Below are positions 1 to 64,000 of a stretch of 64,000 nt of DNA, piece by piece. Numbering within the stretch: position 1 is the stretch's first letter; every line of letters starts with the position of its first letter. The notes below the pieces were generated by a model. It ran no database searches, was not told where the DNA came from, and worked only from the letters and a program-made list of their open reading frames with translations. Position numbers and translations under genes: made by a program. The stretch comes from Blautia pseudococcoides (lineage in GTDB: Bacteria; Bacillota; Clostridia; Lachnospirales; Lachnospiraceae), in assembly GCF_001689125.2 (NCBI RefSeq), contig NZ_CP015405.2, positions 2,199,001 through 2,263,000 of the forward strand. Direction: 5' to 3'.

Positions 1-1032
1 AAGCCCCTGTGCATTGGCCTCCATTGTGGGAACGCCCATTGCCTCGTGAGGTGTCTTAACAATAACTTTTGTGGCTTTTGCCAGTGCTGCCACGGAGCTT
101 CCCCAGGAGATTACCGCAAATGCCTTGGACTCATCCTGCGGGAAACCGCCCATCCACTGATGGAGTACAGAGGTAACGGTCACATCCTCATAGCCGTATT
201 TATCCAGGTACTCCTCTGTCAGCTCCTCCAGAACCCTTAAAGCCGCAACGTCCTGTACCAGGTTACCGCACTGGCCGTAGCCAACGGTCACATTCTTTAC
301 GCCCTGCTCTGCCGCAAGCATGGCCTCAATGATCGCCACTGCATTGGACATGGAAGGCGGAACCAGTGTTCCGGTCAATGGTCCGTAAGGCTCACGGTTG
401 ATGGAAACGCCTGCCTCCTCATAAATACCGGTCAGACGGTCCACATACATCCAGTCATAGATGGTCCTCTCCAGGGGCACATCCTTTGCGTAAGGAATAT
501 TGTAGGAGATACCGCCTCCTTCATAGCTGGTGAATCCGCCTGCATAGCAGATCTCTGTCAGCAGTCTGGCATCCGGTGTGCCGTGGCGTACCTGTACCGG
601 GGTATCCAGATTTTCAATGATGGAACGGCAGCCGAATACGCCGTGGTTTACAGCCGGAAAACCGTTCAGCATGGATTTCTGTGTGTGGATAGATTCCTTG
701 ATCCCCACTTCAGCCTCCTCGTACCGGTTCTGACGGGTATAGGAGTCAATGGTGGTCGGCAGTAAATCTGATTCGCCTTTGTCCTGTAAATACTGAAGCA
801 GTTTGATATGTTCGTCGATCAATGCTACACCGGCTCTTGGCTGGATCAATGTCTTTCTCTCTTTTTTGGCATTTGCCAGTTTCCGTGAAAAGCTCTTGCT
901 CTCTGGCATGGCTTTATGGTAATCAACAGCTTCCTGGAAATTTACTTCTTTTCCGGTAGGCCACTGTTCCATAACCTCTTTCCGTATTCCATAGAACTCA
1001 TCATCAGATAATTTCTTATTCCTTATGTCCAT
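1..1032 (-). CDS. glmE: Glutamate mutase (methylaspartate mutase) epsilon subunit, partial
   Basis: This is the catalytic TIM-barrel subunit of adenosylcobalamin-dependent glutamate mutase, which converts L-glutamate to threo-3-methylaspartate. The first 344 codons are present and the 3' end runs off the window. I chose the ATG at 1032 because an AAGGAG site lies 10 bases upstream, inside the end of the mutL-like gene. The protein begins [20 protein letters not shown] and later contains [12 protein letters not shown] and [16 protein letters not shown] stretches typical of the family. The gene overlaps the reactivase gene by 17 bases, so translation is probably coupled. With GlmS it starts the methylaspartate route for glutamate made from histidine. 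Confidence 0.93.
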
Positions 1033-2404
1033 AATAAGCAATCTCCTTCTTCATGATTTCCAGAGCAGCCTGTGGGTACTGTTTTGAGAGCAGTCCCATG
1101 GCAGCCAGGATATACTTTCTATCCACTAAGATTTCCGCCTTCTCCGGCCTTAATGAGGCAGGATTGCTTTCATCATATAGTGCGTGCTCTGCAATTTCTT
1201 CCGTATGTTTTGCGTGGATCAGTGCGCCCCCCGTAACTACCACATATTTTACCCGGCGCAGATCCTTTCCGCTCTGGACATAGGTCAGACCGCAGGGGGT
1301 ATAGACCTGTTCCAGAGAACCGGCATGACGGGCAACCGCGGTCTCCACGGCAGCACATGCCAGTGCATAGTCCATTTTTTCCATCTCTTCGCTGTCAGGT
1401 ATGTAATCCGTATGGTGCTCCAGGTAGTCCACAAGCTCGTTTACCTTGTTCCGGGCAAGTCCCGAAATCTTTGCCAGCTTTCTGTCTCCCGCTGCCTCCA
1501 TGATGCCCCTGACGCTGTAACGCATTCCAATGTCACCCTCAACGGTACGCTTGGTGTAAGGCTCCTGCAGTCCTTTGATGACTGTCATGGTATTGGCCGG
1601 ACTTCCGTCAGCAACAGAATATACATCTGTGGTGGCACCGCCCAGATCCACACCTACCAGTTCCCCGATCCCCGGTATCTCGTCCCAGCCGTCTGAGAGA
1701 AGCTCCATGGCTGTCAGCATGGCCGACGGGGTGGGCATGATAATGCCGGACATCAGATCCATGGCCTGGGTCAGTCCTTTTCCCTGCACAATACGGTTCA
1801 GGAAAATTTCCCGTATCTGCTTCTGGGTCGGTTCAATATTTAACTCACCCAGCCTTGGCATTACGTTTTCGCAGATATAGGTGGTCCTTCCCTCCAGGAT
1901 CTCCTGACAGTCGTCCGCACAGCAGCGGTTGCCCGCGATCACGATCGGGCAGTCATAACTGAGTCCGGCAAGCATCTTTGCATTGTACAGGATGCATTCC
2001 GTATTACCGCCGTCTGTTCCTCCGGTAAGCAGTATAATATCAGGATGGTACTCCTCAATCTCCTTCATATCGCCCTTGGTGAGCTGGAAGGAATAAGTCT
2101 TCCACACCTTTGCGCCCGCTCCCAGGGAAGCCTCCCTGGACGCCTGGGCCGTCAGCTCCGGAACCAGTCCGCAGGAAATCATCTTCAGTCCGCCGGCTGC
2201 GCTGGAGCAGGCATACGTCTCCGCAAATTCCAGATGGCCTGTGGTCTTCTCCATAACCTTTATGGCGTCATGAAGACCGTTGTTGATATCTGTCTCTACT
2301 GTTGTATACGCTGCCGCCGTTCCCAGAATCTCACAATTCTCCACGTCAACAGCAGTCACTTTGGTGTTGGTGCTTCCAAAGTCCACCAAAAGAACTGGTT
2401 TCAT
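1016..2404 (-). CDS. glmL: MutL/GlmL-type glutamate mutase reactivase (actin-like ATPase)
   Basis: The 462-residue protein belongs to the MutL family found between the S and E subunits of glutamate mutase. Its inferred role is to reactivate the cobalamin enzyme by ATP-driven exchange of damaged cofactor. An ASKHA/actin-type nucleotide-binding fold is shown by the phosphate-1 motif VDFGSTNTK near residue 8, the second phosphate motif [12 protein letters not shown] near residue 252, and a late [11 protein letters not shown] motif. The gene lies 15 bases after glmS and overlaps glmE, the usual glmS-mutL-glmE order. The ATPase fold is clear. The reactivation role is known for related diol dehydratase factors and is inferred here from position. 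Confidence 0.9.
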
Positions 2405-2419
2405 GATATATCGCCCCTT

Positions 2420-2857
2420 TTACTCTGCTGCCTTACGATCTTCTTCCGGCACACCCAGGTCTTCATATAAAGCTGCGATGGTAGTCTCCGGTGTGGTCCC
2501 CGGTCCGAATACACGGTCAAATCCCATGGCTTTAAAACGTCTCTCAACCTCATCAAAAGGCTGTTTTCCGACCACAATGTTGCCGCCCACATACAGGAGG
2601 ATCCCTTTTAATCCGGCCTCATCACATTTGTCGCGGAGGCCTCTGCAGTCCAGCTCTCCGTGTCCGTAGAGAGAGGAAACCATGATGCCGTCAGCATTGG
2701 TCTCGATCGCTGCTGCAATATACTCTTCCTGGGAAACCATAACCCCCAGGTTGACCACCTCAAATCCCGCACCCGTAAATGCATGTTCCAGAATACTGAT
2801 GCCTACCGCGTGTACATCGGCTCCGATAACACCAATGACTAATTTTTTCTTATCCAC
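2420..2857 (-). CDS. glmS: Glutamate mutase sigma subunit (B12-binding)
   Basis: The small cobalamin-binding subunit of glutamate mutase has 145 residues, close to the usual 137-150. It shows the base-off/His-on signature in order: DVHAVG (the DxHxxG motif, His near residue 16), then SSLYGHGE, then a late YVGGNIV (GG) motif that cradles the nucleotide tail. It binds adenosylcobalamin and assembles with the epsilon subunit. The gene sits between citF and the reactivase with gaps of 20 and 15 bases, so it is in the same operon. Confidence 0.95.
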
Positions 2858-2877
2858 TGTAAACCGCTCCCTTCCAG

Positions 2878-4281
2878 TTATATAGTATTTTTAATGGTAT
2901 CCAAAAGTGTGCCGTCACGGTACAGGACTTTTGCCACTACCCTGTCGCCCCGTTTCACGGCCTTCGGTACACCCGCAATCTCTTCTGCGATCTTCTTTAA
3001 TTCTTTTATATCTTTTACCGGAAGTCCGGCTTTTTCTAATTTTTCTCTCAGTTCTATCCGGGCCGGATTGACTGCAATGCCCCTCTGCGTTACGATCACA
3101 TCCACGGTGCTGCCCGGTGTGGATTTGCAGAGTACCTCATCCACAATGAGAGGCAGTCTTGCTCTTATCAAGGGGGCCACCACGATCGCCAGCTTAGCTC
3201 CTGCCGCTGTGTCGCAGTGTCCGCCGGAGCCGCCCATAATGTAACCGTTGGAATCCGTATGTACATTTACATTAAAGTCTGTGTCCACCTGGGTGGCCCC
3301 CAGGATCACCACATCCAGGCTGTCCACCGCGGCGCTTTTCGCAGCCGGTGAAGCGTAACGCATGGCGGAGATCTCCTGGTGCTTCGGATTCTCACGGATG
3401 GACTCAATGGCTTTCAGATCAAAGCACTGTACATCCAGAATGGTCTCAAAATATCCTTTATTTGCCATATCCACCAGATATCCGGTGATGCCGCCCATGC
3501 AGAAGCTGCCTTTGATATGGTCCTTTTCCATCATTTCCTCCACATATTTGGCAACAGCCAAAGACGCGCCGCCGGCTCCTGTCTGGAAGGAAAATCCGTC
3601 CTTTAAATATCCGGAATTCTTTACCACCTGTGCGGCCAGTCCTGCGATCCGCAGGCCCACCGGGTCACGGGTGATCTTTGTGGTTCCGGAGACGATCTTT
3701 GTGGGGTCGCCTATCTGCTCCACTTCCACCACATGATCAATGTATCCTTCCGCAATGGAGGTATCCTTCAATGGGTATGGCACCAAATTGTCAGTCAGGG
3801 CCACAACCTTCTTTGCGTGCATGGCATCCGAGAATGCATAACCCATGGAGCCGCAGGCAGAAGGTCCGTACTTGCCGCTCAAGTTCCCCATGCAGTCCGC
3901 GCAGGGTGCGGCTATAAACGCAATGTCAACTTTTGAGGAGCCGTTTTCCATATCCCCGGCTCTTCCCCCGTGGCTTCTGAAGATCACCGGGCGCTCCAGG
4001 ATGCCCTGGGAGATGGCTCTGCCCACTTTGCCGCCCATATAGTTGCATTCCAGGCCTGTGACAACACCGTTTTTTATGTGTTCAAGGATCGGCTCATGGA
4101 TATCGAATATGGAACTTGCATTCACATTTAAGTCTTTGATCCCCATGTCCGCTGCCTGGGCAAGCACCATGTTCAGCACATAGTCGCCGTTTCTCATATG
4201 ATGATGGAAGGAAATGGTCATCCCATCCTTTAAACCTGTCTTTTCCATGGCTTCTTTTAAGGAGCCGAGTAATTTACTCAT
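2878..4281 (-). CDS. citF: Citrate/citramalate lyase alpha subunit (ACP transferase)
   Basis: This CoA-transferase-type subunit swaps the acetyl group on the acyl-carrier subunit for citrate or citramalate. I chose the ATG at 4281 (467 residues) because GGAGGTG lies just upstream; an ATG 15 bases earlier overlaps that ribosome site. Family stretches include [26 protein letters not shown] and the C-terminal [12 protein letters not shown]. The start overlaps the end of citE by 8 bases. It lies in one operon with glutamate mutase and downstream of histidine-degradation genes, so the substrate is inferred to be citramalate, the mesaconate-route intermediate, and not citrate. Sequence alone cannot separate the two. 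Confidence 0.9.
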
Positions 4282-5152
4282 ATTGTGCACCTCCATAAAT
4301 GGCTTTCTCCATTTCCAGCACCTGGGAGGCGCGTTTTACTATGGGGGCATCTATCATTTTACCGCGGAGGGAGATCACACCCTTGCCCTGGCGCTTGCCC
4401 TCTTCGATGGCATCCATCACGTCGTGGGCATAGGCGATCTCCGCCTCCGTAGGAGAAAATACAGCATTGACAATGTCCACATGACGGGGAGATATAACGG
4501 CTTTTCCGGCAAATCCCAGACTTTTTGCAAACTCTGTATCCTTCTCAAGACCTTCCATATCCTCCACATCCGTGAATGGTGTATCATATGCTTCAATGCC
4601 GCAGGCCCTGGCAGCGCACACCAGCCTGGTTCTGGCATAGAAAATCTCATTTCCCTCTTTTGTCCGCTTACAGTGCAGGTCAGCGGTAAAGTCCTCACCG
4701 CCTAAAAACAAGCCGATCACTCTTGTATCCGCAGATGCAATATCAAATGCCTTCTCCACACCCATAGCAGTCTCGATCAGGGGAAGGATCTTAACGGTTC
4801 CCTCCTCCATTTTGTTTTCCCGCTCCACCTCTGCCATACAAGCGGATACCTCCCGGATCATATCACCGCCGCTTACCTTTGTGGGCATGATCACATCCGG
4901 TTTCAGGGGGATGACGGCTTTTAAGTCCTCTTTCCAGAACGCCGTATCCGTGGGATTGATCCGCACCACAGTCTCACAGCCCGGATAGGACTGGTAGCGG
5001 AGGGCATTTCTCACCAGTATTCTGGCTGCATCCTTTTCGTCCGGAGATACGGCATCCTCCAGATCGAAGATGATCGTATCCGCGCCCAGGGTATCACCGT
5101 TGATCAGCATGTTCGGCGTATTTCCCGGCAAAAATAACATGGTTCGTCTCAT
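4274..5152 (-). CDS. citE: Citrate/citramalate lyase beta subunit
   Basis: The 292-residue protein is the lyase subunit that cleaves citryl- or citramalyl-ACP to acetyl-ACP plus oxaloacetate or pyruvate. It belongs to the HpcH/HpaI-CitE TIM-barrel family. The start RRTMLFLPGN, the Mg-site motif IIFDLEDAV near residue 28, the acidic stretch GLFLGGEDFTADL and the late KAVISPRHVDIVN are characteristic. Its start overlaps the end of citD by four bases (ATGA). Operon position again points to citramalate, giving acetate and pyruvate from glutamate carbon. Confidence 0.93.
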   Translation of the reverse strand: MRRTMLFLPGNTPNMLINGDTLGADTIIFDLEDAVSPDEKDAARILVRNALRYQSYPGCETVVRINPTDTAFWKEDLKAVIPLKPDVIMPTKVSGGDMIREVSACMAEVERENKMEEGTVKILPLIETAMGVEKAFDIASADTRVIGLFLGGEDFTADLHCKRTKEGNEIFYARTRLVCAARACGIEAYDTPFTDVEDMEGLEKDTEFAKSLGFAGKAVISPRHVDIVNAVFSPTEAEIAYAHDVMDAIEEGKRQGKGVISLRGKMIDAPIVKRASQVLEMEKAIYGGAQYE

Positions 5153-5421
5153 GGCTGCTCAACTCCCCCTCTTTTTAATGCGGTCTCCATACGCGCGCGG
5201 ATCACACAATCCAGCGCGCCCTTGTCCTTGATAAAAACTTTCCCTGTAGACACTTCAAATTCTTTCAGTGTGTCCAGTACAGCGGCCCGTATGGAATCCA
5301 TATACTGGTTGGCTACTACAGAGTCAATTTCCAGTGTCAGTTCTTTGTCGTCCGGCTCGATCTGGATGAACAAATCACTGGATTCCAGGGTTCCTGCTAC
5401 TGCATTCTTGAGAATCTTCAC
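5149..5421 (-). CDS. citD: Citrate/citramalate lyase gamma subunit (acyl carrier protein)
   Basis: The 90-residue acyl carrier subunit bears the triphosphoribosyl-dephospho-CoA prosthetic group. The N-terminal AVAGTLESSDLFIQI holds the conserved Ser of the GTxESSD motif (near residue 14) to which the group is attached. The start is GTG at 5421, preceded by AAAGGAG. The ligase and prosthetic-group synthesis genes (citC, citX, citG types) are not in this window. About 165 bases separate it from fchA. That gap has a short AAGCCGA/TTCGGCTT hairpin just after fchA and nothing else I can support. Confidence 0.93.
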   Translation of the reverse strand: MKILKNAVAGTLESSDLFIQIEPDDKELTLEIDSVVANQYMDSIRAAVLDTLKEFEVSTGKVFIKDKGALDCVIRARMETALKRGGVEQP

Positions 5422-5587
5422 AGGTTTTCTCCTTTCACATTACACATTCTTTTACTCATTTCCTCCGCGCAAAAATCCGTCGACTTCGGCTTTTGCAGAA
5501 AGTTCCGGCAGGATCACTCCGCGCCTCACAGTACACCTTTGGCATATGCGGTACCTTCTGGAAAAGCCGAAATCAATCGGCTTATTC

Positions 5588-6223
5588 TCATTCTTCCACC
5601 GCGCTCCTGGAGACACCGGCCTGTGCCAGGATCTTTTTCTCATATGCCAGGGCATTTTTTTCTATGACTGCGGCTTCTTTGGCGGTCTCTTCCACAAAAG
5701 CCTCGTCTTTGATGGATTCCAGGTTGATCTTTACATTGAAAAGCGCTCCTAAAACTGCTGTCCTTGCCATCATTGTGGCTACCAGAGCGTCTGTCACTGC
5801 TGTCTTGTTGCCTTTTGTCACCATAGCTTCCGCGTAGGGCATAACCTCGTAGGCGCGTTTTGCAACAGATAAAGGAACCGCAACGGCTGCCTTCAGGCCA
5901 TCCTGCATGGCCTTTGTGCGGGCTTTTTTCTCCTCCTCTGTCTCTTTCGGAAGGGTCAGGGCCTGCATGTACAGGTCAAAGGATTCGCTGTCGCGCTTGA
6001 TGTCATCCAGAAGATGCTCGCAGATCTCATGCATGGGAGCAACTGCCTTCTTCATCTCTTCTTCCACTTCCGCATATTTTTTCTTGCCGATGGTGAGTCC
6101 TGCCACCATCTCTGTCAAAGCCGCCGCCAGGGCACCAGCAAGGGCGGAAATACTTCCGCCCCCCGGTACTGGTTCATTGGAGGCTGTCTGCATGGCAAAC
6201 TGTTCAACTGTCATATTTTTCAT
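5588..6223 (-). CDS. fchA: Formimidoyltetrahydrofolate cyclodeaminase
   Basis: The 211-residue, all-helical FTCD_C-family enzyme removes ammonia from 5-formimino-THF to give 5,10-methenyl-THF. The N-terminal EPVPGGGSISALAGALAAAL has the GGGS loop and the small-residue helix of the family, and NKTAVTDALVA follows near residue 138. It lies 52 bases after the formimidoyltransferase gene; in animals the two activities are fused. It completes recovery of the one-carbon unit from histidine. Confidence 0.93.
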   Translation of the reverse strand: MKNMTVEQFAMQTASNEPVPGGGSISALAGALAAALTEMVAGLTIGKKKYAEVEEEMKKAVAPMHEICEHLLDDIKRDSESFDLYMQALTLPKETEEEKKARTKAMQDGLKAAVAVPLSVAKRAYEVMPYAEAMVTKGNKTAVTDALVATMMARTAVLGALFNVKINLESIKDEAFVEETAKEAAVIEKNALAYEKKILAQAGVSRSAVEE

Positions 6224-6275
6224 GATGTGTAACCTCTCCTAATCGAATCCGATATATGTCGTAATTATTTCTTTC

Positions 6276-7169
6276 TTACAGACGTGTCTCCAGAACCTGT
6301 TTGGAGTCAAAGCCTTCAAAGCCTAAGTAGTATTCCGCGCAGTCAACGATAGCCTGCAGCGGGATCAGTCCTACTACCTCACTGCCCAGTACATTGACAC
6401 CGTAGCGTCTTGCTTCCATGCGTACAGTCTCAAATACCGTGTAAACAGAAGTCTTTGTATAGTCTGTCAGGTTCATGGATACCTGAGCGATATTTCTGTC
6501 TTCCAGCATAACGCCCATGGCTTTGCAGAAACGGAAGCCGCCTTTTACGTGACGGATCTTATCTGCGATCTTCTGTGCGATCTCCACATTCGGAGTATCC
6601 AGATTGATGTTGTAGGCGATCAAAGGCATTCTTGCGCCAATGGCTGTCACACCGCCTGTGGGATGAATGGTATTCGGGCCAAAGTCCGGTTTCCATTTTT
6701 CCTGGTCTTTCATTTTCTCAGCCATGCCCTCAAACTGTCCCTGGCGAACCTTAGCCAGATTTTCTCTGTGAGGCGCTGTGGCTGATTTCTCATATAAGAA
6801 GAAGGGCTGTCCGAATCTCTCAGATGCCTCTTTTGCCACTGCTTTTGCCACTGCATCAGCGTCTTCCACTGTCACGCCGCGGATGGGAATGAACGGAACA
6901 ACGTCCACACAGCCCATACGGGGATGCTGACCCTGATGTTTTGTCATATCAATCAGTTCCACTGCTTTACCGATTGCTGCAACCATTGCGTCTTTTAACG
7001 GCTCCGGCTCACCGATAACCGTTACAACGCTTCTGTTGTGGTCTTCATCGGAGGTGTAGTCCAAAAGCTTAACGCCCTCTCTGTTACGGAAGCAGTCAAC
7101 GATTTTTTCTAATTTTTCTTTGTCTCTTCCTTCACTGAAATTAGGTACGCATTCGATAATTCTTTCCAT
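6276..7169 (-). CDS. ftcD: Glutamate formimidoyltransferase
   Basis: The enzyme transfers the formimino group from N-formimino-L-glutamate to tetrahydrofolate, releasing glutamate. I chose the ATG at 7169 (297 residues) because AAAGGAG precedes it; an upstream in-frame ATG would add 22 residues that do not match the family. The start MERIIECVPNFSEGRD, the motif QHPRMGCVDVVPFIP around residue 77 and the late ARRYGVNVLGSEVVGL are typical. It lies 34 bases downstream of hutI. Confidence 0.95.
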   Translation of the reverse strand: MERIIECVPNFSEGRDKEKLEKIVDCFRNREGVKLLDYTSDEDHNRSVVTVIGEPEPLKDAMVAAIGKAVELIDMTKHQGQHPRMGCVDVVPFIPIRGVTVEDADAVAKAVAKEASERFGQPFFLYEKSATAPHRENLAKVRQGQFEGMAEKMKDQEKWKPDFGPNTIHPTGGVTAIGARMPLIAYNINLDTPNVEIAQKIADKIRHVKGGFRFCKAMGVMLEDRNIAQVSMNLTDYTKTSVYTVFETVRMEARRYGVNVLGSEVVGLIPLQAIVDCAEYYLGFEGFDSKQVLETRL

Positions 7170-7203
7170 GATATTTTCTCCTTTATGTTGTAATAAATTT
7201 GGG

Positions 7204-8457
7204 TTACCATTTTTTATGATAAACAGTATCGCCATTCTTGATCACCGTTTCCACCAGGTTGATAGCTGTATGGTAGGGCATAAAATGAATGGACGGGAAT
7301 TTTAAGAAAATAATGTCTGCGGCTTTTCCCGGTTCTAAGCTTCCCACTTTGTCCGCACGGTCAACAGCGGCTGCGCCGTTGATGGTAAGGGCTGTGATGA
7401 CTTCCTCTATGGACATGTTCATGTAAATGCATCCAAGGGCAACCATCAGAGGAATGGAATTGGAGAAGCAGCTTCCCGGATTCAGATCAGAAGCCAGCGC
7501 AACCGCGCAGCCCTCGTCGATCATCCTGCGGGCAGGCGCATATTCCTCCTTCAGTCCAAAAGCGGTCAGGGGCAGGATGGTACTGATGACACCGGCATCC
7601 CGCATCTGGCGGATGCCTTCAGCAGATGCCTTCAGCAGATGGTCTGCGGAAACCGCGCCCACTCTCGCCGCCAGTTCGGAGCCTCCAAGCTGGTAAATCT
7701 CATCTGCATGGATTTTCAGCTTAAAGCCCATTTCCTTTGCTTTTGTCATATAATACTCCGAGTCTTCCACCGTAAATACATTCTTCTCTGTGAAGATATC
7801 CGCAAACTCTGCCAGATTCTCCTCTTTTACTTTTGGCATTACATGATTTAACTGTTCGTCCAAAAATTCTCTTTCTTTTCCCTTCCACTGGGGAAGCACA
7901 CTGTGAGGCCCCAGGAATGTGGAAACAATGTCCACCGGATGGGTTTCGTTTAACTTTTTCATGGCACGGAGCATTTTCAGCTCTGTGTCACAGTCCATAC
8001 CGTAGCCGCTTTTGCCTTCCACGGTTGTCACGCCGAATTCCAGCATACGGTTCAGGCGCTCTTTCCCGGCTTCCATCAGTTCTTCCTCTGAAGCTTCTCT
8101 GGTAGGAACCACGGTGGCGTTGATCCCGCCTCCGCGTTCCATAATAGACATGTAACTGTCGCCTTTCAGTCTCCAGGAGAATTCATCTGCACGGTATCCG
8201 CCAAAGACAAAGTGGGTATGGGAATCTACGAATCCCGGCATGACGGTCTTACCCGCTGCGTCGATCACTTCGTATTCTTCCGGATTTACCTGTTTATCCA
8301 GTTCTTCTGTGGTACCCACGGCTATGATCTTATCATCATGGATGATCACTGCGCCGTCATAGATCAGGCCGATATCTGACATTTCTTTTCCATGCTTCGG
8401 CGCTTTTCCCTTACAGGTTACAAGCTCGGAGGCATGGCGGATGTAACGTTTCTTCAT
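7204..8457 (-). CDS. hutI: Imidazolonepropionase
   Basis: The 417-residue amidohydrolase opens the ring of 4-imidazolone-5-propionate to give N-formimino-L-glutamate. Metal-binding GFVDSHTHFVFGG (HxH near residue 80), the metal-ligand stretch KIHADEIYQLGG, the SADHLL histidine, and the ALASDLNPGSCFS metal/Asp motif are all present, so the enzyme should be active. It starts 23 bases after hutU and is in the same operon. Confidence 0.96.
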   Translation of the reverse strand: MKKRYIRHASELVTCKGKAPKHGKEMSDIGLIYDGAVIIHDDKIIAVGTTEELDKQVNPEEYEVIDAAGKTVMPGFVDSHTHFVFGGYRADEFSWRLKGDSYMSIMERGGGINATVVPTREASEEELMEAGKERLNRMLEFGVTTVEGKSGYGMDCDTELKMLRAMKKLNETHPVDIVSTFLGPHSVLPQWKGKEREFLDEQLNHVMPKVKEENLAEFADIFTEKNVFTVEDSEYYMTKAKEMGFKLKIHADEIYQLGGSELAARVGAVSADHLLKASAEGIRQMRDAGVISTILPLTAFGLKEEYAPARRMIDEGCAVALASDLNPGSCFSNSIPLMVALGCIYMNMSIEEVITALTINGAAAVDRADKVGSLEPGKAADIIFLKFPSIHFMPYHTAINLVETVIKNGDTVYHKKW

Positions 8458-8480
8458 GTCTTATCTCCTTTTAACGATTC

Positions 8481-10523
<2,043 letters not shown>

Positions 10524-10793
10524 TTCACATCGTCTCCTTTACTTTTTTTATGATTTTAGCACCGGGACAGTCTAAAAAACGTCTATTTCCGATAAAGTTC
10601 CTGGACGGTATGAAATTTTTTTAGATATTTTAACCGAAATCCCTTCTGCATTTTAGTTTGATAAAGGGAAAATGTACTAATACACCAGAAAGTATTTTGG
10701 CTATTTTTGAATCAAAGAAGAAATAGAGAATAAGAAAATACTTTTGATGAACAATAAAGGAAGAATGAATGCATGATAAAGGAGAGAGAACAC

Positions 10794-11714
10794 ATGATAT
10801 CACAGAATTGCCTGCACGATGCCCTGTCCTACGGAAAATGTTTTACAGGTCTTGGACGGCCGGCAGATTACATTCCGGAGCTTGCCCGGGTCAACAAGCA
10901 CCAGCTTGGTGTCTGCATTGTAAGTCTGGACGGGGAAATTCTAAAAGAGGGGGCTTATGACAGGCCTTTCACTATACAGAGCATTTCCAAACTGGTCTCC
11001 CTGATCCTTGCGCTCCATGACAGAGGAGGGGAATATCTTTTTCAGGACAAGGTAGGTGTGGAGCCTACAGGGGACCCCTTTAACTCCATCATAAAACTGG
11101 AGACCAGGACACGGCCCTTTAACCCCTTCATCAATGCCGGTGCCATCACAGTGGCAAGCTGTATTGAGGGAAAGGATACGGAGGAGCGATTTGGACGGTT
11201 CCTCACCTACATCCGGCATCTGTGCAACAATGATGAAATTTATCTGAATGAGAATGTCTATCTCTCCGAAAAAAGCACAGGGGACCGGAACCGTGCCCTG
11301 GCATACTATCTGAAGGCATCCGGCATCTTAGAGGGAGATGTGGAAGAATGCCTGGATTTTTATTTCCGTATGTGTTCTGTGGACGTGACGGCGCTTGATA
11401 TTGCTAATCTGAGCGCCGTGCTGGCAAATCACGGGACAAATCCTTTTACAGGGGAAAATCTCATTGAACCCTCCTGCGCCAAAGCGCTCCGGGCACTGAT
11501 GCTCACCTGCGGCATGTACGACGGTTCCGGAAGGTTTGCCATGAAAGTGGGATTTCCGGCCAAAAGCGGCGTGGGCGGAGGAATTGCCGCTGTGGTTGTG
11601 GACCGGATGGGAATCGGTGTGTACGGGCCGGCCCTGGATGAGAAAGGAAACAGTATTGGAGGAATAAAAATTCTGGAATATCTGGCGAAAAAGCTGGACT
11701 GCAGTCTTTTTTAA
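10794..11714 (+). CDS. glsA: Glutaminase
   Basis: A serine-dependent glutaminase, of the beta-lactamase-like fold, that converts glutamine to glutamate and ammonia. I prefer the ATG at 10794 (306 residues, the usual family length) because AAAGGAGAG lies 8 bases upstream; an ATG at 10773 is possible. The catalytic Ser-x-x-Lys is in FTIQSISKLVS near residue 60, and TRTRPFNPFINAGAI and SGVGGGI follow as in the family. It is divergent from the histidine operon, so it may supply the same glutamate pool. Confidence 0.93.
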   Translation: MISQNCLHDALSYGKCFTGLGRPADYIPELARVNKHQLGVCIVSLDGEILKEGAYDRPFTIQSISKLVSLILALHDRGGEYLFQDKVGVEPTGDPFNSIIKLETRTRPFNPFINAGAITVASCIEGKDTEERFGRFLTYIRHLCNNDEIYLNENVYLSEKSTGDRNRALAYYLKASGILEGDVEECLDFYFRMCSVDVTALDIANLSAVLANHGTNPFTGENLIEPSCAKALRALMLTCGMYDGSGRFAMKVGFPAKSGVGGGIAAVVVDRMGIGVYGPALDEKGNSIGGIKILEYLAKKLDCSLF

Positions 11715-11735
11715 GCAGATAAGACCGCACATGCT

Positions 11736-11781
11736 AAAAACACTCTATAGGTATCATGCCGAATACCTATAGAGTGTTTTT
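11736..11781. terminator. Bidirectional terminator between glsA and trxB
   Basis: Two perfectly complementary 19-base arms (11736-11754 and 11763-11781) flank an 8-base loop. Five As at the left edge and five Ts at the right edge give a U-run in both directions. It lies between the convergent ends of glsA and trxB and should serve both. Confidence 0.92.
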
Positions 11782-11792
11782 GAACCGTTTTT

Positions 11793-12704
11793 TTATACCA
11801 GGTATTCCTCAATAAAGTGGGATGCAACCGCGCCGTCTGAGGCTGCCGTCACGATCTGCCGCAGGGGTTTTGTCCTCACGTCACCGACTGCAAACACACC
11901 GGGCAGGTTGGTTCTGGTTGACTCGTCCGCCTGAATATAACCCTGGCCGTCAAGTTTTGTCTGGCCTTTAAATAGTTCCGTGTCGGGAACCCTGCCAATG
12001 GCTGCAAATACACCGTCGCAGGAAATCTCTGACCGCTGTCCTTCAAGATTCTCCACCACAACACCTGTCACCTTTTTATCATGCAGAATTTCTTTTACCT
12101 GGCTGTTCCAGATAAATTCCACACTGCTGTTCTTCAGGGGTTCCAGATAAATGTTTGAAGCCCGCAGCGTATCTCTCCTGTGGACCAGATAGACCTTTTT
12201 ACATATTTTGGAGAGGTACAGGGCATCTGCCGCAGCACTGTTGCCGCCGCCTACTACAACTACGGTCTTATTGCGGTACATCATACCATCACAGGCGGCA
12301 CAATACGCAACGCCCCGTCCCCGCAGGGAGGCTTCCTCGGGCAGTCCGATCTCTCTTGGGGAAGCCCCGGTCGCGAGCACTACTGCCCTTGCCTTTACCT
12401 GGCCTTTGGATGTGTCGATCACCTTTATATCATTTTTCAAATCTACGGCAGTCACATTTACAAAGGCCGTCTCCGCACCGAAGCGCTCGGCTCCCCGCTG
12501 CATCTTCTCTCCAAGTTCAAAGCCGTCAATACCCTCCTCAAATCCGGGGTAGTTGTCAACCATACTGGTGGTTGCCATCTGTCCGCCCGGTGACAATTTT
12601 TCCAGTACCAGAACCGAAAGCCCGCTTCTGGCACAGTAGAGAGCCGCCGTATATCCGCCGGGTCCTCCGCCGATAACAGCCACATCATATATGTCTTGTC
12701 TCAT
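11793..12704 (-). CDS. trxB: Thioredoxin reductase
   Basis: This FAD-containing enzyme reduces thioredoxin with NADPH. I chose the ATG at 12704 (304 residues) because AGGAGG precedes it; the longer open frame has no family match upstream. In order there are the FAD dinucleotide motif IGGGPGG (12-17), redox-active CAAC (135-138), the NADPH motif GGGNSAA with HRRDTLRAS for NADPH phosphate recognition, and a late FAVGDVRTKPLRQI FAD motif. It lies 86 bases downstream of trxA, presumably co-transcribed. Confidence 0.96.
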   Translation of the reverse strand: MRQDIYDVAVIGGGPGGYTAALYCARSGLSVLVLEKLSPGGQMATTSMVDNYPGFEEGIDGFELGEKMQRGAERFGAETAFVNVTAVDLKNDIKVIDTSKGQVKARAVVLATGASPREIGLPEEASLRGRGVAYCAACDGMMYRNKTVVVVGGGNSAAADALYLSKICKKVYLVHRRDTLRASNIYLEPLKNSSVEFIWNSQVKEILHDKKVTGVVVENLEGQRSEISCDGVFAAIGRVPDTELFKGQTKLDGQGYIQADESTRTNLPGVFAVGDVRTKPLRQIVTAASDGAVASHFIEEYLV

Positions 12705-12790
12705 TTGTATTTCCTCCTGCTGCTTTATATTGAAACCGGGACCTGATCCTGACTTTATTGCTGTTTTTCGGATCATCCGGACTGATTTTA

Positions 12791-13117
12791 TCAGATCACC
12801 TGATTGGCCTTCAGCCACTCTTCTATTGCATCCTGGGAGGGAGGGTTGACGACACGGTCTGCTTCTTTTCCGTCTTTAAACAGGATCAGTGTGGGGATAG
12901 TGTCTATCCCGTACTGCTGGGCTATTTCCGGAAGTGCGTCGATATCTGCTTTGGACACTGTGACTTTACCGTTAATTTCCGCTTCCAGCCTGTCTACCGC
13001 AGGGGCAAGTCTGCGGCAGTAACCGCACCACGGAGCCCAAAAGTCTACAACCACCGGTTTTGGGGATTCTAATACTTCTGTTTGGAATTTTGTTTTTTCG
13101 ATTGTGTTTACTGACAT
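12791..13117 (-). CDS. trxA: Thioredoxin with WCGYC active site
   Basis: The 108-residue thioredoxin-fold protein has the active site WCGYC (Trp30, Cys31, Cys34) in place of the usual WCGPC. The cis-proline segment DTIPTLILFKDG and the buried-Asp segment VVVDFWAP are intact. The Pro-to-Tyr change inside the CxxC should raise its redox potential and may tune it to its reductase next door; that effect is inferred from known CxxC variants. A strong promoter with a palindrome over the -10 box lies upstream. Confidence 0.93.
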   Translation of the reverse strand: MSVNTIEKTKFQTEVLESPKPVVVDFWAPWCGYCRRLAPAVDRLEAEINGKVTVSKADIDALPEIAQQYGIDTIPTLILFKDGKEADRVVNPPSQDAIEEWLKANQVI

Positions 13118-13193
13118 AATTTATCATCCTTTCGTATTTGGTATCCGAAATGACGGATTTTTTATCTGTATTATTATTGTTTACAGTTTCTAT

Positions 13194-13228
13194 ACTGTCA
13201 CTATATCAGTTACAGTTTCACTTGTCAA
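13194..13228 (-). promoter_or_regulatory. trxAB promoter with operator palindrome
   Basis: Read on the minus strand there is a perfect -35 TTGACA (13223-13228), a 17-base spacer and -10 TATAGT (13200-13205). A 23-base near-perfect palindrome with arms ACTGTAACT and AGTGACAGT (13194-13216) covers the -10 box and the expected start. GAAACTGTAA occurs twice, inside and just downstream of the promoter. This layout suggests a repressor or a thiol-stress sensor; the protein is unknown. Confidence 0.8.
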
Positions 13229-13238
13229 TAGGCAGCTG

Positions 13239-14195
13239 TTATTTTTTTGTATTACACCTATGCGGATTCCCGTACATGGCAGCTATCTTTTGTATTCTGC
13301 GTTTCATTTCTGTACGGACATGTAATGGCTCTAAACACTCACATTTATCCCCAAAACCAAAAAGGATATTATAGTAATAATCGTTCTCTATAAAAGGGAA
13401 CCGGACAATGTAATGCTCACTGCCATCCGGAGAGAAGTCTTCATAAGGGCAAAACTCAAGTGCCCTGTCCATCACTGATCTATGGATACGGATTTTTATT
13501 TTTGTCTGCATCGTATCCCACATTTCTTCAAAGTCTAAAGTGGGTTTTTGAAAGTCTCTCGGTATAAAAGTTTCCTCCTGCATCTTTAGGTTTGATATGC
13601 GGGTCAGTTTGAATAAGCGATAATCCTTTCTTTTATGACAATACCCTTGAAAATACCAATGACTGCTTTTCAATACGAGCTGATATGGTTCGGCTGTTCG
13701 TGCAGTCTTATTTCCGTCTTGATCTGCATACGCAAACGCAAGCAGTCTGCTCTCCTGCAATGCTGTTTTGATGATTTCTAAATATGGCTGTATGTTCCTG
13801 CTGCCCATCCACGGACTTAGATCAATACTTATTTGATTCGCTTTCACTTCAATATCTTTCGCTCTGCCGGCCGGGATAAAGCTCCTGACTTTTGTGAGGG
13901 TATGTACCAGTTCATCCCCCCGCACCATGTTGGAGAGGCTGGAAAGCCCCATCAAAAGAGCGGAAAGGTCGGCAGATGAAAAGACATTTTTATCCATCTT
14001 GTATCTCTCCATGATCTCAAAACCGCCGCCCACTCCCGCTGAAGAGCGTACAGGAATACCCGCCATATTGATAGCGTCTATGTCGCGATAGATCGTGCGG
14101 GGTGAAACTTCAAACATATCTGCCAACTCTTGTGCGCCGATGCGCCCTTTATCGAGAAGTATCATGATAATGCTAACAAGTCTGTCAACTTTCAT
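13239..14195 (-). CDS. YafY-type HTH-WYL transcriptional regulator
   Basis: The 318-residue regulator has an N-terminal winged helix (residues 1-60, with VSPRTIYRDIDAIN as recognition region) and a central to C-terminal WYL domain, including the SHWYFQGYCHKRKDYRLFKL stretch. WYL domains sense small ligands or nucleic acid. It is divergent from the DJ-1-like gene, and inverted repeats in the gap suggest it controls both. The ligand is unknown. Confidence 0.85.
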   Translation of the reverse strand: MKVDRLVSIIMILLDKGRIGAQELADMFEVSPRTIYRDIDAINMAGIPVRSSAGVGGGFEIMERYKMDKNVFSSADLSALLMGLSSLSNMVRGDELVHTLTKVRSFIPAGRAKDIEVKANQISIDLSPWMGSRNIQPYLEIIKTALQESRLLAFAYADQDGNKTARTAEPYQLVLKSSHWYFQGYCHKRKDYRLFKLTRISNLKMQEETFIPRDFQKPTLDFEEMWDTMQTKIKIRIHRSVMDRALEFCPYEDFSPDGSEHYIVRFPFIENDYYYNILFGFGDKCECLEPLHVRTEMKRRIQKIAAMYGNPHRCNTKK

Positions 14196-14227
14196 TTAAT
14201 TTCCGCCTTTCAATTTTTTTTTAATTC

Positions 14228-14279
14228 TTGCCATACTGTTGTCAACAATTACATGGTACTATTAAAAAACAAATGGCAA
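14228..14279. promoter_or_regulatory. Candidate operators between YafY-type regulator and DJ-1-like gene
   Basis: The gap between the divergent genes holds a perfect 11-base palindrome TGTTGTCAACA (14237-14247) and a wider inverted pair TTGCCAT (14228-14234) / ATGGCAA (14273-14279). They are natural candidates for autoregulation by the WYL regulator. No fully convincing -10/-35 pair was identified. Confidence 0.45.
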
Positions 14280-14357
14280 CTGTTCCGTTAAATGCACAGA
14301 CCTACTAAATACGTTACAGCAAACCAATCAATAAAACAATGAAATTGGAGGATATTT

Positions 14358-14996
14358 ATGTTTACGATCTATGTTTACGTTCTTGATACTTTCGCTGACT
14401 GGGAAATGGGGTATGCTATTTCAGAATTGAATTCCGGTAGATTTTTCAAAAAGGACGCGCCGCGTATATCACTCAAAACGGTCAGTTATTCTAAAGGACC
14501 CATCCGTTCAATGGGCGGGTTGACAATAGTGCCCGATTGCCTGATTGATGATATTGTTGTGAGTGAAACAAGTGTGCTGCTCTTACCGGGCGCAGATACA
14601 TGGAACGACCGAAAGCATGCTGCTATCCTGGAAAAAGCAAGTGCATTTCTCGCTTTAGGAGCTGCAGTAGGTGCAATCTGCGGGGCTGTCACGGCGCTTG
14701 CCGGTTTTGGGCTGTTGGATCAGCGTCCGCACACCAGTAACGGACCGGGATTTCTCGAAATGTTTTGTCCCAATTATAAAGGGCAGGACTTTTATATCGA
14801 CAAACCGTCTGTAGCCGACAATAATCTTATTACTGCTGGCTGCACCGGGGCTTTATTGTGGGCAAAACAAATCATGGAACATTTAGGTGTCTTCCAGGCA
14901 GATACACTGGACTCTTGGTATGCATATTTTAGTACCGGTGCATCGGAACATTTCTTTGCCCTCATGCAGACTTTGCCGTCCTGCCATGGAGACTGA
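14358..14996 (+). CDS. DJ-1/PfpI family protein
   Basis: The 212-residue protein has the flavodoxin-like class I glutamine-amidotransferase fold. The nucleophile elbow is GAICGAVTALA (Cys near residue 110), preceded by VLLLPGADTWND. Such proteins act as chaperones, deglycase-like or isonitrile-hydratase-like enzymes; nothing here fixes which. GGAGG lies 9 bases before the ATG. It is paired with a divergent WYL regulator, a common arrangement for stress-induced members. Confidence 0.82.
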   Translation: MFTIYVYVLDTFADWEMGYAISELNSGRFFKKDAPRISLKTVSYSKGPIRSMGGLTIVPDCLIDDIVVSETSVLLLPGADTWNDRKHAAILEKASAFLALGAAVGAICGAVTALAGFGLLDQRPHTSNGPGFLEMFCPNYKGQDFYIDKPSVADNNLITAGCTGALLWAKQIMEHLGVFQADTLDSWYAYFSTGASEHFFALMQTLPSCHGD

Positions 14997-15025
14997 CGCT
15001 CCTTTTCCATGAGCAGAGAATAAGA

Positions 15026-15058
15026 AGCGCCGCCTGTGGTTTCTGCTTAGGCGGCGCT
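15026..15058. terminator. Hairpin terminator after DJ-1-like gene
   Basis: A GC-rich stem of AGCGCCGCCT (15026-15035) and AGGCGGCGCT (15049-15058) is extended by an outer ATGAGCAG/CTGCTCAT pair. It sits between the convergent DJ-1-like gene and the SAP-domain gene. There is no long T-run, so termination may be partial. Confidence 0.6.
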
Positions 15059-15085
15059 GCTCATAGGTTAACGGCTGCAATTCAC

Positions 15086-15706
15086 TTATGTACCGGATGA
15101 ACCGCTGCCCTTCTTTTTTATTGCGGCTAAGTCTGACCTCTCATAACGGTTATGCCCCTGCAGCTGCTTCTTGTAATTCCAACACCTGACAGCATCCTCC
15201 AGAGATTTTCCCTGATTATCCGCAAAAAAATCCCTGATATAGGTATTATACTCAAACTGCTTATCTATCTTTGTTTTCCCTTTTTTCTTATCTTCAAGGA
15301 TCTGATAATAAGCCGCGATTGCGTCTTTGTAAGTCTTCCCCGAATTGTCTTTCAGCCATTTTTGAAAAGCCACAGAAAAAGAAAAGCTGTTCCCGATATG
15401 CGCTTTGAAAAAAGCCCTGTGCTGTTCCGAACAGATAAAATCCGTCTCAATTTTCATATCTTCGCTGATACGAATATGGGAAACAGATGCCGCCTTTCTC
15501 TTTACCTTTTTAGCAGACAGCACCTCACCCGTATCAAGAAAATGTGCGATCCTGTCTGTCAGCTCAATTTTCCCACCAGAAACAGGAAGACCATTTTTTC
15601 TGCAAAAGTCTGTCAGCTCCTCTTTCAGATAATAAAAATCACGAAATGCTCTGCTGTCTGTATTTTTGTCTAATACCGGCCTGTGGGTCACGCTCCCATT
15701 CCCCAT
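15086..15706 (-). CDS. SAP-domain protein of DUF6434 type
   Basis: I chose the ATG at 15706 (206 residues) because AAAGGAGGCGG lies directly upstream. The N-terminal part (about residues 22-60) has the SAP-like pattern LKEELTDFCRKNGLPVSGGK followed by a second helix, TDRIAHFL. The C-terminal half is rich in Lys and aromatic residues, with FKAHIGNSFSFSVAFQKWLK and a C-terminal basic tail. SAP domains usually bind DNA; the cellular role is unknown. It overlaps the upstream gene by 19 bases, so it belongs to the AraC-led operon. Confidence 0.65.
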   Translation of the reverse strand: MGNGSVTHRPVLDKNTDSRAFRDFYYLKEELTDFCRKNGLPVSGGKIELTDRIAHFLDTGEVLSAKKVKRKAASVSHIRISEDMKIETDFICSEQHRAFFKAHIGNSFSFSVAFQKWLKDNSGKTYKDAIAAYYQILEDKKKGKTKIDKQFEYNTYIRDFFADNQGKSLEDAVRCWNYKKQLQGHNRYERSDLAAIKKKGSGSSGT

Positions 15707-16173
15707 GCTTCCGCCTCCTTTAATACTAATGTCCGGATAAACGGATGGTTTTGAGGGCAGACCAAAAACATAAAAGCACTGCTTCGGCACTTCTGATAAT
15801 GCTCGCCCTTCAGCCAAAAGTCATACCCCATAGAACATTTTGGATTACAGGCATCCGGATCCGCCATACGCTTACAAATAGGGGCTTTCTCAACCGCGTG
15901 TATCATTTCATCCGGCAATGTTTCCAGCACCTCTTCATACCGGTTCACATGGACTCCATAAATCCGCACAAGCATCCCTTTCCTCCGAAACACATAATTT
16001 GCAATCGTTCTCTTGTTATATATGTAAGAAACCATATAACCGCTTTTTGCAGTTTTAATCTCAATCTTACAGCCAAGTCCAATTAAGCTTTCATGTAAAT
16101 CTCTTACAAAATCCTGATTCTCAGCCGCCACAGAAGCAACAAACTCATTAAAATCTATCTTCTTATCCATCAC
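15688..16173 (-). CDS. Conserved hypothetical protein, Cys-containing
   Basis: I do not recognise a named function for this 161-residue protein. The N-terminal part is alpha/beta with IKTAKSGYMVSYIYNKR, and the C-terminal part has four cysteines around KAPICKRMADPDACNPKC and YQKCRSS that could bind a metal. It has no signal or membrane segment. It lies 13 bases after the GyrI-like gene and overlaps the SAP gene, so it is in the same operon. Confidence 0.6.
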   Translation of the reverse strand: MMDKKIDFNEFVASVAAENQDFVRDLHESLIGLGCKIEIKTAKSGYMVSYIYNKRTIANYVFRRKGMLVRIYGVHVNRYEEVLETLPDEMIHAVEKAPICKRMADPDACNPKCSMGYDFWLKGEHYQKCRSSAFMFLVCPQNHPFIRTLVLKEAEAWGMGA

Positions 16174-16186
16174 AATAAATTCCTCT

Positions 16187-16687
16187 CTATTTTTCTCTCA
16201 CTGCAACCCAGACTTCCACATGCCCGTCTGCTCCATAATATTCAATATCCGGCGCTCCCGCTTTCATCCTGCCTGTGATATAGCCCTTATTTAACGGTCT
16301 GTATTTGGATTTCGGAAGCCATTTCGTGATTGCCTGAGCTTCCGTTTTCCCTATGGTTTCCTTGGTACACGGAAACACTGCCCAGGTCATATCCGGCACA
16401 GTATATTCGGCAAGTTCACCCTGGGCGTCACAGTCACTGGCTATAGCTATAATATACTCAAATTTTCTGGGATCCGCAACATCTGTATTATATATATTGA
16501 TTCCAAATAATCCGCAAGGCTCCTGATACCCCAACTCCATGAAAACTTTTTCAAAACCGGCCTCTTTCATTTTAGCCCAATGCAGTGGGATGGCTTTTCT
16601 GCCCTCCCCTTTCCGGTTTGTTGTCCGGAGCCGATACCCGACAACACGAAAACTCTCCTTTTTTTCTATACGAAACGGTAACTCCAT
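16187..16687 (-). CDS. GyrI-like effector-binding domain protein
   Basis: The 166-residue single-domain protein matches the AraC effector-binding (GyrI-like) fold: it begins with a strand around FRVVGYRLRT, has PCGLFGINIY in the middle and ends with VPDMTWAVFPCTKET and VEVWVAVREK. Such domains bind hydrophobic small molecules, often drugs. It follows an AraC regulator that carries the same domain at its own C-terminus, so the two may share a ligand. Confidence 0.78.
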   Translation of the reverse strand: MELPFRIEKKESFRVVGYRLRTTNRKGEGRKAIPLHWAKMKEAGFEKVFMELGYQEPCGLFGINIYNTDVADPRKFEYIIAIASDCDAQGELAEYTVPDMTWAVFPCTKETIGKTEAQAITKWLPKSKYRPLNKGYITGRMKAGAPDIEYYGADGHVEVWVAVREK

Positions 16688-16705
16688 GTTATGGTCCTCC
16701 CTGTT

Positions 16706-17578
16706 TTATCTATTTCTTTCCTTATGCCCGTCAATAACCGGTATCCATATCTGGCTCAGATACTCCTTATCATAAGCATTACCCGTGCTATACCATTCCA
16801 GTTCCGGACAATCCGCATGGTCAAACGGATATCTCACCAACCACTCTTCCTGCAGATATTTCCACCCACTCTGAATCGCCTGGGGAACAGCCCCCCTGCA
16901 GTCAAAGACTGCCCATGTAGTTTCAGGAATCCGGATTTCACCATATCCTTCCGGCAAGGCCCCCTCTGCAGCCACCATAATAGAATATTCTATCACCCCT
17001 GCGCTGCTCTCCCCATTGCGGTACAAACCAAATAAACCTCCCGGTTTTCCTATATCTATAGAAATCAATTTTGAAAAAACACCGGACTTTTGACAATCAC
17101 TCCAAAACTCCGGTATCTTTGAACCCTGTTGCCCATGGGCGCACCAAACACTCTTTCCTATTAACCTGAACCCCGGCTTTTGTTCCAGTTTCCAGGAATA
17201 TCGCTGCCTCTCCCAAATCTGCATTTTCGGCACCACCCGCAGTTTGGCATTTCCGCTCCGGGCTTCCTTTGGCGTCATCCCATGAAATTGCTGAAACGCC
17301 TTTGTAAAAGACGTCGGTGAATCATACCCATATTGATAGCTGATATCAACCACTCTCTGATCCGTACTTTTTAAATCATAACCCGCTAAAGTAAGTTTTC
17401 TGGAACGGACATACTCTGAAAAACTGATACCTTTCATATAAGAAAACACCTTCAGAAAAAAATCAAAAGAACAGCCTGCGATCACTGAAACTTCCTGGTG
17501 ATCAATGGGTTCCTGTTTCCGCTGCAGATGATTTTCCACATAATCAATAATCAACTGCAATTTTTCATCCCACTCCAT
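16706..17578 (-). CDS. AraC-family regulator with GyrI-like effector domain
   Basis: I prefer the ATG at 17578 (290 residues, beginning MEWDEKLQ); AGGAGG lies about 14 bases upstream. Residues 1-110 form a double HTH of the AraC type, with IAGCSFDFFLKVFSYMKG and the second recognition region YGYDSPTSFTKAFQQFHG. The C-terminal half (from about 130) is a GyrI-like effector domain. This is the Rob/BltR-like order of domains and suggests a multidrug or toxic-compound sensor. It leads an operon of four genes ending at 15086. Confidence 0.85.
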   Translation of the reverse strand: MEWDEKLQLIIDYVENHLQRKQEPIDHQEVSVIAGCSFDFFLKVFSYMKGISFSEYVRSRKLTLAGYDLKSTDQRVVDISYQYGYDSPTSFTKAFQQFHGMTPKEARSGNAKLRVVPKMQIWERQRYSWKLEQKPGFRLIGKSVWCAHGQQGSKIPEFWSDCQKSGVFSKLISIDIGKPGGLFGLYRNGESSAGVIEYSIMVAAEGALPEGYGEIRIPETTWAVFDCRGAVPQAIQSGWKYLQEEWLVRYPFDHADCPELEWYSTGNAYDKEYLSQIWIPVIDGHKERNR

Positions 17579-18127
17579 ATTTCTGCCCCTTTCCTCCTGT
17601 CTTCCTCTCATTATACCCGATACGGCAGAATATTTCCTCTTATTTTACGCACCGTTTGGATAGCACCTAAAAACACATTTTATCATTCATCCCCATCCAA
17701 TTCAGCAGGAGAACATTTCCAGTTGGTTTAGTTAAGCCGAAAAAGGGGGAAATGATTATCACTGCTACAATGGCGCGGAGCTTTTACTTATGCAATAGAT
17801 AGAATCTATGAAGACCGTCGGTTTATCCTTAAATGAAACCGGCATAATACTCCATGATACAATATAACATACAGAGAAATGACTCAGACAATACAGTCAT
17901 TAGATATCAAGTCATGCCCAAATGATATGAAGCAAGCTGATGAAATAATAAAAGCATTCCACGCACACAAGGTACAGTTCCCGTCTCCTGGAACAAGAAA
18001 AGAGAATGAACAAAAGGAATGCTAAGGAAAAGAATTTCTTTGACAGGACATTCAGCAAACATAAAGACAGGAATATTTTATATTACGCCTGTCATATAGA
18101 GCAGCATTTATACATATTGTCACAGCA
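17579..18127. other. Intergenic stretch without a clear gene
   Basis: No family-matching gene was found here. A 48-codon frame (17879-18025, plus, beginning MTQTIQSLDIKSC) has no good ribosome site and is probably chance or a remnant. AGCATTCC at 17952 and GGAATGCT at 18016 form an inverted pair, and GACAGG/CCTGTC (18067-18094) another, so a structured RNA is possible but not supported further. Confidence 0.4.
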
Positions 18128-18216
18128 GTGCTGCATCCGGTCTAGTTTCTAACCGGATGCAGCACTCGAGTGTGTCTGAAAATTGCTTTCGGAAAGCGAA
18201 AGCTGTTTTCAGACAC
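18128..18216. repeat. Two adjacent strong hairpins downstream of HAL-like gene 1
   Basis: The first hairpin (18128-18165) has a perfect 13-base stem, GTGCTGCATCCGG with its complement, and a 12-base loop. The second (18172-18216) has an 11-base stem GTGTCTGAAAA/TTTTCAGACAC enclosing a smaller GCTTTC/GAAAGC stem. They end the long minus-strand operon but neither has a clear U-run. They may block exonucleases or act as a terminator. Confidence 0.7.
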
Positions 18217-18321
18217 GCTCTAGGATAATACAGCATATCTCCGCGGCCAGTGAAAACCAGGAAGGGGATGGGAAAGGGGCGGGGGAAGGCTATGCCCGCA
18301 GTTCCGTCCGCCCGCAGTTCC

Positions 18322-19845
18322 CTAGATTTCCACCAAAACTCCACACTCCCTCACCACATCCAATATCTCCCCCTCCAAGATCAACCTCTTCACCTCTTCC
18401 ATATAAGGCTCCAACGCCTCATCCTCCTTCAAACAAGGCATAACCTCCCGAATCTTCCCATAAACCGCCTCAATAGCCGGCGAAGACTGTCCGGCAGGAT
18501 AAAACTCCTTCGCCTGCGCCGCGCAGATCAACTCGATCGCCAGCACATACCTGGCAGTCTCCACCGCGTCACATGCCTTCCTTGCCGCATTATACCCCAT
18601 ATTCACATAATCCTCCTGATTTGCACAAGTAGGCACATTATCCACCACCGCAGGATGAGCCAAAAGCCGCATCTCCCCCGAAAGCCCCGCTGCCGTATAC
18701 TGGATCATCATCAGCCCATCATTAAAATCCGCACTGGCATTCAAAAACGGCGGCAGTTCACTGAGATGCCTGTTCACCAGACGGTCCGTGCGGCGTTCCG
18801 CCATTTTCACCATATCCGCAAGCGCAATACAAAGAAAATCAGATGCCATTCCCAGATAGGTACCATCCGCATTACATCCCATAAGCGCCTCCGCCCCATT
18901 CTCCCCCTCAAAAATAAGGGGATTATCCACAGAAGAATTCAGCTCAATCTCAATGGATTCCAAACCATCCTTCAACACCTTTTTCACCGCGCCGTGGAGC
19001 TGAGGCATACACCGCAGGGACAAAGCATCCTGTACCCGGTAATCCCTGTACTTCTCCGCGATCTGACTGCCGTACAAAATATTTCTGATATTCTCAGCCG
19101 TCTGCATCTGTCCCGGATGGGGTCTGGCCTGCATAAGCCTTTCATCCATGGCTTTCAGCGTACCTTTCAGCATTTCCAGGGAAAATGCCCCTGCCACATC
19201 CGCTGTTTTCGCAAGGATGATACTATCAGAATAGGCCAGACAGGCCAGCGCTGTCACAGATGTGGTTCCCGATACAAGAGTCAGCCCCTCCTTTGAGCCA
19301 AGAACTGCCGGCTTTAACCCCGCACGCCTTAGTGCCTCCGCACCTGTCAGAAGATTTCCCTCATACCAGGCTTTTCCTTCCCCGATCAGCACCATTCCGA
19401 TATGGGCTTCCAAACCAATATAACCTACAGAGCCATGTTTCGGAACCCTGGGCGTGATGTTCCTGTTCAGCAGCTCTTTCAAAAGCTCCAGGGTTTCCAG
19501 GCGAAATCCGGTGTGCCCGCTTCCAAAATGCAGGAGCATGACAAATATCATGGCTCTGACCCCCTCCTCCGAGAGAGGTTCCCCTACAGAGACTGTGTGG
19601 GCCAGGATATGATTCCTCTGGATTTTAACCCGCTCCTCCTCAGGAATAAATTTTCGGCAGTTATCCCCCAGGCCTGTCGTAATGCCGTAAATAGCTTTTC
19701 CTTCACGGCTGAAACGCTCCACATGTTCCCTGCAGGCCTTCACTCTCTTTTTATATTCTTCTGAAAACTCCACTTTTGCGCCGTACCTGGCTACAGACAC
19801 TACCTGCTCCAGCGAATTTTCTCCTCCTAAAGTAACAAGATCCAT
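18322..19845 (-). CDS. HAL/PAL-family lyase homologue 1 lacking the MIO triplet
   Basis: The fold is that of aromatic amino-acid ammonia-lyases. I chose the ATG at 19845 (507 residues) because GGAGG precedes it at 5 bases; the ATG 12 bases earlier overlaps that site. YGITTGLGD near residue 53 and VQDALSLRCMPQLHGA and SSVDNP further on match histidine ammonia-lyase. At the place where HAL has GSVG-Ala-Ser-Gly-Asp, this protein has GSVG followed by Tyr-Ile-Gly (142-144) and LEAHIG. The MIO cofactor cannot form. It is therefore not a HutH. By analogy with ergothionase, a HAL relative that expels trimethylamine without MIO, it may act on a betaine. It is the last gene of the 13-gene operon. Confidence 0.85.
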   Translation of the reverse strand: MDLVTLGGENSLEQVVSVARYGAKVEFSEEYKKRVKACREHVERFSREGKAIYGITTGLGDNCRKFIPEEERVKIQRNHILAHTVSVGEPLSEEGVRAMIFVMLLHFGSGHTGFRLETLELLKELLNRNITPRVPKHGSVGYIGLEAHIGMVLIGEGKAWYEGNLLTGAEALRRAGLKPAVLGSKEGLTLVSGTTSVTALACLAYSDSIILAKTADVAGAFSLEMLKGTLKAMDERLMQARPHPGQMQTAENIRNILYGSQIAEKYRDYRVQDALSLRCMPQLHGAVKKVLKDGLESIEIELNSSVDNPLIFEGENGAEALMGCNADGTYLGMASDFLCIALADMVKMAERRTDRLVNRHLSELPPFLNASADFNDGLMMIQYTAAGLSGEMRLLAHPAVVDNVPTCANQEDYVNMGYNAARKACDAVETARYVLAIELICAAQAKEFYPAGQSSPAIEAVYGKIREVMPCLKEDEALEPYMEEVKRLILEGEILDVVRECGVLVEI

Positions 19846-19900
19846 AGATACCTCCATTTGCCAAGAGGCGCACGCAGGGCAAAACCACTGCGTGCGCTCC

Positions 19901-20929
19901 TCAGTTCAGCTTTTTATTGTTTTCATATCCCCCTTCCAGGGACACACTCATTATTTTCAGTCTCCGGTAAACATCTTCCTCCACCTCTGCCTCATGGGAC
20001 GGCATCTGGCTTACGGGTCTGCTTCCGAATATCTCACCGGGAACAAACACCTGGCCGCCGGGTTTCATAGGCGGACAATTCCGCACATCCCCTGCCAGGC
20101 CGTCCACTTCCTCCGTAAAAGCATCAAGAGTCGTAAACATCTCCGGCGAAAATGCCACAAACAGATATCCCAGGTCATATTCATCCCCGGCATGATACCC
20201 CATTTTTGCTCCCACAAAAGCACCTGTCATCACTTCCAGCGCATAACAGAGCGCATAACCCTTTGGTCCGCCAAAAGGCACTCCTGCTTCTGCTTTCTCC
20301 GGGTCTGTGGTAAAATTCCCCTCCCCGTCTATAAAACAGTTATCCGGAAGGGGCCGGTTCTCCACAATGGACTGCCGGACTTCGCCCCATACCTTCTGGG
20401 AAGTGGCAAAATCAAAAATATAAGGCTTTCCTCTTTTGCTGGGGAAGGAGAAACAAAGGGGATTGGTACCGAACATGGCCTTCGCCCCTCCGAAGGGAGC
20501 CACGCAGGCCGGACCTCCGTTGTTGGTGATCATACCCACAAGCCCCTCCTCAGAAATTTTTCTGGCATAGGGCGTGATCCTGGAATAGCGCCCCACATTT
20601 TTCAGGGCTGTGATCCCCACACCGTGTTCTTTTGCCGCAGCAATTGCCAGATTGGTGGAGTACAGGGCCGCAATATGCCCCAGTTCTCCGTTACCGTCCA
20701 CCTGGGCATAACAGCCTTTCTGCTTGATCAGCTTCATGTCTCCGCTTCTTCTGGAAAGACCTGCATCCACAGTCAGGAATTTTGACAGGCCATGGGTTCT
20801 GTGCCCCTCCAGTTCGGATTCCAGATAATCGGAGATCATAAATTCCGCATATTCCCCTGTAATGCCCCTTAGTGCCAAAGCTTTGTGCATCAGCTCTTTT
20901 ATTTCTTCTATTTTTACTGTAACACCCAT
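19901..20929 (-). CDS. Ldh2/MDH2-family NAD(P)-dependent dehydrogenase
   Basis: The 342-residue protein belongs to the malate/L-lactate/ureidoglycolate dehydrogenase family, which also includes delta-1-pyrroline-2-carboxylate reductases. ESELEGHRTHGL near residue 37 has the conserved His, and VGRYSRITPYARK and GPKGYALCYALEVMTGAF follow as in the family. Its place beside two aconitase-X enzymes is notable, because cis-3-hydroxyproline dehydratase (aconitase X) works with such a reductase. The substrate here is inferred, not shown. Confidence 0.85.
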   Translation of the reverse strand: MGVTVKIEEIKELMHKALALRGITGEYAEFMISDYLESELEGHRTHGLSKFLTVDAGLSRRSGDMKLIKQKGCYAQVDGNGELGHIAALYSTNLAIAAAKEHGVGITALKNVGRYSRITPYARKISEEGLVGMITNNGGPACVAPFGGAKAMFGTNPLCFSFPSKRGKPYIFDFATSQKVWGEVRQSIVENRPLPDNCFIDGEGNFTTDPEKAEAGVPFGGPKGYALCYALEVMTGAFVGAKMGYHAGDEYDLGYLFVAFSPEMFTTLDAFTEEVDGLAGDVRNCPPMKPGGQVFVPGEIFGSRPVSQMPSHEAEVEEDVYRRLKIMSVSLEGGYENNKKLN

Positions 20930-20945
20930 AAATTTTTATCCTCTC

Positions 20946-21035
20946 GTAACGGTTCAGTACCTTCACAGTTACGAGCAAAATCCATGCAGAATCGTCTTTG
21001 TCGACGGGATTTTTGCCCGGCTGCTGAATCGTTAC
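20946..21035. repeat. Inverted GTAACxGTTCAG-type intergenic repeat
   Basis: GTAACGGTTCAG (20946-20957) and CTGAATCGTTAC (21024-21035) are inverted with one mismatch and span nearly the entire gap between the MttB-like and Ldh2-like genes. A local CGTAAC/GTTACG hairpin lies inside the left half. The same 12-base word recurs at 37698-37709 and 57469-57496. Confidence 0.6.
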
Positions 21036-21042
21036 ATCCTCT

Positions 21043-22428
21043 CTATAGTATTGCCAAAAGCTCATCCAGCATCTGGGTCTGCCGTTTATCATATACAGGC
21101 AGGCAGTACCCATCCAGGCGCTCTCTTACCAGTTCCTGGGCCTTTAAGATGACAGAGGGCATACCCAGCTGCTTCCAGTTATGGTATATCTCACTGTTGA
21201 ACAGCCTGGGATGAAATAATTCTTTTTGATACAGCTCCAGGGTCTCATCCTCCAGCATATAGGTCCCCCCTGGCCCTACCCTTCTGATCATGTCCATATG
21301 GATGGACTCCTCTGTTATATAATCACGGTTTTCCACTGAGAATCTGGCTTCCAGCATCTCTTCATCCAGCACATATTTTTCCAGGCTGAACACATTCAGA
21401 CAATCCATCTCCCCAAATGCATGGAAAATAAAATCCGTATCGCAGTCAAAGGTGGTCATCAGGGACACAGCCGTCTCGGCGCCGTCCTGCCAATCAAGCT
21501 GCTTTGCGCCTGAGAGGGAGCCGCCTACCCTGGAGGGAATGCCGTAAAAGTCAGCCATCGCCTTTGCATACTGCATGAAGACCGCAACCTCCGGCCCCCA
21601 GGAGATGGGAACTGCCTTTCTCATGTCTGCGCTGTAGGTCACATTGCCGTAGACCACCGGAACGCCGGGATTTACCACCTGAGTCATGAGAATGCCTGCC
21701 AGTACCTCCGCGTTGTTCTGCACCACAGTCCCGCCCACCGTGATGGGGCTGGTCATCCCCGGTGCGGAGCAGCAGGTGATCACAACCGGCTGGTTCCTTT
21801 TTACATAAGCCAGGGTAGCTGCCACGTCCTCCCTGCTGTACCTGAGGGGGGAACTTACATTTTCCACGCCTATCGTAAAATATTCCCCCATCTCTCCGTA
21901 AAAGTCCCTAATGAACTCAATGGATTCCGCTGCGCTCTTTCCTGTCTCACAGGATGCGATCAGCGGCTTTTTGGAATATTTCAGGCTCAGGACGGTCTTT
22001 AGCAGTTCCACCTTGCCATCCGGAAGCCCTGAGGCATAGATACCCGGCACGCAGCACAGATTCACCAGACGGCTTGTCTCGTCCATTTTCGTGGCATCAA
22101 TATAATCTTTTACCGTGGGGGTACATATCTCCCCGTCTCTCAATATGGTCATGGCACCTGAAGCGGTGGAAACAGCCTTGCCTCCATCCCCTATTTTCAG
22201 GCTGGCAAAGGGCGTCTCTATGGTAAAGCTGGGCTTCAGGCCTTTCAATATTTCCTCTGTGAAAGAGCGTTCAAAATAAACCCTCTGTCCCTCCACACGG
22301 ATTCCTCTCTTTTTGAATACCTCCAGAATTTCACGGTGTTCAAAATTCACGCCCACACTCTCCAGAATTTCCAGAGACTTCTCATGAATCATCTGCACTT
22401 CTGAATCTTTTATCTTCTTCACGAGCAT
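21043..22428 (-). CDS. MttB-superfamily methyltransferase homologue 1 (no pyrrolysine)
   Basis: The 461-residue protein is a COG5598/MttB-type TIM barrel. Characterised non-pyrrolysine members demethylate quaternary amines such as glycine betaine, proline betaine and carnitine, passing the methyl group to a corrinoid protein. IHEKSLEILESVGVNF at the start, CCSAPGMTSPITVGGTVVQN in the middle and VGPGGTYMLEDE near the end match. There is no in-frame amber codon. No corrinoid partner or activase gene is in the window. It shares strong similarity with the gene at 29890. Its substrate is unknown; a methylated amino acid is likely from context. Confidence 0.85.
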   Translation of the reverse strand: MLVKKIKDSEVQMIHEKSLEILESVGVNFEHREILEVFKKRGIRVEGQRVYFERSFTEEILKGLKPSFTIETPFASLKIGDGGKAVSTASGAMTILRDGEICTPTVKDYIDATKMDETSRLVNLCCVPGIYASGLPDGKVELLKTVLSLKYSKKPLIASCETGKSAAESIEFIRDFYGEMGEYFTIGVENVSSPLRYSREDVAATLAYVKRNQPVVITCCSAPGMTSPITVGGTVVQNNAEVLAGILMTQVVNPGVPVVYGNVTYSADMRKAVPISWGPEVAVFMQYAKAMADFYGIPSRVGGSLSGAKQLDWQDGAETAVSLMTTFDCDTDFIFHAFGEMDCLNVFSLEKYVLDEEMLEARFSVENRDYITEESIHMDMIRRVGPGGTYMLEDETLELYQKELFHPRLFNSEIYHNWKQLGMPSVILKAQELVRERLDGYCLPVYDKRQTQMLDELLAIL

Positions 22429-22497
22429 AGCAGGTTCTTCCTCTCTTCCTATGCCGGCTCTGCCATGGTCCCGGCCTTCAATTTATAACACATGTTC

Positions 22498-22926
22498 TTA
22501 CTGCAAAGATGCCTTCAGGATCTCCAGCGTACCTTTTGTTCCGTCAAGTCTTACAAAATCCCCGGTTTTCACCCGGACACACGGGTCATCCTCTTTTGAA
22601 AAATCCACCACTGTGGGAATCTGCATAACAGCGCTGGCAACCCCCGCACTGCTGTCTATTTTGGAAAATGCCCATCCCCTGGGCGCAGAGCCGGCGGCTC
22701 TTGCTGCCCCGAAATAGCAGGACCATCCGTTGGATCCCTTACTGCCCGGCATGATCAGAATGGTATCCTTTATACTTTTCCCTTTATTGATGTTCTCATA
22801 ATCCTTTATCACACCTGTTTCCGGGTCGATGCCGCCCCATCCTGTGATACTGTCCGCGCACACCAATGCTTTGCCTTCCACAATGCCCGGTATCACACCT
22901 CTGCCCTGCAGCACTATTTTTTCCAC
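22498..22926 (-). CDS. Aconitase-X small (swivel) subunit 1
   Basis: This 142-residue protein is the swivel domain (DUF126) of a two-subunit aconitase X. The start is GTG at 22926, after AGGAGG; it overlaps the large-subunit gene by 13 bases. The loop PGSKGSNGWSCY (near residue 68) holds the conserved glycine/serine cluster that faces the active site. It pairs with the adjacent large subunit. Confidence 0.85.
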   Translation of the reverse strand: MEKIVLQGRGVIPGIVEGKALVCADSITGWGGIDPETGVIKDYENINKGKSIKDTILIMPGSKGSNGWSCYFGAARAAGSAPRGWAFSKIDSSAGVASAVMQIPTVVDFSKEDDPCVRVKTGDFVRLDGTKGTLEILKASLQ

Positions 22927-24215
22927 CGGTATTCCTCCTTCCAAACGCCGGATACTGCTGCGTCTATGCAGCGGTATTTATCCGTATAATAGACACGTTC
23001 GGCGCAGCCCTCTGAGCGCACGCTTCCGGACTGTTTCAGACTGTCATAGACCTGCCCTTTGTAGCGCTTTAAGAAACAGTCTCCTATGGTGACCGGACAG
23101 GTACTTGTCTGTATGGTTCCTCCTGCATCTTCGATCATCTTCGTATATCCGTTTAAATCCGCCATGGCCTTGATGGGATATACGGTCCATATCATAAATC
23201 TTACACCATCGTGTATCTTTTTGCCACAAATATAATCCGCTGCCTCTTTAATCTGATGGATATCATAATGAGGGCAGCCCAGGCTGACCAGATCCACAGA
23301 GCCTCCTTCTGTCTCACACAGAGGCTCATAAGCGGAACAGATATCCTGCTGCGTCAGCGTAAATTCCTCCTGCACCTCGTGTCCCATAAAAGCCTCCTCA
23401 AGGGTATTGGCTTCCGGGGTGATCCCCACAATATGGCACATCCTGCAGTTGGTGGTAATGGCAAGGGCAGTAAAAAAACTTTTCAGCTTTACAAAATCCA
23501 CACCCTCAAAATTGCCGGTAAGGACCGGTGTGCAGCCGGTCAGCGGCAGCCGTTTTCCCATGGCTTTTCCCAGCAACTCCCATTCAACAGGGGAGTCAAG
23601 GTCCGCCTCCACATGGATCAAATGGGTTCCATAACGGTTTTCCTTCACATGGTATCCCCAGTAAGGTGTCCTGCCGCAGATGGCTGACCAGAAAGCCGCT
23701 TCGATCCCATCTGCATTGCAGCACGCTCCCCATATGGAATTGCCCATGATGGTAACCCCTGACTCTGTGGTCACAAAATGCTCCCCGCGCACAGGCAGCC
23801 ACCCCATCAGATAAGGGGAACAGGAACCGGCTATGGTAACACCTGCTTTTCTGGACTCCTCCAGATAGTAATTGTTCTTATCAAAATCCTCTTTGGGCTG
23901 GTTGAAGATCTCATGATCAAACTGGTCGCTGGCAGCCACGCAGGACTGCACATAGCAGTCCTTGTCCACACGGTCAAAGACGATCCGCTCATCACGGGCC
24001 AGGTTCATCCTGGAAAATACCTCATGGAAATCTTTACTTTTACAGACGCCAAGATAGGTATGGCTCCCGCAGAACACAGTGGCCTTTGTCACTTTACAGA
24101 GTTTTTCCGCCCCCAGGACCCGGGCATACTGCACGATATTTTCCAGAGCAGTCTGGCGAAGCTTTCCCTGTTTTCCGTCCAGGATCTCCTGCTCTTCTTC
24201 TGTCAAATGAATCAC
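22914..24215 (-). CDS. Aconitase-X large subunit 1, divergent
   Basis: The 433-residue protein is the catalytic (DUF521) subunit of aconitase X, an Fe-S hydro-lyase family that includes cis-3-hydroxyproline dehydratase. Likely cluster cysteines are kept: GSCSPYL (Cys132), SLGCPHYDI and TSTCPVT. The stretch after the first cysteine differs from usual members: TESGVTIMGN-SIWGACCNADG (150-170) stands where the second copy has SESSATPY and GARTNREG. Loss of those Ser and Arg residues suggests a different substrate. It overlaps the swivel 2 gene by four bases. Confidence 0.82.
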   Translation of the reverse strand: MIHLTEEEQEILDGKQGKLRQTALENIVQYARVLGAEKLCKVTKATVFCGSHTYLGVCKSKDFHEVFSRMNLARDERIVFDRVDKDCYVQSCVAASDQFDHEIFNQPKEDFDKNNYYLEESRKAGVTIAGSCSPYLMGWLPVRGEHFVTTESGVTIMGNSIWGACCNADGIEAAFWSAICGRTPYWGYHVKENRYGTHLIHVEADLDSPVEWELLGKAMGKRLPLTGCTPVLTGNFEGVDFVKLKSFFTALAITTNCRMCHIVGITPEANTLEEAFMGHEVQEEFTLTQQDICSAYEPLCETEGGSVDLVSLGCPHYDIHQIKEAADYICGKKIHDGVRFMIWTVYPIKAMADLNGYTKMIEDAGGTIQTSTCPVTIGDCFLKRYKGQVYDSLKQSGSVRSEGCAERVYYTDKYRCIDAAVSGVWKEEYRWKK

Positions 24216-24637
24216 TTGCTGTCCTCCGTTTCCTCCAGGATCTCAATGATCCCCTGGTCTGCATCCACTACGATCCGGTCCCCGTCCTTCACGGTCTCAT
24301 AAAATGCAGGGTCCACTCTGTCCACCATAGGCACCTCCATAATGATGGCACTGGACACCAGCACCGTTTCCGGATGCTCAATGATCATGGCTGCCGGTGA
24401 ATTTTCCCTCTGGTTTAACTGATAGAGGCCATCTGCCTGCACCACGGAGCTGCCCTTTCCGCCAGGAAAAATCAGTGCCTTATGAGCAATGGATCTTCCC
24501 TCCAGATCATGGGCCTTCTCTATGACAGTGCCTGTGGCAGGGTCTATCAGATAGAACATGATATGGTCCTTTGATACAATGGCCTGCGCCTCCGCCCGGC
24601 CCTCAGAAATTTTATGGCATGTAAATCTTTTTCCCAT
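24212..24637 (-). CDS. Aconitase-X small (swivel) subunit 2
   Basis: The 141-residue DUF126 swivel protein has FPGGKGSSVVQADGLYQL near residue 58 in place of the GSKGS loop of copy 1, and a late VPMVDRVDP segment. It is two bases from the second large subunit and overlaps the first large subunit by four, so all four aconitase-X genes form one coupled block. Confidence 0.85.
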   Translation of the reverse strand: MGKRFTCHKISEGRAEAQAIVSKDHIMFYLIDPATGTVIEKAHDLEGRSIAHKALIFPGGKGSSVVQADGLYQLNQRENSPAAMIIEHPETVLVSSAIIMEVPMVDRVDPAFYETVKDGDRIVVDADQGIIEILEETEDSK

Positions 24638-24638
24638 A

Positions 24639-25847
24639 TTATTTTACCTCCCCGGTGAGTGCTGCTTCGATACATGTGTCAAGGTCCCGGATAACAAAAT
24701 GAATGCCTCTCCTCTGGGGATAGTAAGCACATTTCGGTGACTCCGTGATTCCGACTTTGCCTGTCAAATGCCTCCAGCAGGGCTGGTCCGGGCAGCTGTC
24801 AGGCACGATAAAACCGCCTGCATCTGTGATGATCCGGTCAAATCCCATGCGTACTGCCATCTCTTTTACGTGGCTGGATGTGAGGATCCACATCTCTTTT
24901 TTAAGCTTCTTTCCTTCCAGTTTTTCCGCTATGTATTTTACTTCCTCCAGTGTAAAATGAGGGCATCCAAACATGGCAAAATCAATTGTCCTGCTGCCTT
25001 CCAGAGAGATTTCTTTTAAAATTGCTTCTTTATCCTCATTGGTGATCACCACCGTTCTCTTTGGCGCCTTACCTCCAAGAGCGGTCCCCAGGTCAGGGGC
25101 TTCCGGGGTAACTCCCACAATATGGTACATGCCGTAAGCGCCTGATGTATTAAGCTGGGCACCCAGATTTCTCAGCGCCTCCTTCGTGATGGTTTCCTTC
25201 GGAAAGCCGGTAAATACAGGAATGCCCTCCCCGATCTTCTTACCCAGCATACCGATGATATGGTAGTCAAAATCATTCTTCACATCTGCCTGTATCTCCA
25301 CCAGGATATCACCTTTTCTGTTCTCGTCCAGCAAAAGCCCGTACTCCGGCACACAGCCTGTGATGGCTGCACAGAGGGCACTGTTAGCCCCCTCCCGGTT
25401 GGTCCTGGCTCCCCACACCGCGTTGGCATAAGGTGTGGCGCTGGATTCCGAGAAGGCGATCACCTCCCGGTAATTCGGTACATTTGTGTCAATATAGGGG
25501 GTACAGTTATAGGAAAGCTGTGCTCCCAGTGCTTTGTAGGCATTGTGTGTTCTCTGCATCAGATCCGCATATTCCGGTGCCACCATGTCCCTGTTTTTGA
25601 AAAATTCCAGGCAGAAGCCAGGATTAACTGTGGGGATTACCCTGCATTTCGCGCCGCCTGCAAGCATCTTCTCTGCAAACCACAGGTCTGCCTCCTGATT
25701 TGACAGGGCAACATGTGCCCTGGTGATGGGAACCATCCTTTCAGCGCCGAAAGACTCGCCGATCGCCGCCTGTATTTTCATGGCATAGGCTGCTCCCTTT
25801 CCATATTTTCCATCCAGCATGTCCTGCTGGTGCTGTGTCAACTGCAT
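24639..25847 (-). CDS. Aconitase-X large subunit 2, canonical
   Basis: The 402-residue protein keeps the full aconitase-X signature: NCTPYI (Cys115), FSESSATPYANAVWGARTN (132-150) with the Ser and Arg residues of the substrate pocket, FGCPHFTLEEV and DSCPDQPCW. Characterised bacterial enzymes of this type dehydrate cis-3-hydroxy-L-proline. With the Ldh2-type gene downstream that reaction is a reasonable guess, but the HAL and MttB neighbours point to a wider pathway. Confidence 0.87.
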   Translation of the reverse strand: MQLTQHQQDMLDGKYGKGAAYAMKIQAAIGESFGAERMVPITRAHVALSNQEADLWFAEKMLAGGAKCRVIPTVNPGFCLEFFKNRDMVAPEYADLMQRTHNAYKALGAQLSYNCTPYIDTNVPNYREVIAFSESSATPYANAVWGARTNREGANSALCAAITGCVPEYGLLLDENRKGDILVEIQADVKNDFDYHIIGMLGKKIGEGIPVFTGFPKETITKEALRNLGAQLNTSGAYGMYHIVGVTPEAPDLGTALGGKAPKRTVVITNEDKEAILKEISLEGSRTIDFAMFGCPHFTLEEVKYIAEKLEGKKLKKEMWILTSSHVKEMAVRMGFDRIITDAGGFIVPDSCPDQPCWRHLTGKVGITESPKCAYYPQRRGIHFVIRDLDTCIEAALTGEVK

Positions 25848-25868
25848 GTATGATCCTCCTCTGTTTTT

Positions 25869-27401
25869 TTATTTATCCAGTACTGTCCGGGCACTTTTTA
25901 AAAGCCCGCCGTCATGGATCCAGTCTTTGAGTTTCTCCAGGCAGGGGTATATATAAATATCCTCCTCCATGACAGGGACCAGGTCTTTCATTGCCTCCAG
26001 TACAGCCCCGGTTCCCTCTCCCCTTGCCAGGGATGCGTCCACAAACTGCTGTGCCTGGTAAGCGGAGAGCAGTTCGATCGCCAGGACATACTCGAATTTT
26101 TCTGCTACACTAAGCGCTTTTTTACAGGCATTGTATCCCATGGATACATAGTCTTCCTGATTGGCACTTGTGGTCACACTGTCCACGGAAGCCGGAGTGG
26201 ACAGGATCTTCATATCATTCAGAAGCCCTGCCTGTGTATACTGGGGTATCATAAGGCCGGAATTCAGGCCAGGTTTTTTGATCAGGAAGTAAGGATGTTC
26301 CGACAGTTTTTCATCCAGGAAGCGCACATTTCTGCGCTCCGACATTTTCGCCGCCGCTGTGGCTGCAATACAGGCGGAATCCATCTCGATCCCCACATAG
26401 GAGGCATCCGGATTTCCGTTGGAAAACACCTGCGGGTCATCAGGCTCCCCACATACTATGGGATTATCCGCACATCCGTTGATCTCCACCTCAATTGCCG
26501 CCCAGGCATCCCGCAGGGTCTTCTTCACCGCGCCGTGAAGCTGCGGGATACACCGCAGTGACAAGGGATCCTGCACATGGGTACCCTCTGCCTTCTTTAT
26601 CACCTGGGAACCACGGAGCATCTGCTTGATAAGGGCAGCCGTCTCCAAAAGTTCTTTCTGGGGGCGGCAGTTGAGCACTCTGTCATCGTAGGCCCGCAGT
26701 AGCCCGTTCAGCATCTCAAAAGACATGGCTGCCACCACGTCAGCAGATTCCACTGCTTTCAGCAGATCGTAAATACCCATAGCTGCCAGGGCCGTAGGGG
26801 AGGAAGTCCCGTTCAGAAGCGCAAGCCCTTCCTTGTAGCTGGGTGCCAACGGCTCCATGCCGGCCTTCCTAAGTGCGGTCCTGCTGTCAGACAGCTCCCC
26901 CCGGTAATACATCCTTCCCTCTCCGATCAAAGCTGCCGCAATATGTCCCTCCGCGCACAGATATCCCACCGAACCTTCCCGTGGCGTGCAGGGTATGAGA
27001 TTCTTATTCAAAAAGTCCCGGTAATGCTCCAAAAGCTCCATCCGCACACCGCTCATACCCATGCCAAGGCTCTGTAAAACCATCAGGATAATGGCCCTTA
27101 CCTCTTCCTCTTTGAAAGGCTCCCCCACACTGGTGGAATGGGTCAGGATAATATTACGCTGTAATTTTTCCGCGTCCTCTTTTCCTATGGTCTTTGTGAC
27201 CAAGGCTCCAAAACCTGTGGTTGTGCCATAGACTACCCGCTCCTCCTCCACGCATGTCTCCACAATTTTTCTGGATCTCTCTACCCGCTGCCTGTATTCC
27301 GGGGAAAAATCCACCTCCGCATGAAAACGCACCACTGCCATAAATTCCTCTATGGTCAGTTTCCTGCCTAAAACTACTTTTGTCATTTTTTCTTCCTTCA
27401 T
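25869..27401 (-). CDS. HAL/PAL-family lyase homologue 2 lacking the MIO triplet
   Basis: This 510-residue protein is closest in the window to homologue 1. AAAGGGGG precedes the ATG at 27401. YGTTTGFG (58-65), VQDPLSLRCIPQLHGA and GCADNP are typical of the family. At the MIO site it reads GSVG then Tyr-Leu-Cys (147-149) and AEGHIA, so no Ala-Ser-Gly. The Tyr and the ExH pattern (Glu151, His153) are shared with homologue 1 but not homologue 3, which suggests a common and separate chemistry. It follows the aconitase-X block within the same operon. Substrate unknown; an amino-acid betaine is inferred. Confidence 0.85.
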   Translation of the reverse strand: MKEEKMTKVVLGRKLTIEEFMAVVRFHAEVDFSPEYRQRVERSRKIVETCVEEERVVYGTTTGFGALVTKTIGKEDAEKLQRNIILTHSTSVGEPFKEEEVRAIILMVLQSLGMGMSGVRMELLEHYRDFLNKNLIPCTPREGSVGYLCAEGHIAAALIGEGRMYYRGELSDSRTALRKAGMEPLAPSYKEGLALLNGTSSPTALAAMGIYDLLKAVESADVVAAMSFEMLNGLLRAYDDRVLNCRPQKELLETAALIKQMLRGSQVIKKAEGTHVQDPLSLRCIPQLHGAVKKTLRDAWAAIEVEINGCADNPIVCGEPDDPQVFSNGNPDASYVGIEMDSACIAATAAAKMSERRNVRFLDEKLSEHPYFLIKKPGLNSGLMIPQYTQAGLLNDMKILSTPASVDSVTTSANQEDYVSMGYNACKKALSVAEKFEYVLAIELLSAYQAQQFVDASLARGEGTGAVLEAMKDLVPVMEEDIYIYPCLEKLKDWIHDGGLLKSARTVLDK

Positions 27402-27414
27402 CTGGTTTCCCCCT

Positions 27415-27951
27415 TTAAAAGTTTCTGCACACTACATTTCCGTCTGCCGCTATAGGCATGTATCTGGCTTTTGTCCCCTCCACCATGTCCCCATAGATGG
27501 CAATGTAAAACGGACGGTAAACCTTGCGCTCCTCAACCGGCTTTATGGCTAAATTCCTGCCCACATGGCGTCTCACCATCCGGCCTGCCATAATGGCGCC
27601 GCAGTCCGTGAGCCTCTTATCTTCATAATATGTGGGCTGGATATCATTTTCTTCCACATCCTTTACTTCTGTTGCTATATCGTCCTCCACATAGGAGGCA
27701 CTGCAGGTGGTGGCTTCCACCATCACACGGATTTTTTGTCTGTCCTCGTCATTTTTCTTCTTGATGGTCTTGACAATAATGTTGTCTTTGTACGTCATTT
27801 CATATGTAATATAACGGCTTTCCAGATACATAATACGGAGGTTGATTTTCTTACTTCCAAACAGGGCGCGCACGATGGGATTTTTCCCACCTTTTGCAAT
27901 TCTGAGAGCTTCCTCCTCTTTCATCTTTACAGGAAAACATTCTATTTTCAT
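27415..27951 (-). CDS. Unknown protein in the HAL/aconitase-X/MttB operon
   Basis: I do not recognise this 178-residue protein. It is soluble by composition, with a basic N-terminal half (IAKGGKNPIVRALFGSKK), a segment VMVEATTCSASYVEDD in the centre, and a C-terminal half rich in Tyr and Arg. There is a single prominent Cys at the centre, one in LTDCGAIM and one near the C-terminus. It is 13 bases upstream of HAL homologue 2, so it likely works in the same pathway. Confidence 0.6.
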   Translation of the reverse strand: MKIECFPVKMKEEEALRIAKGGKNPIVRALFGSKKINLRIMYLESRYITYEMTYKDNIIVKTIKKKNDEDRQKIRVMVEATTCSASYVEDDIATEVKDVEENDIQPTYYEDKRLTDCGAIMAGRMVRRHVGRNLAIKPVEERKVYRPFYIAIYGDMVEGTKARYMPIAADGNVVCRNF

Positions 27952-28105
27952 TTACCTATACCTCCTTACAAACCTTATCCTCTGCCGGACTGCCTGCCGC
28001 TTTGTGACCGGAACTTCCCATACAGCCATATGTGCCGTCTCTTCTCTTTTTTTCTGCACAGGACTTTGCAGTTGAAATGCCGCGCTGCCCTGTGCTGCGA
28101 TCTCT

Positions 28106-28384
28106 TTATTTTTTCTTTTTCTTGTCACTGCCTTTTTTGCCGGTGGCAAATGAAACAACTTCTGTACAATATTTCAGGAAAACGCCCACGGTTATAAGAA
28201 TGGCGATTCCCGGAGCCATGATACCGATAATAAAATCCACACTGTTCAGCATTCCATATCCATAAATACATGCCAGCACAATATAGAGGAGCACCAAAGC
28301 GCCGTCCACGCCCAGCCATTCCACTTTCAGCTCTGATTTTTCCTGTTCTGTCAGTTCACTTGTCTTTTCTTTGGGATCTTTCAT
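28106..28384 (-). CDS. Small two-helix membrane protein beside symporter
   Basis: The 92-residue protein has a charged N-terminus, two hydrophobic helices (about residues 29-46 and 50-72) and a Lys-rich tail. It lies 13 bases after the sodium:solute symporter gene. Small membrane partners are known for some SSS transporters, so an accessory role is inferred. It is followed by a 154-base gap before the next gene. Confidence 0.65.
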   Translation of the reverse strand: MKDPKEKTSELTEQEKSELKVEWLGVDGALVLLYIVLACIYGYGMLNSVDFIIGIMAPGIAILITVGVFLKYCTEVVSFATGKKGSDKKKKK

Positions 28385-28397
28385 CTCTGCTTCCTCC

Positions 28398-29819
28398 TTA
28401 CATTCCTTTCAGTCTGCGTTCTGCGTTCAAATCCTTACCAAAGCGGTTTCCAATGAGGAAGGCCACAAAGGAGAGGGGCAGACCGATGAGAACCGGGTCA
28501 ATGGTTACGCCTGATATGGTAACAGGCCATACATACTGGAATATGATCCAGGTAACACCACCTACAAGCATACTGGCAACACCTGCCACATTCGTCTTTC
28601 TGCCGTCAAACATCAGGGCCGCAATGATTGGCACAAACAACAGCGTCATACTGATACTGCTCAAAAACAGGAACGCGTCATACACGCGGTCAAATCGGAA
28701 TGCGGTAAAGAGACCGATAATACCGAAAATAACTGCTGCCACTCTTGTGATCGTAATGCTGACCTTATCCTTCAGCTTTTTGTCTCCTCTGAGCATGTAA
28801 ATAATATCATTAGAGATGATCTCTCCGCCAATCAGGTAATAACTGTCCAGCGTGGAGATGATGGCTCCCAGAATACCTACCACAAACAAGCCTCTTGCCA
28901 CAACAGGCAGATACTCGATCACGGTAGCCACATAGGTAACTTCCGGCTGCACAGCCAGTGCTGTGTCACGGACGCGGATAATGGTCCCTGTCATAATGGT
29001 GACCACGTCGAAGGACAGCCAGATGGAAAAACATAAAAGCATGGCTCTTTTGCCTGTTTTCGGAGAGTTGGCTGCTGCAAATCTCTGATAAAACGCAGGG
29101 TCCTTATACAGGTTGATACAGAGAATGATCAGAATAGCAGCCTGCGGAACAGGAATTCCGCCGAACGCAGTGAGCATCTCCGGAGCCGGACCGCTCAGGG
29201 CCGCTTTGATGCCTTCCAGTCCGCCCACGCTGAAAAACAGTTTTGGGAATGCGGAGGATACACAGGTAACCATCAGGAAAAAGAAGATCATATCCGTCAC
29301 AGCTACCCCCATTAAGCCGCCCAGACAGGTGACTACAATGGAAATGGCAACTACAATGGCTGCCACCATGATTTTATCCGCATGCCAGGCACCTTCGCCT
29401 ACATATCCCACTGCTGCGATCTCACCGATCGACAGACAGGTGATCACAATAACGATCGCGCCCAGGACAGCCGCAAATTTTCCGTAATGCACCCGCAGAA
29501 GGTCAGGGATGGTTCCCTTTGCCTTCACGGAAATTCTGGGTGCCACCCACAGGGCCAGGGGAAAACGCACCGCATGGGCACCGATCGACCAGATAAAAAA
29601 TCCTGCAAAACCCATGGTTGTGGAATAGCCTACGGTTCCCACAACACCTGCGCCGCCGTACCAGGATGCCATCAGGGTACCCACCACCAAAGACCAGGGC
29701 AGGGCCCGGTTTGCTTTGTAAAAACTGTCCATATCCTGTGAGGTCTTGGAAAAATAATATCCTACTGCCAGAATACCGATGAAACAGATCACGACTACTA
29801 TGTTGTCAATAATGGTCAT
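28398..29819 (-). CDS. Sodium:solute symporter (SSS family)
   Basis: The 473-residue integral membrane protein has about 13 hydrophobic segments. ALPWSLVVGTLMASWYGGAG (residues 40-59) and LGAIISTLDSYYLIGGEIIS are SSS hallmarks; the latter includes the sodium-site Ser. Members import proline, pantothenate, sugars or carboxylates with sodium. Operon context implies it imports the substrate of the HAL/MttB/aconitase-X pathway. Confidence 0.88.
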   Translation of the reverse strand: MTIIDNIVVVICFIGILAVGYYFSKTSQDMDSFYKANRALPWSLVVGTLMASWYGGAGVVGTVGYSTTMGFAGFFIWSIGAHAVRFPLALWVAPRISVKAKGTIPDLLRVHYGKFAAVLGAIVIVITCLSIGEIAAVGYVGEGAWHADKIMVAAIVVAISIVVTCLGGLMGVAVTDMIFFFLMVTCVSSAFPKLFFSVGGLEGIKAALSGPAPEMLTAFGGIPVPQAAILIILCINLYKDPAFYQRFAAANSPKTGKRAMLLCFSIWLSFDVVTIMTGTIIRVRDTALAVQPEVTYVATVIEYLPVVARGLFVVGILGAIISTLDSYYLIGGEIISNDIIYMLRGDKKLKDKVSITITRVAAVIFGIIGLFTAFRFDRVYDAFLFLSSISMTLLFVPIIAALMFDGRKTNVAGVASMLVGGVTWIIFQYVWPVTISGVTIDPVLIGLPLSFVAFLIGNRFGKDLNAERRLKGM

Positions 29820-29859
29820 AAAAACAACCTCCCTCTTCTTTTGCTTTTCCTTTTGTCAT

Positions 29860-29878
29860 CATACGGCTTTGCCGTATG
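29860..29878. repeat. Intercistronic hairpin between MttB 2 and symporter
   Basis: CATACGGC and GCCGTATG close a three-base loop in the 70-base gap. No U-run follows on the minus strand, so it is more likely an RNA-processing or stabilising hairpin than a terminator; it could uncouple transporter and enzyme expression. Confidence 0.5.
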
Positions 29879-29889
29879 CCTTTTCCCCG

Positions 29890-31281
29890 TTACAGGTCAA
29901 ATCCCTCCAGAGCCTTCTCAAGCACAGCTCTCTGCTTCGCCGTGAACTTTGGCGGTGTGTATTCTCTCAGGCGTTTTTCCACCCGTTCTTTTGCTTTTTG
30001 TTCTACGGAGACTCTTCCGTTCCGCTCCCAATCCGCATAATTTTCCAGACTGTAAAGCTCCGGATAATATATCTCTGTCCGGTAGCGCAGGATCGTCTCC
30101 TCCTCTGCCAGGTAATTTCCTCCCGGCCCTACCTCCGAGATGGTTTCCAGATCCATATCTTCCTCTGAGAAAATGTCAATACTCTCCACAGATTTTCTGG
30201 CAGCCATTATCTGTTCATCCAGCACATATTTCTCAAAGCTGAATACATTCAGGCCATCCATCTCCCCGAAGGAATGGAAAATAAAGTCTGCCTTTACATC
30301 CAGGCTGGTCATAAGGGACATGGCTGTCTCCGCGCCGTTCTGGTAATCCAGCTCTTTCCCCATAGACAGGGAACCGCCGGTGCGGCAGGGAATGTGATAG
30401 TAGTCTGCCATAGCCTTTGCATACTGGATAAACACTGCTTCCTCACAGCCCCAGGAAACAGGCATGGCCTTTCTCATATTGGAGACATAGGTGGTATTTC
30501 CGTAGACAACCGGCGCCCCCGGATTCACAAGCTGGGTCATGATGACACCTGCCAGCACCTCCGCGTTGTTCTGGACAATGGTGCCGCCCAGTGTTACAGG
30601 ACTTGTCATGCCCGGTATGGCGCAGCAGGCAATTACCACAGGAAGATTTCTTTTTGTATAGGCAAGCTGTCCTTCTATGTCATCCTTGGCATAGCGCATG
30701 GGCGAAATAACATTTCCCACGCCTATGGTGTAATACCCCTCGTCCGTATCGTAAAAATCACGTGCAAGCTGTATGGTCTCCTCTGCGTCCGTCTTACCGA
30801 AGCAGGACATGATGACAGGATGAGTGGAATATTTCAGGGTAAGCGCCCCTTTGATCACCTCTGCCCTCTCCTTTGGAAATGCCGGTATATAGGTCAGCGG
30901 AGAGCTGGACAGGTTGATCATATTGCTGGACGCATCCAGCTTACGGATATTCACATAGTCCTCCGGTGTGGGGTCATAGACTTTATTGTCCCTCAGGATT
31001 TTCCTGGACCCTGATGCGGAACAAATGGCCTGTCCCCCCTCACCGATCTTCAGTTCCTCAAAAGGTGTCTTCATCACAAAGCTGGCCGGTGCTGTGGACA
31101 GTGCACGCTCCACTGTTTCTTTGTCAAAATACACCCGGTTCCCCTCTGTGCGTAACCCCTGTTTCCTGTACAGTTCCAAAAGCTCAGGGTGCTCAAAATC
31201 CACACCTACATGCTCCAGCAGATACAGAGTCTTTTCATGAATAGTCTCCAGTTCCGTTTGTTTTATCTGATTTATTAACAT
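29890..31281 (-). CDS. MttB-superfamily methyltransferase homologue 2 (no pyrrolysine)
   Basis: The 463-residue protein is a close relative of the protein at 21043, sharing IHEKTLYLLEHVGVDFEHPE at the start, IPGMTSPVTLGGTIVQNNAE in the middle and VGPGGNYLAEEE near the end. No in-frame amber codon is present. Two such genes in one operon suggest demethylation of two compounds, or of successive methylation states. The corrinoid partner is not in view. Confidence 0.85.
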   Translation of the reverse strand: MLINQIKQTELETIHEKTLYLLEHVGVDFEHPELLELYRKQGLRTEGNRVYFDKETVERALSTAPASFVMKTPFEELKIGEGGQAICSASGSRKILRDNKVYDPTPEDYVNIRKLDASSNMINLSSSPLTYIPAFPKERAEVIKGALTLKYSTHPVIMSCFGKTDAEETIQLARDFYDTDEGYYTIGVGNVISPMRYAKDDIEGQLAYTKRNLPVVIACCAIPGMTSPVTLGGTIVQNNAEVLAGVIMTQLVNPGAPVVYGNTTYVSNMRKAMPVSWGCEEAVFIQYAKAMADYYHIPCRTGGSLSMGKELDYQNGAETAMSLMTSLDVKADFIFHSFGEMDGLNVFSFEKYVLDEQIMAARKSVESIDIFSEEDMDLETISEVGPGGNYLAEEETILRYRTEIYYPELYSLENYADWERNGRVSVEQKAKERVEKRLREYTPPKFTAKQRAVLEKALEGFDL

Positions 31282-31295
31282 ATGCCATCCTCCGT

Positions 31296-31676
31296 TTACA
31301 GTTTTACAATGGCTCCCACTTCAATCTTCATGCCTCCCCAGAGCTCAAGGGCAACACCGCATCTTGCAGGAGGACATTCCGTGCCGAAAAATTCTGTGTA
31401 TATTTCATTCATGGCATCAAAATCCTTCATTGTGGATAAGAACACATCGCATTTCACCACATCCTCCAGAGTTGCCCCCATCTCCTCCACCAGCAGTTTC
31501 AGGTTGCCAAGAGCTGCTCTTGTTTCCTCCTGGATGGTTCCGTGAATAATGTCTCCTGTCTCAGGGTCAAGGGCTATCTGTCCTGAGACAAAGGCAAAAC
31601 CGCCTGCAATGGCAGCCTCAGCCACAGGGCCTCCGAACACTTTCATTCCCTTTGGGGTAAATACTTCTTTCTTCAT
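31296..31676 (-). CDS. ridA: RidA-family enamine/imine deaminase
   Basis: The 126-residue YjgF/RidA protein hydrolyses reactive enamines and imines. GFAFVSGQIALDPETGDII and the late CPPARCGVALELWGG hold the conserved Arg of the active site (CxxR-type end). It is the first gene of the 13-gene operon, 14 bases from MttB 2. This fits a pathway that makes 2-enamine or cyclic imine intermediates, as eliminations on amino acids do. Confidence 0.88.
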   Translation of the reverse strand: MKKEVFTPKGMKVFGGPVAEAAIAGGFAFVSGQIALDPETGDIIHGTIQEETRAALGNLKLLVEEMGATLEDVVKCDVFLSTMKDFDAMNEIYTEFFGTECPPARCGVALELWGGMKIEVGAIVKL

Positions 31677-31806
31677 TTTTGCTGTAACTCCTTTCCATTT
31701 TCGTCATCTGACGGATACTCTATTTGTACCAGCAATTCGTCGGAAAACCGTCTGCTGTCCAATACTATTTTCAAAAATCTGCCGATTTCCTGCTTTTTAT
31801 AAAAAA

Positions 31807-31836
31807 ACAGATACGGAGATCTCTCACCGCATCTGT
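31807..31836 (-). terminator. Terminator after BTAD/AAA regulator 1
   Basis: On the minus strand an ACAGAT-GCGG...CCG-T-ATCTGT stem is followed by seven or more Us. It begins two bases after the regulator's stop codon. It separates the regulator unit from the 13-gene operon, which therefore needs its own promoter in 31677-31805; I saw no consensus there, in line with activator control. Confidence 0.85.
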
Positions 31837-31838
31837 CC

Positions 31839-34694
31839 CTAATTTTCCATCATTTTCAGTTCTTCCCATAAAAAACTACTGTCTAATTTCTTAGCTGTCC
31901 GGTCCGCAAGCTCCCGGCAGCGTTTTCCCTCTTCCGGTCTGCCTTCCGCCTCTGCGATCAGCGCGCAGCACAGATCCGTCTTGGCCTCCCCCCACAGGGA
32001 ACCGGCCTGCATAAAACAGGAACGTGCTTTCTCGGCAAATGCATTTGCCCCCTTCAAATCTCCCATCCGGCACAGCACAAGACTCATATCTGAGTAGAAT
32101 ACCCCCGCCTCACCGGATACCATATATTTCTCTCCGATTTCCACTGCTCTTTTTAAACAGCCGCTGGCCATATCCCACTTCTTTTGCCTGATATAACAGA
32201 TTCCCATATGGTGATGGCAGGCTGACAACTCTCTTCTGTAATGCTCAGTTCTGTCATCTGCATGGTCAAGGCGTTTTACTGCCTCCATAAAAAGCTTCTC
32301 TGCCTGCTGATACTCTCCGTCTTTCATCATACAGATGCCCAGATACCGTATCAGCATACACTCCTCCTCCAGATGATGATGGGTACAGTCCCTCATAAAA
32401 GCCATGCAGGTTTCGATCACATTTTGCATAAACGCATTCTGGCCTGTCAGGTCTCCGTATAAAATAAGCTGCAGGTAATTGTAAAAAATATAATTCCTGT
32501 CTGAGATCTCCTTTGCCAGTTCCAGGCTCTTCTCAATGTATTTTTTTCCTCTGTGGCAGTCCCTGACAAACATCTCATAACGCCCGAGAAGATATTCCAC
32601 ACGCATGCGTATGGGCGTCATCCGGGAATCCGTCTCCTGCAGGAGCCTGATCTCCTCCGCCAGCTCCACAAGCTCGTCTTCCTTTGCCAAAAAGCCGTCG
32701 ATATTACCGCTGAATACCGCTTTCCTTGCTAACATAGGATAAAAGTCATAGGAAATCCTGTAGAACGCCTCCAAATACTCCACTTTGTACCAATACATTT
32801 TATACCGGTCCCCACACTGTTCATAGTGATGGATGACCAGGGAACAGGTCCCCAGATTCCTATGGCGCTGGTACTCCTGTTCATAATACCTGGCAATGTA
32901 ATTATGGTATATATCCTTTTTTTCTTTTGGCAGGCAGCTGTATACATATTCGCGGATGATCTGATGGCGGAACCCATAGTGTACTTCACCGCTCACCAGT
33001 TTTTCATAAAGGATCTTTTTATCCAGCAGAGGCTCCAATATCTGCAGAAGCTGCAGTTCCTCCATACCCAGGATCTGATTGATCTCCCCTTTGGTCACAG
33101 GCAGGGAGAAAATGGACACAATATCCAGCATGACCCTTTCCCGTCTGGAGAGGCTTAACAGGCGGCTCTGGATAACATTTGACATTCTGTCCGTAAATGC
33201 AGCGCCGTTCTCTTTTCGCTCATACAGCCGCAGGGATTCCATAAAAAACAGGGGATTTCCCTGGGTCTTTTTATAAATCTGTTCCACAAGCCGCGGATTG
33301 TCCAAAATACCTGCATCGGTTTCCTCAATAACCTGCCTGGCTTCCTCCAGGGTAAATGGCTTTAACTCAATTTCTTTCAGGATTCCCCTTCCGATCAGAG
33401 GGATCTTGAAGCTTTTAATGTCATCGCCGTCATCCTCCCTGCTGGCAGCCACCACAAGCATCTGCCCCTGCCCCATGCGGAACAGCAGATTACTCATAAG
33501 CCGCATACTCATGGAATCCATCCACTGAATATCATCAATAAAAAGCAGGATCTTTCTGTCACGGAAATACTTTGTCAGGTATCGGAAGACCGACTCTGTC
33601 AGTATTTCAAAACGGGTCATAAAAAACTGTACATCCGAAGCGTTCTGCCGCAGCAGAATATCTGTGGGGGACTCCACATCCAATCCGTTTTTCTTACAGT
33701 ATTCATCCACCTTTGCCATGATCCCATGCCACGGCATCAGATATAGATCTTTCTCCGTCTCACAGCAGGCCCAGGTAAACATCAGATAATCCGAGTCCTC
33801 CACCATTCTCCCGATCTGTTCCAGGAGCATACTCTTCCCCACGCCCGGTTCCCCTGTAATAAGAAAAGAACGATACCGCCTTTCCATATCCCCGTCCCTT
33901 GTGCCGATACGGGAATAGATGTCATAGAGAATATCCGTTCTTCCGAAAAAATATTCTCCCCTCTCCTTGGGCCGGCGTTTCAGCCTGTTCTTCATATCCG
34001 ATATTTTCTCGTAAAGCTTCTGTGTCTCCTCCTCAGGCGTCTCCTCCACTTCTTTCTCCAGAAAGGTTTTCAGGGACTGGAAGATTTCCATAGCGGAAAG
34101 ATATCTTCCCGCCTCCGCCAGTTTTTTCATGATAATGCGGTATAGTTCCTCGTCAAGCACCTCGTTCTGTATGAGGATCCTGCCGCTCTCTTCCAGAAAT
34201 TCTAGCCCATGTCCAATCTTCTGCCCCATAATTTTAAGCTGCAGTGCCTTTATGTAGCTTCGTTTCCGCTCAGACCTTTCCCCTTCTGCCCAAGCTTCAA
34301 ACTCATAACAATTCTTCACAAAGAAAAACTGGAGAAATTCCCCTTTCCAGCTTTCCAGCAGGTTTTCCCTTGTAATATGTTCAATGTCTATATCTATATC
34401 CCTTTGCCGGTTCAGAACGATCAACGTGTTGCCTTCAACGGTGAGAATGTCCTGTCCCAGCACTTTTCTGATATTATAGACAGCGTCCCGCAGATTCTTC
34501 CTGGCAATGGATTCACTGCTTTCTGCCCACAAAACGCTGATTGCCTGGCTTCTGGATATCTGGCTATTCACACACAAATAATAAAACAGGCCTTCCACCT
34601 TCTGATAGGGAAAAGAAACCTTTTCCCCAAAAAGCAGTACACCCGGCCGTCCCATAAGCTGAACTTCTATGTCATGAGAATATCTTCTATCCAT
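31839..34694 (-). CDS. Large BTAD/AAA-ATPase regulator 1
   Basis: The 951-residue SARP/MalT-like regulator has an N-terminal winged helix (about 1-95, with ISRSQAISVLWAESSESIAR), a BTAD tetratricopeptide region (to about 235), an AAA/STAND NTPase with Walker A GEPGVGKSMLLEQ (near 280) and Walker B ILLFIDDIQWMD, and C-terminal TPR-like repeats. Such proteins bind ATP and an inducer and activate transcription. It lies directly upstream of the 13-gene operon, facing the same way, and is the natural activator. A relative lies at 53107-56091 beside the third HAL homologue. Confidence 0.87.
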   Translation of the reverse strand: MDRRYSHDIEVQLMGRPGVLLFGEKVSFPYQKVEGLFYYLCVNSQISRSQAISVLWAESSESIARKNLRDAVYNIRKVLGQDILTVEGNTLIVLNRQRDIDIDIEHITRENLLESWKGEFLQFFFVKNCYEFEAWAEGERSERKRSYIKALQLKIMGQKIGHGLEFLEESGRILIQNEVLDEELYRIIMKKLAEAGRYLSAMEIFQSLKTFLEKEVEETPEEETQKLYEKISDMKNRLKRRPKERGEYFFGRTDILYDIYSRIGTRDGDMERRYRSFLITGEPGVGKSMLLEQIGRMVEDSDYLMFTWACCETEKDLYLMPWHGIMAKVDEYCKKNGLDVESPTDILLRQNASDVQFFMTRFEILTESVFRYLTKYFRDRKILLFIDDIQWMDSMSMRLMSNLLFRMGQGQMLVVAASREDDGDDIKSFKIPLIGRGILKEIELKPFTLEEARQVIEETDAGILDNPRLVEQIYKKTQGNPLFFMESLRLYERKENGAAFTDRMSNVIQSRLLSLSRRERVMLDIVSIFSLPVTKGEINQILGMEELQLLQILEPLLDKKILYEKLVSGEVHYGFRHQIIREYVYSCLPKEKKDIYHNYIARYYEQEYQRHRNLGTCSLVIHHYEQCGDRYKMYWYKVEYLEAFYRISYDFYPMLARKAVFSGNIDGFLAKEDELVELAEEIRLLQETDSRMTPIRMRVEYLLGRYEMFVRDCHRGKKYIEKSLELAKEISDRNYIFYNYLQLILYGDLTGQNAFMQNVIETCMAFMRDCTHHHLEEECMLIRYLGICMMKDGEYQQAEKLFMEAVKRLDHADDRTEHYRRELSACHHHMGICYIRQKKWDMASGCLKRAVEIGEKYMVSGEAGVFYSDMSLVLCRMGDLKGANAFAEKARSCFMQAGSLWGEAKTDLCCALIAEAEGRPEEGKRCRELADRTAKKLDSSFLWEELKMMEN

Positions 34695-34704
34695 GTTTTC
34701 ACCT

Positions 34705-35700
34705 TTACCTATTTTCTGTAAGATTACTTCCCGGTTCTGTCACTCTTTTCTTTAACGAAATTGCGCCTTTGGGACAGTTTGCAGAACAGATGGTACAGCC
34801 CCAGCATTTCTCAGGATCGAACTTCACCTTACCTGCCTGGTCCTTGTAGAAGGCCTCGAAATTACAGATTTTCGTACATTTCCCGCACCGGACACAGAGA
34901 TTTTCATCCCACAAAGTCTCGTAGTGTGAGGTTGGATAATGAAGCCTGGTTCCCAGTATCCTGGCCATTTTGGTGGGATAACAGTAAACACCGTCACAGT
35001 TGCACAGCACATTATTTTCCCCTGACTGCATAAGCCCTTTTTTATTGATCCGGCGGATCAGTTTTTTCGTCTCCTCCAGCGTGAGGATGGTTCCAAGTTT
35101 CCTGTCATACGGCGTGTTTGGTCCTTTTTCCAGCTTGTTTATACACACATTCACAGGCTTTTCGGTACATCTGCCCATGGCTTTGCAGTTGCAGGGCAGA
35201 ATTATAAGCGCCTCCCCCAGTGTGTCCATCATATCAAAGGACTCCTGCAGGGTCAAATACTGGGTCTGGTGCATGGGCACATCTTTGCCGGCAGCTATGG
35301 CAAGGGCTGCCTGGGCTGTGCGGTCCATGTATACTTTCAAATCCCATTCATTTAAGCTGTCCACTGTCTCCTGAGAAAATTCCGCATAGGCTTCCGGTTC
35401 ATACTGGGCAAAATACGGATAGCGGGAATAGAAATCTGTCATTCTGTAACACATTTCTCCACTGCAGCCACCCTCACATTTTTCCAGCACATTTCTCTGG
35501 TAGCTTTCAAAAAGAAGGCACTCTGCATCCGCATTTCCCCATTCTTCAAGCAGACGGCATATTTCCCGGCCGGGTATGGGATCTCTTCCGAAGCTGACGG
35601 CAAGCGCAGCCTCATACTCACGGTACATGGGCAGTGCCGCCTCATAAAACGCTTCCGGCACTTCCCATATCTCCATTGCTTTTCTGTAAATTTCCTTCAT
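34705..35700 (-). CDS. Ferredoxin-like protein with two 4Fe-4S motifs
   Basis: The 331-residue protein has a long helical N-terminal region without a family I can name. It then has cysteine clusters LPCNCKAMGRC and VLCNCDGVYCY, and a C-terminal 2x[4Fe-4S] domain: CVRCGKCTKIC and CWGCTICSANCP. The second group of clusters is typical of bacterial ferredoxins. It is 10 bases before regulator 1 and likely co-transcribed. It may deliver electrons to the pathway (for example to a corrinoid activase), but that is inference. Confidence 0.75.
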   Translation of the reverse strand: MKEIYRKAMEIWEVPEAFYEAALPMYREYEAALAVSFGRDPIPGREICRLLEEWGNADAECLLFESYQRNVLEKCEGGCSGEMCYRMTDFYSRYPYFAQYEPEAYAEFSQETVDSLNEWDLKVYMDRTAQAALAIAAGKDVPMHQTQYLTLQESFDMMDTLGEALIILPCNCKAMGRCTEKPVNVCINKLEKGPNTPYDRKLGTILTLEETKKLIRRINKKGLMQSGENNVLCNCDGVYCYPTKMARILGTRLHYPTSHYETLWDENLCVRCGKCTKICNFEAFYKDQAGKVKFDPEKCWGCTICSANCPKGAISLKKRVTEPGSNLTENR

Positions 35701-35799
35701 ACCTATCCCCCGATTCCTGTTTTTCCCGTAAATACAGTTATCGAAAGCGTAGCGCTTTATTGTCGAAAAAATGTCGGATGGCTTCGGGATGATATTACT

Positions 35800-35828
35800 A
35801 TTCTAACTGAAATTTGTTTTAGTGTCCA
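35800..35828 (-). promoter_or_regulatory. Promoter of ferredoxin-regulator 1 unit
   Basis: On the minus strand there is TGGACA (35823-35828), a 17-base spacer and TAGAAT (35800-35805), each one change from consensus. An AAAGCG/CGCTTT hairpin follows in the leader around 35750. It is placed to drive the ferredoxin-like gene and regulator 1. Confidence 0.65.
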
Positions 35829-35868
35829 CTGTATCCCATGCCGGAGAATAGAAAAGACCGAAGAAAAA

Positions 35869-35897
35869 CAAGAATGTCTCTCTCCGGCCCTGTCTTG
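35869..35897 (-). terminator. Probable terminator after alanine-type symporter
   Basis: Directly after the stop codon, on the minus strand, a short CAAGA/TCTTG stem closes a long GC-rich loop and is followed by UUUUU. The stem is weak, so this is tentative. Confidence 0.4.
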
Positions 35898-37448
35898 CTA
35901 ATTTTTATTTTTGTTCTCTGCTTTCTTATCCCAATACTGGCAGTCATCCCTGCCGATAACCTTTGAAGTAAAGGGTGTGCCGTCATGCTTCTTATAATGC
36001 CTGGTTGCCCGGAATACATATCTGGCCCCAACATATACAATGGGAACATTGAAATACACGATCAGGATATTTCCCAGATCCGAGAACGCCCACAGATTGC
36101 CCAGTTCCAGCCCTGCAATATTGCAGAGGATTCCGAATGCCGCCACAAAAAGCGCAACACAGCGCACAGTATTGATGCAGATTTTATCTTTCCTGATCCT
36201 GTTCGCCGCTATTTCAGAAAAACTGATCATTCCAATCAGACAGGTAAACGCGAACAGACAGAAACACAATGTCACAAGAAAAGTCATCACAGCGTTCATA
36301 GCCGTTCCCGGTGTCAGCACTGCAATGGATCCCGTGAATTTCGGAAGCTTGTCAAGGGCTGCCCAGGTGTCCGCCCCTGCTCCTGTCCAGCAGTGAGCCA
36401 TAACGACTACAAATCCGGTCAGGGTACAGATGACAATGGTGTCCAGAAAAACACCGATGGAGGCGATCATACCCTGCTCGCAGGGATGTTTTGCGTCCGC
36501 TGCTGCCGCTGACATAGTGATGGTACCCTGCCCTGCCTCATTGGACATAAGCCCGCGCTTCACACCCTGGGCCAGAACAGTTCCGAATACTCCGCCGAAA
36601 AATGCATCCGGCTTGAAAGCGCCGGTAAATACAGCCCGGAAGAAATAAGGAATGGTCTTAAAGTTCATCACAACCAGGAGCAGCACCACTACAATATATA
36701 ATACAGCCATGACCGGCACCATTTTGTCGGTCCATTTTGTCACTTTTCTGATACCGCCGAAGGCAATGACAGCCGTCAGGATAATAATGCCCGCGCCTAC
36801 CAAATAGTAAAATACAGAATCTGTCTGAATCGTGGAACTTGTCACGATCTCCGCCATACGCCCAACAGAGGACACCACATTGAACCCCTGGGCCGGAAGG
36901 CAGCAGAGCGCGTAAAGTATATACAGCACTGACAGAAAGATACCCACCCAGACTTTATTCCCCAGCAGTTTTCTTCCATAGAAAGGCAGGCCCCCCACAA
37001 ACTCTTCTTCTTTTTTCTCCTTGAAGATCTGTGCCAGCACACCCTCCATATAGGCTACTGCCATTCCGAAAAAGGCGGATACCCACATCCAGAACAGCGC
37101 TCCCGGCCCGCCCACAGCGATAGCTCCGGTCACACCTATAATGTTGCCCGGTCCCACACGCATGGCCGAACTGAGGAAAAATGCCGCCAGCGGTGATATG
37201 CCTGTCTCCACGGAACGTTTCTCTGTCAGAATTTTGATCGCCTTTTTAAAATGTGTCACCTGCATAAATCCCAGCTTAAAACTAAAAAAAATCCCGGACC
37301 CTAAAAGCAGGATTATGGCGAACGAAAAACTGCCCAGAATGGGAATGTCCGCATACCACGCAAAATTCGTGGGAAAGTCCCACAAAAAATCAGACAGTGG
37401 TCCGATAAACCCGAAAACACTGTTGATCCCTTCAAATACAGCTTCCAT
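35898..37448 (-). CDS. Sodium:alanine/glycine symporter (AgcS family)
   Basis: The 516-residue membrane protein imports alanine, glycine or related amino acids with sodium. Family stretches are MRVGPGNIIGVTGAIAVGGP (near residue 96), RGLMSNEAGQGTITMSAAAA (near 300) and LFAFTCLIGMISFSEIAANR. It has about 11 membrane helices. It has its own promoter (37544-37572) and faces toward the regulator 1 unit. A role in the neighbouring pathway is possible but not required. Confidence 0.92.
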   Translation of the reverse strand: MEAVFEGINSVFGFIGPLSDFLWDFPTNFAWYADIPILGSFSFAIILLLGSGIFFSFKLGFMQVTHFKKAIKILTEKRSVETGISPLAAFFLSSAMRVGPGNIIGVTGAIAVGGPGALFWMWVSAFFGMAVAYMEGVLAQIFKEKKEEEFVGGLPFYGRKLLGNKVWVGIFLSVLYILYALCCLPAQGFNVVSSVGRMAEIVTSSTIQTDSVFYYLVGAGIIILTAVIAFGGIRKVTKWTDKMVPVMAVLYIVVVLLLVVMNFKTIPYFFRAVFTGAFKPDAFFGGVFGTVLAQGVKRGLMSNEAGQGTITMSAAAADAKHPCEQGMIASIGVFLDTIVICTLTGFVVVMAHCWTGAGADTWAALDKLPKFTGSIAVLTPGTAMNAVMTFLVTLCFCLFAFTCLIGMISFSEIAANRIRKDKICINTVRCVALFVAAFGILCNIAGLELGNLWAFSDLGNILIVYFNVPIVYVGARYVFRATRHYKKHDGTPFTSKVIGRDDCQYWDKKAENKNKN

Positions 37449-37543
37449 ACTTTACCCTCCTAAGTTATCAGCACTGCAGAAGCCCTGTTCCACATGCAGG
37501 GAAATACCTTTCTGTCAGACGCAGAAGATCTGTTGTTACTACA

Positions 37544-37572
37544 AGTATATGGTATATTTTTTGCCATGTAAA
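37544..37572 (-). promoter_or_regulatory. Promoter of alanine-type symporter
   Basis: On the minus strand: -35 TTTACA (37567-37572), 17-base spacer, -10 TATACT (37544-37549). The leader of about 90 bases to the start codon shows no glycine-riboswitch core that I can recognise. Confidence 0.7.
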
Positions 37573-37618
37573 CGTCCTTGCTGTTCATTATGTTGCATAT
37601 GGTGCTGAATATTTATTA

Positions 37619-37709
37619 AAAATCGCTTCGCGATGGGCTGGATGCCTGCTGCCACTACTTTTTCATACGGTCAGCGCAGTAAATGCGCAGACCTGTCTGA
37701 ACTGTTACG
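37619..37709 (+). repeat. 91-base dispersed intergenic repeat, copy A
   Basis: This stretch matches the minus strand of 57363-57453 along its full 91 bases, with no gap and roughly 10-12 differences. It contains an ATCGC/GCGAT mini-hairpin, a GTCAGCGCA/TGCGCAGAC stem and the word CTGAACTGTTAC. It resembles a REP-like element. It lies between two divergent promoters. Confidence 0.8.
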
Positions 37710-37747
37710 CTTATGTCTCAGCTTCTTTATGACCATTTTCCGCTTCA

Positions 37748-37776
37748 TTGACAATCCGGCTTAGGCATTGTACAAT
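37748..37776 (+). promoter_or_regulatory. Strong promoter of small lipoprotein gene
   Basis: Consensus -35 TTGACA (37748-37753), 17-base spacer and -10 TACAAT (37771-37776). The next gene on this strand begins at 37887 after a GGAGGTGA site. Confidence 0.85.
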
Positions 37777-37886
37777 ATTCATATATGAACAGGAAAATAT
37801 GTACCTATATGATGAATATATAATAAATAATAACAGACACCTTTCAAATTGTAAAATTATTTCCACAAAACCGGAGGTGACTATCC

Positions 37887-38195
37887 ATGAAAACATCAAA
37901 AAAAATTGCTTGTACAGCCACCATTTTTACTATGTTCGTACTTGGCTGTTCAACTGCCAAACCCGGACAGCCGGAGGAATTCATACCTCTTTCTGAATAT
38001 AATGAAAAATATTCTGACCATACAAAAGAATCTGTCCCCCTGTCGGAGTACAACGAAAAATATTCCGGTCAGGATAAGGATTCCGTACCTGCCGCAGAAT
38101 ACAAGGAAACGTATTCCAATCCGGAACAGGAGTTTATCCCAATTCAGGAATACAATAAAAAAATGGCTGAATATAAAAAGGGATCAAATAATTAA
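37887..38195 (+). CDS. Small lipoprotein with four 17-residue repeats
   Basis: The 102-residue protein has a lipoprotein signal peptide with lipobox VLGC (Cys21), so it should be anchored outside the membrane. The mature part is four tandem 17-residue units (30-46, 47-63, 64-80, 81-97) with the pattern (E/S)(F/V)(I/V)P-x-x-EY-(N/K)-(E/K)-(T/K)-Y-S; the last unit is the most changed. It is rich in Glu, Lys and Tyr. I know no family for it. It has its own consensus promoter and a GGAGGTGA ribosome site. It may be a surface decoy or binding protein, but the function is unknown. Confidence 0.8.
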   Translation: MKTSKKIACTATIFTMFVLGCSTAKPGQPEEFIPLSEYNEKYSDHTKESVPLSEYNEKYSGQDKDSVPAAEYKETYSNPEQEFIPIQEYNKKMAEYKKGSNN

Positions 38196-38197
38196 AT

Positions 38198-38226
38198 TTG
38201 ACAAACGGTCAGGCTTATGCTATAGT
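38198..38226 (+). promoter_or_regulatory. Promoter of ABC-F leader
   Basis: Consensus TTGACA (38198-38203), 17-base spacer and TATAGT (38221-38226). It begins just after the lipoprotein stop codon and starts a leader of about 660 bases before the ABC-F gene. Confidence 0.8.
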
Positions 38227-38254
38227 GACCGCATTAACAGTAAGGAGCTTCCAT

Positions 38255-38350
38255 ATGGGTTATAATTCAACAAACCAACCAAAACCAGTTGCCAAAACTA
38301 TCTCTGTACGATCCACACCGATGAAACATTGTACAGAGTATGGCATATGA
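38255..38350 (+). CDS. Candidate 31-residue leader peptide
   Basis: An ATG at 38255 has TAAGGAG seven bases upstream and follows the promoter by about 28 bases. The frame encodes MGYNSTNQPKPVAKTISVRS and 11 further residues, ending at TGA (38348-38350). Codons near its end lie inside the first arm of overlapping hairpins. Such an arrangement is typical of ribosome-stalling leader peptides ahead of antibiotic-resistance genes; here it is inferred only from layout. A further short frame (38403-38459) follows. Confidence 0.55.
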   Translation: MGYNSTNQPKPVAKTISVRSTPMKHCTEYGI

Positions 38351-38372
38351 TATACGCTATAGATTTCATCGG
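38302..38372 (+). promoter_or_regulatory. Mutually exclusive hairpins in ABC-F leader
   Basis: Stem 1 pairs CTCTGTAC (38302-38309) with GTACAGAG (38331-38338). Stem 2 pairs CCGATGAAA (38318-38326), which lies in the loop of stem 1, with TTTCATCGG (38364-38372). They cannot form together without a pseudoknot. A ribosome stalled on the leader frame would block stem 1 and free stem 2, or the reverse. Confidence 0.55.
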
Positions 38373-38637
38373 GAGATAAAATAATAAAACGGAATAAAAA
38401 GTATGGCTCGGCGGACTCATGCGCCGAAGCGCGGCTGCTTGCAGTTATCTTACCCATAGGTGATCCTGCCCGGAGATCTTTTCTGCTGCACAGGGAAGTT
38501 CAAAGCGCCTGCCGTGCCGGTGCTTCTATACGACAGGGGAAGTCTGCAAAACGTGCTTTCCGCTTATTTGCCGTACTCAGAAATACGCTGATATCCTCTT
38601 CCCTTTTATTGTTTATTTTCCCGTGACTATTTTGTGT

Positions 38638-38673
38638 AAAAGGCTATGGACAATGTTTTGTCTGTAGCCTTTT
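38638..38673 (+). terminator. First hairpin terminator in ABC-F leader
   Basis: AAAAGGCTA (38638-38646) pairs with TAGCCTTTT (38665-38673), with inner GGACAA/TTTGTC pairing; the right arm ends in four Ts. It is placed about 220 bases before the ABC-F start codon. Confidence 0.65.
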
Positions 38674-38738
38674 GCTGTTATACCGGGATATGACTGCGGC
38701 TTTTTACGGACGGTTTTTACTGTGACCAGCCTGCACAC

Positions 38739-38787
38739 AGCAGAAGGCAGATACATCTGAAATGTATCACTGTCTTCTGCTTTTTTT
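38739..38787 (+). terminator. Second, strong terminator just before ABC-F gene
   Basis: A long stem, AGCAGAAG...ATACAT with ATGTAT...CTTCTGCT, is followed by seven Ts (38781-38787). It ends 109 bases before the ABC-F start codon. A terminator placed here makes sense as the switch of a transcription attenuator. Confidence 0.8.
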
Positions 38788-38896
38788 GTGTAAATAATAC
38801 TGCTCATGAAAAATGATTGGGAAGGCAGATATCCTGCATCAATACACCGGTTACAAAAATTTTAATACAACAAAAAAGAAAGGATCTGTAAAAATC

Positions 38897-40441
38897 ATGA
38901 GTTTACTGGAAATCACCGGCCTTACCCATTCCTTTGGCGAAGGCCAGCTTTTTAAAAACGCAGAACTGACACTCAATAAAGGAGAGCATATAGGAATCGT
39001 AGGCCCAAACGGAGCCGGAAAAAGCACTCTGATCAAAATCTGCACGGAACAGGTCATCCCCGACACGGGCCGCGTTGCCTGGCACCCGCAGACTACGATC
39101 GGATATCTGGACCAATATGCACAGCTCGATTCCAACATAACTATGGAGGAATTCCTACGCTCTGCTTTTCGTTCCCTCTATCTTCTGGAAGAAAAGATGA
39201 ACCGCCTCTATGAAGAGGCTGCATCAAGGAATATGGAAGCCCTGAAGTCCGCAGCCGGCTGCCAGGAAGAGCTTGAGATACAGGGCTTTTATACCATAGA
39301 CACCCGCATAGAACAGGTAGTCTCCGGCCTCGGCCTGCGCGCTCTCGGGCTTTCCTGCCCGGTGTCAAAGATGAGCGGCGGACAGCGGGCCAAAGTCATT
39401 CTGGCAAAACTGCTGCTGGAAAAGCCTGATGTCCTTCTTCTGGATGAGCCCACCAATTTCCTGGACAAAGAGCATGTAGCCTGGCTGGCGGATTATCTCT
39501 CCACCCTGGAAAATGCCTTTCTCACCGTATCACACGATTTTGATTTCCTGGAAAAAATAGCGAACCGGATTTGTGATATTGACAACAACAGGATCACAAA
39601 ATACTACGGCACCTACTCTGAATTTCTAAAGAAAAAGACTCTGCTAAGGGAAGATTACATCCGTCAGTATTCCGCACAGCAAAAAGAGATCAAAAAGACA
39701 GAGGAATTCATAAGGAAGAATATGGCAGGCCGGAAAACCAGAATGGCACGGGGCAGACAGAAACAACTGGACAGGATGGACAAAATGGAAGCTCTTAATG
39801 TAAGAGAGTTAAAACCATATTTTCGCTTTGCCGTCCTTCCTCTGACTGCCACAGAACCTCTGTCTGTCCGCCGCCTGTCCGTGGGATACCACTATCCCCT
39901 TTTATCTGACCTGGACTTTTCCGTTACCGGAGGGCAGAAAGTGGTCATAACAGGATTTAACGGTATCGGAAAATCCACGCTGCTTAAAACCCTGCTCGGA
40001 CAGATTCCCGCACAAAACGGCAGTTATTCTTTCTCCCAGCAGGTAAAAATAGGATATTTTGAACAGGACCTGCATTGGCCGGACAATCTATTAACCCCTG
40101 TTCAGATCGTGTCGGACGCCTATCCTGACCTGACTGTGAAGGAGATACGGAAGCGCCTATCCCTCTGCGGCATCACCAGCAAACATGCTGCCCGGGCCAT
40201 CGGGACACTGAGCGGAGGCGAACAAGCCAAGGTTAAGTTGTGTCTGCTCACCCTCACCCCATGCAATTTCCTCATCCTGGATGAACCCACAAATCATCTG
40301 GATCTTCAGGCAAAAGCCTCTCTGAAGACTGCCCTTTCGGACTTTCCCGGCAGCATACTTCTCGTTTCCCATGAGGAGGGCTTCTACAGCGGGCTGGTCC
40401 ATAAGACTATAGATATTGAAAAAATCATAAAGAAGAAGTAA
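38897..40441 (+). CDS. ABC-F family ATPase
   Basis: The 514-residue protein has two ABC domains and no membrane segments, as in ABC-F translation factors, some of which protect ribosomes from antibiotics. I chose the ATG at 38897 (MSLLEITGLTHSFGEGQL); the frame is open to 38813 but those residues do not fit. Walker A 1 is GPNGAGKS (36-43), with signature MSGGQRAKV and LLLDEPTNFLD; Walker A 2 is GFNGIGKST, with signature LSGGEQAKV and LILDEPTNHLD. The interdomain linker is Lys/Arg-rich (KNMAGRKTRMARGRQKQ). The leader suggests induction by a ribosome-targeting drug. Confidence 0.87.
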   Translation: MSLLEITGLTHSFGEGQLFKNAELTLNKGEHIGIVGPNGAGKSTLIKICTEQVIPDTGRVAWHPQTTIGYLDQYAQLDSNITMEEFLRSAFRSLYLLEEKMNRLYEEAASRNMEALKSAAGCQEELEIQGFYTIDTRIEQVVSGLGLRALGLSCPVSKMSGGQRAKVILAKLLLEKPDVLLLDEPTNFLDKEHVAWLADYLSTLENAFLTVSHDFDFLEKIANRICDIDNNRITKYYGTYSEFLKKKTLLREDYIRQYSAQQKEIKKTEEFIRKNMAGRKTRMARGRQKQLDRMDKMEALNVRELKPYFRFAVLPLTATEPLSVRRLSVGYHYPLLSDLDFSVTGGQKVVITGFNGIGKSTLLKTLLGQIPAQNGSYSFSQQVKIGYFEQDLHWPDNLLTPVQIVSDAYPDLTVKEIRKRLSLCGITSKHAARAIGTLSGGEQAKVKLCLLTLTPCNFLILDEPTNHLDLQAKASLKTALSDFPGSILLVSHEEGFYSGLVHKTIDIEKIIKKK

Positions 40442-40442
40442 C

Positions 40443-40664
40443 CTCTGTCTGAACCACAAGCATTCGGATTTTGAGAATAATTCAGCCTATGAGGATGTGG
40501 CTGCCACTCTGCTGCAGTTTATCCGGAAACGGCATCTAAAGCCTCTTCTTTTTCCGGAAAAAGAAGCTTTCCTGGATTTTATCGGGTACACACGGCCTTT
40601 GACCTCTTTTCTGGTACTGCTTTCTGAGGACCGTATCCCTGATGATATCCCATTGCTCCTATGA
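40443..40664 (+). pseudogene. C-terminal coding remnant after ABC-F gene
   Basis: A frame of 73 sense codons runs from just after the ABC-F stop to TGA at 40662-40664 with protein-like composition (YEDVAATLLQFIRKRHLK, then FPEKEAFLDFIGYTRPL). It has no start codon near its beginning. It looks like the tail of a lost gene, but I cannot name the family. Confidence 0.4.
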
Positions 40665-40695
40665 CACAAAAGAGAAATACACATAATCTATTAAG

Positions 40696-40728
40696 CGTTA
40701 TAAAAACGTTATTTTTTCATGCTATGAT
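40696..40728 (+). promoter_or_regulatory. Candidate response-regulator site and promoter of lantibiotic ABC operon
   Basis: CGTTAT occurs twice as a direct repeat, 11 bases apart (40696 and 40707), one helical turn, as OmpR-type regulators prefer. The repeats cover the expected -35 position relative to the -10 TATGAT (40723-40728), and no consensus -35 is present. The site is 44 bases before the first gene and suggests activation by the response regulator encoded at 43043. Confidence 0.6.
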
Positions 40729-40772
40729 CCTTCTTGTAACAGGAAATACCACATTACAGGAAAGGAAAACAC

Positions 40773-41492
40773 ATGAAAGATTTAATCCTTGAAACCAAAA
40801 ACTTATCCAAACAGTATGGCAGCCAAATGGCAGTCCGCAGCGTTTCCCTGCAGATTGAACGGGGCAGTATCTACGGACTTCTTGGCCCCAACGGTGCCGG
40901 AAAATCCACAACGCTGAAAATGCTGGTGGGGCTTCTCCGCCCCACAGGCGGACAGATTTTTATAGACGGCTCTCCCTGGAAACGGGAATCCCTTTCCAAG
41001 ATCGGTTCCCTGATCGAATCCCCTGCCCTATATGGAAATCTCACTGCCGAAGAAAATCTTCTGGTACACACAAAACTCTTACATATTCCAACGGAAAAAA
41101 TCCATGAAGTCCTGAAAACCGTCAATCTAAAAGACACCGGCAAAAAGCGGACCTCCCAGTTTTCCATGGGCATGAAGCAGCGGCTTGGGCTTGCATGCGC
41201 ACTTCTAAACGACCCAGAGCTTTTGATCCTGGATGAGCCTGCCAACGGGCTTGACCCTTTCGGTATCCAGGAACTGCGGGAGCTGATCACGTCTTTTTCC
41301 GAAAAGGGAATCACCGTGATCATCTCCAGCCATATTTTATCAGAAGTGGCCCAGATCGCAGATACGGTGGGGATATTAAGCGGCGGAGAGCTTTTGTATC
41401 AGGGAACACCTGACTCCGGTGAAAATCTGGAGAACTTTTTTACGGACGTTATACGCAAAGGAGGAAAAAGAAATGCATGGTCTGCAATCTGA
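40773..41492 (+). CDS. Lantibiotic/bacitracin-type ABC transporter ATPase (CprA-like)
   Basis: The 239-residue ATP-binding subunit has Walker A GPNGAGKST (38-46), the signature FSMGMKQRLGLA typical of lantibiotic-immunity and BcrA-type ATPases, and Walker B LLILDEPANGLDP. With two permeases and a two-component system it matches the Cpr system of Clostridioides, which confers resistance to lantibiotics and other cationic peptides. AGGAAAGG precedes the start. Confidence 0.9.
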   Translation: MKDLILETKNLSKQYGSQMAVRSVSLQIERGSIYGLLGPNGAGKSTTLKMLVGLLRPTGGQIFIDGSPWKRESLSKIGSLIESPALYGNLTAEENLLVHTKLLHIPTEKIHEVLKTVNLKDTGKKRTSQFSMGMKQRLGLACALLNDPELLILDEPANGLDPFGIQELRELITSFSEKGITVIISSHILSEVAQIADTVGILSGGELLYQGTPDSGENLENFFTDVIRKGGKRNAWSAI

Positions 41493-42243
41493 GCTTCTGA
41501 AATATAAAAGAACATTTATGGGAAAACTGATCCTTTTTATTCCTGTTTTCTTTGCTGTATACGCACTGGTCACTCAGGTATCCCTCATGAACAATCCTCA
41601 GTCTGAGAACAGTTCCTGGAAGTGGCAGAGCCTTTTAGCCCTTATTTTTAACTGGTGGCCTTTTGTATTCCTTCCCCTGGGATTTGCGCTGTTTGCCGCT
41701 CTGGCGGCTGCTCAGGAGAAAAAATCCGGCAATTACCGTTCTCTCCGAACCCGTGATATCTCAGCTAAGGCACTCTGGATCAATAAAATTGCAGCCATAG
41801 CCATCTATAGTCTGCTTTCCACTCTGGTCTTAATGGCTGCTGCAGTCACAGCGGGTTTGACAACAAAGGCGGGAACCATACCTTTCGGTGAGATTCTTGC
41901 AGCCGGCATTGTCTGCTGGCTCTCTTCTCTTGCATTGATACCGATTCAGTTATGGGCTGCAGAATGGAAAGGTTTGTTCCTGAGTATGGGAATCGGATTT
42001 GCAGGCATGATCGCCGGGATTCTTGCCGCACCATCCTCCTTTTGGTTTGCAGTCCCCTGGAGCCTGGCTACCAGGCTGATGTGCCCTATAATACATATCC
42101 ACCCCAACGGTGTCCTCCTGGAAGCAGGTGATCCTCTTTTAGACCCTTCTGTGATTCCTGTGGGGCTTGTTGTATCTTTGACCGTATCTCTTGTATTTAC
42201 TGTGCTTTCCTCGGTGTGGTTTGCCGGAAAGGAGGAACAATGA
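41473..42243 (+). CDS. Lantibiotic-immunity ABC permease 1 (CprB-like)
   Basis: I chose the ATG at 41473 (256 residues, MHGLQSELLKYKRTF) because GGAGGAAA lies upstream; it overlaps the ATPase gene by 20 bases. Six hydrophobic segments follow the start, as in MutE/EpiE-type permeases. It should form the membrane channel with the next gene product. Confidence 0.87.
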   Translation: MHGLQSELLKYKRTFMGKLILFIPVFFAVYALVTQVSLMNNPQSENSSWKWQSLLALIFNWWPFVFLPLGFALFAALAAAQEKKSGNYRSLRTRDISAKALWINKIAAIAIYSLLSTLVLMAAAVTAGLTTKAGTIPFGEILAAGIVCWLSSLALIPIQLWAAEWKGLFLSMGIGFAGMIAGILAAPSSFWFAVPWSLATRLMCPIIHIHPNGVLLEAGDPLLDPSVIPVGLVVSLTVSLVFTVLSSVWFAGKEEQ

Positions 42244-43019
42244 TAGTTTTTTTACGGTCAGAATGGCTCCGGACAAAACGGACAGCCATTCGTTTCCTGA
42301 CTTTGTGTATGCCTGTCCTTTTTTCCCTCTGTGCAGCCGCCTACCTTACCACCCATCCGGGGATCACACGGGCTTTTGCCTTTGAAGGTTTTTTTACGAT
42401 CTGGACGGTATTCATCATTCCCGTGGGGGTAGGCGTCTTTGCAGGATTTCTTGTTCATGAGGAAGAACTTGCCGGGAATTTTAACGGTTTTTTAGGCACC
42501 GGTATTTCCCGTTTTAAATTATATCTGGGAAAGTTTTTTCTCCTGTTGTTTTGTCTTGCCGCATGCACACTCCTGGCCGTACTGACCCTATGCATCAGTA
42601 CGAATCTGGTCCTTCCTGACGGTGCTTCTTACATGCTGTTCCTGACTGCTGCCGTACTGGTGATCCTGGGGACACTTCCCCTTCTGGCACTTCATTTGTG
42701 GATAAGCTTTGCATGGGGCATGGGTGCCTCTGTGGGTATCAGCATGGGAGGCCTCTTAATGGCTGCAATCCTTGGTCTTACCGGCCTTGGCTCCAAAATC
42801 TGGCCTGTGATCCCCTGGACATGGCCGGTAAAATTAGGAATGCTTCCAGGTGCTCTTTTGTTAAAAGAAAGTGGTTCTGCCAATGCCTCAGATATTTCCT
42901 TTGGCGTACAGCATACCGCTGCTTTGGGACTTTTGGCAGTCACAGTGGGAACCGTTCTCTTTCTGGCCGGAGGTATGATTTGGTTTAACTTATGGGAGGG
43001 AAGGAAAAACTATGAATAA
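42240..43019 (+). CDS. Lantibiotic-immunity ABC permease 2 (CprC-like)
   Basis: The ATG at 42240 overlaps the previous stop (ATGA) and follows GGAGG. The 259-residue protein begins MIVFLRSEWLRTKRTA and has six membrane segments, as in the MutG/EpiG family. Translational coupling supports a heteromeric channel. Confidence 0.87.
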   Translation: MIVFLRSEWLRTKRTAIRFLTLCMPVLFSLCAAAYLTTHPGITRAFAFEGFFTIWTVFIIPVGVGVFAGFLVHEEELAGNFNGFLGTGISRFKLYLGKFFLLLFCLAACTLLAVLTLCISTNLVLPDGASYMLFLTAAVLVILGTLPLLALHLWISFAWGMGASVGISMGGLLMAAILGLTGLGSKIWPVIPWTWPVKLGMLPGALLLKESGSANASDISFGVQHTAALGLLAVTVGTVLFLAGGMIWFNLWEGRKNYE

Positions 43020-43042
43020 GCAAAAAAGAAAGGAATGACACA

Positions 43043-43735
43043 TTGAGCAAAATATTGATCATTGACGACGAGACAGACCTGGTCATGCTGCTGGAAGACG
43101 AACTGTGCGCCAAGGGCCACCAGGTACTGACCGCCTATAATGGGAAGGACGGTATTGAGCTTTCTAAAAAACAGCCGGATCTGATCATACTGGACATTAT
43201 GATGCCTGAAACAGACGGGTTTGAGGTCTGCAGGGCAATCCGGGATGATGTGCTGTGCCCCATAATTTTTCTGAGCGCAAAACAGTCGGAAACGGATAAA
43301 GTCCGGGGACTGAGCCTGGGCGGCGATGATTATGTGACGAAACCCTTCGGGCTTCGGGAACTGATGGCACGAATTGAAGCAAATCTGCGGAGAGAAAAAA
43401 GGTCACAATATATCAATACAGAACAGAAACGTTCTAAATTATATTATGGAAAGCTCTGCATGAACCTGAAAGAACGGACGGTCAAAATCGAAGACATGAA
43501 TATTGACTTGACCAGGCGGGAATACGACATTGTAGAACTCCTGGCGCTTCACGCGGGTCAGGTCTTTTCAAGAGAGCAGATTTATGAAAAGGTCTGGGGC
43601 TATGATTCCGAAGGAGACTCTGTCACTGTTGTTGAGCGTATTAAAAATATAAGGGCAAAATTCGCCGCTGTAACACCGGATACAGATTACATCTTAACGG
43701 TCTGGGGAATCGGTTACAAATGGAATAAAACGTGA
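43043..43735 (+). CDS. OmpR-family response regulator
   Basis: The 230-residue regulator starts at a TTG preceded by AAAGGAATG. The receiver domain has the acidic pair IIDDE, phosphorylation Asp51 in LIILDIMM, and Lys in YVTKPFGL. The C-terminal winged helix includes TRREYDIVELLALHAGQVFS and ends VWGIGYKWN. It probably binds the direct repeats upstream of the ABC operon. Confidence 0.92.
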   Translation: MSKILIIDDETDLVMLLEDELCAKGHQVLTAYNGKDGIELSKKQPDLIILDIMMPETDGFEVCRAIRDDVLCPIIFLSAKQSETDKVRGLSLGGDDYVTKPFGLRELMARIEANLRREKRSQYINTEQKRSKLYYGKLCMNLKERTVKIEDMNIDLTRREYDIVELLALHAGQVFSREQIYEKVWGYDSEGDSVTVVERIKNIRAKFAAVTPDTDYILTVWGIGYKWNKT

Positions 43736-43753
43736 AAAGGCAGGCATGATATT

Positions 43754-45181
43754 ATGAAAAAGCAATCCCTTGCAGCCCAGTTCAGGCATACCTTTATTTA
43801 TATCATAACAGCCAGCATAGGTGCCACGCTCCTAACCTATGCACTGGCTGTTATGCTGTTTCTGTACGCTGTAGACAGAGACATTCTGCCCGCAAATCAT
43901 TACCTGCAGCAGATTCCTGACATTGCTGCATATATTCAGGAAAAAAATATGGCGCTACTGTCCGATCAAGGGGAAGAAAATCTGAAAAAAGCCATTCAGG
44001 GTGACCAGATGCTCTATCAGACGGTGGACGCTTACGGCAATATCCTGTACGGCACTTATACCGAAAAACCATTTACAACAACAGAGGAGTTATTTGACAG
44101 CTTTTCCGGCACAACGGTCCTGCGGCAGGGTTATTACATTCATACCGTGCTCCTCACGGATACATCAGGTTCCCCTGCAGGTGCCGTACTTCTTTTCTAT
44201 CAGATAAAGCCCACCTTTGCCAATGACAGGGGACGTGTGATCTTTGCCGTGATCATTGTGTCTTTGTTCTCCCCATTTCTTTATATTACCGGTTTTACAC
44301 TGCTGTTTTCAAAAATATTTGCCGGAAATATCAATAAACCGCTGCAGCTTTTAATTGAAGCATCCGGCAAAATAAAAGAAAAAGACCTGGATTTTGATAT
44401 CAGTTATTCCTCAGACAATGAGCTTGGCAGACTCTGCAGTGCTTTTTCGGAAATGAAAGAGGCGCTGAAAGAATCATTGTCCGCTCAATGGGAGATGGAA
44501 CAGGAACGGATTTGGATGGTAGAATCCCTGGCACACGATCTGAAATCTCCTCTTTCTATCATACTGGGGTACACGGATTCTCTGCTTGAAAATCCCCCTG
44601 ACAGTAAAGAAAAACTATGCAGATATCTCAAAGTCATAAGAAATAATACGAAAAAAAGCGCTGACCTTGTTATGCAGATGCAGTATACTTCTGACCTGGA
44701 AAATTCCTATATACAACCGGAATCCTCCCCGGTAAACTTGGAAGCATTTCTGACTCAGAAAATACATGACTATGATCTGCCGGCCCGCCAAAAAGGAATT
44801 GCACTGATGCTGCACATACATGACAATGTCCCCCCTGTGATCCGGACCGACACAGATAAATTAGCCCGGATCCTTGATAATATCATATCCAACAGCCTGC
44901 AGTATACCCCGCCAGACGGCAGGATCCATATTTCCGTAAAGGCTGATAAAGACCATATCTTCTATACGGTCTGTGATACAGGGACAGGCTTCAGTCCGGC
45001 TGACTTGAAAAAGGCGGCAGATAAATTCTACCGGGGTGACAAAGCCAGGCAGACAAAAGGCGGCCATTCGGGCCTTGGTCTATACATTGCCGGGCAACTG
45101 GCCGAACAGCTTGGAGGCTCTCTCAAAATCGAAAACTCGAAATCCGGCGGGGCATGTGTCACCTTCCTGCACAGCATTTGA
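43754..45181 (+). CDS. Sensor histidine kinase
   Basis: The 475-residue kinase has a membrane helix near residue 20, an extracellular region of about 130 residues, a second helix near 165-190, a HAMP-like linker, the H-box SLAHDLKSPLSIILGYTDSL, the N-box ARILDNIISNSLQYTP, and the G-boxes VCDTGTGFS and GHSGLGLYIA. The large external loop suits direct sensing of a peptide. It pairs with the regulator 18 bases upstream. Confidence 0.9.
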   Translation: MKKQSLAAQFRHTFIYIITASIGATLLTYALAVMLFLYAVDRDILPANHYLQQIPDIAAYIQEKNMALLSDQGEENLKKAIQGDQMLYQTVDAYGNILYGTYTEKPFTTTEELFDSFSGTTVLRQGYYIHTVLLTDTSGSPAGAVLLFYQIKPTFANDRGRVIFAVIIVSLFSPFLYITGFTLLFSKIFAGNINKPLQLLIEASGKIKEKDLDFDISYSSDNELGRLCSAFSEMKEALKESLSAQWEMEQERIWMVESLAHDLKSPLSIILGYTDSLLENPPDSKEKLCRYLKVIRNNTKKSADLVMQMQYTSDLENSYIQPESSPVNLEAFLTQKIHDYDLPARQKGIALMLHIHDNVPPVIRTDTDKLARILDNIISNSLQYTPPDGRIHISVKADKDHIFYTVCDTGTGFSPADLKKAADKFYRGDKARQTKGGHSGLGLYIAGQLAEQLGGSLKIENSKSGGACVTFLHSI

Positions 45182-45188
45182 CCTACAG

Positions 45189-45245
45189 AAATCCCAATCG
45201 AGTAGGAGGCTAGTCATCAAGTGACTAGCCGACCTCTCACACCAC
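45189..45245 (-). mobile_element. Possible group II intron 3'-end remnant
   Basis: On the minus strand, GTGGTGTGAGAGG is followed by a hairpin GGCTAGTCA/TGACTAGCC (45208-45230) and CCTACTCGATT. This is what I recall of the junction after domain V and the domain VI hairpin of bacterial group II introns. Domain V itself, which would lie at 45246 onward, is missing, so only a fragment remains. Recognition is from memory and is tentative. Confidence 0.4.
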
Positions 45246-45326
45246 TTATCCCGACTTTATTGTTATCCTGAATCGCTTCAGTAATGCCTATCAATTGCCG
45301 ATTCAAATAAGAAAAAGTCGGGATAA
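45246..45326. repeat. 81-base element with terminal inverted repeats
   Basis: TTATCCCGACTTT (45246-45258) and AAAGTCGGGATAA (45314-45326) form a perfect 13-base terminal inverted repeat around about 55 AT-rich bases. It may be a miniature transposable element or a large hairpin; no target-site duplication is obvious. Confidence 0.55.
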
Positions 45327-45330
45327 TCTT

Positions 45331-45480
45331 TTATGCTGATCCATATAACTTTTTAAGCAATTCCTCATCATCTTCCCAATTGATATCAGGATTATCCTTG
45401 AACAATGGATTTAGTTCAGAAGTTGCTTTTTCAATCGCTTCCCTCTTCATTGATATATCTGCATTTGCATAATACTGAAT
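45331..45480 (-). pseudogene. C-terminal remnant of an unknown gene
   Basis: On the minus strand a frame opens after a stop at 45481-45483 and ends at TAA (45331-45333). It has protein-like content (SMKREAIEKATSELNPLFKD, then INWEDDEELLKKLYGSA) but only an internal ATG and no ribosome site. It looks like the tail of a gene lost in rearrangement. Its AT-rich codon use differs from its neighbours. Confidence 0.4.
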
Positions 45481-45483
45481 TTA

Positions 45484-45585
45484 GATAGGTAGGACACCCT
45501 TGGTCTTGGCTGTATCCTTCCCACTACCAGGGCGGATCGGGGACTCTCACCCGTTAGTAACGTGCGCCGCCAGGCACACAACAAA
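45484..45585. other. Possible insertion-element tail
   Basis: A GC-rich stretch here (with CTTCCCACTACCAGGGCGG and GGACTCTCACCCGTTAG) resembles conserved ends of insertion elements that I recall from Firmicutes, but I cannot assign a family and see no transposase. It directly abuts a terminator. Confidence 0.25.
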
Positions 45586-45620
45586 AAGAAGGCTGATCTT
45601 CATACATTATCAGCCTTCTT
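45586..45620. terminator. Terminator of sugar ABC operon
   Basis: AAGAAGGCTGAT (45586-45597) pairs perfectly with ATCAGCCTTCTT (45609-45620) around an 11-base loop. T and A runs flank it on both sides, so it works in either direction. It lies 30 bases after the last gene of the sugar transporter operon. Confidence 0.9.
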
Positions 45621-45649
45621 TTTCGGTTCCGCTGTCCGCGGATTTTACA

Positions 45650-46507
45650 TTATGCCTTTGTCCCCGTAAGTGCGATCCCCTCAATAAACTGCTTCTGGAA
45701 GATCAGATAGATCACGATCATAGGCACCATAGCCAGCACCGACCCTGCCATCAGATTGGGGTAATTCACGGAAAACTGTCCGCGGAGGGTTGACAATCCT
45801 GAGGAAAGTGTCAGCATATCCAGCTTGGTATTCACAATCAGCGGCCACATCAGATCCGCATAGGCAAACAATGCCGTGAATACAGCCAAGGCTGCGATCG
45901 CCGTCTTGGTAAGCGGAAATGCAATGCTTGCAAACGTCCGAAACTGCCCGCATCCGTCGATCCTTGCCGCCTCGATAAGGTCATCGGGTATTCCCATGTA
46001 GGTCTGCCTTAGGAAAAAGGTTCCGAAGGCACTTACCAGTCCCGGGAAAACCAGCGCAAAGATGGAGTCTGTCTTCCCAATGGCAGAGATCATCTCATAC
46101 TGCGGAAGAATGAACACCTGTGCCGGAAACATAAGCTGGGATACCACCAGGGCAAAGCACAGATTCTTCAGCGGAAAATGCACCTTTGCAAAAGCATAAG
46201 CCGCCATGGAAGAAAACACCACCGCACAGATGACCCGGATGAAGATCATCATCAAGGTATTATAATACAATTTCAAAAACGGCAGACTGTTGGTCACCTG
46301 AATATAAGCCGCCGTATTCTGAAACGACTCCGGAAAAAATGTAGGCGGCACCAGCGTTGTCTCCGGTACTGTCTTAAAACTTGTCAAGATCATCCATAAA
46401 AACGGAAAGATCATTACCACACTGCCCAGAATCAGCACAAGGTATATGAAAATATGGCCCCTGCTGATTTTTTTGCTTTTTCTGTCTGTTCCAGCCATCA
46501 CCTGCAA
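45650..46507 (-). CDS. Carbohydrate ABC permease, MalG type
   Basis: The 285-residue inner-membrane permease has six helices. The EAA loop is IEAARIDGCGQFRTFASIAFPL near residue 180 (read in two parts, EAARIDGCG and FASIAFPL). It forms the CUT1-type channel with the MalF-type protein. No ATPase gene is in the operon, so a shared MsmX-like ATPase must serve it. Confidence 0.92.
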   Translation of the reverse strand: MQVMAGTDRKSKKISRGHIFIYLVLILGSVVMIFPFLWMILTSFKTVPETTLVPPTFFPESFQNTAAYIQVTNSLPFLKLYYNTLMMIFIRVICAVVFSSMAAYAFAKVHFPLKNLCFALVVSQLMFPAQVFILPQYEMISAIGKTDSIFALVFPGLVSAFGTFFLRQTYMGIPDDLIEAARIDGCGQFRTFASIAFPLTKTAIAALAVFTALFAYADLMWPLIVNTKLDMLTLSSGLSTLRGQFSVNYPNLMAGSVLAMVPMIVIYLIFQKQFIEGIALTGTKA

Positions 46508-46519
46508 CCTCCTCCTGCA

Positions 46520-47437
46520 TCACACGTCATAAGTAACCCATTTCTTCTGTCCGATAAACTGAATGATCGTTATCATAGCGATCAAGATCACACACCAGAC
46601 CACCAGGGCGGAGCCGTATCCCTTATTATTCTTTACAAAAGTCTCCTGGTAGAAGTTATATAGAATCGTTTCCGCACTGCGGATGGCAGGATTTGTCTTC
46701 TCTATCATCATATAGACAATATCGAACACCTTCAGGGATGCCATAACACGCATCATCAGCACAAAGAACAGGGTGGGAGAAACCAGAGGTACCGTAATCT
46801 TGCGAAACTGCTGAAACCCTGTGGCGCCGTCTATTCTTGCCGCCTCATAATAAGTCCTGGATATACTCTGCAGCCCGGACAGAAGCAGAATGGCATCATA
46901 TCCCACACTGCTCCAGATGGTCACAATGGCGCAGGTCAGAAGGGCCGTCTTGGGGTCTGCGATCCAGTTGATGTCTGAGGGCAGATGCAGTGCGCTGAGT
47001 ACTGTATTGATGATCCCGTACTCAGAATTGAACAGCCATTTCCAGACCATGGCGACCGCCGCCGGAGCCACTACCATGGGAAGAAAGTAAATGGCTCTGA
47101 ATACGGTCTTTCCCTTGATCTTCTGGTCCAGCAGAACCGCGATCAAAAGGCCGAAAATAACCGTGACCGGCACTGTCATCACCATAAATACCAGTGTGTT
47201 TTTCGTAATAGTCCAGAAACTGTCACTCTGGAACATTTTCATATAGTTGTCAAGACCTACAAACGCCCATTTCCCGAAAGACCCTGACTTAAAGAAGCTC
47301 ATGTAAACAGTCCGAAGCAGCGGATAAATATTCAGGATCATCAATCCGATGACAGTAGGCATCACCATAAAAAATCCCGTTGCCGCACCTTTGCCGTATT
47401 TTGTCTTTGTCTTCTGCTGTCTTGCCACCTCGTCCAC
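46520..47437 (-). CDS. Carbohydrate ABC permease, MalF type
   Basis: The 305-residue permease has six membrane helices, begins with a cytoplasmic Lys-rich tail and has the EAA loop YYEAARIDGATGFQQFRKIT near residue 200. It lies 12 bases before the MalG-type gene and 9 bases after the binding-protein gene. Confidence 0.92.
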   Translation of the reverse strand: MDEVARQQKTKTKYGKGAATGFFMVMPTVIGLMILNIYPLLRTVYMSFFKSGSFGKWAFVGLDNYMKMFQSDSFWTITKNTLVFMVMTVPVTVIFGLLIAVLLDQKIKGKTVFRAIYFLPMVVAPAAVAMVWKWLFNSEYGIINTVLSALHLPSDINWIADPKTALLTCAIVTIWSSVGYDAILLLSGLQSISRTYYEAARIDGATGFQQFRKITVPLVSPTLFFVLMMRVMASLKVFDIVYMMIEKTNPAIRSAETILYNFYQETFVKNNKGYGSALVVWCVILIAMITIIQFIGQKKWVTYDV

Positions 47438-47446
47438 CTCTCATTC

Positions 47447-48796
47447 TCAGTGTTCTGTAGCCAGGCTCTCATCCACTTGCTGCTGACACTGTTTGCATGC
47501 GTCCTCAAAGCTCATATTTCCGCTGTATACCTCCAAAAGGGTTGCCTCAACCTCCGGGAACCAGGTGGATTTTGTCTTGGAATACGGATACTGCACACTG
47601 TACTCTAACTGGTCTACATACGCCTTTACATTCTTGCCCTCATAGTTTTTGGACCAGGACTCCCCTGTGCCGTTGAATGCCGGGATAGCTGCCCCGTTCT
47701 CACCGTGGATCATGGCTGCCTCCTCGGTTCCCAGGAATTTCAGAACGTCTTTTACCACATCCAGGTTCGGATTATCTGCTGCTGTGGAATACGCAAGTCC
47801 GTTGGAGATGCTGGCACGTCCGTCGCCTTTGACCGGATCCGGGCATTTTGGCAGCACTGCCACATCCCAGTTCAGATCAGGATAATTGATATAAAGGTTG
47901 TTGATGCCCCAGCTTCCAAAGTACATCATGGCACCCTCCCCTGCGAAGAAGCGTTCCGCTTTTCCAAGGTCGGAAAGCTCTGACTGGTTCGGTGAGAAAT
48001 CATAGGCTAACTGCCAGTCCATGTACTCTTTCAGGCCTTTTTGTGTACCGGGGTCTTCAAATCCGGCTTTGGTCTTATCCTCATTTACATAAAAGCCGCC
48101 TGCCTGGTAAATGGTGTTCAGCCAGCCTTCCTGCTCATTGTGGTCAGCCATCATGCCGAATTTTCCGGTCTTGTCATAAATGGTCTGGGATGCCTCCACA
48201 AGGGTATCCCACGTCCAGGTATCATCCGGGTAGGAGACACCGGCTTCATCAAAGATGTCCTTGTTGTAGACCAGTGCTACCGTATCAACATCTTTCGGCA
48301 CACCGTAAACCTTATCCTCGTAGGTAAAATTCTGTACCAGATTCTCAGCAAAATTATTGGTGTAATACTCTTTGCCCTCATCATAGAGATCTGTCACATC
48401 TGCCAGGATTCCCGCTTCCGCGTATTTGCTGAACTCATTTGTATGCATCCAGAAAATATCAGGAAGGGAGTTGCTGTTTGCCATTGCCTCCAGTTTTGTC
48501 CAGTATTCACTCCAGGTAGAGATCTGCACGTCTATCGTTACATTTGGATGCTGCTCATGATAAGCCTTTGCCAGGGCTTCCATACCTGCCTGCTGGTAAA
48601 TCTCCCAGCCCAGCATGGTAAGCTTCACTTCTTTGCCGGAAGAGGTTCCGCCTGCATCTGCCTCTGTGCTGCTGTCCGTAGTTTTGCCGGAACTTTCTTT
48701 GGAATCAGAGCCTCCTCCGGAACCGCATCCTGCCATAACAGATGCAAGCATACATGCTGTTAAGCCAAGCGCCCAATAACGATTTTTGTTTCTCAT
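47447..48796 (-). CDS. Carbohydrate ABC substrate-binding lipoprotein
   Basis: I chose the ATG at 48796 (449 residues, MRNKNRYWALGL) because GGGAGG precedes it. A lipoprotein signal peptide ends in VMAGC (Cys24), followed by a Gly/Ser-rich linker. VKLTMLGWEIYQQAGMEALA and the EGAMMYFGSWGI segment place it in the MalE/UgpB cluster of extracellular solute-binding proteins. The sugar is unknown. It is the first gene of the operon and is divergent from an AraC regulator. Confidence 0.92.
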   Translation of the reverse strand: MRNKNRYWALGLTACMLASVMAGCGSGGGSDSKESSGKTTDSSTEADAGGTSSGKEVKLTMLGWEIYQQAGMEALAKAYHEQHPNVTIDVQISTWSEYWTKLEAMANSNSLPDIFWMHTNEFSKYAEAGILADVTDLYDEGKEYYTNNFAENLVQNFTYEDKVYGVPKDVDTVALVYNKDIFDEAGVSYPDDTWTWDTLVEASQTIYDKTGKFGMMADHNEQEGWLNTIYQAGGFYVNEDKTKAGFEDPGTQKGLKEYMDWQLAYDFSPNQSELSDLGKAERFFAGEGAMMYFGSWGINNLYINYPDLNWDVAVLPKCPDPVKGDGRASISNGLAYSTAADNPNLDVVKDVLKFLGTEEAAMIHGENGAAIPAFNGTGESWSKNYEGKNVKAYVDQLEYSVQYPYSKTKSTWFPEVEATLLEVYSGNMSFEDACKQCQQQVDESLATEH

Positions 48797-48877
48797 AATT
48801 TTTCCTCCCATATGTCATTATTTTTTTACATATCTCTTATCTGTATAAGGAAATATGTCTCATATATGATGTATATC

Positions 48878-48945
48878 ATTATAACATTTCGTCATTTTCC
48901 ACAAAATATCATAAGGAAGCATTATGTGTACAATTTGAATGTACA
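48878..48945 (-). promoter_or_regulatory. Promoter and candidate AraC operator of sugar ABC operon
   Basis: On the minus strand: weak -35 TTTGTG (48900-48905), 16-base spacer, -10 TATAAT (48878-48883). Upstream lie two copies of the palindromic word TGTACA (48927-48932 and 48940-48945), 13 bases apart, a likely AraC-type site. The rest of the 324-base gap is AT-rich with no gene. Confidence 0.55.
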
Positions 48946-49120
48946 AAGTAGTATTTTGTATATACATGCGCGATTTTGATAGTATATTTAAATTCCATCC
49001 TCTATTTTTCGCATTTTTATCTTATTTTTTTCTACTTTACAGTTTTCTTTCCAGTCTATAAAATAACAATGCAATCCCCGATTTTGCGAATATATTTCTA
49101 CTGAACTCAGGAGGACAGGT

Positions 49121-49993
49121 ATGGAAAGCTATATCTTTAATTTTAGTGATTATCAGGACTTAAATTTACTCGAAATTGGTGACCAGCAGTGTACCCCTCT
49201 ATATTCTTTTGGTCCATACATCAGGAATGAATATATCTTCCATTATGTGCTTTCCGGAAAAGGTTATATCTCTTATGCGCCGTCTACCTGTTCTGACAAT
49301 AAGATCCTGGCAGACATATCCGGCAGTATAAAAATCAATGCCGGGGAAGGCTTCCTGTTTGAACCCCATAGCCGGCACATATACCATGCGGATGAGAAGG
49401 AGCCGTGGCATTACGTCTGGATCCTTTTCAAGGGTCTGAGTGTTCCCCAGTATCTCAGGGCCTGCGGCCTCAACCACGGCACCCCTGTCTATCGTCCAAA
49501 AGATTACAGCGCCCAGACCACCACCAGCATAAAAGAACATCTGTCCGCCATCCTGCAGCATCCCCATGCTTCCAAGGCATATATCATCGGGCATCTGCAT
49601 TTGTTTTTCGACACTCTCATAAAAAATGCGGCAGGCTCCATCAAATCCGGACACACCAATATCCGGATCGCCGATCTGTACATCTCGGAGGCTGTCCGGT
49701 ACATAGGCGCGGAATACGCTGCTATCCGCTCCCTAGATGAAATATCCAACTATTGCAATGTGAGCAGGAGCCACCTGACAAAATTGTTCCGCGCCAACCT
49801 GCATATGTCCCTGCAGGAATATCTGATCCAGTTTCGGATCAATAAATCTCTGGACCTTCTGGCAAGCACCAATCTCCCGGTGTTCCAGATCGCTTACCAT
49901 GTGGGATATGAAAATGAACTGAACTTTCTAAGAGCATTTAAAAAACAGATGGGAGTGTCACCCAGCACGTGGCGGAAACAGAATAAGCTTTAG
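49121..49993 (+). CDS. AraC-family regulator with N-terminal cupin
   Basis: The 290-residue protein has an N-terminal sugar-sensing cupin (IFHYVLSGKGYISY, EGFLFEPHSRHIYHADE) and a C-terminal AraC DNA-binding domain, with ISNYCNVSRSHLTKLFRANL and VGYENELNFLRAFKKQMGVSP. AGGAGG precedes the ATG. It is divergent from the sugar transporter operon and is the likely activator. Confidence 0.92.
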   Translation: MESYIFNFSDYQDLNLLEIGDQQCTPLYSFGPYIRNEYIFHYVLSGKGYISYAPSTCSDNKILADISGSIKINAGEGFLFEPHSRHIYHADEKEPWHYVWILFKGLSVPQYLRACGLNHGTPVYRPKDYSAQTTTSIKEHLSAILQHPHASKAYIIGHLHLFFDTLIKNAAGSIKSGHTNIRIADLYISEAVRYIGAEYAAIRSLDEISNYCNVSRSHLTKLFRANLHMSLQEYLIQFRINKSLDLLASTNLPVFQIAYHVGYENELNFLRAFKKQMGVSPSTWRKQNKL

Positions 49994-50051
49994 CTGTTTG
50001 AGTCTGCGCCTTTCAAAGCAGCACGCTTTATCTGTCGTATGGCAGTACGGG

Positions 50052-50080
50052 TTGTGTACAAAAATCAAGTATGATAAAAT
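50052..50080 (+). promoter_or_regulatory. Promoter of peptide deformylase gene
   Basis: TTGTGT (50052-50057), 17-base spacer, TAAAAT (50075-50080), about 60 bases before the start codon at 50143. Confidence 0.55.
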
Positions 50081-50142
50081 ATGTGTATGGGACCTGAGCC
50101 ATCAGGATATCAGACAAAACAGAAAGAAAAGAGGACGCTTAC

Positions 50143-50661
50143 ATGATTCAGAAAATTTTAAAGCTGGGAAACCCTCTGCTCTATGAAATGAGTGAGGAAG
50201 TTACGGACGCCGACAGAATATTTATCCCTCAATGGGTTGCGGACTTACACGACACACTCATGGATTACCGCCATACATACGGCGCAGGCCGGGCCGTGGC
50301 AGCCCCGCAGATTGGAATCCGCAAACGTCTGCTGTACATGTATACAGATAAACCCTATGTGTTTATAAACCCTGCCTTAACCTTTCCGGATGACCAAAAA
50401 TATACCCTGCTGGATGACTGCATGTCTTTTCCGGGCCTTCTTGTAAAAGTAGAGCGTTATAAACGTGCGGATATCTCTTATCTGGATGTAGATTTCATGC
50501 CCTGCACCATGCACCTGGAAGGTGACTTGTCCGAACTTCTGCAGCATGAATACGACCATTTGGACGGCATACTGGCTACCATGCGGGCAGTTGATAACAA
50601 ATCTTTCTTTATGGAACGGATGAAAAGAGAATCGGTAAGCAATGAAAAAGAGGAGCTATAA
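50143..50661 (+). CDS. def: Divergent peptide deformylase
   Basis: The 172-residue metallo-hydrolase removes the formyl group from new proteins. Motif 3, QHEYDH (His135, Glu136, His139), is intact. Motif 1 is expanded to GAGRAVAAPQIG (47-58), two residues longer than the usual GxGxAAxQ. Motif 2 is DDCMSFPG (Cys93) in place of EGCLSVP. It stands alone, away from fmt or rpmA-type neighbours, so it is probably an extra copy. Such copies can give resistance to deformylase inhibitors or act on other substrates; both are inferences. Confidence 0.85.
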   Translation: MIQKILKLGNPLLYEMSEEVTDADRIFIPQWVADLHDTLMDYRHTYGAGRAVAAPQIGIRKRLLYMYTDKPYVFINPALTFPDDQKYTLLDDCMSFPGLLVKVERYKRADISYLDVDFMPCTMHLEGDLSELLQHEYDHLDGILATMRAVDNKSFFMERMKRESVSNEKEEL

Positions 50662-50778
50662 AACGTTCCTCTCTTTCATGTCTGCATATGAGGAAAAATC
50701 TCAAATTTAGTTTTGTATTTTCAAGCACAATTTTCTTTATGAAGTTTTATAAAACAGATAAAAAATAAAATTCCGTAT

Positions 50779-50820
50779 AAACAAAAGAGACCTCCGGCAC
50801 CCCGGCAGCCTCTTTTGTTT
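50779..50820. terminator. Bidirectional terminator between def and hutU copy 2
   Basis: AAACAAAAGAG (50779-50789) pairs perfectly with CTCTTTTGTTT (50810-50820); the loop contains a CCGG/CCGG mini-stem. A and T runs allow termination of both convergent genes. Confidence 0.85.
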
Positions 50821-50862
50821 TTATTATTTAGGAATGAATATTGTGGCCTTTTTTATCTCAGA

Positions 50863-52905
<2,043 letters not shown>

Positions 52906-52945
52906 CTCTCATCTTCTCCTTTTCCTGTTTATTTCATCTAATGTT

Positions 52946-52974
52946 TATATAGACTTTATCATACAGTTAGTCAA
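52946..52974 (-). promoter_or_regulatory. Promoter of hutU copy 2
   Basis: On the minus strand: TTGACT (52969-52974), 17-base spacer, TATATA (52946-52951). Copy 1 has no comparable site, so the two copies are probably expressed under different rules. Confidence 0.7.
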
Positions 52975-53106
52975 GAAAGCGTCGAAGAAACGGCAGAAAC
53001 TATTAAAAATTTGTGAAGTATCAACTATTTTTAGCTTAATTTCGTCCAAAGCCACGTATGAAACCGTAATTTTTCACAACAAGGCCCGTAAAATACAGAG
53101 GGAATT

Positions 53107-56091
53107 TTAAATATCCTCCAGCCACTCTATTTCATATGCCCCGGGTATTTCCTTCAGGCAGCGCTTCGCCATGTCTTTATACACATCCACCGGTTCTGTG
53201 AGTATCTCCCGAAACTCTTCCGGAAAGCGCACCAGCAGCTCCGCCTCTGTCAATGCCAGAAGTCCTATGGCATAGGGGGATGCAAACTGCCGTGCACTTT
53301 TCCGGGCATCCTCCAGATACCTTACAGCTCCCTCTTTATTTCCCTTTTCCGCCTCCAAAACTGCCAGATATCCCTTGGTTATGGAACGGCCGATCAGCGT
53401 AAAGGACTCCTCATACACACGGTCTGCCCGGTAAAGTGCCTCCGTACTCTGCCTTGTCTTCCCCATGGCCAGGTAAGAACGCGCAATATTGGAATAAAAC
53501 GTGGCATTACAGGGACAGTGATTGCTGTCACAGGTAGCCACTGCCTCTTTGTAATACGCATTGGCCTCCAGAAAATGCTTCTGCTTTCGCAGGATCTCTC
53601 CCATGTAATTATAACACGCGGCAATATTCAGGGCATAAATCCTGGATTTCAGCGGTGCATTCATGAAAAATCCCAAAGACTTTTTCAGAAACTCCATGCT
53701 CTCCCAAAATCTGCCCTTCATGGACAGGTACAGCCCATAGAGCCGGCAGGTTATGGCATAATCCTCCTGCAATCCGTTTTTCTCCGCCAGGATCAGACTT
53801 TCCTTCAGATACTCCTCTGTGGGCTCCATATCCCACAGATTGATCTGCTGGTATATGAGAAAACGCAGGCATCTGATTTTCTCTCTGGGGTCATCTCCTG
53901 CAAGAACATTGGTCTTCAATGCCTTTTCAATACATTCAGCCCCTTCCCTGTAATATCCCTGGGGGATACAATACTGGGCTGTGGCCTGCATAAGACTTAC
54001 ATGCAGTTTCAGATAGGACTCTTTCTCCGGGTTTCTCCGGCACAGCTCCAAAAGCTCTTCCTCCAGCTGTCTGCAGTAATCTAATACGGAATCCATCTGC
54101 ATTTCCTTTTTCCCGGAAACGGGAAAGAGCGGGTAAAGCTCATAGTACCTGTAAGAGTATTCCGTCAGCGCCCGAATCCTGTACACCAACGCTTTCTCTC
54201 TGTCGCCACAGAGGTTATAGTGAAAAATCAGCCTCTCATATCTGTTTGCCTCATAAAGCGGCAGTCCCTCAATATATTCCGCCAGTTTTCTGTGAAATAC
54301 CCGGCGTTTTGAGGGGGACATTTTGGTATGTATAAATTTCTGTATACTGTCATGGCAGAAAAAGAAACGCACCGTCTCCCCCTCCTGCTGCTCCCTGATA
54401 AATCCCTGCTCCTTCAGTTCCTCCACAGCATCCAGAATCCCCATCTCGTCGCATTTTAGGATCTGCATACAGGCATCCATATCCGCCCATGCCTGGCAGG
54501 AGGATATAAGCTCCAGCACTTGCTTTGTCTTTTTGGGCAGTGCGGCCATTTTCTGCTCCCAAACCTGATTCAGGGGAGTAATATCTCCGGCCTCCAGCCT
54601 TCCATCTCCGCAGCAGTCCAGCAGTGTCCTCAGATAAAGGGCATTTCCCGATGTCTCACCGTAAACCGTGTCCAAAAGTTCTTCGCTGACCCGCTCCTCC
54701 CCCAGTCTTTCCGCCAGAATCTTTCTTACCGCTTCTCTGGTGAAGGGAAACAGAGTGATCTCCTGCAGACAGCTCTCTTTCAGAAGCGGTTTGAGGGCTG
54801 TCCTTAAAGTCTGCGTGAAAATACAGGGACTGGTGGCAAGCACCATAATGTTAGGGTTCTTTGCCCGAATTAACAGAGAGAAAAATTCCAGGCTTGTCTC
54901 ATCCATATACTGGATGTTGTCAAAAAACAGTACCACCAGCGCCTGCTCCCCGATCTCTTCAAAAAGCTTTAAGAGCAGGTTTCTGGTGGCCCGGTAACTG
55001 TAGGATATGGTGGTATCCCCCATGACCGGCTCCTTCATTTGTTTGGTATTAAAAAGTGGAAACAGGTGCTCTGCCGCCTGCAGGTATTTATGATCCAGGG
55101 CAAAATCATGCTTTTTCAGAAGAGAATTCACCTGCATCATTATGGTATTCCAGGGCTGCAGTACAATATTCTGTTCGTTTTCCAGACAGGCAGCCCTTAA
55201 GACAATTGTATTTTCCCCTGTGATCTCTTCCAGGAAACGTTCCGCCAGATAGGTTTTGCCCACACCGCTTTTGCCTGAAAGGAGCACGGATGTAGGGACA
55301 CCGGACAAGAACTGCCGGTAAGAAGCCTGGAGAAGCTGCAGTTCCCGCTCCCTTCCCGTACAGACTTCCCCTGATTGTTCCACCTCCTTCTCCCCCTCCT
55401 CAGACCAGACATGGAGAAGATTGCGGTAAAGCTCCCGTATTTCCCTGCGGGGTGCTACCCGAAGCTCTGTATTCAGCAAATTCACAAGCTGCTGGTACAG
55501 ACGGATCCCTTTATAGTAAAGATGCGCACTTTCATAGATCTCCATCATGCGCAGATACACCCGCTCATCTAAAGGGTCCTCCTGTACATAACGCTCAAAC
55601 AACGTCTCCCCCTCAGCCACGGACAGACCGGCTGCGCTCTGCATTTTGTCATAAATAGCACGCAAAAATGCTTCTTTTGCCAGTCCCCTCTTCATGGTCA
55701 GCCACTCTTCATAAGGGTAAGCGTTTTTTATATAAAATCCTCCCAGAAGCTCCACCTGATAGAGTTTTGGTTCTCTCTCTTCCATAAATGCATCATAATC
55801 CACAAGAAAAGTAAGCTCCGGATTCAGCTCCAATGTCTGTCTTGTGGGTGAAGATACAAGATCTGTATGAAATATTTTGCGGATGGTGTACAGGGCATGG
55901 CGCAGATTCTTCTTAGCAGTTGCCTCATCGCAGGAATCCCACAAAAGCGCTGCGATCTGATCCCTTGTGGCTTTTTTCTCGATGGCCATATAGTACAGAA
56001 GTGCTTCTGCCTTCTTATAAGGCAGGATGATCTGTTCCTCATCCAGCAAAATCTGCGGTGTCTGTAACACATATATCTGAACTGTTGACAC
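53107..56091 (-). CDS. Large BTAD/AAA-ATPase regulator 2
   Basis: I chose the GTG at 56091 (994 residues) because AAAGGAGA lies just upstream; the frame is open for 33 more codons without family-like sequence. Residues 1-90 form a winged helix (ATRDQIAALLWDSCDEATAK), followed by a BTAD region to about 250, an NTPase with Walker A SGKSGVGKTYLAE and Walker B ALVVLFFDNIQYMD, and C-terminal TPR-like repeats. It is similar in design to regulator 1 at 31839. It lies between the HAL 3 cluster and hutU copy 2 and probably activates both. The 260-base gap upstream (56092-56352) holds a GTTACTGT/ACAGTAAC inverted repeat and no gene. Confidence 0.87.
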   Translation of the reverse strand: MSTVQIYVLQTPQILLDEEQIILPYKKAEALLYYMAIEKKATRDQIAALLWDSCDEATAKKNLRHALYTIRKIFHTDLVSSPTRQTLELNPELTFLVDYDAFMEEREPKLYQVELLGGFYIKNAYPYEEWLTMKRGLAKEAFLRAIYDKMQSAAGLSVAEGETLFERYVQEDPLDERVYLRMMEIYESAHLYYKGIRLYQQLVNLLNTELRVAPRREIRELYRNLLHVWSEEGEKEVEQSGEVCTGRERELQLLQASYRQFLSGVPTSVLLSGKSGVGKTYLAERFLEEITGENTIVLRAACLENEQNIVLQPWNTIMMQVNSLLKKHDFALDHKYLQAAEHLFPLFNTKQMKEPVMGDTTISYSYRATRNLLLKLFEEIGEQALVVLFFDNIQYMDETSLEFFSLLIRAKNPNIMVLATSPCIFTQTLRTALKPLLKESCLQEITLFPFTREAVRKILAERLGEERVSEELLDTVYGETSGNALYLRTLLDCCGDGRLEAGDITPLNQVWEQKMAALPKKTKQVLELISSCQAWADMDACMQILKCDEMGILDAVEELKEQGFIREQQEGETVRFFFCHDSIQKFIHTKMSPSKRRVFHRKLAEYIEGLPLYEANRYERLIFHYNLCGDREKALVYRIRALTEYSYRYYELYPLFPVSGKKEMQMDSVLDYCRQLEEELLELCRRNPEKESYLKLHVSLMQATAQYCIPQGYYREGAECIEKALKTNVLAGDDPREKIRCLRFLIYQQINLWDMEPTEEYLKESLILAEKNGLQEDYAITCRLYGLYLSMKGRFWESMEFLKKSLGFFMNAPLKSRIYALNIAACYNYMGEILRKQKHFLEANAYYKEAVATCDSNHCPCNATFYSNIARSYLAMGKTRQSTEALYRADRVYEESFTLIGRSITKGYLAVLEAEKGNKEGAVRYLEDARKSARQFASPYAIGLLALTEAELLVRFPEEFREILTEPVDVYKDMAKRCLKEIPGAYEIEWLEDI

Positions 56092-56352
56092 AATTTTTCT
56101 CCTTTCCGAAAAAGCGGTTACTGTCCACAGCCCTGCAAAACACAGTTCTGTAAACAGTAACACGCTTCGCGATACACAGATACGGAGCATTCTGCTCCAT
56201 ATCGCGCTGGCTGCCTCGGTATAATGGCCCTAAATCGTAACAAAAAACGGCCTTCTCTGCACTCCATTCTATACAAAATCCCACATAAAGTAAAGAAAAA
56301 AGGCTGCTGCTTTGGAAATTTACCAAAGCGGCGGCCTTGCTGCCAGAAAATT

Positions 56353-56937
56353 TTATTCTGCTGTCTTAATTTTACAGATACCCAGTTTTGCGGCGGTATC
56401 GCCTGTACTCTGCACGGCAAGCGCTTCCTCCCAGTTTTCACACAGAAGCAGTTCGCCCTCTTTCACCGTATGTTCCGAAACGCGGATGCATCCTTCTCCC
56501 ACATAAACAGCCAGAAGATTAAAGACGCCCTCCGGATTTATCACGCAGGATTCCCCGGCCTCCAGTATAGCTGCCTCCATCCTGCCCTCCGCACCGTTTT
56601 TCAGCATCAGGTTAAAGTCTGTCACTTTCCCGTAGCTGACTGTGGGCACGCCTCCGTCAAAGCAATCAACCTCATATGGCTCCAGCTCCGCTTTGGTGTT
56701 GACACCGTGAATCATATCCAGATGCCCTTTCAGGGTCATCAGATAGCGTTTTACTCCGGGCAGGCTTGTGAAACTGGATTTCTGAAGTTCCACTGTGGCA
56801 CTGCTGATGCGTGCCTGAAAGCTGCCTTCCCTGTAATCCCCATCCTCCGGATAGATAAAGAGCTGTGTTGTGGTTCCTCCTGACCAGACAGAAGTCTGAT
56901 ACTGCTCAGCGTTTCTTACAGTGATACTGGCACTCAT
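56353..56937 (-). CDS. hutD: HutD-family cupin protein
   Basis: The 194-residue protein matches HutD, a bicupin linked to histidine utilisation and thought to buffer intracellular urocanate or formiminoglutamate. SVWSGGTTTQLFIYPEDGDY near residue 16 is the WxGGxTxxLxxxP signature; SFQARISSATVE and LPGVKRYLMTLKG follow. It overlaps the small membrane protein gene by 32 bases. Its presence ties this cluster to a histidine-like substrate. Confidence 0.85.
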   Translation of the reverse strand: MSASITVRNAEQYQTSVWSGGTTTQLFIYPEDGDYREGSFQARISSATVELQKSSFTSLPGVKRYLMTLKGHLDMIHGVNTKAELEPYEVDCFDGGVPTVSYGKVTDFNLMLKNGAEGRMEAAILEAGESCVINPEGVFNLLAVYVGEGCIRVSEHTVKEGELLLCENWEEALAVQSTGDTAAKLGICKIKTAE

Positions 56938-57226
56938 GACGTTTTTCCCCTTTCTTCGCCCTCGGCTCAGGGTCCTTACAGAATTCCCTCTTCCGAAACA
57001 GGCTTCTTAAAAGCACCATCCAGCCCCAGGAAATGGAAAGGGCGGGAAATGTTGATAAAATAATCCCTTTAACGGGAGATATTTCCGTAAATGTAACCGG
57101 CCCGAAAAACATCACAAATACCACTACCATTATGATCACCAGCGTTATCTTCTCCTTCATGGTGTTCGGTGGTGTCAAAAATATTTTCTGGAGATCCATC
57201 TCCACTCTTTCCGGTTCTTTTTTCAT
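56906..57226 (-). CDS. Small two-helix membrane protein near BCCT transporter
   Basis: The 106-residue protein has a charged start, two hydrophobic helices (about 27-45 and 53-72) and a basic tail. The tail overlaps hutD. It has no family I can name. It is in the same position, next to a transporter, as the small protein at 28106. Confidence 0.6.
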   Translation of the reverse strand: MKKEPERVEMDLQKIFLTPPNTMKEKITLVIIMVVVFVMFFGPVTFTEISPVKGIILSTFPALSISWGWMVLLRSLFRKREFCKDPEPRAKKGEKRHECQYHCKKR

Positions 57227-57362
57227 ACGCTCACTACTCCTATGCCTTATGCGGATACCCGAAGCAAGTTCCGGGCATCCATCCTATACAATTAACTATA
57301 CTGCAAAAACTCTTTTCTGTAAAGCAGCAGTAAAAACTGAGATCAGGCTTTTTCCGATTCCT

Positions 57363-57453
57363 CGTAACAGGTCAAACAGGTCTGCGCTTTCACTGCGCTG
57401 ACCGTAAGAATACGTGGTGGCAGTTAACATCCAGCCCATCGCGAAGCGATTTT
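57363..57453 (-). repeat. 91-base dispersed intergenic repeat, copy B
   Basis: The minus strand matches 37619-37709 over 91 bases. Here the element lies in the gap after the BCCT gene, and an added arm makes a larger hairpin: CATCCAGCC (57429-57437) pairs with GGCTGGATG (57457-57465), enclosing ATCGC/GCGAT. Confidence 0.8.
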
Positions 57454-57467
57454 AATGGCTGGATGCA

Positions 57468-57497
57468 TGTAACAGTTCAGCGGTCTGAACTGTTACA
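57468..57497. repeat. Perfect hairpin at end of BCCT gene
   Basis: TGTAACAGTTCAG (57468-57480) and its exact complement (57485-57497) close a four-base loop. The right arm includes the BCCT stop codon. No U-run follows, so it is probably an RNA 3'-end stabiliser and not a simple terminator. Confidence 0.7.
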
Positions 57498-59091
57498 GTT
57501 CCGCAATCACCTTAGGCTCCACATCTACCACATCATCCACATCCTCAATGATCTTATCAATGAAGAAGACTTTAAAGGTAGCTGCAAGCTGCAGCAGGAA
57601 TATGGGCAGTACGCAGAATCCGCCCACACCGGACAAGTATTTCACACCTTCCACGCCCTGCTGTCCGCCGCCGAAGATTACCATAATGACGGAAATAATA
57701 CCAATGGAAACGCCCCACACGATTTTCTGCCAGTTTGCAGGTTCCTCATCGTAGCTGGAACCCTCCGTACAAATCTGGGAGATGGTGGTGGACATGGTAT
57801 CCGCCGTAGTTGAGAATGCCGCGATCATGGTGATCATAATAAGAGGAATGAGGATAAAGCTGATGGGCATCTTTTTCAGCAGCTCCCACAGACCGGACAC
57901 CGCAATGCCGTTCTGTATGGCCCCGATCAAATCCGCCTTTCCGATATCCTGCCAGTTAAGTGCTGTTCCGCTCCATACAGAGAACCAGATCAGACCAAAG
58001 GTAGACGGCATGATCCAGTTTACGATCATAAACTGGCGGATGGTCCTTCCGTAAGAAATCATGGCAAAGAAGATAGCCATAAGCGGTGCATATGCGATCC
58101 AGCACGCCCAGTCAAACATGGTCCACCAGGTAACAAGTGCCTCACCGCCCACAATACCGGGGTCAAGTCCCCAGGAAAGGAAGTGGTCGCCCCAATATCC
58201 GATACCTGTATTCATCATATTCAGTATGTACACCGTCGGTCCTGCAATGAGCAGAAATGCAAGCAGCACATAGAAAATCTTGGAGGTTCCGTTTGCCAGC
58301 CACTTAATACCTTTATCAAGACCTGCCACAGACGCAATGGTAAAGGTAGCTGTTATAATGACAAACAGGGTAAACCACACAACAGGTCCCTGTTTGATGC
58401 CATAAGCCGCCTCAAGACCTGAACCGATCAGTGCAAGTCCCATACCCAGGTTACTGGAAAGTCCCAGGGCCAGAGCCACAATAGAAACCACGTCTATGAC
58501 ACTTCTTATCACACCGTATTTGACTCTCTGTCCAAACAGAGGAGTCAGGGAAGCTGCCACGGACAGTTCTTCCTTCTTGTTGAAATAAATGTAAGCCATT
58601 GCACATCCAACGATGGAGTACATTGCATAAGGGATAAAGGTCCAGTTATAGAACACACGTCCCATACCAAACATGGCAGCCTCCTGGGTCAGCGGCTCTA
58701 TGCCGTAGCCTCCCAGTTCCCCGTAAATACTGCCGTAATAAATCATAACCTCATTGGCACCGTACACGATACATCCTGTAGCGATACCGCCTGTCAGCGT
58801 CATGGCGAACCATGAACCAAAGGAGTGCTTCGCTTTCGCATTTCGCCCTCCGAATCTGACCTTGCCCAGTTTGGAAAATGTAAGGATCATAACCACAACC
58901 AGACAGAAAATAGCTACCAACTGATACAGCCATCCAAAACTTTTCAGGGACCATCCAAAAATAGCCGAGCAGACCTTGGTCAGCCAGTCATTTTTCAGGA
59001 TTCCCAGAAGTGCGCCGCCGCCGATGATGGCGAATGCCGGTATAAATACACTCCACCGGACAGCTTTTTGTTGCTTCTTTTCTCCACTCAT
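57493..59091 (-). CDS. BCCT-family betaine/carnitine/choline-type transporter
   Basis: The 532-residue membrane protein has 12 helices. The BCCT signature region is present: WWTMFDWACWIAYAPLMAIF (near residue 320), and GMGRVFYNWTFIPYAMYSIV earlier. BCCT carriers import or exchange quaternary ammonium compounds. Beside a HAL homologue and HutD, the likely cargo is a histidine betaine such as hercynine or ergothioneine. The 158-base gap to HAL 3 has a GCCCTGT/ACAGGGC hairpin (59128-59146). Confidence 0.92.
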   Translation of the reverse strand: MSGEKKQQKAVRWSVFIPAFAIIGGGALLGILKNDWLTKVCSAIFGWSLKSFGWLYQLVAIFCLVVVMILTFSKLGKVRFGGRNAKAKHSFGSWFAMTLTGGIATGCIVYGANEVMIYYGSIYGELGGYGIEPLTQEAAMFGMGRVFYNWTFIPYAMYSIVGCAMAYIYFNKKEELSVAASLTPLFGQRVKYGVIRSVIDVVSIVALALGLSSNLGMGLALIGSGLEAAYGIKQGPVVWFTLFVIITATFTIASVAGLDKGIKWLANGTSKIFYVLLAFLLIAGPTVYILNMMNTGIGYWGDHFLSWGLDPGIVGGEALVTWWTMFDWACWIAYAPLMAIFFAMISYGRTIRQFMIVNWIMPSTFGLIWFSVWSGTALNWQDIGKADLIGAIQNGIAVSGLWELLKKMPISFILIPLIMITMIAAFSTTADTMSTTISQICTEGSSYDEEPANWQKIVWGVSIGIISVIMVIFGGGQQGVEGVKYLSGVGGFCVLPIFLLQLAATFKVFFIDKIIEDVDDVVDVEPKVIAEL

Positions 59092-59249
59092 AGAATACCT
59101 CCTGGTAATATAATTTTTCCCGCAGCCGCCCTGTATCGAACAGGGCAGCCGCCTATGTAATGCGGACGGTTTCCCGCCGCTTTACTGCACTTTACACAAA
59201 TCTACCATTCTGCAGCGTTCCGGCCTCCATAGCCGCTTTTTTCCGTACG

Positions 59250-60737
59250 TTACAGACTCTTCAGGAAGTCGTACGTCTTCTGGATATCCACTGACATGTT
59301 CCTGTCATTGTCCAGATACGGAACCTCTTTACGGTATGATTCAAACAGAGGCCTTGTCCCCTCTCCAAGCTGTGGTATTTCTCTTAAATCCACGGCCTGT
59401 GCTGCATGCATCAGCTCAATGGCAGCCATATAATACAGGTTATCTATGATTTTCCGCATATTTGCTGCAGCCATGGTTGCATTGCTGGCTGTATCCTCAA
59501 TATGGCCTGCCATACTAAGGAAGTCAAGGGAACACGGATTTGCATACATACGGTTCTCTGTATCCAGATATGACACCGTCTTCTGTATGGTTCCGTATGC
59601 TATGACAGCCCCCTCAGCAGGTGTCAGGAAACGGTTCAGCTTTGTAAATCCCGGGTCGCCGATCCTGAGGATCTGCTGGGATATCATTTTTGACATATGA
59701 GCCAGTCCCGTGCTTGCCATCTCCACTGCCAGAACCCAGGTCAGCGGCTCAAAATTAGGGCTTCCGCACATCCTGTCCTCCTCCGGAAGCAGACAGGGAT
59801 TGTCATCCGTGGCATTTAACTCCACTTTAAGCTGCTGCTTCAGATAGGCCAGGGCATCCATCACAGAACCCGTTATGGCGCTCTGACACCGGAAACTCAG
59901 CGGATCCTGAAGGGCTCTTCCCTCCCAGGGTTTCTCAAGATAGCTGCCTTTTAAAAGCTCTCTGCACTTTCTGGCTGACTCCATCTGGCCCTGATAACCG
60001 CGTTCCCGGTTTACACTTTCGTCCATAGGGTCAAGCACGCCGTTCAGCCCTTCAAGCGCCAGGCAGAATACCTTTCTGTAACGCTCAATGAACTGTTCCG
60101 CCTCAATGACTCCCATGGCTGCGAAAGCGGCTCCCTGGGCATTGGAGGAGACAATGCCCAAGCCGTCCTTTGGTCCCAGCTTCAGAGGTTTCAGGCCCGA
60201 AAGTTCCAGCGCTTTTGCACTTTCCATACGCTGACTTTGATAATAGGCCTCGCCTTCCCCGATAGCGGTGAGGCCAATGGCCGGGAGGGTTGCTATATCC
60301 GCTTCCCCCACGCTACCCCGGCTCTTTATGACCGGATGCACACCCCTGTTTAAAAATTCAACATAATACTCCACTATCTCAGGAGCCACCCCTGTATGTC
60401 CGCAGAGAAACCCATTTAACCGCACAGCCATAATGGTTCTGGTCTCCGGGATACTGCACTCCGGCCCCACACCGATCATGTGGCTTCTCAGCAGATTTTT
60501 ATTGTACGCGTCATACCGGTCAGCATACACCACTTTATCTTTGTTCCAGCCCACGCCTGTGTTCAGACCATAGACTGCAATACCGCGTCTGTCCAGCTCA
60601 AAAATCAGCTCTCTGGCTTTCTGCACTTTTGCCATAGCCTCAGCATCCACTTCCACTTTTGCATTTTCAAACGCGATTTCTTTTATCTGGGAAATCGTCA
60701 GCTCACTTCCCGTCAGCCGAATTACCTTCTCCTGCAT
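59250..60737 (-). CDS. HAL/PAL-family lyase homologue 3 lacking the MIO triplet
   Basis: The 495-residue protein keeps family landmarks YGLNTGVGWN (56-65), ALQDPLSFRCQ and LNATDDNPCL. At the MIO site it reads GSVG then Glu-Ala-Asp (145-147) and IATLPAIGL; Ala-Ser-Gly is absent. AAGGAGG precedes the ATG. Ergothionase, a HAL relative, expels trimethylamine from ergothioneine without needing an MIO. The adjacent BCCT carrier, HutD and second HutU make hercynine or ergothioneine the best substrate guess, giving urocanate or thiourocanate plus trimethylamine. It lies one base after the molybdenum hydroxylase gene, in one operon. Confidence 0.87.
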   Translation of the reverse strand: MQEKVIRLTGSELTISQIKEIAFENAKVEVDAEAMAKVQKARELIFELDRRGIAVYGLNTGVGWNKDKVVYADRYDAYNKNLLRSHMIGVGPECSIPETRTIMAVRLNGFLCGHTGVAPEIVEYYVEFLNRGVHPVIKSRGSVGEADIATLPAIGLTAIGEGEAYYQSQRMESAKALELSGLKPLKLGPKDGLGIVSSNAQGAAFAAMGVIEAEQFIERYRKVFCLALEGLNGVLDPMDESVNRERGYQGQMESARKCRELLKGSYLEKPWEGRALQDPLSFRCQSAITGSVMDALAYLKQQLKVELNATDDNPCLLPEEDRMCGSPNFEPLTWVLAVEMASTGLAHMSKMISQQILRIGDPGFTKLNRFLTPAEGAVIAYGTIQKTVSYLDTENRMYANPCSLDFLSMAGHIEDTASNATMAAANMRKIIDNLYYMAAIELMHAAQAVDLREIPQLGEGTRPLFESYRKEVPYLDNDRNMSVDIQKTYDFLKSL

Positions 60738-60738
60738 G

Positions 60739-63009
60739 TTAATTGCCCTCCTTACGTTTCTCTTCCAGATATGCCACTACCTTCTCCGGTGTGATGGGGT
60801 AGCTTGCAAAACAGCTTCCCAGCGCATAGTTGATGGCATTTGCCACTGCGGGCGCAGGTGCCACCGCTGCGATCTCCCCCAGGCTTTTCCCTCCGTAGGG
60901 ACCATCCGGTTCCCCGTCCTCCACAAAGATGGAACGCACCTTTGGCATATCCGGTGCATTGATGATGTGATACTTGGAGAAGTTTTTGGTCTTTACCCTT
61001 CCCTTAGCATCATAGGAAATCTCTTCAAACAATGCCTGCCCAAGGCTCATCTGGGCACCGCCTTCTACCTGGCCTTCAGAGAGTGTCCGGTTCATGACCT
61101 GGCCCACATCGTGAACACAGAGCAGGTCCAGCACTTCAGTTTGTCCCGTGTATTTATCCACTTTCACCTCAGCAAAGGCACAGCAGTAGGAACCCGGATT
61201 GGACGGCGGCACGTATTCCAGCTCTGTGTGCATGTAGCGGCAGCACTGCCTCTCATAATCAAGAGCTATCTGCTTATAGGACTTTTCCTCCTCCTCACAG
61301 TAGAGGATACCATCATGGGCCTTTATGTTATCCTTCTTCCAGTGATACATCTGTACACATGCATTTTTCAGTTTGTCCAGAAGCTGTTCCCCAGCCTTCT
61401 GCACCGCACGCCCGCATACATAAGTCACCCGGCTCGCCTGTGTTCCGGCTGCGTCATAAGGAGTGACAAACGTATCTGCCTCATGCACTTTGATGCGGTA
61501 CACATCCATGTGAAGCGCCTCTGCTGCGATCTGCTGCATGGTCATGACCGTTCCGCAGCCCTGGTCGTGAATTCCTATTTGTACTTCCACAGCTCCATCC
61601 GGATGAAGGGACATGATCACATTTGTAAATTCCGGATATGCTCCTTTATAGCCGTTTCCATGGGCACCGCAGGCCATCCCTACTCCGTAAGCATAGCGTT
61701 TTGTATCCTTCTCGTGAATATGTTCTCTCTTTTCCTTCCAGGAAAATGCCTCCCTGCCTTTTCTGATACATTCCTCTATTCTCACATTTCCCAGATTCGT
61801 CCCCCCTGTAGGGTCATCATCCATGGGATGCGCAAAATTTTTCAGGCGGAATTCACAGGGATCCATGCCAATGGCATTGGCTGTCTGGTCCAGATTCACC
61901 TCTGTGACGGCGTGGGCCTGGGGAGAACCGTATCCCCGGCAGGCACCGCCGGAAATGGTATTGGTATAGTAAGTCCGCACATGACAAGTCTGATTCTCGA
62001 TCCGGTACATACGGAACAGCTTTTTACAGTATGCCATAGCGATGGCTGACGCGTTGGTGTAATAGGCGCCGCCGTCAATATCTGTATCAATTCTGCGGCC
62101 CCTGATGATACCGTCTCTGGTAACTGCAGTTTTTACACAGGTTTCGGACGCGTTTCTGCTTCTGGTTCCCATGACTGCGTCCTGTCTGTCCATATACAGC
62201 ATGACCGGACGTCTCAGAATCCATGTGGCAAATGCGCAGGCCGGCTCCACCACAGTCTGGCCTTTTCCTCCGAAGGAACCGCCCATCACAGCCTTGATGA
62301 CCCGCACCCTGGAATAAGGGATTCCCAGCAGATGGCTGATGTGGTATCTGACCTGATATACGGTCTGACAGGGTGTCCAGAGTACCAGATTCCCGCTTTC
62401 GTCGATTTCACTCAGTGCAATATGGGGTTCAATGGCGCTATGATGGATTTTCTGGGTACTGCCCTCTGTGCGGATAACCACCAGTTCCTCCGACTCTTTC
62501 CCGTCCCCGGTAAGCGCCCCGTAATCCCCGCAGCTCACTTCTTTTTCAAAAGCCAGCATACCGTCTGTTTCTCTGGCAGCAGCAAGACCTATGATGGGAG
62601 CTGCTTCGTCATAATCAATCTCCACAAGGCTGACCGCCTCATCCACGGCCTCCTTGGATTCCCCAACTACAAGCGCCAGATGGTCTCCCACATACCGGGC
62701 CTTCCCGCTTAAAATATACTGGTCCATAGGGGCATCCAGACAGGCTGACCAGTTATGAGGGTTATAGGTTATTTTCGGGACATTGGCGTGGGTAAAAACC
62801 GCCCGGATACCGGGCACCTGCTTTGCCTTTTCCGTATGAACCGTAATATCAGCATTTGCCTTCTCACTCAGAACCAGCCTGGCATAAAGCATGCCGGCGA
62901 TCTGCCTGTCACAGGTATACTGCGTCTTTCCTCTGGCCTTGTCGTACACATCCTCCCGGATGTAGCTCTTTCCTACATATTTTAAATCACGTTTCTTTTC
63001 TTCCCTCAT
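60739..63009 (-). CDS. Xanthine dehydrogenase-family molybdopterin-binding subunit
   Basis: The 756-residue large subunit of a molybdenum hydroxylase has GGSFGGKGQTVVEPACAFAT (near 250), GGACRGYGSPQAHAVTEVNL (near 355) and GPYGGKSLGEIAAVAPAPAV near the C-terminus, with the catalytic Glu. Such enzymes hydroxylate a ring carbon next to nitrogen. Oxidation of an imidazole ring compound fits the context, but purines or other heterocycles are possible. It is coupled by a four-base overlap to the FAD subunit. Confidence 0.9.
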   Translation of the reverse strand: MREEKKRDLKYVGKSYIREDVYDKARGKTQYTCDRQIAGMLYARLVLSEKANADITVHTEKAKQVPGIRAVFTHANVPKITYNPHNWSACLDAPMDQYILSGKARYVGDHLALVVGESKEAVDEAVSLVEIDYDEAAPIIGLAAARETDGMLAFEKEVSCGDYGALTGDGKESEELVVIRTEGSTQKIHHSAIEPHIALSEIDESGNLVLWTPCQTVYQVRYHISHLLGIPYSRVRVIKAVMGGSFGGKGQTVVEPACAFATWILRRPVMLYMDRQDAVMGTRSRNASETCVKTAVTRDGIIRGRRIDTDIDGGAYYTNASAIAMAYCKKLFRMYRIENQTCHVRTYYTNTISGGACRGYGSPQAHAVTEVNLDQTANAIGMDPCEFRLKNFAHPMDDDPTGGTNLGNVRIEECIRKGREAFSWKEKREHIHEKDTKRYAYGVGMACGAHGNGYKGAYPEFTNVIMSLHPDGAVEVQIGIHDQGCGTVMTMQQIAAEALHMDVYRIKVHEADTFVTPYDAAGTQASRVTYVCGRAVQKAGEQLLDKLKNACVQMYHWKKDNIKAHDGILYCEEEEKSYKQIALDYERQCCRYMHTELEYVPPSNPGSYCCAFAEVKVDKYTGQTEVLDLLCVHDVGQVMNRTLSEGQVEGGAQMSLGQALFEEISYDAKGRVKTKNFSKYHIINAPDMPKVRSIFVEDGEPDGPYGGKSLGEIAAVAPAPAVANAINYALGSCFASYPITPEKVVAYLEEKRKEGN

Positions 63010-63866
63010 CTGCCCGCCTCCTCTTCTGCCCTGCGAAGGTCATCCAGAATCTGGTCAATGACCCCGAAAGCGGCTGATTTTTTATAGTGCTTTGAGGGCC
63101 TGCCGGGGATGTTTTCCTCAATCTGCGCATACACGGCGTCCCGCACTTTTTCCTCATCACAGCCGGAAAGCATGCTGCCTTCCAGGCACTCCTCTATCAG
63201 ACGGGCACGGCTTGCTTTTGCGCCGACTGCCCCCAGGTATACTACAGGATGTATCATACACCCTTCTTTGATCTCTGTGCAGATACAGCCATTGATCTTT
63301 GATATAGTAACTGCTTTTCTGGCACCCACTTTTGCAAAACCTGACAGAGCCTTTTGTTTCCTGACCACAAACTTCAGGATAACTTCTCTCTCTCCAAGGC
63401 TGGTCTTCTCCAGGCCTTCCACAAAATCATCTGTCAGACGCCTTGTCACTGTCCCGCTCTCATCCAGGATCTCCGCTTCTGCGCCATAAGCCAGGAGCAC
63501 CGGTGTGGTGTCTGAACTCTGGGACGCGTTGGCTATATTCCCCCCCAGGGTTGCCCGGTTCCGGATCTGAGTGGAACCTACCATGGAAGCGGCTTTTGCA
63601 AGAGCCGGTATCCATGTTCTGATAACAGGACTTTGCTCCAGCTCTGTCATGGTGACGCCTGCGCCGATGATAACCATATCCTCTGTCTCTGTAATCTGGG
63701 ACAATTCCGGCAGATGCGTCAGGTCAATCAAAGAATAATGAAAAATTTTCTCTTTTCTCAAATGGATGACAAGATCTGTCCCCCCTGCGCAGAGATAAGT
63801 GTTTTCGTCTTTTTCTCTCAGGGCAGCAGCCAGCTCATCCAAATTATGCGGCATGTGGAAACTCAC
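63006..63866 (-). CDS. Xanthine dehydrogenase-family FAD subunit
   Basis: The 286-residue medium subunit starts at GTG (63866). [15 protein letters not shown] near residue 22 and [16 protein letters not shown] near 108 bind FAD. The C-terminal CO-dehydrogenase-type domain follows. It overlaps the 2Fe-2S gene by four bases. Confidence 0.92.
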
Positions 63867-64000
63867 TTGATCTCCCCCTCTCCCACGGCATTGACTGCCT
63901 TCACGATTTTCTCATATCCTGTACAGCGGCACAAGTTTCCCTCAATCGCTCTCTTTATCTCCTCCACTGTGGGATGGGGATTTTCATAGAGCAGAGCCTT
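63863..64000 (-). CDS. Xanthine dehydrogenase-family 2Fe-2S subunit, partial
   Basis: Only the C-terminal 45 residues are in the window; the start lies beyond position 64000. They include [17 protein letters not shown], the second 2Fe-2S cluster motif of the small subunit. The stop overlaps the FAD subunit start. With the next two genes it forms a complete three-subunit enzyme in the order S-M-L. Confidence 0.9.

Follow-up and report, generated by a model that had tools for sequence, protein, structure and literature searches.

Histidine ammonia-lyase homologues without the MIO triplet in Blautia pseudococcoides as candidate trimethylamine lyases of histidine-derived betaines

We identified three homologues of histidine ammonia-lyase (HAL, HutH) lacking the MIO-forming Ala-Ser-Gly triplet in a 64,000-nucleotide stretch of the Blautia pseudococcoides genome, here called the window, and it is reasonably likely that they are trimethylamine lyases of histidine-derived betaines belonging to two lineages. 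HAL-A (18322-19857, 511 aa), HAL-B (25869-27401, 510 aa) and HAL-E (59250-60737, 495 aa) are complete open reading frames which, like all other genes given window coordinates below, lie on the minus strand. All three matched PF00221 over nearly the whole Pfam profile (435-534 bits). Three such homologues had been reported at these positions in the first-pass annotation, and this was confirmed: GSVG is followed by YIG in HAL-A, YLC in HAL-B and EAD in HAL-E, and alignment with HutH and ergothionase did not recover Ala-Ser-Gly at the MIO site of any of them. The letters of the supposedly replaced triplet were also correct, but the change is a loop deletion with a new residue at the MIO alanine rather than a plain triplet swap. 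Aligned with the HutH loop ASGDLAPLAH, those of HAL-A (GSVGY-IGLEAH) and HAL-B (GSVGY-LCAEGH) are a net three residues shorter and that of HAL-E (E-ADIATL) is one residue shorter.

On sequence grounds, HAL-E is very probably an ergothionase, splitting ergothioneine. It matched the Treponema denticola ergothionase (6s7j) with 512 bits over residues 6-494, compared with at most 251 bits for other solved chains; the two are 48% identical and fall in the same tree group (SH-aLRT 100). They have in common an acidic E-x-D loop (GSVGE-ADI in HAL-E, SSIGE-GDI in ergothionase) and the lysine of an IQK motif (GTIQKTV and GTIQKTF, respectively), a residue that we take to contribute to catalysis in the T. 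denticola enzyme. HAL-E is flanked by a betaine/carnitine/choline (BCCT) transporter (57493-59091; PF02028, 374 bits; NF047988, 312 bits, below its cut-off of 650) and by the large subunit of a molybdenum hydroxylase of the xanthine dehydrogenase type (60739-63009), assigned by family profile matches. The probable FAD subunit of the same hydroxylase (63006-63866) was named from its position and letters and accompanies the large subunit at other loci too. Xdh-type genes were found at most three genes from 7 of 12 ergothionase-group loci, and a BCCT or SSS/U178 carrier within three same-strand genes at 9 of the 12. The neighbouring BCCT carrier would import ergothioneine, from which HAL-E would eliminate trimethylamine to give thiourocanate. 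Another ergothionase-like protein is encoded at 1713059 of the same genome.

Beyond the carrier lie a BTAD/AAA/TPR regulator (53107-56190, domain matches) and a second urocanate hydratase (50863-52905), which scored 434.5 bits on TIGR01228 (cut-off 375) but did not reach the cut-offs of the thiourocanate hydratase models. It differs at 4 of 2043 bases from the first copy (8481-10523, TIGR01228), which belongs to a hut operon without HutH. The window holds hutU, hutI, ftcD and an fchA-like gene and no HutH, as had been noted earlier; however, two true HutHs with Ala-Ser-Gly are present elsewhere in the genome, at G000:C1:412031 and 5075417, and the idea of an organism without HutH was rejected. 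The genome encodes seven PF00221 proteins in total, six of them full-length and one a fragment.

HAL-A and HAL-B, which are 44% identical, fell in one monophyletic family apart from the ergothionases, here termed the Tyr-loop family, with the signature GSVGY(L/I/V)xxE(A/G/S)H. With the loop and five active-site columns removed before inference, the Tyr-loop family and the ergothionases were each monophyletic (SH-aLRT 100 for both). A tree constrained to unite them in one clade was not rejected (p-AU 0.555), so one loss of MIO is indistinguishable from two. At least two chemistries had been proposed for the three proteins, and this agrees with HAL-E being an ergothionase by sequence and HAL-A and HAL-B forming a family of their own that is linked to betaine-type carriers. 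The reading of HAL-A and HAL-B as ergothionases was tried and rejected: they have no E-x-D loop (GSVGY, then a three-residue gap, then (I/L)xxExH) and carry QYT at the lysine position. Of the best 120 listed relatives of HAL-A, a set rich in near copies, 114 carry GSVGY(L/I/V)xxE(A/G/S)(H/Y), so its loop is no sequencing error; five of the other six fit the pattern with other letters, perhaps elsewhere in the protein, and one gave no match. These relatives include named Blautia ones at 88-89% and one more at 96%. Family members are currently annotated as histidine ammonia-lyase or HAL/PAL/TAL family ammonia-lyase, and are probably misnamed.

In P. putida HutH numbering, Tyr53, His83, Arg283 and Glu414 are kept in all three proteins, and Gln277 also in HAL-A and HAL-B. 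Position 280 is Leu throughout, so that Tyr280 is lost; position 195 is Ser in HAL-A and HAL-E and Asn in HAL-B, as in HutH, and position 329 is Ala in HAL-A and Pro in HAL-B. HAL-A and HAL-B had been described as sharing Tyr and ExH at the site, which holds for Tyr-x-x-x-Glu-x-His, but only HAL-B keeps Asn195. In the family, residue 195 is Asn in 21 members, Ser in 39 and Thr in one. Four of the six subclade Y3 members in the alignment keep Asn195, Tyr280 and Phe329, and thus the family is not uniform. If these and other active-site residues have the roles that we presume from HutH work, HAL-A and HAL-B would retain Tyr53 as base, Arg283 for the carboxylate and Glu414/His83 for the imidazole, and without the MIO group and Tyr280 phenol (and, in HAL-A, Asn195) there would be room for N-methyl groups. 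An electrophile should not be needed, given that a quaternary ammonium would already depart as a neutral amine. HAL-A and HAL-B are most likely imidazole-betaine trimethylamine lyases. We give hardly any credence to their being inactive or recruited to another role: the cofactor loop is lost, but the catalytic positions outside it (Y57, H87, Q276, R282 and E415) are invariant in 19 aligned A-type sequences, and pairing of a carrier with a HAL gene recurs across several phyla.

A BCCT or SSS/U178 carrier was found within three same-strand genes at 42 of 59 Tyr-loop family loci and at 0 of 17 HutH-group loci. In a larger set with an 85% redundancy limit, carriers accompanied 46/61 family, 9/12 ergothionase-group and 0/15 HutH-group loci (Fisher p 5e-8, the rows not being independent). 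The 17 of 59 family loci without a betaine-type carrier within that distance include some whose stretches end early. At one HutH locus, a BCCT-like gene lies two genes off on the opposite strand, uncounted under the same-strand rule. In other genera, A-type HALs likewise have an SSS-type symporter gene next to them, as does an ergothionase homologue of C. ljungdahlii. The earlier suggestion of betaine lyases is supported by the carriers of HAL-A and HAL-B, by the ergothionase likeness of HAL-E and by the hut-adjacent relatives described below, but the substrates of HAL-A and HAL-B are ones that we infer. A second family member was found within three same-strand genes at 21 of the 59 loci, and such closeness of divergent paralogues would suit a hetero-oligomer in which HAL-A and HAL-B together form composite active sites. 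This is very improbable, given that loci with a single member occur in several genera, among them those of C. ljungdahlii, Sporosarcina, Anaerovirgula and Acinetobacter, and that another Blautia genome has A and B on different contigs with different partners.

HAL-A and HAL-B do not themselves adjoin hut genes in the window, and hutU, hutI or hutG lay within five genes of only 10 of 61 family members. In Acinetobacter, a family member was found among hut genes in five of the eight family-holding genomes, mostly adjoining a BCCT gene. At four of these Acinetobacter loci and one of Indiicoccus, a member lies among hut genes and a betaine-type carrier is present as well; a further Acinetobacter locus has the hut genes with no BCCT within five genes, and three others have a member with a BCCT outside hut genes. 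With Y for the Tyr-loop member, the gene order is BCCT-Y-HutU-HutI-HutG in Indiicoccus, where a separate ordinary HutH operon is also present, and hutC-hutD-hutU-hutI-hutG-gdh-Y-BCCT (L213) or BCCT-Y-HutU-HutI-HutG-HutF-HutC (L216) in Acinetobacter. With 988 bits, the Indiicoccus HutU passed the urocanate hydratase model (cut-off 375), whereas it reached the cut-off of neither thiourocanate model; the five Acinetobacter HutUs adjoining the family, scored on the urocanate hydratase model alone, reached 1009-1022 bits. The hut-adjacent members most likely act on hercynine (histidine betaine), yielding trimethylamine and urocanate, the latter for HutU.

Among the PF00221 proteins of the five Acinetobacter genomes with a hut-adjacent member, no HutH was found in three. 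In one of these (G806) the member is the sole PF00221 protein found, and in the other two the second such protein bears MIO, has Gln414 and is PAL/TAL-like. The G806 case would fit a family of MIO-independent histidine ammonia-lyases that just replaces HutH, as would the retained imidazole-binding residues and the scores of HAL-A and HAL-B on the NCBIfam hutH model (494 and 488 bits; HAL-E, 353). We nevertheless consider this improbable, since all these scores are below the cut-off of 539.15, Tyr280 (and Asn195 in HAL-A) is lost as in ergothionases, the carriers beside the family are of the betaine type, with none within three same-strand genes at the 17 HutH-group loci, and true HutHs coexist with the family in the Blautia, the Indiicoccus and several Acinetobacter genomes.

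HAL-A shares the residue pattern of the hut-adjacent Acinetobacter and Indiicoccus members and, by this likeness, probably catalyzes the same reaction, with hercynine or a closely related imidazole betaine as substrate. HAL-B keeps Asn195, as do some hut-adjacent members, so HAL-A and HAL-B may differ in substrate; that of HAL-B may carry fewer methyl groups or differ in another way. The Acinetobacter and Indiicoccus members are distant relatives of HAL-A and HAL-B in other subclades, and the hut link might belong to those subclades only, HAL-A and HAL-B being lyases or mutases of a non-imidazole betaine such as tryptophan, tyrosine or hydroxyproline betaine. For example, the motif after the Tyr53 loop is GDN in A-type proteins versus GSL, GVL or GAL in the Acinetobacter and Indiicoccus members, HutU lies within three same-strand genes at 0 of 14 A-type and only 2 of 12 B/B2 loci, and the AcnX and Ldh_2 genes of the window recall hydroxyproline or hydroxyacid pathways. 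On the other hand, all A and B rows listed keep Glu414, where the PAL/TAL-like proteins seen have Gln, and B-type members lie beside HutU at one locus and near it at a second (the members that keep Asn195); at a third, a B-type member shares a stretch with HutU-HutI. We regard a non-imidazole substrate as unlikely, although it is the most probable of the alternatives considered.

The cluster around HAL-A and HAL-B includes an SSS-type sodium/solute symporter (28398-29819, PF00474), its likely betaine carrier, with a probable small membrane partner of 92 aa (28106-28384, no Pfam match) that recurs with SSS genes. Two further proteins recur in or with SSS-HAL operons, one of 178 aa (27415-27951) with no Pfam or NCBIfam match and one of 331 aa (34705-35700) with a C-terminal 4Fe-4S ferredoxin domain. 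In addition, the cluster carries genes that would be superfluous for hercynine cleavage. These encode an Ldh_2-family 2-hydroxy/imino-acid dehydrogenase (19901-20929; PF02615, 259 bits), a RidA-family protein (31296-31676, PF01042), two AcnX large subunits (subunit 1, 22914-24215, PF04412, 305 bits; subunit 2, 24639-25847, PF04412, 426 bits, and 7cnr, 224 bits) with their swivel (small) subunits (22498-22944 and 24212-24637, both PF01989), and two MttB-superfamily methyltransferases. Relatives of AcnX2 (77-90%) at four other Blautia loci are near genes for a protein of about 415 aa and a TRAP-type transporter, with no HAL in the stretch; the families at one of these loci are a lactate racemase N-terminal domain, DctP and DctM. 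This points to an AcnX that hydrates or dehydrates a hydroxy acid and might serve the acrylate side of the pathway.

The first MttB-superfamily gene (21043-22428; PF06253, 282 bits; TIGR02369, 208 bits, below its cut-off of 525) encodes a corrinoid methyltransferase and is of the non-pyrrolysine type, having no in-frame stop; the second (29890-31281; TIGR02369, 218 bits, below the same cut-off) is also non-pyrrolysine. An MttB gene lies within five genes of 5 of 21 Asn195 members and 2 of 39 Ser195 members (p 0.045, a post hoc comparison of non-independent members). Conceivably, the Tyr-loop lyases read the methylation of the histidine nitrogen: Ser195 enzymes would release trimethylamine from hercynine, and Asn195 enzymes such as HAL-B would release dimethylamine or methylamine after a corrinoid MttB has diverted one methyl group to the acetogenic pathway. 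In that case, the Blautia cluster would join demethylation and elimination in a single route for histidine betaine, an idea that we hold to be doubtful.

The Tyr-loop family is spread thinly over several phyla. Genomes containing it numbered 15 of 20 in the genus of the window, 0 of 41 among other relatives, 4 of 391 in a draw from the class and 8 of 149 in Acinetobacter; cleavage of histidine-derived betaines, if confirmed, would therefore be a specialised rather than a common trait. Among the papers listed, few of them from subscription journals, none could be recognised as describing a hercynine lyase of the HAL fold. This may be a family little noticed so far that cleaves hercynine, itself a metabolite of ergothioneine, or other histidine-derived betaines with release of trimethylamine. 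Proteins annotated as histidine ammonia-lyase or HAL/PAL/TAL would then free trimethylamine from histidine betaines and no ammonia from histidine, providing a dedicated breakdown route for hercynine and an extra source of gut trimethylamine besides choline, carnitine and ergothioneine. Histidine-degradation calls would need correction in genomes whose hut operon is without HutH. The family would also show how an ammonia-lyase loses its built-in cofactor once the leaving group is already good.

Compared with known systems, HAL-A and HAL-B resemble the T. denticola ergothionase (6s7j/6s7q) in Leu280, and HAL-A also in Ser195. However, they are only 29% (A) and 26% (B) identical to it, lack the IQK lysine, have Ala or Pro at Phe329, and their loop is two residues shorter still. 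With P. putida HutH (1b8f family) they share the fold, Tyr53, His83, Gln277, Arg283 and Glu414 at 36% (A) and 37% (B) identity, but differ in the missing Ala-Ser-Gly, the loop shorter by three, Leu for Tyr280, the loss of Phe329 and, in HAL-A, Ser for Asn195. Their neighbourhoods differ as well, with betaine-type carriers near the family and an amino-acid permease accompanying one HutH. The MIO enzymes that we take to be PAL/TAL-like share the PF00221 fold with all three proteins, and those seen keep Ala-Ser-Gly with Gln at 414. Finally, the MttB-superfamily quaternary-amine demethylases (PMC8604678, PMC12155760) likely act on the same substrate class as the neighbouring HAL-A and HAL-B; unlike these, they are no lyases and use corrinoid chemistry to remove one methyl group, and their genes adjoin those of HAL-A and HAL-B.

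The genome that contains the window at 2,199,001-2,263,000 (G000, Blautia, one contig, 5.13 Mb) encodes the three HAL-fold proteins A, B and E at window positions 18322, 25869 and 59250 as complete ORFs, each matching nearly the entire PF00221 profile. A and B share 44% identity, and they are 30% and 28% identical to E, respectively. Identity to Pseudomonas putida HutH is 36% for A, 37% for B and 28% for E, and identity to the Treponema denticola ergothionase (6s7j) is 48% for E, 29% for A and 26% for B. The first-pass annotation had given the letters after GSVG correctly, while its plain triplet comparison with the MIO-forming Ala-Ser-Gly (ASG) did not take account of the loop deletions that alignment shows. 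Against the HutH loop GSVG-ASGDLAPLAH, those of A (GSVG-Y---IGLEAH) and B (GSVG-Y---LCAEGH) are each a net three residues shorter, and that of E (GSVG-E-ADIATL) is one residue shorter. We refer to homologues like A and B as the Tyr-loop family; the pattern GSVGY(L/I/V)xxE(A/G/S)(H/Y) occurs in 114 of the best 120 relatives listed for A, which include many near copies. The wider family has a few loop exceptions, such as members at loci L081 (Gln replaces the loop His) and L059 (GSVAY). Database names for these proteins include HAL/PAL/TAL family ammonia-lyase, aromatic amino acid ammonia-lyase and histidine ammonia-lyase.

In P. putida HutH numbering, Tyr53, His83, Gln277, Arg283 and Glu414 are retained in A, B and E, their roles being presumably those taken from HutH work. 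Leu replaces Tyr280 in A, B, E and 6s7j, and Ser replaces Asn195 in A, E and 6s7j, as well as in the Acinetobacter and Indiicoccus members placed among hut genes. B retains Asn195, and so do the hut-adjacent members at L081 and L083, except that one of the three L083 members has Thr. At position 329, A has Ala and B has Pro; E and 6s7j retain Phe. E and E2, a second ergothionase-like protein of the same genome, share the IQK lysine with 6s7j, and A and B lack it. PAL/TAL-like homologues of Acinetobacter retain ASG and have Gln at 414, whereas A and B have Glu414, which points to an imidazole substrate for both. Subclade Y3 (e.g. L130:9075-10706 and L082:2398-3960) has the Tyr loop, yet HutH-like Asn195, Tyr280 and Phe329 in four of the six members shown, and its chemistry may be different again.

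In a quick tree of 60 rows, with the loop and five active-site columns left out, the 35 Tyr-loop rows and the 12 ergothionase-group rows were each set apart from the rest by a branch with support 100; joining the two into one group was not rejected (p-AU 0.555). A larger quick tree (127 rows, 64 of the Tyr-loop family) resolved A-type, B-type, C/S-type and smaller subclades. A Maledivibacter homologue (L137:9717-11333) with Ala-Cys-Gly at the MIO site and Mo hydroxylase genes nearby falls with the ergothionase branch. The Tyr-loop family is sparse, yet has members from several phyla. Our 61-genome survey (20 Blautia, comprising G000 and G001 to G019, and 41 others) found matches of at least 44% identity to A in 15 of the Blautia genomes only; the four near full-length matches in the other 41 genomes were HutH-like. 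Among 391 genomes drawn from the class, matches were confined to G000 and three others; two of 200 genomes of the Indiicoccus family had a match at an E-value of 1e-130 or better, and eight of 149 Acinetobacter genomes had the family.

Counting one row per 90%-identity group, a betaine-type carrier (BCCT or SSS/U178, U178 being the 178-aa protein) lay within three same-strand genes at 42/59 Tyr-loop loci, 9/12 ergothionase-group loci and 0/17 HutH-group loci, a set in which one protein is PAL/TAL-like and another has Ala-Cys-Gly. A gene counted as a carrier if it resembled one of the carriers in the window, other types falling outside the count. At HutH locus L142, a BCCT-like gene (31%) lies two genes off on the opposite strand, outside the same-strand rule. 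When more loci were included and the limit was 85%, the counts were 46/61, 9/12 and 0/15, where Fisher's p of 5e-8 is only a guide because the rows are related; there were 20 control regions, fewer after redundancy removal.

We also found hutU, hutI or hutG within five genes of 10/61 Tyr-loop family members. Indiicoccus explosivorum has the order BCCT, Tyr-loop HAL (split over two frames), HutU, HutI and HutG (184 bits, below the model cut-off of 229), and also a separate ordinary operon of HutH, HutG, HutI and HutU. The HAL gene lies among hut genes in five of the eight Acinetobacter genomes that have the family: L213 reads hutC, hutD, hutU, hutI, hutG, glutamate dehydrogenase, Tyr-loop HAL, BCCT; L125 and L215 read hutU, hutI, hutG, a 423-aa gene, HAL, BCCT; L123 has the same hut genes and HAL with no BCCT within five genes; and L216 reads BCCT, a 405-aa protein, HAL, HutU, HutI, then N-formylglutamate deformylase, formimidoylglutamate deiminase (opposite strand) and HutC. 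No hut genes were nearby in the other three (L211, L212 and L214) or at the second copies of L076 and L079. Despite their hut genes, HutH was not found in Acinetobacter G732, G776 and G806 (L213, L215 and L216), whose assemblies may be incomplete; G806 yielded no PF00221 protein besides the Tyr-loop one, and the second such protein in G732 and G776 is PAL/TAL-like. In contrast to the Tyr-loop loci with BCCT, an amino-acid permease follows HutH in L150. Because a betaine carrier takes the place of an amino-acid permease and HutU is next in line, the natural substrate of the hut-placed members would be hercynine (histidine betaine) and the natural products urocanate and trimethylamine, gene order being the main functional evidence.

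A has the Ser195/Leu280/small-329 pattern of the hut-placed Acinetobacter and Indiicoccus members and belongs to a different subclade, with GDN after the Tyr53 loop vs GAL (L088), GSL (L123) and GVL (L125); HutU was within three same-strand genes at none of the 14 A-type loci. B-type genes adjoin HutU in L081 and are found close to it in L083. A and B are probably imidazole-betaine lyases, the closest hut-operon members not being their orthologues. For A, hercynine is the best single candidate substrate, and B may act on this or another imidazole betaine.

The neighbours of A and B include an SSS symporter with 92-aa and 178-aa partners, two non-pyrrolysine MttB proteins, two AcnX large/small pairs, Ldh_2, RidA and a 4Fe-4S protein. 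The 178-aa protein (27415-27951) had no match in Pfam or NCBIfam, and across several genera its gene is found again between those for an SSS symporter and a HAL. The SSS, 92-aa and 178-aa genes also adjoin an ergothionase homologue in C. ljungdahlii (L127), which suggests that this set likewise carries such betaines. Two heterodimeric AcnX enzymes lie in one cluster (22498-25847). AcnX2 also has relatives that lie, with no HAL present, in the vicinity of a lactate-racemase-like protein and of a TRAP carrier, which suggests a hydroxy-acid (de)hydratase. AcnX could conceivably hydrate the acrylate product to a lactate analogue, with oxidation to a pyruvate analogue by Ldh_2, but this idea is unsupported. 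At 38813-45181, genes for an ABC transporter of the lantibiotic-immunity type and for a two-component system come after one for an ABC-F protein.

As a betaine lyase, the Tyr-loop family apparently has no name: among the open-licence papers listed, none was recognised as describing it. PMC7653990 describes ergothionase and gives hercynine as the main ergothioneine metabolite in a human study, and according to PMC13405746 ergothionase is not widely distributed among gut microbes, with divergent homologues left uncounted. Beside E are a BCCT carrier, Mo hydroxylase subunits, a BTAD/AAA regulator and a second urocanate hydratase. The urocanate hydratase genes (8481-10523 and 50863-52905) lie 42 kb apart and differ at 4/2043 bases with adjoining bases unmatched; such near-identity within unmatched surroundings would reflect a recent duplication or gene conversion. 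The xanthine-dehydrogenase-type Mo hydroxylase (60739-63866) accompanies ergothionases at 7/12 loci and may act on thiourocanate. E itself is a known kind of enzyme, and its loop resembles that of 6s7j (SSIG-E-GDITTL).
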